Assembly (NCBI GenBank): GCA_963575715.1
Contig: CAUYTW010000044.1
Location: forward strand, 1 to 42,003
Length of the DNA stretch: 42,003 nt
DNA from: Gammaproteobacteria bacterium
GTDB taxonomy: Bacteria > Pseudomonadota > Gammaproteobacteria > CAIRSR01
Direction: 5' to 3'
Shown here one piece after another: positions 1 through 42,003 of the stretch. A model generated the notes under the pieces. It was given only the letters and a program-made list of their open reading frames with translations. It made no database searches and had not been told where the DNA came from. Each line of letters begins with the position of its first letter. Position 1 is the stretch's first letter. The position numbers and the translations under genes were made by a program.

Positions 1-59
1 GCCGCGCTTCCTGTCAATCAAAATGGATAACTTCTCATAAGATCCTATAGATTAGGGCA

Positions 60-698
60 CTACCAACTTCTCCTAACGATAGGTCGCGCCGGTACACCTA
101 CAACGGTCAAACCATCCTCTATATGATTAAGCACTACAGCCCCAGCACCTACTGTAACGTCAGCACCGATATGAATACACTGAATCACTGAACTTCCGAT
201 ACCTACCCAGCTTCTTTTACCCACATGAACATTTCCAGCTAGATTTACACCTGGACATATATGAACCCCTTCTTCTAATACACAGTCATGGTCTACTATC
301 GCTCCTGTATTCACAATACATCCATAACCAATTGTGCAATCTACATTCACTATTCCTCCAGCAACTACCAGTGAACCTATCCCAATTGATACACCATGAT
401 TGATTATTGTAGATGGATGGATAATAGTGGCAATTGTAAGTCCTGCATTCTTGAATTGATGCAACCAATTTAATCGCGTTGTATTATTTCCAATGGCGAC
501 AAATACCTGATCACCAGATTGAGCGATTTTAAAAATATCATTACCACGTCCCATCACTGACCATATACTGCATGAAATTAACTTTGGCCATCTGTCATCA
601 AAAAAAATTACATCAGACCATTTTCCTGCGGTGTAGGCGCAATCAGCTACTACTTTTCCGTGACCGCTTGCGCCAAGAATTAATAAACGATTAAACAT
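60..698 (-). CDS. NeuD/PglD-type sugar O/N-acetyltransferase
   Basis: Predicted acyltransferase of the NeuD/PglD family, which acetylates an amino sugar or sialic-acid-type sugar for surface glycans using acetyl-CoA. The N-terminus has the nucleotide-binding-like motif LILGASGHGKVVAD (about residues 6-19). From about residue 95 the protein is a left-handed beta helix of hexapeptide repeats (for example HPSTIINHGVSIGIGS and GVNLAGNVHVGKRSWVGIG) and it ends GVPARPIVRR, typical of the family. Length (212 aa) is normal. I place the start at ATG 698, which overlaps the stop of the upstream transferase by 8 bp; a TTG at 704 is the alternative. The tight overlap with a phosphoglycosyl transferase suggests the two act in sequence on an undecaprenyl-linked sugar. 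The exact substrate cannot be read from sequence. The 59 bases to the left hold no gene I can support. Confidence 0.85.
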   Translation of the reverse strand: MFNRLLILGASGHGKVVADCAYTAGKWSDVIFFDDRWPKLISCSIWSVMGRGNDIFKIAQSGDQVFVAIGNNTTRLNWLHQFKNAGLTIATIIHPSTIINHGVSIGIGSLVVAGGIVNVDCTIGYGCIVNTGAIVDHDCVLEEGVHICPGVNLAGNVHVGKRSWVGIGSSVIQCIHIGADVTVGAGAVVLNHIEDGLTVVGVPARPIVRRSW

Positions 699-1302
699 TC
701 TCAATCAAATTAATATTATTACCATGGAATTTTTCCATGGTTATGCTGCCTTTCTGGTTGATACACTCTCGTTTTAATACCTTTTTTACGGTCAAAAATA
801 AAATTTTTAAATCCAACCAAAAAGATTGGTTCTTCACATACCAAATATCCAGTTTAAATTTTTCTTCCCAAGAAAGCGCATTCCTTCCGTTCACCTGTGC
901 CCAACCAGTTATACCAGGGTATATCTCATGACGGCGCGCCTGCTCCTTTGAGTAAAGAGGTAAATACTCCATTAACAAAGGTCGTGGCCCGACTAAACTC
1001 ATATCTCCTCTAAGCACATTCCATAACTCGGGCAGTTCATCTAAGCTGGAGGCCCGTAAAAATTTTCCGAATTTAGTCAATCGCTCCGCATCGGGTAGTA
1101 GGTTGCCAGTGCTGTCATGTGCGTCAATCATCGTGCGGAATTTTATTATGCGGAAGGGTGCGCCGTGTAGGCCAGGGCGGGTTTGAATGAAGAAGATGGG
1201 AGAACCCAAGTTAATACGTACTAGCACAACTAGGATAAGCAAAATCGGCCAGAGTAATAGCAAACCCGTAAACGTAGCAAACAGATCAAAAAGACGTTTC
1301 AT
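691..1302 (-). CDS. Monotopic phosphoglycosyl transferase (PglC/WcaJ C-terminal family)
   Basis: Initiating sugar-phosphate transferase that moves a phospho-sugar from UDP-sugar to undecaprenyl phosphate at the inner membrane, starting a surface glycan or glycoprotein sugar. It is the short form (203 aa): one N-terminal membrane segment (about residues 10-32), then the family motifs KFRTM, LDELPELWNVLRGDMSLVGP and PGITGWAQVNGRN. The open frame extends 49 codons further upstream, but that part is translated repeat copy A. The true start is ATG 1302 (MKRLFDLF), the point where copy A ends. The ribosome site (GAGAC, then ACTG, then ATGAAA) therefore lies inside the repeat. It is followed at once by the overlapping acetyltransferase gene. 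Confidence 0.88.
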   Translation of the reverse strand: MKRLFDLFATFTGLLLLWPILLILVVLVRINLGSPIFFIQTRPGLHGAPFRIIKFRTMIDAHDSTGNLLPDAERLTKFGKFLRASSLDELPELWNVLRGDMSLVGPRPLLMEYLPLYSKEQARRHEIYPGITGWAQVNGRNALSWEEKFKLDIWYVKNQSFWLDLKILFLTVKKVLKRECINQKGSITMEKFHGNNINLIENV

Positions 1303-1700
1303 CAGTGTCTCAGCGAAACCTCGCCCTTCAAGGCTGGGAGGAAAGGAGACGGTTTTACAACCGTTCGGTAAAAACGCCGGTCTTTCCCAGCTGTCAGCCC
1401 TTACGGGACTAATGACGTACACCTTGCGGTGTAGCTCCCCCCTCGCCAAAGTTGCAACGCAGCTTTATCCTGCCGCAGTCGCAGGACTTGCAGCAGACCG
1501 TTTCGTAGTTACCCGTACCGTGTCTGCATCCGCCGCTTTCAAAAGCTCTGGAGTTGAGGAAGCGCCCCAAGGTGAGTTCCTGCGACTGCGCGCAGGACAA
1601 GCTTTTACTTCGTTGCAACGTAGTTCGATTTCTCGAACTAGGGCTGATCAATCTCGGACTTGTTTTCACAAGCCCCGTCCTTTAGGGCGGGGTGATTGAC
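1303..1700 (-). mobile_element. Structured repeat copy A (HEARO/IscB omega-RNA-like, no ORF)
   Basis: Full copy, about 398 bp, read here on the minus strand. The left end is GTCAATCACCCC with hairpin CCCCGTCC/GGGCGGGG (1676-1692 area). The right end is a CGCCCTT/AAGGGCG-type hairpin followed by TTTCGCTGAGACACTG and then ATGA, the start of the sugar transferase gene. Internal minus-strand stems include 1621-1640 (TAGTTCGA/TCGAACTA, loop GAAA), 1578-1597 (TCCTGCG/CGCAGGA), 1418-1433 (TACACC/GGTGTA, loop GCAA), 1398-1407 (loop GTAA) and 1349-1364 (ACGGTT/AACCGT, loop GTAA). The IS200/IS605 and HEARO assignment is inference from these ends, the GNRA loops and the ATGA junction. No coding frame in it is supported. 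Confidence 0.72.
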
Positions 1701-1741
1701 ATCCATCCTAAAGAAGTCACACAGACAGCGAATCATCTTAG

Positions 1742-1869
1742 AGGCTGTACAAAAACTATCATCTTACGAATCAGTATCCTACTCGCATGGATACAAGTGA
1801 GAAACGATAACGAGGACTTAATCTTGTAATTGTACTTTAATAACCAACCGGCTAGTTTTTATACAGCCT
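1742..1869. mobile_element. 128-bp MITE with 16-bp inverted ends and CTTAG target duplication
   Basis: The left end AGGCTGTACAAAAACT (1742-1757) and right end AGTTTTTATACAGCCT (1854-1869) are inverted repeats matching at 15 of 16 positions. Both sides carry CTTAG (1737-1741 and 1870-1874), which reads as a 5-bp target duplication. There is no open frame inside, so it is non-autonomous. The ends resemble those of DDE-type insertion sequences, but I cannot assign the family. It lies between copy A and the end of pilU and disrupts no gene. Confidence 0.7.
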
Positions 1870-1970
1870 CTTAGGTCGGGGTAGGACGGACTCGGTAAAA
1901 AAGATTTGGCCGGACTGCGCCTATAAAAGTGAATGGCAGTTTTTTCTACTTCGTGCGAACTAACCGAAAT

Positions 1971-3128
1971 CTATAAAGAGCCTTTCTTTTTTATCGAACG
2001 CAAAGACATCATGTCTGCTTCATTAATTTCTCCGGCTAAACTTAATCCTTGAGGAACCGCAGTTTGTTTGTTTTCACTTAAATTGATGCGTAAACGCAGA
2101 TTATTCTGGGAGTCAGCATTACGCAATGCCTCTTCCTGAGTAATTAATCCTTCCTTATAAAGCCGATAAAGGTCACCATCGAAAGTTCGCATCCCTTGTG
2201 GTTCTGAACGTTCCATTACCGCCTTGATGCCATCAAACTCACCACGCTTAATTAGATCGCTAATTAACGGACTGGCAAGAAGAACCTCGAAAGCGCCCAT
2301 ACGTCCTCCATGAATCCCAGGTATCAATCGCTGAGAAATTACTGCTTTAAGATTAAGAGATAAATCCATGAGGAGTTGGGAGCGTTTTTCTTCGGAGAAA
2401 AAATTGATGATGCGGTCGAGTGCTTGATTGGAATTATTTGAATGTAAGGTACTGATGCACAAGTGGCCGGTTTCGGCGAACGAAATCGCATGTTCCATAG
2501 TTTCGCGTTCACGGATTTCGCCAATAAGAATGACATCTGGTGCCTGGCGCAGAGTATTTTTGAGGGCATCTGCGTAACTTTCGGTATCGATGCCCACTTC
2601 ACGTTGATTGACGATTGATCGGCGGTTGGGGTGAAGGAATTCTACCGGGTCTTCGATGGTAATGATGTGACCAGAACTGTTGGTGTTACGATAATCAATC
2701 AATGAAGCAAGCGACGTTGATTTGCCAGAGCCAGTAGCCCCCACCACCAGTACTAAACCCCGTTTGAGCATGATGACTTTGGTCAGGATTGCAGGCAACC
2801 CGAGGGTTTCCATCGAAGGGATGACGGTACGAATATGGCGTACAACCATTGCCACCTGATTGCGCTGTTTGAAAATATTGACCCGAAAACGCCCAGCTCC
2901 TGCCAGCGAGTAGGCAAGATTCATCTCGGGGCGGCGCTCGAAGGTTTCGATCTGATCAGGCCGCATCAGCGGGTAGGCGATGCTCCTGACCCTATCCGGA
3001 GGAAACACCGTCGGTTCGACAGGCGTCATGAGACCATCCACCTTGATACTGGGAGGGGCACCAGTAGTCAGGTAAAGATCCGATGCACTTCGTGATACCA
3101 TCAATCTCAAATAGTCATCAAATTCCAT
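1971..3128 (-). CDS. pilU: Type IV pilus retraction ATPase PilU
   Basis: Hexameric AAA-type ATPase on the cytoplasmic side of the type IV pilus machine, accessory to PilT in pilus retraction and twitching. The 385-aa length and the start MEFDDYLRLMVSRSASDLYL match PilU rather than PilT. Walker A is GATGSGKS (130-137). The Asp and His boxes follow (HIITIEDPVEF and the GHLCISTLHSNN segment), with the family signature RQAPDVILIGEIR. It is the second gene after the D-amino-acid aminotransferase, 12 bp downstream, so the two are probably cotranscribed. PilT itself is not in the window. Confidence 0.93.
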   Translation of the reverse strand: MEFDDYLRLMVSRSASDLYLTTGAPPSIKVDGLMTPVEPTVFPPDRVRSIAYPLMRPDQIETFERRPEMNLAYSLAGAGRFRVNIFKQRNQVAMVVRHIRTVIPSMETLGLPAILTKVIMLKRGLVLVVGATGSGKSTSLASLIDYRNTNSSGHIITIEDPVEFLHPNRRSIVNQREVGIDTESYADALKNTLRQAPDVILIGEIRERETMEHAISFAETGHLCISTLHSNNSNQALDRIINFFSEEKRSQLLMDLSLNLKAVISQRLIPGIHGGRMGAFEVLLASPLISDLIKRGEFDGIKAVMERSEPQGMRTFDGDLYRLYKEGLITQEEALRNADSQNNLRLRINLSENKQTAVPQGLSLAGEINEADMMSLRSIKKKGSL

Positions 3129-3140
3129 TGCTTACTCAAC

Positions 3141-4040
3141 TCATTGTTTGTCTTCCAGCTGAGAAAGACGGGCTTTTTTCTTGAAGTCCTGGTAAAGGTC
3201 CATCATCCGTCGATAATGTGTTCCAGGGAGACCGTTTCCCACAGGAGCGGAATCAAGTATGACAACTGGAACTATTTCCTTAGTGGAAGAGGTCAGCCAG
3301 ATCTCATCTGCGTTATACAGATCCTCCATTGTCAACATTCCCTCGCGCGCGGGAATATTTTCGGCAATAGCTAATTCTAATACTAGGTCGCGGGTAATTC
3401 CGGGCAAAAGTAATGGTCCTTTGGACGGAGTAACCACTTTTCCATCGTGCACGACAAAAACATTGCTGACGGCACCTTCGGTTACTTGTCCATCGCGGAC
3501 AAAAATGGCATCGAATGCAGCAACATCAATAGCCTGCTGGCGGAATAAAACATTGGGAAGCAAAGAAATAACCTTGAGATCGCAATGTTTCCAGCGAATA
3601 TCGTCCACCAGGATCGCACTCACACCTTTCCTGCGTTTCTCCTCTGGGAGCGGTAGTAATGGAGTGGCCATCATAAATACGCTGGGAAGTACTCCTACCG
3701 GGAAGGCGTGGTCACGATTCAATCCAACCCCTCGAGTTACCTGAAGATAAACAGAGAGATCACCGCCACCATTGCGGGTCACCAGATCGATAAAGAGATC
3801 GCTCCACTGCTTACTGTTTAAGGGATTGTCACAACGAATGCTGGTTAGACTATGATTCAGACGGCGTAAATGCTCTGCAAGACGAAATGGATAACCGCCA
3901 TAAACAGGTATTACCTCGTAGACGCCATCGCCAAAAAGGAATCCACGATCTAAAACTGATACTTGTGCTTGATTAACGGGAAGAAACTTACCATTGAGAT
4001 AAACAATAGGTATGAATGGGATATCAAAATTGACGTGCAT
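3141..4040 (-). CDS. dat: D-amino-acid aminotransferase (class IV PLP enzyme)
   Basis: Cytoplasmic pyridoxal-phosphate enzyme that transaminates D-alanine with 2-oxoglutarate to D-glutamate and pyruvate, feeding peptidoglycan precursors. Fold-type IV signatures are visible: YLNGKFLP near the start, DRGFLFGDGVYEV (31-43), the probable Schiff-base lysine in DLKVISLLPNVL (Lys156), and VTEGAVSNVFVV followed by PGITRDLVLELA. The 299-aa length is slightly above the usual size. Branched-chain aminotransferase and aminodeoxychorismate lyase share the fold; the DLKxxxLLPNVL segment favours D-amino-acid aminotransferase. It precedes pilU in the same direction, an arrangement with no obvious functional link. 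Confidence 0.85.
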   Translation of the reverse strand: MHVNFDIPFIPIVYLNGKFLPVNQAQVSVLDRGFLFGDGVYEVIPVYGGYPFRLAEHLRRLNHSLTSIRCDNPLNSKQWSDLFIDLVTRNGGGDLSVYLQVTRGVGLNRDHAFPVGVLPSVFMMATPLLPLPEEKRRKGVSAILVDDIRWKHCDLKVISLLPNVLFRQQAIDVAAFDAIFVRDGQVTEGAVSNVFVVHDGKVVTPSKGPLLLPGITRDLVLELAIAENIPAREGMLTMEDLYNADEIWLTSSTKEIVPVVILDSAPVGNGLPGTHYRRMMDLYQDFKKKARLSQLEDKQ

Positions 4041-4175
4041 GAGCAGAATAGGTGATGAGTACCACGCTTGCCAAGGTGAAAATCGCTCTAAATTTAATGG
4101 AGAGGGAGGGGAAAAACTTGATCAGCCACGGCTATTCGAGTCTTTACCCCTCCTTAATTCTTAATTAAAATTACC

Positions 4176-4505
4176 CTAGGATAGAGATATAATCCACGCA
4201 ATAATTTTATTTAAATCATCATCAGAAATCGTGGGATGTGGCGGCATTGGAATTGGACCCCAATTACCTGCGCCACCACTCTTTACCTTAGCTACCAGTT
4301 TTTCCTTGGCACCATCGACTCCCTTATATTTGGTGGCTATATCTTTATAAGAAGGACCAACGATTTTCATATCCTGTTTATGGCAAGCCACGCAGTCTTT
4401 GCCAGCCAAAAGTGCTTCACCCTCAGCAGCCATTGCCGAAATGGAAATTCCGGTAGCGATTAATCCAACTACTCCTACTACAGCTATTTTGTTGATAAGA
4501 TTCAT
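4176..4505 (-). CDS. Periplasmic cytochrome c551/c552-like, monohaem
   Basis: Small class I c-type cytochrome (109 aa) for periplasmic electron transfer. Residues 1-27 are a Sec signal peptide ending AMA. Haem is attached at CVACH (38-42), and the axial Met is probably Met87 in the typical WGPIPMPPH segment. The C-terminus DLNKIIAWIISL fits the last helix. The ATGA start codon is directly preceded by the right end of repeat copy B1, which supplies GGAGAC seven bases or so upstream, so translation seems to depend on the repeat. The partner oxidase or reductase is not evident here. Downstream, 4080-4175 contains a long imperfect inverted repeat of GGAGGGG/CCCCTCC that could end the transcript. 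Confidence 0.9.
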   Translation of the reverse strand: MNLINKIAVVGVVGLIATGISISAMAAEGEALLAGKDCVACHKQDMKIVGPSYKDIATKYKGVDGAKEKLVAKVKSGGAGNWGPIPMPPHPTISDDDLNKIIAWIISLS

Positions 4506-4716
4506 TCAGAGTCTCCGAGAAACCTCGCCCTTGAGGGCGGGGAGGAAAGAGGAAAGGAGACGGTTTTGCAACCGTCTAGTAAAAATGCCGGTCTTTCCCG
4601 GCGGTCAGCCCTTACGCAGCCAAAGTGACGAATGCCTTTCGGCTTCGCTCCTCTCGCCAAGGTTGCAACCTAGCTTTGGTTCTTGCGAACCTTGCGACAA
4701 ACCGTTTCGTTATCAT
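4506..4716 (-). mobile_element. Structured repeat copy B1 (right half)
   Basis: Right-end half of the repeat, read on the minus strand towards the cytochrome gene. The right end has hairpin CGCCC/GGGCG, then TTTCTCGGAGACTCTGA, then ATGA. Stems: GACGGTT/AACCGTC with GCAA loop (4559-4576), GCCGG/CCGGC around GAAAGA (4590-4606 area), and GGTTC/GAACC with GCAA loop (4678-4691). The left half is missing, because copy B2 begins exactly at an internal ATGA (minus-strand reading of 4713-4716). Confidence 0.65.
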
Positions 4717-5052
4717 CCAAATTCAGCGCGGAAACCCCTGGCTTTAGCCATGGTGAGGAAGCGCCACCTCCTGTTTTTTCTTGCTGTTGAAGTTGCCAGT
4801 CTTTCCCGGCTGTCAACCCTTACGAGTCTGGTGACACACACCTTGGGGTGAGGCTCCCCTCGCCAAAGTTGCAGCGCAGCTTCAGTTCGATGTTTTGAAC
4901 CTTGCGACACACCGTTTCGTCCTACTCCTAAGGTTGTCTACATCTGCCGCTTTCAATGCTTGAGGTTGCCTATCATGCTGATAGGCATGAGCAAGGCAAG
5001 TCTGGCATTTCGTTGCAACGTCGCCAGACAATAGTACGCGAAACTTTCGCGT
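4717..5052 (-). mobile_element. Structured repeat copy B2, apparently inserted into B1
   Basis: Second, nearly full copy on the minus strand. Its right end (hairpin CCCCTGGC/GCCATGG-like at about 4733-4757, as in copy C) lies against the ATGA inside B1. Internal stems include 4967-4987 (TGCCTATC/GATAGGCA) at the same relative place where copies A and G have different but equally paired stems. The outer end is an 8-bp-arm hairpin ACGCGAAA/TTTCGCGT (5036-5052) in place of the GCCC-type left hairpin of copies A, C and F. No coding potential is supported. Confidence 0.6.
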
Positions 5053-5600
5053 CATGGATAACCTATAGATGGTTCATAATCATAAAAATCATACACAATG
5101 TCAAATGCTGGTAGTAGATATGTTTTTTTGACACACCCACGAATAAATTATGTAGGATTCCTGATGACACGGCGAGAACCAGAATGCTGGAAGTGAAACA
5201 CCCCAACCTTGAAAGGCGCAACCGATTCAGGGGTCATATCAGGCAACTTTAGCCAGTGTCAGTGGCTCTACTACGCTCTGCAGCTTCAAGGGCCGTAGAT
5301 ACTTTAAGGCCGCCGAATGGTGGTTGTACATCAGACCTGAAGTCATGGCGGCCATGGCTTTTCAAACACGCACAAGATATTACGCTCGGGACTTCCCCGG
5401 GCAACCGCGTACCTCATAATTTGTTAAAGAGCACCAGAATTTTAGCACCAATGCAGCGCATCGCAAAAATCAAAAAACGATTTTGGATTAAATATTATAA
5501 ATAATATACCATCCCATAAAGGGATATTCCCATTTTGACCGACAATTAAAATTAATTTAGTTTTTTTTATTCAAACATATGATTTCAAATGTTATTTTTT
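5053..5600. other. Non-coding leader region before atp operon; unexplained open frame and boxA-like motif
   Basis: No gene is recognised. Two things stand out. First, the plus strand has a 68-codon frame open from 5213 to a TAA at 5417-5419 with no good start; its product contains KAAEWWLYIRPEVMAAMAF and I do not recognise it, so it may be the tail of a decayed gene. Second, on the minus strand, TGCTCTTTAACAAA (5433-5420) is identical to the boxA antitermination core of rRNA leaders. It is preceded by a promoter-like TTGCGA (5466-5461), 16 bp, TAAAAT (5444-5439). A CATGGC/GCCATG palindrome occurs near 5345-5357. A TTGACA with a weak TATGTA (5128-5154) is a further possible plus-strand promoter. 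Confidence 0.35.
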
Positions 5601-5624
5601 TATTAGATTTCTACAAAAAACTGG

Positions 5625-5654
5625 TTGACTCCCCATTTGGATCTTCTTTATACT
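5625..5654 (+). promoter_or_regulatory. Sigma-70 promoter of the atp operon
   Basis: TTGACT (5625-5630), an 18-bp spacer and TATACT (5649-5654) closely match the housekeeping consensus. They lie about 75 bp upstream of atpI in an A+T-rich region. This is the best promoter seen in the window and the likely start of the atpIBFHAGDC transcript. Confidence 0.7.
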
Positions 5655-5728
5655 GTTATGGTATTATTACATTATATCAATCACACCCTCGAACCTACGG
5701 GGTCGATGGTATTTTTTGTTGAACTTGG

Positions 5729-6094
5729 ATGAGTTATACTTCAGTCCTTTTGGGAAAAGGAAGGTGGCGTCTTTTATTTTTTCAAGTCGTCATTATTTCT
5801 TTTATTGGATGTTTGGTAGCGATAAATTATGGGTATTATTCTGCACTCTCCATTCTTTATGGTGGATTTATTTCCATGCTGGTAGCATGGTTGTTAGTTT
5901 GGCGATTACAAAAAATGAATGCCTCCACTAAAGTAATGACAGGTTTTGGAGTAATGCATATTTATATAGGAATGGTTGAGCGTTTTTTGTTGGTTGCGTT
6001 GGGGATGGGTGTAGGCATGGGTTGGTTACATCTTCCACCATTTTTAATAATTGTAGGATTTGCCGCTGCGCAGCTAGCGTATGTTTTTAATTGA
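5729..6094 (+). CDS. atpI: ATP synthase protein I
   Basis: Small membrane protein (121 aa) with four hydrophobic segments, at the first position of the atp operon as in other gammaproteobacteria. Members are thought to help assemble the c-ring and have been linked to Mg2+/Ca2+ handling; they are not part of the finished enzyme. Segments such as SALSILYGGFISMLVAWLL and a C-terminus ending in an alternating hydrophobic run fit the family. Start ATG 5729 has only a weak ribosome site, and another frame also covers its 5' end. It is notable that AtpI, an assembly aid for the c-ring, remains although atpE has left the operon. Confidence 0.8.
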   Translation: MSYTSVLLGKGRWRLLFFQVVIISFIGCLVAINYGYYSALSILYGGFISMLVAWLLVWRLQKMNASTKVMTGFGVMHIYIGMVERFLLVALGMGVGMGWLHLPPFLIIVGFAAAQLAYVFN

Positions 6095-6152
6095 GATAAT
6101 CATTCAACCGTTCATTCACGGTTGCAGGCATTAAATATTTTCCGGCATTTGA

Positions 6153-6959
<807 letters not shown>

Positions 6960-6986
6960 ATTATCTTAAAGTATTACAAATACTAT

Positions 6987-7032
6987 ACTAATACCTTAAT
7001 ACGGTTACGACTAATACCTTAATACGGTTACG
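6987..7032. repeat. Perfect tandem repeat, 2 x 23 bp, where atpE should be
   Basis: Two identical 23-bp units (6987-7009 and 7010-7032), each starting ACTAATACC and ending GGTTACG, lie between atpB and atpF. This is where atpE is found in almost all proteobacterial atp operons. The repeat may be a scar of the deletion of atpE or simply a recent slippage duplication. Confidence 0.9.
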
Positions 7033-7100
7033 GAATAATGATCCATGAATCTTGTCCGTTTACACTGTGAAGGTAGTGATAATTTTTTAGGAGCTTTTTT

Positions 7101-7571
7101 ATGAACGTTACCGCCACATTGCTCGGTCAGATGATCACTTTTTCGGTGCTCGTCATATTCATTAAAGAGTTTCTGTGGGGTCCCGTGATCCAAGCGTTGG
7201 AGGATCGCAAGAAACGTATTGCAGATGGTCTCGCGGCTGCGGAACGAGGCCATCATGAACGAGAGTTGGGACAAAAAAGGGCCATAGAAATCATTCGTGA
7301 AGCTCGACAGTCAGCTGCAGAAATGATTGAGCAAGCACAGAATAGGGCTCGTGATATTCTTGAGGATACCGAAGAAGAAGCACGTGCAGCGGCTGAACGC
7401 CTGATGCTCGCAGCACGGACGGAAATTGATCAAGAAGCGAGTCGTGCTAGGGAGCAACTACGTCATGAATTGGTTGTCCTTGCCGTCGCCGCTGCTGAAC
7501 GGATTTTGCGTAAAGAAATAGATGTTAAGGAGCATGAGCAACTGCTTGCTCATTTTGCCGCCAACCTTTAA
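7101..7571 (+). CDS. atpF: ATP synthase subunit b
   Basis: Peripheral-stalk subunit b (156 aa, as in Escherichia coli). It has one N-terminal membrane segment (about 5-25, beginning MNVTATLLGQMITFSVLVIF), then a long charged coiled coil rich in Ala, Glu and Arg that dimerises and holds F1 through the delta subunit. AGGAGC six bases before ATG 7101 is a strong ribosome site. The gene follows the atpE-less gap, and atpH starts 26 bp after its stop. Confidence 0.95.
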   Translation: MNVTATLLGQMITFSVLVIFIKEFLWGPVIQALEDRKKRIADGLAAAERGHHERELGQKRAIEIIREARQSAAEMIEQAQNRARDILEDTEEEARAAAERLMLAARTEIDQEASRAREQLRHELVVLAVAAAERILRKEIDVKEHEQLLAHFAANL

Positions 7572-7597
7572 TTTAAGTCGTCGTTTAAGGCATCGCC

Positions 7598-8134
7598 ATG
7601 TCGGATAAGACCACCATTGCCCGTCCTTATGCGCGTGCTATTTTTCAACAGGCACGACGGGATGATGCTTTAGAACACTGGCTGGAAATGCTTACTCTTG
7701 CCGCTAATATCGTGAAAGACTCCATGATGTCGGAGATTCTTGACAATCCGTTGATCAGTCGGAATCAAATTGGGGAAATGATTTTTGATATGGTACAGGA
7801 TCGCTTCTCGGAGGGAGGGCGTAATCTAATCCGGATATTGGCGGTCAATGATCGACTTGCCGCGTTGCCAGAGATTGTCACGCTGTTCGACCAACTCAAG
7901 GCTGAAGCCGAGAATCGGCTGGAAGCGGAAATTACTTCTGCCTATCCCATGGATCCCGCCCAGGAGCGGCTCCTTACACGGGCATTGGAAAAACGGTTTG
8001 GCCACGCTATCAATATAAAAGTCCATGTGGATCAAAATCTCATCGGTGGTGTCATCATACATATCGGTGATGTGGTGATCGACGGTTCATTGCGGGCTGG
8101 GTTGACGCAGATGGCCAACGAACTGCGTATTTAA
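7598..8134 (+). CDS. atpH: ATP synthase subunit delta
   Basis: Delta (OSCP-like) subunit, 178 aa, linking the top of the alpha/beta hexamer to the b dimer. Typical features are the N-terminal [18 protein letters not shown], the central LLxxKRF-equivalent [10 protein letters not shown], and the C-terminal signature [25 protein letters not shown], split here between strand and helix. It has ATG 7598 and lies directly between atpF and atpA as expected. Confidence 0.95.
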
Positions 8135-8154
8135 GCCTTGAGGAACTTTTGATT

Positions 8155-9699
8155 ATGTTACAACTCAACCCTACTGAAATCAGCGAGCTGATCCAGAAGC
8201 AGATTCAGACGTTCGACATCAAGATCGAGGCGCACACCGAGGGTAGGGTGGTAAGCCTCACCGATGGTATCGCTCGTATCCATGGCCTGGATAGTGTTAT
8301 GTCAGGCGAAATGCTGGAATTTCCTCATAATACTTTTGGAATGGCGCTCAATCTTGAACGTAATTTTGTGGGCGCGGTCATCATGGGGGATTACAAGCAT
8401 ATCTCTGAGGGTGATCCAGTACGTTGTACAAATCGTATTCTGGAGGTACCTGTAGGACGTGCTTTGTTGGGGCGGGTAGTGAATTCATTGGGTGCTCCGA
8501 TTGACGGCAAAGGGCCCATTGAAGCAGAAGGCAGCTCCACCATTGAAAAGGTAGCGCCAGGTGTGATTACCCGTAAATCAGTAACTCAACCGATGCAGAC
8601 TGGAATCAAGGCTATTGATGCGATGGTTCCGGTCGGTCGCGGTCAACGAGAACTCATTATCGGTGATCGTCAAACTGGTAAGACCGCAGTCGCCATTGAC
8701 GCTATCATTAATCAGCGAGATAAGAACGTTTTTTGTATTTATGTTGCTATTGGTCAAAAAGCTTCTAGCATTGCTAACGTTGTGCGCAAGTTGGAGGAGC
8801 ATGACGCATTAACCCATACCATCGTGGTTGCAGCACCCGCTTCTGATTCAGCGGCATTACAATTTATTGCCCCTTATGCGGGTTGTGCCATGGGCGAATA
8901 TTTTCGTGATCAAGGCGAGGATGCTCTAATTATCTATGACGATCTCACTAAGCAGGCATGGGCTTATCGTCAAGTATCCTTATTATTGCGTCGTCCCCCC
9001 GGTCGTGAAGCGTATCCTGGCGATGTTTTTTATCTGCATTCTCGTTTGCTTGAACGTGCTGCTCGTGTCAATGAAGAATACGTGGAAAATGTCACGGGTG
9101 GTCGGGTAAAAGGTAAAACCGGCTCACTGACGGCATTGCCTATTATTGAAACCCAGGCAGGTGATGTATCTGCTTTCGTGCCTACCAATGTAATTTCCAT
9201 CACCGACGGTCAGATCTTCCTGGAAACTGACTTGTTCAACGCTGGGATTCGGCCTGCTATCAATGCAGGTCTTTCGGTTTCAAGAGTTGGTGGAGCAGCC
9301 CAAAGTAAGATTATCAAGAAGCTGGGCGGTGGTGTACGTCTAGATCTGGCTCAGTATCGTGAGCTGGCTGCATTTGCTCAATTTGCTTCTGACCTTGATG
9401 AATCCACGCGTCGCCAGCTTGAACGTGGCCAGCGGATTACTGAATTAATGAAACAGCCTCAGTATCATCCCATGTCTGTGGCCAACATGGCTGTATCGTT
9501 GTTTTCTGTCAGTCAGGGATTCCTGGACGATGTGCCGGTGAAAAAGGTCGTTGACTTCGAGCGTGCATTACATAGTTATATGCATCATCATCAATCCGAT
9601 CTCATTACTCGCATCAATGAGAAACCTGAGTATACCGAAGAGGTGGAGAGTGGCCTACGCGCCGCTCTGACAGATTTCAAGGCCAGCCAAACCTGGTAA
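8155..9699 (+). CDS. atpA: ATP synthase subunit alpha
   Basis: Regulatory nucleotide-binding subunit of F1 (514 aa; Escherichia 513). It starts [17 protein letters not shown]. The P-loop is GDRQTGKTA (about 169-177), and [17 protein letters not shown] is the alpha/beta signature. The C-terminus DFKASQTW is typical of gammaproteobacteria. I use ATG 8155 because AGGAA (8141-8145) stands nine bases before it; a TTG two codons upstream is less likely. Confidence 0.97.
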
Positions 9700-9788
9700 C
9701 GGGGGTGGTAGCCCCTCTTAAAAGGGGTTATTCCGAGGTCATTGTGATTAATTTAGTGCAATGGCGGCGACCGAGCGAGTAGACGAGC

Positions 9789-10655
9789 ATGTCCGGCGGA
9801 AAAAATATTCGCGATAAAATTAAGAGTATCAAAAGTACTCAAAAAATTACCCGTGCCATGGAAATGGTGGCGGCTAGTAAGATGCGTCGATTCCAGGATC
9901 GGATGGTAGCATCGCGTCCTTACGCCGATCGAATGCGTCGTGTAATAGGGCATATGGCTCATGCTAACCCTGAATACCCGCATCCCTATCTCATTCCACG
10001 CATAGATATTAAAAATTTAGGCTTTATTGTTATTACCTCTGACCGTGGGTTGTGCGGTGGCCTTAATAACAACATTCTTCGATCCGTATTGATGCGGATG
10101 CGCCAAGCTGAACGCGAGGGGCAGGGAGTACGGCTTTGTAGTATTGGAACCAAGGGTAATGTATTTTTTAAGCGTATTGGTGCAAACATCATTTCCAGTA
10201 TTAGACATTTGGGTGACCCACCTCATATCGTAGATCTGATTGGTGGCGTTAAAGTCATGTTGGATGCTTATGTGAATGGTGAGATAGACCGTCTATATCT
10301 GGTCTACAATCATTTTCTCAATACTATGACTCAGACCCCGAAGGTGGAGCAGCTTTTGCCTTTGTCCCCTGACGCGGGCATTGGAGTAAGCAAGGACTCT
10401 TGGGATTATCTTTACGAGCCAGATTCTAGAGAAGTAATTGATGAATTGATGATTCGTTTTATCGAATCTTTAGTCTACCAAGGGGTAGTAGAAAATATGG
10501 CATCTGAAATGGCATCGCGCATGGTGGCCATGAAAGCAGCCTCCGATAATGCGATGACTGTTATAGGTGAACTTCAAATCGCCTATAACAAGGCACGTCA
10601 GGCTGCCATTACGCAGGAGCTTTCGGAGATTGTGGGCGGAGCTGCGGCAGTTTGA
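9789..10655 (+). CDS. atpG: ATP synthase subunit gamma
   Basis: Central rotor shaft subunit (288 aa). The N-terminal helix is [22 protein letters not shown] and the C-terminal helix [20 protein letters not shown]; these form the coiled coil that turns inside the alpha/beta hexamer. DRGLCGGLN is the family signature. The ribosome site before ATG 9789 is weak (ACGAGC). The 89-bp gap after atpA holds a small hairpin AGCCCCT/AGGGGTT (about 9708-9728), which might tune expression between atpA and atpG. Confidence 0.96.
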
Positions 10656-10707
10656 TGCGGCTTTGGTAGTGCAGAAGAGCTATTAGAAATATCGTTGGGG
10701 GGCGTGA

Positions 10708-12120
<1,413 letters not shown>

Positions 12121-12142
12121 TGAATGAGCGGGAGAAGCCAAA

Positions 12143-12574
12143 ATGTCCATGACCGTCCATGTAGACATTGTGAGCGCCGAGTTCTTAGTTTACTCAGGCA
12201 GCGCTGCAATGGTATTCGCTCCGGCGGTAATGGGGGAAGTCGGTATTTTGCCACAGCATTCGCCTTTCTTGAGCAAACTTGTCCCCGGAGAAGTGCGGGT
12301 GCGCAATCTGAATGGCGAGGAAGATTTTTTCTATGTCTCGGGCGGTCTTCTGGAAGTTCAACCTCATGTTGTGACAATTTTAGCGGACACAGCACTGCGC
12401 GCTAAGGATCTTGATGAAGCTCGAGCCTTGGAGGCTAAGGAACGAGCTTTGCAGCTTATTAAGGATCGTAAGTCGGATATTGATTATGCCCGGATTCATG
12501 CTGAATTACTTGAGGCAATTGCTCAACTTAAAACTATTCAAAGCCTACGCAAAAAACTAAAAGGACGGATATAA
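12143..12574 (+). CDS. atpC: ATP synthase subunit epsilon
   Basis: Last gene of the operon: epsilon subunit (143 aa), part of the rotor and an inhibitor of ATP hydrolysis. The N-terminal beta sandwich (VHVDIVSAEFLVYSG, GEVGILPQHSPFLSKLVPGEV) is followed by the C-terminal helix-turn-helix (DLDEARALEAKERAL to the end). ATG 12143 has GGGAG about eight bases upstream. No clear terminator follows. Confidence 0.95.
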   Translation: MSMTVHVDIVSAEFLVYSGSAAMVFAPAVMGEVGILPQHSPFLSKLVPGEVRVRNLNGEEDFFYVSGGLLEVQPHVVTILADTALRAKDLDEARALEAKERALQLIKDRKSDIDYARIHAELLEAIAQLKTIQSLRKKLKGRI

Positions 12575-12888
12575 CTATCAAACATCAGGTTAGCTGATCA
12601 TGTTTTGCGTGCGTGTTTTTCTTCATTGAAGCGAGCCTATAGATGGCAAGTGACCCAAATAATTTAAGCTATTGCGTAACGCAAATGACGCAGTGCAGTC
12701 TGCGATAAATTTTGGTTATTCACTTCATCGGTGCATTGCGATTTGGAGGAATTCTACAACGGAAATGCGGGCGCATGATGTATTGCTAATCATTCAGGAA
12801 TGCCCAGAAAGTCGTCGTAGATGACGACCGATAAGCATTAGGAGCAGACTCCAATTTTTCAGATTTTATAAAATCCGAGGAAAGCTCA
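12575..12888. other. Intergenic region with small hairpins, possible degenerate repeat before GTGA
   Basis: The 314 bp between atpC and the FKBP gene hold no gene. There are short hairpins, for example TTGCG/CGCAA (around 12673-12686), GTCGTC/GACGAC (around 12812-12829) and GATTTTA/TAAAATC (around 12863-12876). The region ends against GTGACTCAG, the FKBP start. A stretch TAAGCATT, AGGAGCAGACTCCAA resembles one upstream of waaF. These points hint at a diverged relative of the HEARO-like repeat, but I cannot show it. Confidence 0.3.
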
Positions 12889-13356
12889 GTGACTCAGGTC
12901 GTCAAGGGCAAGGTGGTTTATCTGAGGTACAACATCCATGACCTGGAAGGAAATCTTTTAGATCAGTCTGAGTTTCCAATAGGATATATTCATGGAGTGT
13001 GTGGACCGTTATTGCCTAAAGTGGAACAAGCATTGGCAGGTGTCGAAGTTGGGACAACGATCAGGGTTACTTTAACTCCGGAAGAAGGTTTTGGACCGCA
13101 CTTATCTGAACTTACTTTCGTTGATGATATCGGTAACGTACCTCCTGAATTGCATTATATCGGCGCTCAAGCACAAATGGAGAATGACCAAGGAGAGACT
13201 CGCACTTTTGTAGTTTCTCAGATTGCCGACGGTAAACTGACTGTCGATGGTAACCATCCTTTTGCTGGCCGCACATTGACTTATACGGTACAGGTTGTCA
13301 ATGTGCGCGACGCTACTCCCGCTGAATTTGCTCGTGGTGAGCCGCTTGATATTTAA
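12889..13356 (+). CDS. FKBP-type peptidyl-prolyl isomerase, SlyD-like
   Basis: Probable prolyl isomerase and chaperone of the SlyD group (155 aa). It opens VKGKVVYLRYNIHDLEGNLLD. It has the SlyD arrangement of an FKBP fold with an inserted flap (segment from EEGFGPHLSELT to ETRTFVVSQIADGKLTVDGNHPFAGRTL, where DGNHPFAGRTL is the strongest family signature). The His/Cys-rich metal-binding tail of Escherichia SlyD is absent. The usual active-site region is changed to YIHGVCGPLLPKVEQAL. The start is GTG 12889 with GAGGAAAG upstream. It stands alone between the atp operon and repeat copy C. Confidence 0.88.
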   Translation: MTQVVKGKVVYLRYNIHDLEGNLLDQSEFPIGYIHGVCGPLLPKVEQALAGVEVGTTIRVTLTPEEGFGPHLSELTFVDDIGNVPPELHYIGAQAQMENDQGETRTFVVSQIADGKLTVDGNHPFAGRTLTYTVQVVNVRDATPAEFARGEPLDI

Positions 13357-13410
13357 TCCGTATCATGTTCGTGGCTCTTCCATTGCGTGTCAATCTTTTA
13401 TACGGATGCT

Positions 13411-13791
13411 GTCAACCACCCCACGGCTAAAGCCGGGGGCTTGTGAAGTCAGATTCACAGGCCCGGTTGACCAGCCTGAGTCCGGGAAATCGGGCTACGT
13501 TGCAACAAAGTAAAAGACTCACCCTGGAGCGCTTCCTCAACTCCAGGCTCTGAAAGCGGCGGATGCAGACAAACTCGGGGGTAGTACGAAACGGCCTGCT
13601 GCAAGGTTCCGGAAATGGAACCGAAGCTGTGTTGCAACATTGGCGAGGGGAGCCGGGTAGCAATACCCGCGTCACCAGGCCCTTGCGGGCTGACAGCCGG
13701 GAAAGACCGGCAATTTTCACTGGACGGCTATTCCTACGAAAACCGTCCCCTTTCTTCACCATGGCTAAAGCCAGGGGTATCTCGGGGACTA
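13411..13791 (+). mobile_element. Structured repeat copy C (full, upstream of glmU)
   Basis: Full copy, 381 bp, read on the plus strand. The left end is GTCAACCACCCC with a CCACGGC/GCCGGGG hairpin. The right end is a TGGCTAAAGCCA hairpin, then TCGGGGACTA, then ATGATG. Stems: AGTCCGG/TCGGGCT with GAAA loop (about 13480-13498), CCTGGAG/CTCCAGG (13523-13529 with 13541-13547), GGTTCC/GGAACC with GAAA loop (13605-13622), CGGGTA/TACCCG with GCAA loop (13654-13669), and GCCGG/CCGGC around GAAAGA (about 13695-13711). Several differ in sequence from copies A and G while keeping pairing. Confidence 0.72.
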
Positions 13792-13833
13792 ATGATGAGT
13801 AACTGGAGTAACTATTTTGGAATTACCCACTGA
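13792..13833 (+). other. 13-codon leader ORF overlapping the glmU start
   Basis: The ATGATG directly after copy C opens a short frame (MMSNWSNYFGITH) that ends at 13833, 17 bp inside glmU in another frame. If one T of the TTTT run at 13815-13818 were absent, this frame would run straight into GlmU. It may therefore be the original glmU start with a frameshift, or a small coupled leader. Confidence 0.4.
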
Positions 13834-15241
13834 CAATAACGTCTGTGAGACTCCATCATGGGCAGTTGTCATTCTTGCGGCAGGGCAAGGAACTCGCATG
13901 TGTTCCGATCTGCCCAAGGTTCTTCATATTCTGGGAGGAAAACCATTATTGGCCCACGTCGTGGATACAGCCAGTAAATTGGATGTCACATGTATTTGCG
14001 TAGTTCATGGCCATGGTGGCGAGCAGGTACGTGCAACTTGCATGGATCTGCCGGTAGTCTGGGTAGAACAAATTCCTCAATTAGGTACCGGTCATGCTGT
14101 TGCGCAAGCTTTACCAAATCTCCAGCATAATGACGCCGTATTGATTCTTTACGGTGACGTTCCTCTTATTCAGGTTTCAACCCTGCGTACCTTGCTTGCC
14201 GCCGCTGCGCCTTCCAGAGAGACGCCAAGTGGCACGCTTGCACTACTTATCTTGGAGTTACCAAATCCCACTGGCTATGGTCGCATTCTGCGAAATGATT
14301 TGGGACAGGTAGTGGGTATTGTTGAGGAAAAAGATGCAACACCTGTGCAACGGCTGATACGTGAAGTTAATACCGGTGTTTTGGCAGTGAATAAGGCGTA
14401 TTTGACAGACTGGATTAGCCGGCTCGATAACCGCAACGCTCAAGGTGAATATTATCTTACGGATATCGTCCATCTTGCTGTAACCGACGGATTACCGGTA
14501 AGCACGATTCATTCAGAAACAATAAGCGAAGTTCTAGGAGTAAATAATCGCGTTCAACTTGCTGAACTGGAACGCGCCTATCAAGCCCGCCGTGCGCGCG
14601 AGTTAATGCAGGCCGGAGTCACCCTGAGAGATCCAGCTCGTTTTGATTTGCGCGGAGATGTGGATGTAGGTCGAGACGTAGAAATCGACATAGATGTCCT
14701 ACTTGAAGGACAAGTACACTTGGGAAATCGCGTACGGATTGGTCCTTATTGTTGCTTGAAAAATGCCACCATCGGCGACGACACGGAAATACGAGCCAAT
14801 TCCATTATTGAAGGAGCTGTTGTAGGTTCAGGTTGTATTATTGGTCCTTTTTCACGCTTGCGCCCCGGGACCGAACTTGGCCATGGGGTACATATTGGTA
14901 ATTTTGTTGAAATTAAACAGAGTAAAATAGGTGAAGGGACTAAAATTAATCATTTGAGCTATGTGGGTGACGCTATCGTAGGTCGTGCGGTCAATATTGG
15001 AGCGGGCACCATCACTTGTAATTATGATGGTGTCAACAAACACCGCACTGTGATTGGTGATCATGCTTTCATTGGTTCCGATACTTCCCTGGTCGCGCCA
15101 GTAGCGATTGGAAAAAATGCCACGATTGGCGCTGGTTCGGTAATTACCCATGATGCTCCCGCAGGAGAGCTGACCCTGACTCGCGCACCTCAAGAGACCT
15201 TTTCGGGCTGGCAGCGCCCTGGCAAGCGGGGCCAAAATTAA
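13817..15241 (+). CDS. glmU: Bifunctional GlmU: GlcN-1-P acetyltransferase and UDP-GlcNAc pyrophosphorylase
   Basis: Makes UDP-GlcNAc for peptidoglycan and lipopolysaccharide. The N-terminal uridyltransferase domain has LAAGQGTRMCSDLPKVLH (about residues 20-37) and YGDVPLI. The C-terminal half is a left-handed beta helix acetyltransferase (RIGPYCCLKNATIGDDTEI and onwards, with NYDGVNKHRTVIGDHAFIG). At 474 aa it is slightly longer than the Escherichia protein because of an N-terminal tail. The only in-frame start near the domain is TTG 13817, with GGAG (13805-13808) eight bases upstream. The order atpC, glmU, glmS is as in Escherichia except for the FKBP gene and copy C in between. Confidence 0.93.
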   Translation: MELPTDNNVCETPSWAVVILAAGQGTRMCSDLPKVLHILGGKPLLAHVVDTASKLDVTCICVVHGHGGEQVRATCMDLPVVWVEQIPQLGTGHAVAQALPNLQHNDAVLILYGDVPLIQVSTLRTLLAAAAPSRETPSGTLALLILELPNPTGYGRILRNDLGQVVGIVEEKDATPVQRLIREVNTGVLAVNKAYLTDWISRLDNRNAQGEYYLTDIVHLAVTDGLPVSTIHSETISEVLGVNNRVQLAELERAYQARRARELMQAGVTLRDPARFDLRGDVDVGRDVEIDIDVLLEGQVHLGNRVRIGPYCCLKNATIGDDTEIRANSIIEGAVVGSGCIIGPFSRLRPGTELGHGVHIGNFVEIKQSKIGEGTKINHLSYVGDAIVGRAVNIGAGTITCNYDGVNKHRTVIGDHAFIGSDTSLVAPVAIGKNATIGAGSVITHDAPAGELTLTRAPQETFSGWQRPGKRGQN

Positions 15242-15280
15242 ATCTCAATAGTTTTTAGGCTGATTTTTTTGGGGTTAACT

Positions 15281-17113
15281 ATGTGTGGAATCGTTGGGGC
15301 CATTGCCGAGCGTGACGTTGTTGCCATCCTTCTCGAAGGTCTCAAGCGGTTGGAATATCGAGGTTACGATTCTGCGGGTATAGCAGTTCGGAATACTGTA
15401 GGTCAATTAGAGCGGACTCGAACCAACGGAAAAGTACGTGAGCTAGAAGTAAGTCTCGGTATAAATCCCCTCCATGGCAATCTTGGGATCGCCCATACCC
15501 GTTGGGCTACCCATGGGTGTCCCACCGATTACAATGCTCACCCGCATATTTCCCGAAATACTGTGGCTGTGGTTCACAATGGCATCATTGAAAACCATGA
15601 AGCCCTCCGCGTCCGTCTCCAACATCTTGGCTATGAATTTACCTCTGATACGGATACCGAAGTCATAGCACATCTCATTCATCATTATTTTTTTCTTCAA
15701 TCTGATCTATGCTCTGCAGTGCGTGCTGCAACTGTTGAACTCAAGGGAGCATATGCCCTGGGGGTTATTTCGAACACCGACCCAGATCGACTGGTAGCCG
15801 CGCGGCTTGGTAGTCCATTGGTCATCGGTCTGGGCTTCGGTGAGCATTTTATTGCTTCCGATGTAGCGGCCTTATTACCGGTCACTCAGCGGTTTATTTT
15901 TTTGGATGATGGCGATGTAGCGGATCTCTCTCGCACTGGTCTCACTTTTTATGACCGTGCCGGCCATCTTGCGCATCGTCCGATTAAGGAAAGTGAATTA
16001 CGTGCGGATGCCGTGGAACTAGGAAAATTCAGGCATTACATGCAAAAGGAAATCCATGAACAAAGTCGCGCCATTGCCGATACCCTGGAAGGTCGCTTGA
16101 GCGATCGCCGAATTTTGGAAAATTCTTTTGGTCCCGCGACGCAATCCATTCTCAATGAAACTAAGGCGGTGCAAATCATCGCCTGCGGTACGAGTTACCA
16201 CGCTGGCATGGTGGCGCGTTATTGGCTGGAATCTATTGCTGGATTGCCATGTAGCGTGGAAGTGGCGAGTGAATTTCGCTATCGCAGTCCGGTAATTACG
16301 CCTGGCACGTTAGTAGTATGTATTTCTCAAAGTGGCGAAACCGCCGATACCCTGGCCGCTCTCCAAGAAATGAAACGTCGTGGCCAGATCCATTCACTCG
16401 CAATCTGCAATGTTCCCGAAAGTTCACTCATTCGCGCGGCTGAATTGGCGCTTATGACCCGCGCTGGTCCAGAAATTTGCGTTGCATCCACCAAAGCGTT
16501 TACTTGTCAGCTGGTTGCGCTGCTACTGTTAGTTATTGCTCTGGGGCGACGCAATGGACTGACGGAGCATCAAGAAGCAGAGCTGGTGATGGAATTAATT
16601 GCCCTACCTGCTTTGGTGGAAAATATCTTATGCTTGGATGATACCATCCGTGAATTGGCCACGCGTTTTACTAAAAAACATCACACGATATTTTTGGGGC
16701 GTGGTACTCAATATCCAGTGGCCATGGAAGGAGCGCTCAAACTTAAGGAAATTTCCTATATCCACGCCGAGGCTTATCCTGCAGGAGAACTCAAACATGG
16801 ACCACTCGCATTGGTAGATGCCGAGATGCCGGTAGTTGCGGTGGCCCCCAACAATAATTTATTGGAAAAACTCAAGTCCAACCTGCGAGAAGTTCAAGCA
16901 CGGGGAGGACAACTTTATGTCTTCGCTGATGCTGAGGCGGGTTTCCACCGTGGTCCGGGTATCCACGTCGTCAATATTCCCCATGTTGGTGATGTGACTG
17001 CCCCGATTGTCTATACCGTGCCTTTGCAGCTTCTGGCCTATCATGTCGCCGTGCTCAAGGGTACCGATGTAGATCAGCCACGTAATCTGGCTAAATCCGT
17101 GACTGTGGAGTAG
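15281..17113 (+). CDS. glmS: Glutamine-fructose-6-phosphate aminotransferase
   Basis: Makes glucosamine-6-phosphate from fructose-6-phosphate and glutamine, the step that commits carbon to UDP-GlcNAc; its product feeds GlmM and then GlmU next door. I place the start at ATG 15281 so that the nucleophile Cys is residue 2 ([12 protein letters not shown]), as required after Met removal. The glutaminase domain includes [11 protein letters not shown]. Two SIS isomerase domains follow ([30 protein letters not shown]), and the C-terminus ends [15 protein letters not shown]. Length (610 aa) is normal. No glmS ribozyme or GlmZ-type site is visible in the 39-bp gap after glmU. Confidence 0.96.
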
Positions 17114-17119
17114 CCCCTA

Positions 17120-18883
17120 CTACCTAGTGGAGAGGTTTAGCGGTACCAAGGTTTCCTGCGATTCAGTATTACTTGTCGAATATTTTCTTTCATGCGCTCC
17201 GTCATTGAATGATCGCCACAATCCATCGCCGTTCCAATTTTGGCTGTCGCCTGCGTAAAGTACGCGATCCAGTTCGTTAACTGCCGCAGCGAGCGCGGCA
17301 TCCAGTCGTTCCGCCAAGGCGATAAGACTGACTGGAGACTGCTCAGGCCATTGAAATTTTCCCCATGAAAGTAAAGCCGCTTTAGCGGCTTGAGGGTTAT
17401 TAGCGCGACAAGCTTGTGCTATTTGTCGTTCAACTTTGCGGCGATTGATGGCAGACTCCGAAGGTGCATCACTGACATTGAAACGATGTTGCTGGTGCCA
17501 CCAAGCAAGCGCGGTACTAGCCCAACCAAGAGCGAACAGGAATGCGATCAGCCATGGCCACCTGTTGGCGGTTGAATCTGGAGCAATGGAAGCGGATACC
17601 GCAGGAACAACAATAGCGGGTGAAGGGGATTGACTTGCTTCGGTAGCGGATGACGTCGTGGCTGGCAAGGGAACCGCGACGGGAGGTTGAATCGCCGCCA
17701 TTCCTGGCAAAACTTCGATGGTATAAGCCGGTAGACGGGCGATCTCGGGGTGGTCGGTGGTAGTGTTCCACCAGGGAATTTCGATTGACGGCAGAATGAA
17801 TCTGCCTACTTGTGTCGGAATCAAGGCCACCTTTTCCTGGCGGGTACCGGTGACACCGTTACTATCGCGGTTATCGGCGAGAGCAGGCTGGTCCGGATAC
17901 TGCTTGATACCATCTGTGGTTATATCATTCATCACCGGGAGTTGCGCGGCGGTCAGCCCATCTGCAATAAGTGCGAGGGTGCGAGTCACAGGTTCGCCGA
18001 CCACGAATTTGGGTACCTCCGGTGACCAATGCTGTGCCAATTGCAGGTTGCGGGCGGGTAACCATTGACCATTCACATTACCGCTCGGAATCGATTTCAC
18101 GGTAAGTTCCAGGGCCGAGGAGCGTATTCGTCGCGGGCGGGCGTTTTGATTGAATGGATCCAACATAAAGAAGCTGTTTCGAGATCGACTCTGTTCGACT
18201 ACGCTACCATCAAACAGGATTGGATCTATAGTGAGCTGGCCGCTCTTTTGTGGATAGAGGGCGTAACGCCGTTCGATGACCATGTAGCGTCGTCCGTCGC
18301 GGCTGGTTTGATACTCTCTGCCATCGCCAAGCCGTTCCACCACCAGGTCACTCCCCGTGCGTGGCTCGGACAGGCTGCTGCCAGGCCCTAACTCCACGGC
18401 ATGAAATAAACGTGCGGTATAGACCACCTGTTGTTGCACGTAAATCTCACGATGCTCGGTACTTACCTCAAGGAATAAGTCGTTATCCTGCCTGGTGGTT
18501 ACTACGGGTGGTTCGGCGGTGACCGTAATTTCAATCGGTTCACTCTGCTGTCCACCCACGACGATGGCGGGAATCCGTAATTGACCGGTTCGTTTTGGAA
18601 TCAGGACAAAATGCCATAGGGATTTTTTACTGGAACGACCATTGATAATTTGTACAGAAGTTCCCTGGCTACGGTTACGAATATCAAAATCAGTGCTTAA
18701 TGCCGAAAGATCAGGTTCATCATCCACGCCGTTATCTATTTCCAGCGTTAAAGTGAAACTCTCATCTACCCCAACAGGATTGCGATCCACTCGCGTTTCG
18801 ATACTGGCGAAGGCATGATTACTCGAAATAATCATCAACATAAATAAAATAAACCACCGACTTAAAAATGATGTCATCATCAA
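17120..18883 (-). CDS. BatD family protein
   Basis: Membrane-anchored periplasmic protein of the BatD family (587 aa). It has an N-terminal signal peptide (about 1-27), an Ig-like beta-rich periplasmic region with the family-typical segment DFDIRNRSQGTSVQIINGRSS, split by strands, a membrane segment near residues 443-462 (WPWLIAFLFALGWASTALAWW), and a short cytoplasmic tail. BatD usually sits in a moxR-batA-batB-batC operon; those genes are absent here and it follows dedA by one base (ATGATG after TAA). The role of the family is not settled (aerotolerance, envelope stress). Coupling with sppA and dedA suggests an envelope-maintenance operon. Confidence 0.82.
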   Translation of the reverse strand: MMMTSFLSRWFILFMLMIISSNHAFASIETRVDRNPVGVDESFTLTLEIDNGVDDEPDLSALSTDFDIRNRSQGTSVQIINGRSSKKSLWHFVLIPKRTGQLRIPAIVVGGQQSEPIEITVTAEPPVVTTRQDNDLFLEVSTEHREIYVQQQVVYTARLFHAVELGPGSSLSEPRTGSDLVVERLGDGREYQTSRDGRRYMVIERRYALYPQKSGQLTIDPILFDGSVVEQSRSRNSFFMLDPFNQNARPRRIRSSALELTVKSIPSGNVNGQWLPARNLQLAQHWSPEVPKFVVGEPVTRTLALIADGLTAAQLPVMNDITTDGIKQYPDQPALADNRDSNGVTGTRQEKVALIPTQVGRFILPSIEIPWWNTTTDHPEIARLPAYTIEVLPGMAAIQPPVAVPLPATTSSATEASQSPSPAIVVPAVSASIAPDSTANRWPWLIAFLFALGWASTALAWWHQQHRFNVSDAPSESAINRRKVERQIAQACRANNPQAAKAALLSWGKFQWPEQSPVSLIALAERLDAALAAAVNELDRVLYAGDSQNWNGDGLWRSFNDGAHERKYSTSNTESQETLVPLNLSTR

Positions 18884-18884
18884 T

Positions 18885-19520
18885 TTATCCTTGATCCGTG
18901 GATTTTTTGGTTTTCAACCATTCAATGATAATGGGTAGGATCGAAATCACAACGATCAAAATGATAATCATCTTCATATTATTTTTAACCCCCGGTAGAT
19001 TGCCTAAATAATAACCTCCGAATAAGAATAAACCAATCCAGGCGAGAGCACCGCTAATATTAAAAAAAATGAAACGAGAATAATTCATACTACCAATTCC
19101 GGCAACAAAGGGAGCAAAGGTACGCACAATCGGAACAAAACGTGCAAGCACAATCGCCTTACCACCGTATTTTTCATAAAAGGACTCAGCGCGTTCTAGA
19201 TATTCTTTGCGCAACCAGCGTGAATTTTGATAATTAAATGCTCGCGGGCCTATCCAGCGTCCGATCCAGTAATTCACTGTATCACCAACTATGGCGGCGA
19301 TCAGCAGGGTTATCAATAAAATTTTGATGTTGAGCAATCCTTCCGCTGCCATAAGACCGATGGTAAAAAGTAGTGAATCTCCCGGAAGAAAGGGCATGAC
19401 CACCAATCCGGTTTCAGCAAAAATAATCAAGAATAGAACCAAATAGATCCAATGGCCATGGTTGACGAGAAATTCGCGCAGATATATTTCAGCGTGGAGA
19501 ATAAATTCAATGAATTCCAT
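18885..19520 (-). CDS. DedA family membrane protein
   Basis: Inner-membrane protein of the DedA/VTT family (212 aa), related to undecaprenyl-phosphate or phospholipid flippases. Visible motifs are ETGLVVMPFLPGDSLLF, VGDTVNYWIGRWIGPR and RFVPIVRTFAPFVAGIGSM (the conserved Arg-Pro-x-x-Arg segment), with several membrane helices. I choose ATG 19520 (MEFIEFILH) because family members begin this way; a longer frame from 19577 overlaps sppA. It follows sppA and precedes batD by one base. Confidence 0.9.
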   Translation of the reverse strand: MEFIEFILHAEIYLREFLVNHGHWIYLVLFLIIFAETGLVVMPFLPGDSLLFTIGLMAAEGLLNIKILLITLLIAAIVGDTVNYWIGRWIGPRAFNYQNSRWLRKEYLERAESFYEKYGGKAIVLARFVPIVRTFAPFVAGIGSMNYSRFIFFNISGALAWIGLFLFGGYYLGNLPGVKNNMKMIIILIVVISILPIIIEWLKTKKSTDQG

Positions 19521-19554
19521 GTTTGCGTTTGTTAACAGGCGAATGCAGTCGATA

Positions 19555-20511
19555 TTATCGAATCTGCATAAAATCATTGACAGTCTGTGGTAGTATGCGC
19601 GCCACAGCAGTGCCTAAACGTTCAAGCACATGATCTAAAAAATTACTGCGACGAGTATAATCTTCAATAGTATTTGTTTTGAATACCTCACGAGCTACGA
19701 ATCCTGCAGAACCTAGCTCATCCACGAGTCCCAGGGATTTGGCTTGTTCGCCAGTCCAGACTAAACCGCTGAATAAATTTGGATCATCCTTAATTCGATC
19801 ACCACGCCCCTGTTTGACCATAGTAATGAATTGGCCGTGAATTTCGGAGAGGACGTCTTTGAGATGGGAAACTTCATCAGGGCGTTCAGGCAAAAATGGA
19901 TCTAAGAAACCCTTATGCTCGCCAGCGGTAAGTAGGCGGCGCTCAATTCCCAGTTTTCGTAACGCTTCGACGAAACCAAAGGAATCCATGCGTACCCCAA
20001 TTGATCCAATGATGCTGGCTTTGTCGGCATAAATTTTTTGAGTAGCCACCGCAATGTAGTAACCCCCAGAAGCGCAAATATCACTTACCACAGCGTAGAC
20101 CAGAGTACGAGGATACTTTTTTCTCAAGCGCCAGATCTCGTCATTGATATAGCCGGCTTGAACTGGGCTACCTCCAGGGCTATTTATGCGTATGATAACT
20201 CCCGCAGCATTGTCATCCTCGAAGGCCGCACGTAGCCCGGCAGTAATATCATCGGCGTTGGCGTCGGCACCATCGGAAATGATGCCATTAATTTCTACTA
20301 ATGCGGTGTACTTGCCGTCATTAAAATGAAAACTTACATTATCCATCCACAAATAAATACCAAGTAAAGTAAATAAATAGATAAAAAGCAAACTTTTGAA
20401 AAAGATGCTCCAGCGTCGTGAACGACGCTGTTCATCAATAGCGGCGAATGCGAGACGATTGATCGTGTCTCGCTCCCAGTTTGGATTCACAGGAATAGTT
20501 TCTTGAGTCAT
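19555..20511 (-). CDS. sppA: Signal peptide peptidase SppA, short form
   Basis: Membrane serine protease of family S49 that degrades cleaved signal peptides. It is the short (318 aa) single-domain type with one N-terminal membrane helix (about 37-56). The Ser/Lys dyad is likely Ser148 (CASGGYYIA) and Lys200 (AGEHKGF), positions close to Ser147/Lys199 of the Bacillus enzyme. INSPGGSPVQAG forms the oxyanion region. The start ATGACTCAA lies directly after the right end of repeat copy D. Confidence 0.92.
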   Translation of the reverse strand: MTQETIPVNPNWERDTINRLAFAAIDEQRRSRRWSIFFKSLLFIYLFTLLGIYLWMDNVSFHFNDGKYTALVEINGIISDGADANADDITAGLRAAFEDDNAAGVIIRINSPGGSPVQAGYINDEIWRLRKKYPRTLVYAVVSDICASGGYYIAVATQKIYADKASIIGSIGVRMDSFGFVEALRKLGIERRLLTAGEHKGFLDPFLPERPDEVSHLKDVLSEIHGQFITMVKQGRGDRIKDDPNLFSGLVWTGEQAKSLGLVDELGSAGFVAREVFKTNTIEDYTRRSNFLDHVLERLGTAVARILPQTVNDFMQIR

Positions 20512-20729
20512 CCAGCATTTACGGTGCGAAAATTCCCGGCTTCAACCATGGAAAGGAAGCGCCGTCCTCCTCTTTATTTGACGTTGGAGTGAAAATTTGA
20601 AAATACTAATGTACCGTGAGTTCCAGGGAATCTAAAGTCTGTAGAGAAGGGTCGTGAGATCTTGAGGAGTGACCGGCTGCGGCGCAAACCGTGTAAGACT
20701 CCCCCGCTAAGGGGAGTTTTACTGGCGAT
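20512..20729 (-). mobile_element. Structured repeat copy D (degenerate, upstream of sppA)
   Basis: Degenerate copy read on the minus strand. The right end (minus reading of 20512-20575, containing GCGCTTCCTTTCCATGG and GCCGGGAA) matches the right ends of copies B2 and C and stops against ATGACT, the sppA start. At the other end is a perfect ACTCCCC/GGGGAGT hairpin (20699-20720 area), which on the plus strand is followed by TTTTA and could act as a terminator. The middle is poorly conserved, so boundaries are approximate. Confidence 0.45.
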
Positions 20730-20731
20730 AA

Positions 20732-20944
20732 TCAGGCCATTTCCTTGTACTGCCTCAATGAAGTAGGAACCGAACTTTGTTTATCATCAGATAAATGGGT
20801 CAGTTTCGGATAACGGTGATTTATCGTTTGCCCATACTGTTTACGGTATTTCTGAACCGAGCGTTTATAGCGGAGGATGTTTACCGCCGCGACGTGCTCC
20901 TCCATGAATACGCCCTTGGGCAATGGGCAGTGAATGACTTCCAT
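20732..20944 (-). pseudogene. Possible C-terminal remnant of an IscB-like protein
   Basis: A minus-strand frame starting mid-protein and ending in TGA at 20732-20734, ten or so bases before copy D. The product contains PLPKGVFMEEHV, then NILRYKR, then YGQTINHRYPKLTHLSDD. The spacing PKG, HV, G-x-I-x-HRY, L, D resembles the C-terminal domain of IscB (PKGKYAGTHVGRV, then ISHRYC, then RADGY). It overlaps the helicase tail in another frame; the last 28 or so helicase residues look unlike a usual tail. This is a tentative match made by eye, so it could be chance. Confidence 0.35.
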
Positions 20945-22175
20945 GCATTTCCTGTGGCCGATGTCCACGTCCATTGGGACGCCGATTACCATCACGTCGA
21001 GCGGATGCCCCCTTTCCTCCTCCACGCCGTGGTTCGTTATGGAGAGGCTCAAGACCGGGAATTACTTCACGAGTCAACCGTGCACCAGTGAGACGTTCAA
21101 TCCCGGCCAACCTTACCCAGTCTCCCGGACCAACTAGAGAAATAGCAGTTCCCATCGCTCCAGCACGCCCGGTACGGCCAATACGGTGAATATAGTCCTC
21201 TGCTACCATAGGTAGGTCGTAATTAATGACATGACTTAATGTGCGAATGTCTAGGCCACGTGAGGCGACATCAGTGGCTACCAGCAAACGCAGGCGTTGC
21301 GCTCTCATCCGTTCCATGATTCGGTTGCGGTCGCGTTGCGAGAGATCTCCATGCAGGGCTGCGGTCGCATGTCCACGCGCTGCAAGCGTCTGGGCAAGAC
21401 GATCGGCGTCGCGTTTAGTGGCGGTAAAGATCAATGCCTGAGTAAGTTCTTCGCGGGCAATCCAGTGATCCAGCAAGCGTTCCTTATGGGCGAGGTCATC
21501 TGCTTGGTGAACACATTGTTCAATCGCGGCGTGACGATCAATCACCGTGCTCAATCGTGCCTCGACAGGGTTACGCAAAAGATCGGCCGCGATGGCCATG
21601 ACCCGCTTTTCAAGCGTCGCGGAAAACAATAGCGTCTGACGGGTAACGGGTGTCGCAGCGGCGATGGTTCGCACTGCGTCAACGAAACCTAGATCCAACA
21701 TCCGATCCGCTTCATCCAGAACTAGGATTTCTACCCGTGATAGATCAATCTTTCGATTATCCATGTGATCCATTAACCGTCCCGGAGTGGCGACCAGCAA
21801 GTCCAATGGGCGCTCTAACATGCGCAATTGCGGCGGGTAGGGAACGCCCCCAACCACCGTGGCACTGCGTAACCGTAAGAATTGTCCCAGGTTTCGGATC
21901 GATTCCGTCACCTGATTCGCCAATTCACGGGTAGGTGTGAGCACGAGCACTCGCGGTCCACGTCCGCGAGTCAATGCCGGTTGAGTGAGGCGTTGCAGGG
22001 CGGGAAGCACAAAAGCGGCGGTTTTGCCGGTGCCGGTCTGCGCTGAGGCGAGGAGATCAGAGCCGGCGAGGACAGCAGGAATCGCAGCGAGTTGGATATC
22101 GGTAGGAGCCGCGTAGTTGCATGCCTTGATGGCGCGTAGTAGCGCCTCGTTGAGGTTAAGTTGCTCAAAAGACAC
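20865..22175 (-). CDS. DEAD-box RNA helicase, RhlE-like
   Basis: ATP-dependent RNA helicase of the RhlE group (436 aa from the start chosen). Motifs: Q motif region TDIQLAAIPAVLAG, motif I ASAQTGTGKT, Ia PTRELA, II VLDEADRMLD, III SAT, IV FTATKRDAD, V ATDVASRGLD, VI HRIGRTGR. A basic Gly/Arg tail follows (RRGGGKGASARRDG and onwards). I use GTG 22175 (VSFEQLNL), which has AGGG about nine bases upstream; the open frame also has a TTG at 22226. The final residues (after about RPNGRGHRPQ) are probably read from inserted mobile DNA. Confidence 0.9.
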   Translation of the reverse strand: MSFEQLNLNEALLRAIKACNYAAPTDIQLAAIPAVLAGSDLLASAQTGTGKTAAFVLPALQRLTQPALTRGRGPRVLVLTPTRELANQVTESIRNLGQFLRLRSATVVGGVPYPPQLRMLERPLDLLVATPGRLMDHMDNRKIDLSRVEILVLDEADRMLDLGFVDAVRTIAAATPVTRQTLLFSATLEKRVMAIAADLLRNPVEARLSTVIDRHAAIEQCVHQADDLAHKERLLDHWIAREELTQALIFTATKRDADRLAQTLAARGHATAALHGDLSQRDRNRIMERMRAQRLRLLVATDVASRGLDIRTLSHVINYDLPMVAEDYIHRIGRTGRAGAMGTAISLVGPGDWVRLAGIERLTGARLTREVIPGLEPLHNEPRRGGGKGASARRDGNRRPNGRGHRPQEMHGSHSLPIAQGRIHGGARRGGKHPPL

Positions 22176-22226
22176 AAAAAAATCCCTGCCCACCTCGTTT
22201 AGGTAGCGAGACAGGCGGTAGAACAA

Positions 22227-22616
22227 AAAATTAAGGGCGGGACCGAATAATCAGCGCCGCTTCCTAGTGGGTCCCAGGATCCTTCCCATGGAATGGAATC
22301 GCCAACCGGAATGACACTGTTACGAAGAGGGCCAGCGAAGAACCAGTCACTTTACACATCTTGCGTTCATCGCGCCAGTCGGGATAGCGGAGAAAGCTTG
22401 CAAGCACCATAATTGAGATCTGCTTGATTCTAAAAATTTAGACATTGAAACTCACCATGGATGGTGAGCGACCGCGCTGAGGTAAGCCATTGCGTCGCCC
22501 GGCTTAGTTATTTTTCGGTATCTAAGCATTCAGGGCGGACTCCAAAATACCAATAACAACCACGTTAAGAACCTTTTCGATTATTCTGGATTGATGGGTT
22601 TTTACGCCGAAAATCT
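22227..22616. other. Intergenic region; possible diverged repeat copy before waaF
   Basis: No gene is seen in these 390 bp between the divergent helicase and waaF. The last 27 bases (GGGTTTTTACGCCGAAAATCT, interrupted, then ATGA) resemble the right end of copy G (GGGTTTTCCACGCCGAGAATTT, interrupted, then ATGA), so a diverged repeat of the G/H type may precede waaF. A near-perfect palindrome CTCACCATGGATGGTGAG lies at 22451-22468 and could be a hairpin or operator. Confidence 0.35.
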
Positions 22617-23630
22617 ATGAATGCCAATCACATATTGATAATTGCGCCCGCCTGGATCGGAGATTTCATCATGGCCCAAAGTCTATTTCAGGTATTACGG
22701 GAACGTAATCCGAAAACGGTCATTGATATCGTCGCCCCTGCCTGGACCGTGCCATTGGCGGCGCGCATGCCTGATGTTGGCGAGGCGTTCCCGTTACTCA
22801 TTCAACATGGCAAATTGGCGCTGGCGACCCGCTGGCGGCTTGGTCGGACATTGCGCGAACGGCATTATCAACAGGCGATTGTGTTGCCGCGCTCATTCAA
22901 GGCCGCCTTGGTACCCTTTGTCGCTCGGGCAACGCGACGTACCGGTTATCTGGGAGAGATGCGTTGGGGACTGCTCAACGATATCCGTTCAGGGATTGCA
23001 GAACGTACGGTGGATCGCTTCGTTGCCCTTGGCATGGAGCCTGGCGTGGTCTTGCCTGATCCATTGCCACTGCCGCGCTTGACGGCGGACAGGGATGCCG
23101 CCGTCGCAGTTCTCGCCAGACTCAGCATCGCTCCGCCAACGAAACCCGTGCTGGTACTATGCCCAGGAGCAGAATATGGACCTGCCAAGCGTTGGCCCGT
23201 CACCCATTTCGCGGCGGTCGCCCACAAGGCGACCGTCAGCGGCTGGCAAGTGTGGCTGTTCGGTTCCAATCATGACGCGACGCTCACCACCGAGATCCAG
23301 CAGCTCTCGGGAAAAGTCACTGTTGACTTCGCTGGACGCTTGTCCCTTGTGGAAGCTATCGATCTTTTATCGCTGGCCAGTGCCGTAGTCACGAATGATT
23401 CCGGCCTGATGCACATGGCAGCGGCCTTGGACCGTCCACTCGTGGCACTGTTTGGCTCTTCCGACCCGCGCCATACTCCACCATTGAGCGCGCACGCGAC
23501 CATCTTGCATCGCCGCCTACCATGCTCGCCATGTCTCCGCCGCGTTTGTCCACGAAGCCATATGAAATGTCTCCAGGGATTAACACCCTGTGATGTACTT
23601 TCCGCGCTTCCACAGATACCTAGGGCTTAA
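22617..23630 (+). CDS. waaF: ADP-heptose:LPS heptosyltransferase II
   Basis: Glycosyltransferase (family 9, 337 aa) adding the second heptose to the lipopolysaccharide inner core at the cytoplasmic face of the inner membrane. Signatures: N-terminal ILIIAPAWIGDFIMAQSLF, the middle LVLCPGAEYGPAKRWP, and the donor-binding TNDSGLMHMAAALDRPLVALFGSSDPRHTPP. The Cys-rich end CSPCLRRVCPRSHMKCL is usual for WaaF. It starts at ATGAATGCC (22617). It converges with prfA, whose stop is 8 bp away. Confidence 0.93.
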   Translation: MNANHILIIAPAWIGDFIMAQSLFQVLRERNPKTVIDIVAPAWTVPLAARMPDVGEAFPLLIQHGKLALATRWRLGRTLRERHYQQAIVLPRSFKAALVPFVARATRRTGYLGEMRWGLLNDIRSGIAERTVDRFVALGMEPGVVLPDPLPLPRLTADRDAAVAVLARLSIAPPTKPVLVLCPGAEYGPAKRWPVTHFAAVAHKATVSGWQVWLFGSNHDATLTTEIQQLSGKVTVDFAGRLSLVEAIDLLSLASAVVTNDSGLMHMAAALDRPLVALFGSSDPRHTPPLSAHATILHRRLPCSPCLRRVCPRSHMKCLQGLTPCDVLSALPQIPRA

Positions 23631-23637
23631 ACCATTT

Positions 23638-24726
23638 TCACGGGTTATCTGCGAGGGCCGCGAGCTGATCAGCCTGATATTCCTGGATTAATGGTTCTAT
23701 CATTAGGTCAAGATTACCATCCATCAAGCCATCCAAACGGTAAAGCGTCAGGTTGACACGGTGGTCGGTGATTCGATTCTGGGGATAATTGTAGGTACGG
23801 ATTTTTTCCGAGCGATCACCGCTACCCACCAACAAACGGCGGGTCGTGGACTGTTCCGATTGACGACGTTCCTGCTCGGCGCTGAGTAATTTAGCTTGCA
23901 AGACCGACATGGCGCGCGCGCGGTTCTTATGCTGCGAGCGTTCTTCTTGACATTCGACCACAATGCCACTGGGCAAGTGAGTGATGCGGATCGCTGATTC
24001 GGTTTTGTTGACATGCTGCCCACCCGCCCCGCTGGAGCGGAAGGTATCCACCTTGAGGTCGGCGGAATTGATGGATATTTCCTCAATGGCGTCCAACTCC
24101 GGCATCACCGCCACGGTGCAGGCCGAAGTATGAATTCGGCCTTGAGCCTCGGTAGCCGGGACACGCTGTACCCGGTGTGCTCCCGATTCAAATTTGAGCC
24201 GGGAATAGGCCCCCTGTCCCACGACCCTGGTAATCACCTCTTTGTAGCCGCCAGCTTCTCCGATGCTTGCGCTTAACATTTCAACTTGCCAACCCCTGCC
24301 TTCCGCGTAGCGACCATACATCCGCAACAAATCCCCAGCAAACAAGGCAGCCTCGTTGCCACCGGTTCCCGCACGAATTTCGAGGAATAAGTTGGCGTCG
24401 TCGTGGGGATCGCGTGGTAGCATCAAGAGTTGTAACTCTTTCTCCAACATGAGAATTCGTTCTTTAATGGCGACTAATTCATCTACAGCCAAAGAACGCA
24501 AATCAGGATCATCGTCCCGCAGCCATGATTGCGTCGCCTCCTGGTCGCTCCAAGCGGCGCGTAATCGTGAGTGAGTTTCCACGATTGGCTCAAGCTGGGC
24601 ATACTCCATGGACAAGGCACGGAAACGTTCCAGATTGGAAATACTCTCTGGATCGGCAAGCAGGGCCGCGAGTTCCTCGCGGCGTTCGCTTAAATTATCA
24701 AGTTTATTATGAATGGAAGGGTTCAC
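23638..24726 (-). CDS. prfA: Peptide chain release factor 1
   Basis: Class I release factor (362 aa) that reads UAA and UAG and triggers peptide release. The codon-recognition tripeptide is PAT (190-192) and the catalytic GGQ is at 235-237 ([14 protein letters not shown]), whose Gln is normally methylated by PrmC. The start is GTG 24726. The usual neighbours hemA and prmC are absent, so the gene stands alone. Confidence 0.96.
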
Positions 24727-24827
24727 GAGGTTGGGTGCGAGTAGTTGATAGGTGGTTAGTGTTTGTAGCCGGGGTATCCAAAATAATGGCTATCATTGCC
24801 AGATCTATTGCCGGAGTTTTCCATTTT

Positions 24828-25682
24828 ATGAAACGGCTGGCACAATGGAAGAATAACAATCCCATTGAGTGTCATGAGTTGAAAATTTCTACCTGGAATG
24901 TGAACTCTCTACGGGTACGGCTGCCTCAGGTGGTGGACTGGATCGCATTAGAGCGCCCCAACCTGCTGGCCTTGCAGGAAACCAAGCTGCCAGATTCCGC
25001 TTTTCCGGATGCGGAGTTGGTGGCACTGGGCTACCATTCAATCCATAGTGGCCAGCCTACCTATAATGGGGTAGCCTTATTGAGTCTCGCCCCGCCAACG
25101 GAAGTTCAGATCGGCATACCGGGTTGGGATGACCCCCAACGCCGTCTCTTGGCTGCCAGCTACGCAGCACCCAATTTACCGCATGGAAAGTTGCGAATAG
25201 TCAACCTCTATGCTCCCAATGGCCAGGCAGTTGGTGGTGACAAGTATGCCTATAAACTCGATTGGTTTGTCCGGCTGAACGCCTGGTTAAAAGAAGAATT
25301 AACTATTTATCCCAATATAGCGGTGATGGGTGATTACAACATTGCCCCCGAGGATCGAGACGTTCATGATCCGGTTGCCTGGAAAGGAAATATCGCAGTG
25401 AGCGCCCAAGAACGATCAGCCTTCTATGATCTGTTAGCTTTGGGGTTCACTGATGCTTTTCGGCTCTTTACTCAAAAAGCGCACAGCTTTAGTTGGTGGG
25501 ATTACCGATTCCGTGCCTTTCATCGTAATCGCGGATTACGCATCGACCACATTCTGTTAAGTCACCCGCTTACTGCCTACTGCGCGAGTTGTCATATAGA
25601 CAAGGGTCCACGACACTTATCACGTCCTTCGGACCACACTCCCGTGGTTGCTGAATTGTTTTGTCCTAATACCGCTATTTAA
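24828..25682 (+). CDS. xth: Exodeoxyribonuclease III
   Basis: AP endonuclease and 3'-5' exonuclease of the endonuclease/exonuclease/phosphatase fold, for base excision repair. Motifs in order: STWNVNSLR, LQETKLPD (metal Glu), GDYNIAPEDRDVHDP, RIDHILLS and SDHTPVVAEL (catalytic Asp-His). The start is uncertain: ATG 24828 is used here. ATG 24786 would add 14 codons, and TTG 24879 (LKISTWNV) would give the most typical N-terminus and a 267-aa protein. The open frame further upstream overlaps prfA antisense and is not coding. Confidence 0.88.
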   Translation: MKRLAQWKNNNPIECHELKISTWNVNSLRVRLPQVVDWIALERPNLLALQETKLPDSAFPDAELVALGYHSIHSGQPTYNGVALLSLAPPTEVQIGIPGWDDPQRRLLAASYAAPNLPHGKLRIVNLYAPNGQAVGGDKYAYKLDWFVRLNAWLKEELTIYPNIAVMGDYNIAPEDRDVHDPVAWKGNIAVSAQERSAFYDLLALGFTDAFRLFTQKAHSFSWWDYRFRAFHRNRGLRIDHILLSHPLTAYCASCHIDKGPRHLSRPSDHTPVVAELFCPNTAI

Positions 25683-25790
25683 CCAGCCATAACCACATTA
25701 CGGCGAAACTGTATCGTGGAATTACGTATAAACGGTGTAATAGGCACTCAAGGATGCTTACTCAATTTTGGATCCTACGGTTAGCAGTTA

Positions 25791-25879
25791 AACCGGCATT
25801 TTAATATATTTATATCTATATCCCAGCTACCTAGTAATACCTCCCCGCCCTAAAGGGCGAGGTTTCTTCGGAGACACTG
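25791..25879 (+). mobile_element. Structured repeat copy E (right-end fragment, upstream of cysC)
   Basis: Fragment read on the plus strand. It begins with ACCGGCATTTT as in the other copies, then has unrelated A+T-rich sequence. It ends in the right-end hairpin CCGCCC/GGGCGAGG (about 25847-25863), then TTTCTTCGGAGACACTG, then ATGAAAG, the cysC start. GGAG stands six bases before ATG. Confidence 0.65.
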
Positions 25880-26521
25880 ATGAAAGACAATGTTCTGGAT
25901 GAAATAAATAACACCCGCGCCACCAATATCACCTGGCACGAAGGGCATGTGGGACGCGCCCACCGCGAAAATCTTCTCCAGCAACGCGGGGCGACCTTGT
26001 GGTTTACGGGTTTGTCTGGATCAGGCAAAAGCACTACCGCCTTTACTCTAGAGCATCAATTGATCGAACGCGGACACCTGGCCTACGTGCTCGATGGTGA
26101 CAACATTCGTCATGGACTCAATAAAAACCTGGGCTTTTCCGCAGAGGAACGGGCAGAAAATATCCGTCGCATCGGTGAGGTGAGCAGACTTTTTGCGGAT
26201 ACCGGAATTATTTCGATCACCAGTTTTATCTCACCCTACCGTGCCGATCGCGCCATGGTGCGCGCCATGCACCAAGCAGATGGTTTGCCCTTCCTGGAGA
26301 TCCACATGTCGACCTCAATTGAGGTGTGTGAACGACGAGATGTCAAAGGTTTATACAAGAAAGCACGCACGGGGCAGATCAAAAATTTTACCGGAATTGA
26401 TGACCCCTATGAGGCACCCAAGGCTGCTGAGTTTATTATTGATTCGGCGTACATCACGCCTCCAGAGAGCGCGATGTTGATCATCGGAGAACTCGAACGG
26501 CGCGGCATCATTCCCTTGTAA
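25880..26521 (+). CDS. cysC: Adenylylsulfate kinase
   Basis: Phosphorylates adenylylsulfate to PAPS for sulfate assimilation (213 aa). The P-loop is GLSGSGKS (44-51). Other family segments are YVLDGDNIRHGLNKNLGFS and the IGEVSRLFADTGIISITSFISPYR region, and FTGIDDPYEAP. No cysN/cysD or other sulfur genes lie next to it. The start ATG and its Shine-Dalgarno come directly from repeat copy E, and repeat copy F begins 26 bp after the stop, so the gene is bracketed by repeat copies in the same orientation. Confidence 0.94.
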   Translation: MKDNVLDEINNTRATNITWHEGHVGRAHRENLLQQRGATLWFTGLSGSGKSTTAFTLEHQLIERGHLAYVLDGDNIRHGLNKNLGFSAEERAENIRRIGEVSRLFADTGIISITSFISPYRADRAMVRAMHQADGLPFLEIHMSTSIEVCERRDVKGLYKKARTGQIKNFTGIDDPYEAPKAAEFIIDSAYITPPESAMLIIGELERRGIIPL

Positions 26522-26546
26522 AATCGTCGCGTTTCCTAATGCGCTC

Positions 26547-26677
26547 GCCAATCACCCCGCCCTAAAAGGAGGGGCTTGTGAAAACAAGTCCGAGATTGGC
26601 CAGCGTTTTTACCGGACGGTTGTAAAACCGTCTCCTTTCCTCCTCGCCCTGAAGGGCGAGGAGGAAAGGAGACACTG
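26547..26677 (+). mobile_element. Structured repeat copy F (internally deleted, both ends kept)
   Basis: A 131-bp copy on the plus strand. The left end is CCAATCACCCCGCCC with its hairpin and CTTGTGAAAACAAG. The right end has GACGGTT/AACCGTC with GTAA loop (26615-26632), hairpin CTCGCCCT/AGGGCGAG, then GGAGACACTG and ATGA. About 260 bp of the middle is gone. Here the ATGA does not start a recognisable plus-strand gene; it is the 3' end of the decayed paralogue on the other strand. Confidence 0.68.
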
Positions 26678-27040
26678 ATGATTTTTCCTTGAACGACTCC
26701 ATGGATGGAGGACGACCCCGAAAGCTAGGTGGGGTAGCCGAGGAGGACAGAGCGCCACGGCGTTGTAATCGGTTGTGTAGCCGTTGAATTAGCGATATTC
26801 TCAAACTTTGGCTAGGGTATGCGGTTCTGTAAAGAAGACCCGGAAGAACAAGTAAAACTCGCTGGGCACGTCGACGAAAACCAAGTCGCTACGGGCGGTA
26901 GGCCCGAACGTTATGCGCGTGGAGCGGCACAAGCCACCGAGGGTCGGCTCAATTAAGTCGAGTCGATTGCCTCGGGCCGCCAAGAAGCGCGAATTTTCCG
27001 CACTGATGATCTGACGATGGACCGAAACGAAATCAGTCAC
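26678..27040 (-). pseudogene. Decayed paralogue of the small gene at 38565-38927
   Basis: The minus-strand reading begins with GTG at 27040 and GGAGTTTCGCC upstream, the same as at 38554-38565. It shares TDFxSVHxxxISxENSRF, then LGGLxRSTRITxGPTARS, then near its end GRPPSxESFxE. The 38-kb copy is one frame. Here a stop interrupts it near 26801 and the rest lies in another frame, and the 3' end meets repeat copy F. Some blocks are nearly identical in DNA, for example CGCTCCACGCGCATAACGT. It diverges from secA, whose start is 41 bp away. Confidence 0.6.
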
Positions 27041-27081
27041 GGCGAAACTCCACGTTATTTAACTTCTATGAAGATTCCAAC

Positions 27082-29811
27082 ATGTTAACTAAGTTTTTAC
27101 GCAAAATATTCGGCAGCCGTAACGATCGTGTCTTGCGTCGTATGGGTAAGGTAGTTCCGCGTATCAATGCCCTAGAACCATCGATAATGGCCCTTTCCGA
27201 TTCAGAGCTACGCGCCAAAACAGATGAATTTCGTCAACGCCTCACGGCGGGCGCGTCCCTGGATGATCTCCTGCCCGAAGTTTTTACCGTAGTGCGCGAG
27301 GCAGCTCGAAGGGTACTAGATATGCGCCATTTCGACGTACAGCTCGTCGGAGGCATGGTCCTACATGAGGGACGTATCGCCGAAATGCGTACCGGTGAGG
27401 GTAAAACCCTCGTGGCGACTCTGTCGGTTTACCTCAATGCTTTGTCCGGCAATGGGGTCCATGTGGTCACAGTGAATGATTACCTGGCGCGACGCGATGC
27501 CGCCTGGATGGGACAGGTTTATCAATTTTTGGGAATGAGTGTGGGAGTCGTTGTCGCGCATCAAGATCAACAAGAAAAACGCGCTGCCTACGCCGCCGAT
27601 GTCACTTACGGTACCAACAACGAATTTGGGTTTGATTATCTGCGCGATAACATGGCTTTCACTGCAGCAGACAAGATGCAGCGTCCGTTGCACTATGCCA
27701 TCGTGGACGAAGTGGACTCGATTCTCATCGACGAAGCCCGCACGCCTCTCATCATTTCTGGAGCATCGGAGGAAAGTTCTGAGCTTTACGTGCGTATGAA
27801 TGCCCTAGTGCCGCGCCTTATAAAGCAACAGTCTGAGGATGGCCCAGGTGATTACTCAGTGGACGAAAAGGCGCGACAAGTTTTGCTGACTGAGGATGGT
27901 CATCAACGTCTGGAGGAGTTATTGAGCACCGAAGGGCTACTGCGCGAAGGCGAAAGTCTCTATGACCCGGGGCATATTTCCCTCATGCACCATTTTTACG
28001 CTGCGCTGCGCGCCCATGTCTTGTTCCGCCGCGACGTGGATTACGTGGTGCAAAATGGTCAGGTGGTTATTGTGGATGAATTCACCGGGCGTACCATGCA
28101 GGGACGGCGCTGGTCGGATGGATTGCATCAAGCAGTAGAGGCCAAGGAAAAGGTAGCAATACAAGCAGAAAATCAAACTCTTGCTTCCATCACTTTTCAG
28201 AATTATTTCCGTCTTTACAAAAAGCTCGCCGGTATGACCGGTACAGCAGACACCGAAGCCTACGAGTTCCAACAGATTTATGGTCTTGAGGTGATTGTCA
28301 TCCCTACTCACCATCCTATGATTCGTGTGGATCGTGGCGATGTGGTCTATCTCACCACTAAGGAAAAATTTGTAGCCATCATCGAGGACATCAAGGACTG
28401 TCGCGCTCGGCAACAGCCGGTCTTGGTGGGAACTACTTCCATCGAGACCTCTGAATACCTGTCCGGGCTACTCAAGCACGAAAATATTCTGCATCAGGTA
28501 CTAAATGCCAAATACCACGAGCAGGAAGCGCAAATAGTGGCCCAAGCAGGCCGTCCCGGCAGCATTACGATCGCCACCAACATGGCAGGCCGGGGTACTG
28601 ATATCGTGCTTGGCGGTAATTGGAAAGCCGAGATAGCGGTATTGGAAAACCCCACTCCAGAAATATTGCAAACCATTAAAACTGCCTGGCAGGAACGTCA
28701 CCGACAGGTCGTAGCCGCAGGAGGATTGCATATCATTGGCACCGAGCGTCATGAATCTCGCCGCATCGACAATCAATTACGCGGACGCTCAGGACGCCAA
28801 GGTGATCCTGGGTCAAGCCGTTTTTATCTTTCCCTGCAAGACAATTTAATGCGGATTTTTGCCTCAGACCGTATCGGCGGATTAATGCAAAAACTCGGCA
28901 TGGAAGAAGGCGAGGCCATTGAACACCCCTGGGTAACCAAGGCCATTGAAAACGCCCAGCGTAAAGTGGAAGCGCGCAATTTTGATATTCGCAAGCAACT
29001 TTTGGAATATGATGATGTCGCCAACGATCAACGTAAGGTAATTTACGAACAGCGCAATGAATTACTGGCCGCCGAAGATCTTGCCGAAACCGTCGGAACA
29101 ATCCGTGCTGATGTGATTAACGACATCATTAATCTTTATATCCCACATAATACGCTTGAGGAACAATGGAACATTCCTGGTCTGGTTACGGCACTGGAAC
29201 GGGATTGTTCTATCAACCTACCGCTCGGGGAATGGCTAGAACATGAATCGAGCCTTGACGAAACTGGATTGCGTGCCCGGATCCTCAGCGAGGTTGAAGC
29301 TGCCTATACCGCGAAGGAAACCCTCGCGGGTTCCTCGGTGATGCGTCACTTTGAAAAGGCCATTGTGATGCAGGTTTTGGATTCTTTGTGGAAAGATCAC
29401 CTAGCGGCGATGGATTACCTGCGTCAAGGTATCCACCTACGTGGTTATGCCCAAAAAAATCCCAAACAAGAATACAAACGCGAAGCCTTCGAGATGTTTC
29501 AACAAATGCTGGAGCGTTTCAAACACGACGTAACCGGTATCCTTTCCCGTGTCCAAGTTCGCGCCGAAGAAGACGTGGCTGCTGTTGAAGCGCAGCGGCG
29601 GACCAACATGCAGATGAATTTCCAGCATGCTCCAGCATTACCGATGATTGGCGATGGGGAAGAAGAGAAAGAAAATGGAGGCCCCGCAGTGAATACTTCA
29701 CCGGAGGCGCACGCTCCCTTTGTGCGCCAAGGTCCCAAGGTGGGACGTAATGATGCCTGCCCCTGTGGATCAGGCAAGAAATATAAACACTGCCATGGAA
29801 AACTCAGTTAA
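27082..29811 (+). CDS. secA: Preprotein translocase ATPase SecA
   Basis: Motor of the Sec pathway (909 aa), pushing unfolded precursors through SecYEG. Walker A is [11 protein letters not shown] (about residue 102 onward), the DEAD-like box is [17 protein letters not shown], the helicase part includes [17 protein letters not shown] and [13 protein letters not shown], and the cross-linking and scaffold domains follow. The C-terminus ends in the zinc/SecB-binding motif [13 protein letters not shown] (893-905). It starts at ATG 27082 with a weak ribosome site. A secM-type regulator does not precede it. Confidence 0.97.
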
Positions 29812-29945
29812 GGATGTTGAGTCCCCCCTTACTTAATGAAGGCGAAGACTCAAACGAGACTAAAGTCAACTAACAGGAAAACGGCGCTTTCTCCACCAGG
29901 CATAGAGGCTAGTGGTTTCTGCGCCGTAAATACAGGATGATTTAT

Positions 29946-30277
29946 AAATCTTTGGCGAGAAAACCCCGCAATCGCGAAGCGTTGCGGGGATGAATCGCTG
30001 TCTTGTGTAAGTGTCCGATTTTTAATGCGATAAGCCGAGAACCGGACAAACTCGTAGATCCTCTTCGCCAATGTTGGAAAGGCTTTTTACACTGAACGCA
30101 CCGACCGTTTCCGGTCTTTTAACGCACAGCGACAGAGCAGGGGACTTGAGGAGCATCCCAGGGTGTCATGACCCAACCAACGTAGTGGAGTAACATTCCA
30201 CTGAGGCTAATCAACCAGTTACCCTTGCAAGTCACCCCACAAGCCCCTCGATCCCGAAGGGTCGATGGGTGATTGAC
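29946..30277 (-). mobile_element. Structured repeat copy H (downstream of atpE)
   Basis: Full-length diverged copy read on the minus strand. The left end is GTCAATCACCC with an ATCGACCC/GGGATCGAGG hairpin, then CTTGTGGGGTGAC. Stems: AGTGGA/TCCACT (about 30182-30200) before the conserved CTACGTTG, GACCG/CGGTC with GAAA loop (30103-30116), and the right hairpin CCCCGCAA/TTGCGGGG (29964-29989) followed by TTTTCTCGCC and GATTT. It stops against ATAA rather than ATGA. The last hairpin with its T run may also terminate the atpE transcript. Internal CAACATTGGCGAAGAGG matches copy C (CAACATTGGCGAGGGG). Confidence 0.6.
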
Positions 30278-30304
30278 TTTGTCAAGAAAAGGATGGAGCG
30301 GGTA

Positions 30305-30329
30305 ACGAACAGGCGTATTGCCTGTTCGT
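30305..30329 (-). terminator. Perfect hairpin after atpE
   Basis: ACGAACAGGC and GCCTGTTCGT pair over 10 bp around a 5-base loop, starting 13 bp after the atpE stop. There is no U run, so it may be an mRNA-stabilising hairpin rather than an intrinsic terminator. Confidence 0.45.
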
Positions 30330-30341
30330 ACCATAAAACGA

Positions 30342-30641
30342 TTATCCTAACGCATGTGCCGCCGCTTGAAGCGCACCGACAAAAGGATTCGCAAACAAAA
30401 ACCACATACCGAACGCAAGGATGATAAATGGAAATGATTCCATCAAGCCACCAAAAATAAATGTGTTGACCATTAAAAGTGGACGCATTTCCGGTTGACG
30501 TGAAATTCCCTCCATGGTCTTCGAGCAAATCAGACCCCAACCAATCGCGGATCCAACACCAGCGGCTGCCAAAACTACGCAGACGCCAACGGCGGTATAT
30601 GCATAAATCGTAGCAAGCATATCAACAGTTATCGTATTCAT
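30342..30641 (-). CDS. atpE: ATP synthase subunit c, outside the atp operon
   Basis: Proteolipid c subunit of Fo (99 aa), two membrane helices joined by a polar loop. The loop is GISRQPEM (Arg-Gln-Pro at 48-50), the Gly-rich first helix is GVGSAIGWG, and the ion-binding carboxylate is Glu68 in GLMESFPFI. Gammaproteobacterial c subunits usually have Asp here and end soon after; this one has Glu and a C-terminal ANPFVGALQAAAHALG. It is the only c subunit in the window and the atp operon lacks one, so it very probably serves that enzyme. ATG 30641 is preceded directly by repeat copy G; upstream in-frame codons are repeat sequence. Copy H lies downstream. Confidence 0.9.
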   Translation of the reverse strand: MNTITVDMLATIYAYTAVGVCVVLAAAGVGSAIGWGLICSKTMEGISRQPEMRPLLMVNTFIFGGLMESFPFIILAFGMWFLFANPFVGALQAAAHALG

Positions 30642-31040
30642 AAATTCTCGGCGTGGAAAACCCTCAATCTCGTAGGATCGAGGGGGAGGAAAAGCTGCCT
30701 TTGGTGTTGAAACCAACGGCTAGCCCAAAATAGATGCTGGTCTTTCCCGGCTGCCAGGCCCTTACGGGCCTAGTGATACACACCTTTCGGTGTGGCTCCC
30801 TTCGTCAAGGTTGCAACGCAGCTTTAGGTTCTTGCGAATTTTTGCAACAAACCGTTTCGTTCACCCCTGAATTGTCTGCATATGCTGCTTTCAGAGCTAC
30901 GAACTGCCTGTCTGCCGACAGGCAGGAGGAAGCATTCGTAGATGAGCCTTGTACTTAGTTACAACGTAGCCACGATGTTTTGTAGCTCAGGCTGGTAAAT
31001 CAGTGCTTTATTACCCCGCCATTTAAAGGAAGGTACTTGC
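30642..31040 (-). mobile_element. Structured repeat copy G (upstream of atpE)
   Basis: Full copy of about 399 bp on the minus strand. The right end is hairpin CCCTCGATC/GATTGAGGG, then TTTTCCACGCCGAGAATTT, then ATGA, the atpE start. Stems: CACACC/GGTGTG with GAAA loop (30779-30794), GGCCC/GGGCC with GTAA loop (30757-30770), an outer CTACGAA/TTCGTAG (30897-30903 with 30935-30941) enclosing CTGCCTGTC/GACAGGCAG (30904-30925). The left hairpin near 31015-31035 is degenerate, so that boundary is approximate. Confidence 0.68.
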
Positions 31041-31574
31041 GGCTGCACTCGAACGGTCCCTTCCCCAGCAAATACCGGAACTTTTCGCGCAATTTGGGTA
31101 AGTCTTTAAATTCTTCGTTGTTGTTTCAATCCGCATCCGACCTCATCTGCCGAATGACAAAACCATCGACAGATTGAGGTGGGTGAGTTGCCTCCCCGTA
31201 AACGAGGAGGTTACCAAAAAGGATAACGATGCTCACGCATCGTTGTCAAATTTAACTAATTCCCCTAAAGGGGAAGGTCTCAAATCAGCAAGGAAATTTG
31301 ATGAGTTTTACCTCATCAGACCCTCGCTCCAGTAGGGTCGAGGAGTTCTTGACTAATATTTTTATATCCATAATAAATTTATGGATTTTTTAACATTGAA
31401 ATTAAAGATGCACTCTAACTACATATATCCGTCCAGGTATATCATGTAATTATCATTTTTTGTAAAAAATTGTCATTTTACTATAAATGAATCATGATTT
31501 ATTTTCTCAATCGGTATTCGAGATTACTGTCCATTTACGATTAATTTCAAGGAATAACAGTAACTGATGTTAAA
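31041..31574. other. Hairpin-rich then A+T-rich intergenic region, probable atpE promoter region
   Basis: No gene is seen. From 31141 to 31352 there is a series of hairpins: CCTCATCTG/CAGATTGAGG, CCTCCCCG/CGAGGAGG (31191-31210), AACGATGC/GCATCGTT (31225-31244), TTCCCC/GGGGAA (31260-31275), TGATGAG/CTCATCA (31299-31318) and ACCCT/AGGGT (31320-31338). The last is followed by CGAGGAGTTCTTGAC, which on the minus strand resembles another repeat left end (GTCAAGAACTCC). From 31353 to 31574 the DNA is very A+T-rich and could hold the minus-strand promoter for atpE, but no single promoter is convincing. Confidence 0.4.
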
Positions 31575-33416
31575 TTATCGTCGAGAGGAACGATAAATTT
31601 GTAATTTTGTTTCTTTGGATTGATCCAACCACCAAGTTTCCAATCCCAGCGCGTAACGCGGTGAAATATTAGGACGACCAAGTTTGTCCCAATAGGCCAC
31701 TCGATAAAAATTTAGATGCCAATGGGGAATAACATAAAAACTCCACAGCAATACCCGATCTAATGATCGAGTTCGCGTCACCAGCTCTTCTCGATTTTTG
31801 GCAGCGATAATTTGTTCCACTAATTGATCAACCACTGGGTCGCGCACCCCGGAAATATTACGACTACCTTCGCGTGTAGCATATTCTGAACTCCACAGAT
31901 CTCGTTGTTCATTGCCTGGTGATAATGACTGAGAAAAATGTTCGACTGTTAAATCATAATCAAAACTGTCTATGCGATTTTGATATTGTGTCGGATCCAC
32001 AGTACGTATTCTTACCATGATGCCCAAACGTTCCAGATTACGCACGAAAGGTAGGACCACGCGCTCGAAATCAGAAGATGAAAGCAAAACTTCAAACTCC
32101 AGTGGTTGACCACTGGTTTCGTTAATCATTCGCTGCTCTTTTACGGACCACCCTGCCTGTTTTAGCAAAATCATTGCTAAACGCAAATTATCACGGATTT
32201 GGCCTGAGCCATCGCTTACCGGAGGTTGATATTCTCTATTAAAGACTTCCTCTGGAATTTTTCCGCGAAATGGAGTCAGTACCGTTAGCTCTGCAGGACT
32301 CGGCAAGCCACGGGCGGCTAATTCGGAGTTAGCGAAGAAACTTGTAGTGCGAGTGTAGGCACTATGAAAAAGATTTTTATTAGTCCATTGAAAATCAAAA
32401 GCATATGCTAATGCTTCACGCACACGCCGGTCGTGAAATACCGGACGACGGGTATTATAAAAAAATGCTTGCATTCCGGCAGGCTCATCATTGGAAATTT
32501 CTACTTTTTTGAGCCAACCATCACGTACCGCTGGTACGTCATAAGCATTAGCCCAATTTTTGGCAATATTCTCGACGCGCAGATCGTATTCTCCCGCCTT
32601 CAGTGCTTCCAGGGCCACCATGCTGTCGCGATAATAGTCAATTTGTATCCTGTCAAAATTGTAACGTCCCCGATTCACTGGCAGATCCTTTCCCCAATAA
32701 TCAGCCACTCGTTGGTAGGTAATACTTCGTCCCGGCTCCATTTTTTCTACTTGGTAAGGACCACTACTTAAAGGTGGCTCAAGGGTAGTCTTATCGAAGT
32801 CGCGTTTTTCCCAATAAATTTTGGAGAGTATCGGCATCTGACCAAGAATTAACGGTAATTCACGATTACTTCCAGTTGCAAAGGTAAAACGTACCGTTCT
32901 AGCACCAACGGATTCAGCATTAATAATGCTGGAATAATAGTTCCGATAGAAAGGATGACCTTTGGCCTTCAGGGTTTCGAAACTCCAGATGATATCGGCC
33001 ACACCAATCGGGCTGCCATCATGAAAACGGGCTTCCCGACGTAATGTATATTCCACCCAGGAACGGTCAGGTGGGGTCTCGATAGTTTCGGCCACTAATC
33101 CATATTCAGAAAAAGGTTCATCCTGGGATTGAACCGCCAGGGTATCGAATAAAAAACCGTTGCTTGCTGGGGCGATTCCCTTGAGAATGAAAGGATTGAG
33201 ACTGTCGTAGGTGCCAATCGCGGCAAGATGCAAAGTGCCGCCACGCGGTGCTTCTGGATTGACATATTCAAAATGGCTGAAGTCTGAACGATATTTAAGA
33301 TCGCCGTGCATGGCGAGACCATGAACAGGCGTGGCCATAATTGAGACCGGAACGACGCTAAAAAATAAAAGTGCGATGACGTAAATAAAATTCATGTATC
33401 TTTCCGAGAATTTCAT
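31575..33416 (-). CDS. yejA: Periplasmic oligopeptide-binding protein, YejA-like
   Basis: Extracellular solute-binding protein family 5 (613 aa) of the YejABEF peptide/microcin C transporter type. An N-terminal signal peptide (about 1-28) is followed by the YejA-typical opening HGLAMHGDLKYRSDFSHFEYVNP, split by the fold, then GGTLHLAAIGTYDSLNPFILKG and the C-terminal FYRVAYWDKLGRP and TWWLD. The membrane and ATPase genes yejB, yejE and yejF are not adjacent: upstream is a hydrolase gene and downstream is repeat DNA. A second possible start is Met8. Confidence 0.87.
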   Translation of the reverse strand: MKFSERYMNFIYVIALLFFSVVPVSIMATPVHGLAMHGDLKYRSDFSHFEYVNPEAPRGGTLHLAAIGTYDSLNPFILKGIAPASNGFLFDTLAVQSQDEPFSEYGLVAETIETPPDRSWVEYTLRREARFHDGSPIGVADIIWSFETLKAKGHPFYRNYYSSIINAESVGARTVRFTFATGSNRELPLILGQMPILSKIYWEKRDFDKTTLEPPLSSGPYQVEKMEPGRSITYQRVADYWGKDLPVNRGRYNFDRIQIDYYRDSMVALEALKAGEYDLRVENIAKNWANAYDVPAVRDGWLKKVEISNDEPAGMQAFFYNTRRPVFHDRRVREALAYAFDFQWTNKNLFHSAYTRTTSFFANSELAARGLPSPAELTVLTPFRGKIPEEVFNREYQPPVSDGSGQIRDNLRLAMILLKQAGWSVKEQRMINETSGQPLEFEVLLSSSDFERVVLPFVRNLERLGIMVRIRTVDPTQYQNRIDSFDYDLTVEHFSQSLSPGNEQRDLWSSEYATREGSRNISGVRDPVVDQLVEQIIAAKNREELVTRTRSLDRVLLWSFYVIPHWHLNFYRVAYWDKLGRPNISPRYALGLETWWLDQSKETKLQIYRSSRR

Positions 33417-33429
33417 AATTTAGGAAGGT

Positions 33430-34092
33430 TTAAAAAATTATTTTACTGAAAGTATTCAGGAATAATTGAATATCTGGGGTAAATTTCCAAGATACCGCCA
33501 AAGCTAAATATAAAAGTATCGAAGCGATGGGGCTACGGGGCGCGAATAGTTTCAAGGCGGTTCCAAATGAACTTTTTATAGATACGCCATAAAAATCGAT
33601 ACTGTATATCTCGTCCAGAATTAAATGGGTAAGGTATCCAAGAATGACAAACATACCTGCAACCCATGATTGAAACGATCCAATTCCTCCAAAACGATGC
33701 AGGGTAATTGTAGCCAAGAAACCAAAGAGAACGGCCATTGGGATACTATGAAAGACTCCCCGATGAACAGTAAGTGCGGTAAAAATATAAAACAAACCAT
33801 AGCGTAATACAAAAAAAGCCGCTAACCACAAAAAAAATAGTTCCACCACAGAAAATCGATTACCTAAATTAAATACAAGCAGCGATGCGGCGATCAGGGA
33901 CAGCAGCTCACAGCCAACTCGAAATGGCGTTGAGTTATTAGAATCCAAATCAGGGGCTAGCCCCCCAAGTATGCCCAATGCGAAATAAAAGGCGATCCCG
34001 GAGGGTGCTACCAGTCCTGACACTAAAAGACTGATCGCGCAGATACCGCTGGTCACTATCGCAACGGATAGATGGATGGGAAAAGATGCCAT
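33430..34092 (-). CDS. Membrane-bound metal-dependent hydrolase, YdjM/DUF457 type
   Basis: Inner-membrane protein (220 aa) with about five or six hydrophobic segments and the metal-binding pattern of the YdjM (LexA-binding inner membrane hydrolase) family: GGLAPDLDSNN (Asp pair), the HRGVFHSIP box (His ligands) and YLTHLILDEIYSID. Substrate unknown. The gene ends 13 bp before yejA, so both are probably cotranscribed. Confidence 0.82.
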   Translation of the reverse strand: MASFPIHLSVAIVTSGICAISLLVSGLVAPSGIAFYFALGILGGLAPDLDSNNSTPFRVGCELLSLIAASLLVFNLGNRFSVVELFFLWLAAFFVLRYGLFYIFTALTVHRGVFHSIPMAVLFGFLATITLHRFGGIGSFQSWVAGMFVILGYLTHLILDEIYSIDFYGVSIKSSFGTALKLFAPRSPIASILLYLALAVSWKFTPDIQLFLNTFSKIIF

Positions 34093-34411
34093 GGATACAC
34101 TATCACCAAATTTTTAATCAAAAATGACAACAAGCGGTTCTGATGTTGTCAATCCTGCCAGTTATAATGGTCATCCCATGCTATGATGGGACTCAGATGT
34201 AACTGCTGCCGCGTTTAAACTAGCAATGCTGTAACTAGCGGATGCTGCAAGGGCGCATTGAATCCGTTGCTATGTGGCTTTTTCGGTGTCGTATAACCAA
34301 CGCACCAGATTAATAAGCCATTATGATAGTCCAAAATGGTTTCCAATAACAACCAAATTAAAAATAATTCTCAACACTTTTTTATCTAAACAATGATTCT
34401 ACGGTAGAGAT
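34093..34411. other. Divergent intergenic region
   Basis: The 319 bp lie between two divergently transcribed genes. An imperfectly extended hairpin TCCCAT/ATGGGA occurs at 34174-34191. TATAAT occurs at about 34163-34168 without a well-placed -35 box. Nothing else is recognised. Confidence 0.3.
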
Positions 34412-35182
34412 ATGCAGAAAATAATGAGTTTTAATATCAGAGTTCCCGTTGAATGGGATAAAGAAAATCAATGGAAATATAGAAAAAATCTTGTAAGTGA
34501 AATAATCAATGATTATTCCGATGGAATTGCCGGATTGCAGGAAGTAAAGCCACAACAATTTTTCGATCTGGACGAGCTTCTAGCTAAAAATTATCAACAT
34601 ATTGGAGAGCAACGCGACTCAGGGTATTTAGCAGAATGCAATCCAATTTATTATGATGAAGAGAAATATATCGTTCTATCTCATGGACAACAATGGATTT
34701 CAGAAACTCCTGAAGTAATGAGCAGACTGAATGGCGCTGATTATAACCGAATTGTCGTTTGGGGAGAATTTGAGAGAAAGGTAGACAAAAAAATTTTTTA
34801 TCTTTTTAACGTTCATTATGACTATACCACTCCGGTAGTTATTGAAAAAAGCTCGGAAATTGTTATTAATATAATCGCAAAGGTGGCAATAAAAAAAGAT
34901 TTGCCTGTTTTCCTTATTGGAGATTTCAACTGTAATGAACAAAGCAATGGCTATAAAAAACTTTTGGAAAAATATAAAAACGCCAAGTATTTAGCAAGAA
35001 AAACGCGGGGGCCAGCGAAAACATTTACCAATTGGGGATGGGGATTTGAAAATCCAGATACCATAGATCATATTTTTGTAAAAAATATCAAAAAGGTGGA
35101 ATTTTTTGAAGTTTTAGACCTGTTTATTGATGGAAAATATCCATCCGATCATTTTCCTGTTGTTTGCGACGTGGAATTTTAA
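34412..35182 (+). CDS. Endonuclease/exonuclease/phosphatase family protein
   Basis: Predicted metal-dependent phosphodiesterase (256 aa) of the EEP fold. Motifs: IMSFNIRVPVEW, GLQEVKPQQ (metal Glu), FNVHYDY, GDFNCNEQSNG, DHIFVKNIKK and SDHFPVVCDVEF at the end. There is no signal peptide, so it acts in the cytoplasm. Substrate unknown. Base use is clearly richer in A and T than its neighbours (runs of AAA codons for Lys, TTT and ATT), unlike typA next door, which suggests recent acquisition. Confidence 0.83.
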   Translation: MQKIMSFNIRVPVEWDKENQWKYRKNLVSEIINDYSDGIAGLQEVKPQQFFDLDELLAKNYQHIGEQRDSGYLAECNPIYYDEEKYIVLSHGQQWISETPEVMSRLNGADYNRIVVWGEFERKVDKKIFYLFNVHYDYTTPVVIEKSSEIVINIIAKVAIKKDLPVFLIGDFNCNEQSNGYKKLLEKYKNAKYLARKTRGPAKTFTNWGWGFENPDTIDHIFVKNIKKVEFFEVLDLFIDGKYPSDHFPVVCDVEF

Positions 35183-35253
35183 TTTCTTGCTTATTTTTTA
35201 TTTGTTAGTATACCCTTGGTTTACTCAATTTTTTCTCACGAATTTATTCAACG

Positions 35254-37113
35254 ATGACTATCAACCTTGAACACATCCGCAACATTGCCATCATCGCCCA
35301 TGTTGACCACGGTAAAACTACGTTGGTGGATAAACTACTCCAACAGTCAGGAATTTTTGGCGAGCGTGAAACACTCATCGAACGGGTCATGGACTCCAAC
35401 GATTTAGAACGTGAACGCGGCATCACTATCCTTGCCAAGAATACCGCCATCCAGTGGCAAAATTACCGCATCAACATCGTGGACACTCCTGGTCACGCCG
35501 ATTTTGGTGGCGAAGTGGAGCGCGTCTTATCAATGGTGGATTCGGTATTATTGCTGGTGGATGCGGTTGATGGCCCAATGCCACAGACACGTTTCGTGAC
35601 TCAGAAGGCTTTTGCCTTGGGTTTACGCCCCATCGTGGTCATTAACAAAATTGATCGTCCTGGTGCTCGTCCCGAGTGGGTGCTGAACGCCACCTTTGAT
35701 CTCTTTGATCGTCTTGGTGCCACCCAGGAACAGCTCGATTTTCCGGTCGTGTATGCCTCGGCATTGCATGGCTATGCTGGTCTAGATCCCGATATCCGTG
35801 GCGGAGACATGGAACCTTTGTTTCAAACCGTCGTGGCCCGAGTCCCACCGCCCAATGTCAATCCAGACGGACCATTCCAGATGCAAATTAGTTCCCTAGA
35901 CTATTCCAGTTATATAGGAACTATAGGCATTGGCCGCATTACTCGCGGTCGCGTACATCCTAGCATGTTGGTGGTGGTGGTTGATCCACACGGCAATCGC
36001 CGCTCGGGTCGAGTCTTGCAGCCCTATGGTTTAATGGGTTTGAAGCGTTTCGATTTGCGTGAAGCAGCCGCCGGAGACATTATTGCCTTATCCGGCATCG
36101 AACCACTCTATATTTCCGATACTCTTTGCGATCCTGCCTGTATCGAGGCACTGCCCGCCTTGCAGGTAGACGAGCCGACAGTCCAGATGTCCTTTGAGGT
36201 GAACACTTCACCATTTGCCGGACGTGACGGTAAATTCGTCACCAGCCGCCAGCTTCGAGAGCGCCTGAATCGTGAGCTCATCCATAACGTGGCGCTGCGG
36301 GTTGAGGATGGAAATGACCCAGATAAATTTCGAGTATCGGGACGCGGGGAGTTGCATCTCTCGATTCTGATCGAGAACATGCGCCGCGAAGGCTACGAAC
36401 TCGGAGTGTCCCGTCCACGGGTGATTATTAAAGAAATCAACGGCGAACGCATGGAACCCTATGAGTTGGTCACTGTGGACGTTGAGGAACAGCACCAAGG
36501 GACGGTCATGGAGCGCCTGGGCGCGCGCAAGGGAGATTTGGTCGATTTAATTCCCGATGGTAAAGGTCGAGTACGTCTTGACTATATGATTCCCGCGCGT
36601 GGGTTGATTGGATTTCACACCGAATTTCTGACCATGACTTCGGGTACTGGGTTGATTTACCATATCTTTGATCACTATGGTCCGATCAAGAAAGGCACGT
36701 TGGGTGGGCGCAGCAATGGCGTTTTGGCGTCCAATGGCCAAGGTAAAACCGTGGCTTATGCGCTGTTTAGCCTTCAGGAACGAGGACGGTTGTTTGTTGG
36801 TCCAGGAGAAGAGGTCTACGAAGGAATGATTGTAGGAATTCACTCCAGGGACAATGATCTAGTGGTGAATCCTCTCAAAGAAAAACAGCTTACTAATATT
36901 CGAGCAGCGGGTTCCGACGAGAATATTTTACTTACTCCCGCGCTACGCATGAGTTTGGAACAATCCCTGGAGTTCATTAACGACGATGAACTTCTGGAAG
37001 TTACGCCTCATTATCTCCGGCTGCGTAAACGTTTTCTTAAAGAGGTTGATCGACGTCGTGCGTCACGGAGTGGGGGAGCGGAAGCTGCCGGGGTAGGGCG
37101 CGTCAGCACCTGA
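35254..37113 (+). CDS. typA: Ribosome-associated GTPase TypA/BipA
   Basis: Translational GTPase (619 aa) linked to ribosome assembly and stress growth, especially in the cold. G1 is AHVDHGKTT, switch II is [17 protein letters not shown]4 is NKIDRPGAR. Domains II, III and V follow, with the TypA-specific C-terminal domain ([18 protein letters not shown] and [18 protein letters not shown]). ATGACT 35254 starts it after an A+T-rich gap. Confidence 0.96.
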
Positions 37114-37148
37114 GCATCATGGTTTAACCTTTAATTAAGGATCCGTCC

Positions 37149-37985
37149 TTGTCAACTACATCCTGTGCTCCTGTTTCACGTGACAACTCTGTCCCTAGCC
37201 CTCCTTTTTGGGGTAGTCGTTGTCTTGAGCGGATTTCCTTAAATGCAGTGGTACCCTACATTAATCGCACTGCTTTATATAAATTCCAGTGGGGATTCAA
37301 ATCCGCTGGACGTTCCGTAGAGGAATACGCCGCATGGATTCACAGCGAAGTTGATCCAATTCTGAATCGCTTGGTAAAAGAAAGCGTCGCTGAAAATATT
37401 TTGCAGTTGAGCGCGCTCTATGGTTATTTTCCATGCCAATCACAGGGTAACGATTTAATTATCTATTCAGACCCGATGACGCGCCACGAGAAACTACGTT
37501 TTACCTTTCCACGTCAATCAACCGCGCGTGGGTTATGTATCGCCGATTTTTTTCGCGAGATAGCAACGGAAGAAATCGACGTCGTTGCCTTTCAACTCGT
37601 CACGGTCGGCCAGCACACTGCGGATTACGCCCGCTCCTTGTTTGACGCTGATCGCTATCAGGAATATTTATATTGGCATGGACTCAACGTTGAGGGCGTG
37701 GAAGGATTGGCCGAGTGGGTCCATAAGCGCATCCGTGGAGAATTAGGATTCGGTAATGAGGATTCTCGCGATCTCCACGAGTTGATTAAACAGCATTATC
37801 GCGGATCGCGTTATTCGTTTGGCTATCCCGCCTGTCCCAATCTGGCGGATCAGAATAAAATTCTTACATTATTGGGAGCAGAACGGATCGGCGTCACCTT
37901 GGGCGAATCGGATCAACTTTGGCCCGAGGAGTCGACCTCCGCCATTGTTGTCCATCATCCCATGGCGAAATATTTTGGTGTCTGA
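37149..37985 (+). CDS. Stand-alone MetH activation-domain protein
   Basis: Homologous to the C-terminal reactivation domain of cobalamin-dependent methionine synthase, which binds S-adenosylmethionine and remethylates oxidised cobalamin. Visible: PPFWGSR near the start, YINRTALYKFQWGFK, the AdoMet-binding YRGSRYSFGYPACPN and the end LTLLGAERIGVTL, WPEESTSAIVVHHPMAKYF. At 278 aa it contains only this domain; the homocysteine, folate and B12 domains are absent and are not upstream, where typA lies. The start is TTG 37149 with AAGGA eight bases before. It may serve a MetH core encoded elsewhere, or have another AdoMet role. Confidence 0.87.
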   Translation: MSTTSCAPVSRDNSVPSPPFWGSRCLERISLNAVVPYINRTALYKFQWGFKSAGRSVEEYAAWIHSEVDPILNRLVKESVAENILQLSALYGYFPCQSQGNDLIIYSDPMTRHEKLRFTFPRQSTARGLCIADFFREIATEEIDVVAFQLVTVGQHTADYARSLFDADRYQEYLYWHGLNVEGVEGLAEWVHKRIRGELGFGNEDSRDLHELIKQHYRGSRYSFGYPACPNLADQNKILTLLGAERIGVTLGESDQLWPEESTSAIVVHHPMAKYFGV

Positions 37986-37989
37986 GACC

Positions 37990-38526
37990 ATGTCTTACCT
38001 CTTCAAAATATTCGTGGATATTCTTTTGCTTCAGGCGGGTCCGCAAAATTTGCCCGCCTCGCGTTTTCTACTTAACGCCGCCACTTTACTTTATTTCTTC
38101 TCCGGGATTCTGGTTTCATTATTGAATTTTTCGTTTCTGTCGGCAATCGGAATTTCAATAATGGATACTGCATTACTTGCGCTAATGGCATGGCTGCCGC
38201 TGCGAATGCGAAATTTTGCTAACCGCACGCCTCAAACTTTGACCGCGATCTTTGGTGCCCTTGGCTTATTCAGCATTATTTCATTACCCATGGATATCTG
38301 GTTCACCACTTTATCCAATACTGAACAAAATTTTAATCAAATTCCTTCATTGATAATGATTTTTCTTTCGGTGTGGAGTTTGGCGGCGTTGGGGCATATT
38401 CTGCGTCACGCCCTGGAGATCACTTCAATAGTGGCGGCGGGATTGAGTCTTCTTTATATGATTCTTTCTCTTTTTATCACTACCCTGTTATTCATCCCGA
38501 CAGTCGGTAATGGTGGCGCATCCTGA
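37990..38526 (+). CDS. Hypothetical inner-membrane protein
   Basis: Protein of 178 aa with about five hydrophobic segments (for example FLLNAATLLYFFSGILVSLL and IVAAGLSLLYMILSLFITTLLF, the latter split), no recognisable motif. ATG 37990 lies two bases after the MetH-like stop, so both are probably translated from one message; a longer frame to the left overlaps that gene and is not used. Confidence 0.7.
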   Translation: MSYLFKIFVDILLLQAGPQNLPASRFLLNAATLLYFFSGILVSLLNFSFLSAIGISIMDTALLALMAWLPLRMRNFANRTPQTLTAIFGALGLFSIISLPMDIWFTTLSNTEQNFNQIPSLIMIFLSVWSLAALGHILRHALEITSIVAAGLSLLYMILSLFITTLLFIPTVGNGGAS

Positions 38527-38564
38527 ACGTTTAACTCTGGGAGCTTAATCTTTGGAGTTTCGCC

Positions 38565-38927
38565 GTGACTGATTTTACCTCGGTCCATCCTCGGTTCATC
38601 AGTCCAGAGAATTCGCGATTCACAGCGGTCCTCGGTCATCGACTAGCTTGTGCTAAATCGAGCCTCGGTGGCTTGTACCGCTCCACGCGCATAACGTCCG
38701 GGCCTACCGCCCGTAGCAACTTTACGTTGACAACCGCCCGGCGGGTTTTACGTGATCTTCCGGGTCTTCTTAACACAACCCCTACCCTAGCCATGACCTC
38801 AGACTATCGCGAATTCAACGGCGAAACCACCGATCACACTGCCGTGGCGCCCTCTGCTCCGTTTCACTACGCAACCGGGCTGCGGGGTCGTCCTCCATCC
38901 TTGGAGTCCTTCAATGAGGTGAGCTGA
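38565..38927 (+). CDS. Unknown small protein, paralogue of the decayed gene at 26678-27040
   Basis: Protein of 120 aa with no known domain. The start is GTG 38565 with GGAG (38554-38557). Its stop TGA overlaps the ATG of the SprA-family gene (TGATG at 38925-38929), indicating translational coupling. The central block LGGLYRSTRITSGPTARS and the end GRPPSLESFNE are shared with the decayed copy upstream of secA, as is the ribosome site. The polar, Thr/Arg/Ser-rich make-up and the high DNA conservation of one block leave open that the repeat is conserved for its DNA or RNA rather than its protein. Confidence 0.5.
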   Translation: MTDFTSVHPRFISPENSRFTAVLGHRLACAKSSLGGLYRSTRITSGPTARSNFTLTTARRVLRDLPGLLNTTPTLAMTSDYREFNGETTDHTAVAPSAPFHYATGLRGRPPSLESFNEVS

Positions 38928-39574
38928 TGAACGGGATTGATTCCATTATCCTTTCAAGCACTACCTTCCCGATGTTGACCGGAGTCGGTACGCATGAAAC
39001 CAATACCATCTCGAATCAAGAAATAAATAAAACTCGAAACGCCATCGCCAATCAAGAAACAACCAAAATGCGGGTAGCGGAGTCAGCCCCGTCTGCGCGT
39101 GGATGTTCGTGTCGGGCGTGTCTACCCTCGAATGGTGGGACAAACGCGGATAACCGCATAGAGTCAACGCAGGATGAGTCTGCGTCATCCGCTGCTGGCG
39201 ATCGATCTGCGGTATCCGAAGACGTCGGGATGATAAAAAAGCTTAAAGATCGCGATAAGGAAGTACGAGCGCATGAAGCTGCCCATCTAGCGGTTGCCGG
39301 CGGGCTGGCACGAGGTGGCGCGCGTTTTAGCTACCAACGTGGACCAGATGATCAGTTTTACGCTATCGGCGGCGAGGTCACCATTGATACCAGCCCCGTT
39401 TCTGGTGACCCCGAGGCAACCCTGGGAAAGGCGCGCACGATTCGCGCTGCTGCGCTGGCGCCCTCCGAACCTTCGGGTCAGGATCAAATGGTGGCAGCTG
39501 TAGCAATTCAAATGGCCCGCAAGGCTGAGAAAAAAATCGCAGAAAAACATAATGATGAAATAACCAATGGATAA
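38927..39574 (+). CDS. SprA-related family protein with HExxH motif
   Basis: Predicted metalloprotease-like protein of the SprA-related family (215 aa). The N-terminal half is low-complexity and polar. The conserved C-terminal half has [21 protein letters not shown] with HEAAH at 116-120, then [36 protein letters not shown] and [12 protein letters not shown]. Function unproven; no signal peptide. It overlaps the upstream small gene by one base and the valS start by 8 bp. Confidence 0.82.
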
Positions 39575-42003
39575 AACTTACAACCCCCACGCCATTGAGC
39601 AGCACTGGTACCGAATTTGGGAAGAACAAGACTATTTTCGTCCGAGCGGTCAAGGTGCGCCTTATTGCATCATGATTCCGCCACCCAATGTCACGGGTAG
39701 TCTGCACATGGGTCACGCCTTCCAGGACACGCTCATGGATGCACTGACCCGTTACCACCGCATGATGGGACACAATACCTTGTGGCAGGCGGGCACTGAT
39801 CACGCCGGGATCGCCACTCAAATGGTGGTCGAGCGTCAGCTCAATGCCGAAGGCAAAACCCGCCACGGCCTTGGGCGGGAAGAATTCTTACGCCGCGTTT
39901 GGGCGTGGAAGGCGCAATCAGGAGGCACCATCACCTCGCAATTGCGGCGGATGGGTGCGTCATTGGATTGGTCGCGGGAGCGGTTCACCATGGACGATGG
40001 CCTTTCGGCGGCGGTCACGGAAGTTTTTGTCCGACTATACGATGAAGGATTGATCTATCGTGGCCAGCGCCTAGTGAATTGGGATCCGGTGCTACACACC
40101 GCCGTTTCTGACCTTGAGGTTGTGTCGCAGGAAGAAGACGGATCTCTTTGGCATATTCGTTATCCATTGACCGACGGCACTGGATACGTGGTAGTCGCCA
40201 CCACCCGCCCTGAGACACTACTTGGCGATACCGCCGTCGCAGTTCATCCCGAAGATGATCGTTACCGCCATCTAATTGGCAAGCAAGTGGCGTTGCCACT
40301 GACCGAACGCACCATTCCAGTGATCGCCGACACCTATGTTGATCCCGCTTTCGGTACCGGCTGCCTCAAGATCACCCCGGCTCACGATTTCAACGATTAC
40401 GCTGTTGGTCAACGTCATGGACTCCCGATCATTAATGTGTTGACCATCGATGCCTGCCTCAACGAGCAAGCGCCACCCGCCTATCGTGGCCTCGACCGCT
40501 TCGCGGCGCGGCAGCGCATGGTGGCCGATCTAGAAGCGGCGCGGCTATTGGAAAAGGTTCAACCCCACAAATTAATGGTCCCACGTGGCGACCGTACCCA
40601 TGCCGTCATCGAACCCTTTTTGACCGATCAATGGTATGTCCGCGCTGTACCGCTCGCCGCGCCAGCGGTGCGTGCCGTTGAGGAAGGGCGCATTCGTTTC
40701 ATTCCCGAAAATTGGGCAAAAACCTATTTCGAGTGGATGCGCAATATTCAGGATTGGTGCGTAAGTCGCCAAATTTGGTGGGGACATCGTATTCCCGCCT
40801 GGTACGACGAAAACGGCGGGATTTATGTCGCTCCCTCGGAGGAAGCCGCGCGCGTCAAATATGGACTCGCCGCCGATTTTCCCTTGCGTCAAGACGAGGA
40901 TGTCCTTGATACCTGGTTTTCCTCGGCGCTGTGGCCATTTTCTACCCTGGGCTGGCCACAAGCTACTCAAGAACTGGCCACCTTTTATCCGACTTCGGTA
41001 TTAATCACGGGTTTCGATATCATTTTCTTCTGGGTCGCGCGGATGATCATGATGGGGCTGAAATTCACTGGCGAAGTTCCATTTCATGAAGTGTATATCC
41101 ATGGCCTGGTGCGCGACGCCCACGGTCAAAAAATGTCCAAGTCGAAGGGAAATGTCCTCGACCCCATCGATCTGATTGACGGTATCGATTTAGAATCGTT
41201 GGTTGCCAAGCGCGCTGCCGGTCTCATGCAGCCAGAAATGGCCAGGCGCATCGAGCATGCCACGCGGCAAGAATATCCAGAGGGAATTCCCTCTTTTGGC
41301 ACCGACGCCTTGCGTTTTACCTTCGCTGCACTTGCCAGCACCGGACGTGATATTAATTTCGAGTTTGGTCGAATTAGCGGCTATCGTAATTATTGCAACA
41401 AATTATGGAATGCGGCGCGTTACGTCCTCATGAATACCGACGGCAAGGATACCGGATTAGGAAACGAGCTAATAGAATTGGGACTTGCCGACCGCTGGAT
41501 TTGGTCGCGCCTGGAAAAAACTATTACCGTCGTGACCACCGCCTTTAATGACTATCGTTTTGACTTGGCGGCAAACGCCATTTATGACTTTACCTGGAAT
41601 GAATACTGTGATTGGTATTTAGAATTTTCCAAGCCTGTCCTTACCAGTGACACCGCAATTGCCGCACAGCGCGGCGCGCGACATACGCTGACACGAGTTT
41701 TGGAAACGCTCCTGCGCCTGGCTCATCCACTGATTCCGTTTATCACCGAGGAGATTTGGCAGCGGATTGCGCCTCTCGCGGGCTGCACGGGTCCAACACT
41801 AACTCAAGAATTCTACCCGCGCCCCGATGTCACGCGTATTGACTCCAATGCTGAATCCGAAATGAATTGGGTGATGGCTTTCATTGTAGGTGTAAGAAAT
41901 ATCCGTGGAGAAATGAATCTCTCCCCATCCAGACTCTTGCCGGTATTACTTCAACATGGCAATGCTCAAGATCGGGGCGCGGGTAGAATTCTTGAGTTAG
42001 TGT
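39567..42003 (+). CDS. valS: Valyl-tRNA synthetase (3' end beyond the window)
   Basis: Charges tRNA-Val. The frame is open from ATG 39567 to the window edge (812 codons); the natural length is about 920-950. The HIGH motif is HMGH (47-50, in [13 protein letters not shown]) and the KMSKS motif is at 522-526. The editing domain includes [15 protein letters not shown]. The anticodon-binding region begins near the edge ([20 protein letters not shown]). It starts inside the last codons of the SprA-family gene. Confidence 0.96.

Follow-up and report, generated by a model that had tools for sequence, protein, structure and literature searches.

The multi-copy repeats of the window, i.e. the whole 42,003-nt stretch of DNA that was analysed, are probably non-autonomous HEARO (IscB omega-RNA) elements of the IS200/IS605 kind, the right end of which serves as a portable ribosome-binding site from which the adjoining gene would be translated. 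These elements have a defined anatomy and a defined target, occur in excess at start codons and have empty counterpart sites in a relative. The right end joins precisely to ATGA, which is sometimes a start codon; according to the proposed mechanism, the native ribosome-binding site would be pushed about 400 nt upstream and the element's own Shine-Dalgarno (SD) sequence would take its place. Translation of the occupied gene would continue, presumably from the SD of the element, even where that gene is essential and lies within an operon, and transposition would occur in trans by an IscB-linked Y1 transposase. As the element would supply a replacement SD, copies may therefore accumulate at starts as interchangeable mobile translation-initiation regions.

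The covariance search of the window with the HEARO model (RF02033) matched five places, three of them above the gathering score, as the first-pass annotation of this DNA had led us to expect. Copy A (1303..1700, minus strand) is a full HEARO element of 398 nt with a type IIc end, recognised by Rfam (83.3 bits at 1431-1700) and from the sequence; its junction ATGA at 1302-1299 is the start of a sugar-transferase gene (PF02397; start assigned by our own test on rejoined flanks), and a native SD-like AGGA is stranded immediately left of the element. The 3' part of copy B1 (4506..4716, minus strand), identified from the sequence and a match of the R1 3'-end model at 4507-4579, carries a type IIc end with CGGAGAC, and its junction ATGA (4505) is the start of a cytochrome c gene. 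Nested in this copy is B2 (4717..5060, minus strand, left end approximate), which was inserted before an ATGA within B1 and has a type III end (sequence and R2 match at 4717-4781, 83.5 bits). Copy E (25840..25879, plus strand; sequence and end scan) is a relic in which the terminal hairpin and CGGAGACACTG precede the ATGA start of the APS kinase gene cysC (PF01583); this site is empty in the genus-mate G001 (L202). Copy G (30642..31040, minus strand) is a type IV element (Rfam 52.4 bits, R3 match 80.1 bits) whose junction ATGA (30641) is the start of atpE (ATP synthase c, PF00137). The Pfam searches, including the cytochrome c match, thus confirmed the four genes that had been placed behind copies A, B1, E and G from the sequence.

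Two of the initial assignments had to be revised. Copy D (22592..22616, plus strand), a decayed type IV-like end recognised by reading the sequence alone and not picked up by the motif scan, does end at ATG 22617 as described, but the gene starting there is a waaF-like family-9 heptosyltransferase (PF01075) and not sppA, and only the decayed end is left. Copy C (13411..13794, plus strand; Rfam 97 bits and end scan), a full element with a type IIa end, was correctly placed at an ATGA junction (13795, read as ATGATG) upstream of glmU, whose domains were found by Pfam; this ATGA, however, opens a 12-codon ORF, the glmU start is most likely TTG 13817, and copy C is therefore most likely not at a start codon. 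Copy F (about 26549..26677, plus strand; Rfam 38 bits and sequence), an internally deleted mini element of ~130 nt that keeps the left and right termini only, stands before a non-start ATGA, and copy H (29946..30277, minus strand; Rfam 127.7 bits and sequence), a full element with a type V end, before a non-start ATAA. The junctions described for B2, F and H and the single orientation of copies A, B1, B2, C and E-H relative to the junction were borne out by the sequence.

The genome of the window (G000) contains 136 HEARO matches, 63 of them above the gathering score, and the 3'-end models returned 374 ends, undeduplicated; the scan of reversed DNA gave no match for the ATGA families. The elements are mostly ~320-490 nt long, and one family (type I) joins GTGA, one (type V) ATAA and the others ATGA. 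When 172 right ends were scanned without the target in the motif, they were followed by ATGA in 119 cases, GTGA in 24 and ATAA in 10, so that an exact ATGA or GTGA junction was present in 143/172 and the predicted genome-wide ATGA bias was confirmed. HEARO junctions before ATGA or GTGA are said to have been described by Weinberg in 2009. None of 34 left flanks of start copies ends in ATGA, i.e. target duplication was not seen in them. From the 309 clusters, 137 were left out as type I motif matches with at least three mismatches, a few of which are probably real; also left out of the counts were type I matches in G001, ends lacking [AG]TGA or lying at contig ends, the C304:118 match and the downstream side of C293:27110, and type V ends were kept out of the ATGA counts. 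A wide spread of HEARO among relatives was rejected: of 37 relatives 5 gave a match, as did, under stricter filters, 2 of 398 phylum genomes, the window's own genome being counted in both.

Start-codon occupancy was compared with a null of noncoding ATGA sites scored for start-codon position. ATGA-type ends lay at starts in 67/122 cases in the first G000 sample (null 142/1499) and in 47/76 in the second (null 104/882), a five- to sixfold excess over the null; the claim that ATGA starts are favoured is hence right as to where copies are found. The genus-mate gave 18/43 against 149/1148 (matched expectation 6.9), and G002, from another genus, 16/23 against 33/220 at a slightly looser threshold. 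The commoner ATGAA context accounts for part of the excess only, the pentamer-matched expectation in the first sample being 13.1 versus 67. GTGA-type ends showed no excess (1/23 versus a null of 30/1146), and all three type V ends with [AG]TGA in the second sample, outside the 47/76, were scored as starts. From recognised N-termini we take the occupied genes to include rplM, rplS, frr, pheT, lpxC, accC and rpmH in G000, rpmH being too short for our own start test, and acpP, nusA and trpS in G002; atpE was identified among the occupied genes by Pfam. The gene accB was excluded, its start lying 22 nt past the junction. Start copies were more frequent among 3'-only copies (38/58) than among both-end copies (29/65, p 0.029), but a preference of 3'-only copies for starts, with the 3' end kept and the core lost, was rejected because it did not hold within families (CMH p 0.28).

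It is very improbable that these counts reflect gene calling, i.e. chance long ORFs after ATGA or mis-set starts. Start calls did come from our own simple gene caller, the upstream-coding filter was applied to the nulls but not to the 3'-only, second-sample and G002 copies, and among the 65 both-end copies 4 more had downstream coding and failed the upstream test. The first-sample null without the upstream test nevertheless still gave 207/1499, the starts of G001 orthologues agree, and of the 26 IscB elements annotated on named plasmids, 10 adjoin a start given in the annotation (junctions judged by eye, no null computed). An earlier start test (62/149 [AG]TGA junctions within 30 nt of a start) was replaced by the test on rejoined flanks because G001 gene calls ran into the element.

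Alignment of occupied starts to the genus-mate found them empty there in 14/16 cases, as predicted for a relative, and the start of each G001 orthologue coincides with the corresponding ATG or differs from it by no more than one codon; some of the empty sites show a clear native SD, e.g. AAGGAGGAAAATCATC directly before ATG. Two starts, thiG and cytochrome c, are occupied in both genomes, in each case by elements of seemingly different subfamilies. For cytochrome c, a shared ancestral insertion was considered and found unsupported, since the spacers look like different subfamilies and independent insertion is equally likely. The double occupancy would fit a steering of insertion to translation-initiation regions, e.g. 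through an extended target motif or because ribosome-loaded starts expose single strands, as would the start excess already seen in young G001 copies; by a rough estimate, however, two shared sites are about the chance overlap of many occupied starts, and the ATGAA context explains part of the excess only. We hold steering to be conceivable but rather doubtful.

A closer call, judged only a little short of an even chance, is that insertion is blind among ATGA sites, that copies in genes are purged and other intergenic copies lost, and that start copies are held in place by the dependence of the gene on the ribosome-binding site of the element. Consistent with such survivorship, the youngest copies are found at starts less often (9/28 for G001 type II copies with at most one mismatch versus 6/9 for older G001 copies; 3/14 for young G000 type II copies, not significant, p 0.14), and among both-end copies the median HEARO score is 73 bits at starts versus 91 elsewhere (p 0.037). 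On the other hand, the copies of the young G001 burst are themselves at starts more often than the null (9/28 versus 149/1148, p 0.008), age and family are confounded, and the score difference is not significant within single families.

The preferred reading of a portable ribosome-binding site draws on the anatomy of the right end. In the ATGA families a hairpin is followed by an SD-like sequence, which stands a few bases short of the junction and reads CGGAGAC or CGGGGAC in type II and CGAGGATTT in type IV; in type III an AGGAGG is brought near the start across a hairpin. The start-associated families thus hold an SD-like sequence at a workable distance from the start, close to the junction in II and IV and across the hairpin in III. 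An SD core was present at start-copy ends in 29/34 (IIc), 13/18 (IV), 9/13 (IIa) and 2/7 cases (type II, or 7/7 when GGGG/AAGG are counted), AGGAG preceded the hairpin in 40/42 of III/IIIb, and other ATG genes showed an SD core in 91/324. No 16S, and hence no 3' end with the anti-SD, was found in the three MAGs. Exceptions without the core are the three type V start ends and, among the 10 plasmid elements that lie at starts, 5 from Pseudomonadota that lack it ahead of the junction; the GTGA family lacks the SD and does not occupy starts (1/23). The SD is about equally frequent in non-start copies (IIc 22/25, IIa 11/17, IV 5/5, type II 11/16 with GGGG counted), and nothing therefore indicates that it is selected for at genes. 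In the consensus fold the SD is paired within a stem. Asymmetric decay at starts, with the SD arm kept and the 5' arm lost, was considered and rejected, as no difference was found (p 0.69). Stranded native SDs were not significantly enriched in left flanks (8/29 versus 7/52, p 0.14; G001 0/5 versus 1/15). Some individual left flanks show clear stranded native SDs. The mobile 5' untranslated region proposed in the first-pass annotation hence stands as anatomy (SD-like end, displaced native leader), and its role in expression is a putative one.

Five IscB matches, two of them long ORFs, face the 136 HEARO matches in G000, and most copies are ORF-less as had been described. IscB proteins are encoded at C351 in G000 (392 aa) and at C187 in G001 (417 aa, downstream of a HEARO). 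IscB and Y1 transposase had both been named as proteins to look for in the genome; IscB is present, and Y1 TnpA adjoins it, in tandem, at C351 only. No TnpA was found in cis for families II-IV and no Y1 transposase in G002. At C62 an IscB ORF appears, by our own reading, to be without the HNH region. This ORF, and a geometry that fits the known IscB guide/TAM layout, would suit a cis-regulatory role: guided by the left flank, which is the old ribosome-binding site, and with the start codon serving as TAM, the omega RNA would bring in IscB or dead IscB, either to regulate the gene or to enter unoccupied alleles by homing. Such a role is unlikely, given that only two long IscB ORFs stand against hundreds of copies and that 38 of 67 start copies lack a usable HEARO left end.

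The elements share with HEARO RNAs (RF02033) the covariance match, the structured core and the frequent lack of an ORF, and differ in the number of ends, which are mostly ORF-less and reach the hundreds in a genome, the excess at real starts, the SD-bearing ends and the relics reduced to a terminal hairpin. With IS200/IS605 IscB transposons and their non-autonomous derivatives they have in common terminal hairpins, precise insertion with empty sites, the absence of visible target duplication and, at C351, the tandem of IscB and TnpA; families II-IV, in contrast, are without TnpA found in cis, and their target is ATGA at the right end. MITEs are likewise short, ORF-less and multi-copy and are thought to move in trans, but the present elements have a structured RNA core, exact start-codon placement and a built-in SD-like end. 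In marine Beggiatoaceae, TAACTGA heptamer repeats are abundant in intergenic regions, mostly just before start codons and including some presumably essential genes; they have no known mobility, and canonical ribosome-binding sites are reported to be rare in those regions (PMC4679880), whereas the present elements carry an SD-like sequence. Our literature search found nothing on HEARO insertion at start codons, and a mention in earlier work may exist.

More tentatively, and with slightly less than an even chance, start codons may be a niche of IscB/HEARO elements generally (Pseudomonadota, Cyanobacteriota, Deinococcota), with ATGA being both TAM and start and right ends having evolved as ribosome-binding sites; about 200 genes here (extrapolated from about 350 ends), some of them essential, would then be translated from a transposon end. 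If true, systems ancestral to Cas9 land where insertion can be harmless, given their own ribosome-binding site. This would help to explain the multiplication of ORF-less omega-RNA copies, would show that many translation-initiation regions have been replaced in a wild lineage and would suggest natural plug-in ribosome-binding-site parts. It also opens the question of standalone omega RNAs to tests at individual genes.

The repeated element of the window had been read in the first-pass annotation as an ORF-less, HEARO-type element, and covariance searches bear this out: the Rfam HEARO model (RF02033) matched five places within the window, three of them over the gathering score, and 136 places in the whole 3.70-Mb genome (G000) at E up to 1, 63 of them over the cut-off. 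IscB (PF14239) and Y1 transposase, which the annotation had proposed to seek elsewhere in the genome, are both present, with five matches (two of them long ORFs) and four matches, respectively, one of the latter directly downstream of IscB at C351. Since these proteins are so few against 136 HEARO matches, most copies are without an ORF. A 323-aa IscB ORF within a type I element (L001 on C62, 1755-2726) lacks the HNH region and the preceding stretch when compared with the protein of the genus-mate G001, and may represent an IscB that is naturally nuclease-dead, or else no more than a deletion. In G001 a 417-aa IscB adjoins a HEARO core (L233 on C187, 9889-11100), followed by an inserted transposase ORF, which we take to be IS630-like. 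We infer that the elements are moved by an IscB-linked transposase. Among the named GlmU proteins of the collection, from which very near records may have been left out, the nearest (70% identity) belongs to an uncultured Thiotrichales MAG.

The true right end lies about 120-140 nt beyond the stop of the Rfam model, and families were defined by the terminal sequence read downstream of HEARO matches. Type I ends in ..CGCGGGCATTTG before GTGA, types II, IIa and IIc in ..TCTCGG[AG]GACA[ATC]TG, type III in ..GCGCCGAATTTGG and type IV in ..CACGCCGAGGATTT, each before ATGA, and type V in ..CGCCAAAGATTT before ATAA. A right-end motif scan of 614 kb of G000, with the target excluded from the motif, kept 172 ends, followed by ATGA (119), GTGA (24), ATAA (10) or other sequences (19); the identical scan of reversed DNA gave no match for the ATGA families. 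ATGA also directly followed 76 of 87 ends in a second G000 sample, so that the suspected junction bias holds in both. Models of the 3' end (E up to 0.01) matched at least 150 (II), 135 (III) and 89 (IV) places in G000, roughly 350 in total as some matches are weak and some common to several models; the corresponding numbers were 73, 0 and 8 in G001 and 93, 2 and 0 in G002, a member of another genus, with no match to the three models in genome G003. Copies with both ends mostly span 317-489 nt, three span 154-193 nt, and some relics are reduced to the terminal hairpin. At window positions 4506-5060 an internal ATGA of one element holds another, nested copy. A different repeat, apparently unrelated and about 370 bp long, with a GGACGACCCCG motif, occurs as inverted copies at 26686-27052 and 38553-38917 and also adjoins HEARO copies at C336. 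An inverted repeat of 33 bp without mismatch extends to the end of the contig (41796-42003) and is perhaps an assembly artefact.

ATGA junctions coincide with start codons in excess in all three genomes, confirming that such starts are favoured as the location of copies. Coding potential was scored on each side of ATGA, with flanks rejoined where both ends were known and the downstream side alone for 3'-end-only copies. Starts made up 67 of 122 junctions in the first G000 sample (29/64 with both ends known, 38/58 otherwise), against 142 of 1499 other ATGA sites with a noncoding upstream base (207/1499 without the upstream test) and a pentamer-matched expectation of 13.1. The second sample (495 kb, picked via the 3'-end models) gave 47/76 against 104/882, and G002 gave 16/23 against 33/220, copies and null alike being scored at a slightly more lenient coding threshold; in these two only the null sites, not the copies, had to pass the upstream test. 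The counts in G001 were 18/43 against 149/1148. In the second sample three ends classed as type V had an [AG]TGA target; all three scored as starts and are kept outside the 47/76 count. The GTGA family showed no start enrichment (1/23 against 30/1146).

Empty sites, anticipated in relatives, were found for 14 of 16 occupied G000 starts compared with G001. The set comprised [AG]TGA junctions at which a G001 gene alignment free of element DNA began within 10 nt, the cytochrome c pair, whose aligned block begins at base 109 with corresponding gene starts, and seven further alignment rows. The 14 include L255 5327 ("not start" by the coding test), C210 (failing the upstream criterion alone), C312 (RidA-like; G001 start one codon off), L281 9077 (ATGG in G001) and C334 (where an element in G001 lies about 70 nt farther upstream). 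The cytochrome c and thiG starts carry an element in G001 too, of another subfamily judging by the spacer. Among G001 copies, the start fraction was 9/28 in young and 6/9 in old ones; as young copies are less enriched than old yet above the null, the excess suggests both targeting and survival.

A query with the G001 IscB led to 82 plasmid records, of which 28 were examined, picked for organism spread among 40 matches listed; HEARO exceeded the gathering score in all ten searched with Rfam. In a raw count, judged by eye, 10 of the 26 annotated records (two were unannotated) had the right end precisely at the start annotated for the gene that follows. These were five of nine from Pseudomonadota (two Polaromonas plasmids, Cupriavidus basilensis, Cupriavidus sp. 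USMAA2-4, Pseudomonas veronii), four of 14 from Cyanobacteriota (Trichormus variabilis parB, Anabaena cylindrica, Nostoc C052, Chroococcidiopsis at ATGG; the uncertain Nostoc C057 was entered as not at a start) and one of two from Deinococcus (KNUC1210 parB); the Geoalkalibacter element was not at a start. GAGG, GGAG or GGAGG stands just before the junction in the start-located cyanobacterial and Deinococcus ends, and none of these in the five of Pseudomonadota. On plasmids L314 and L327, one from a cyanobacterium and one from a Deinococcus, an IscB element separates parA from parB and abuts the start of parB.

Shine-Dalgarno (SD)-like ends are present in the lineage of the window. In the 15 nt next to the junction, an SD core (GGAG, GAGG or AGGA) occurred in start copies of types IIc (29/34), IV (13/18) and IIa (9/13), and in 2/7 of type II, or 7/7 counting GGGG/AAGG, against 91/324 other ATG genes from our own gene caller; types I and V had none (0/23 and 0/4). 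Type III/IIIb start copies had no core in that stretch; 40/42 had AGGAG on the 5' side of their terminal hairpin, unpaired in the one type III composite folded. The SD was about equally frequent in non-start copies (IIc 22/25, IIa 11/17, IV 5/5, III 18/22) and is thus a property of the element; comparing start and non-start copies of the same families, we see nothing that points to its being selected at genes. The SD is paired in the predicted consensus fold, while in the fold predicted for the type IIc composite the stem that would mask it has a rival in a GACGG/CCGUC hairpin lying upstream, and either structure may form in the cell.

Pfam was run on ten window proteins, and other genes were named by their N-termini, which at G000 junctions we take to be those of RplM, RplS, Frr, AtpE, PheT, LpxC, AccC, AroK, GalU, Ddl, MurJ, RseP and RpmH (too short for the start test), and in G002 presumably those of AcpP, NusA, TrpS and HU. 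Of 26 start copies in the first sample with a co-directional gene upstream, nine are no more than 25 nt from the stop of that gene and should therefore be read through in operon transcripts. In the L255 operon of G000 (5327-7600, elements at 5327, 6616 and 7447) types III, II and IIa occupy three consecutive starts, which carry plain SDs in G001. The earlier proposal of a mobile 5' UTR is supported in anatomy by the SD-like ends, and we infer that ribosomes would use these ends.
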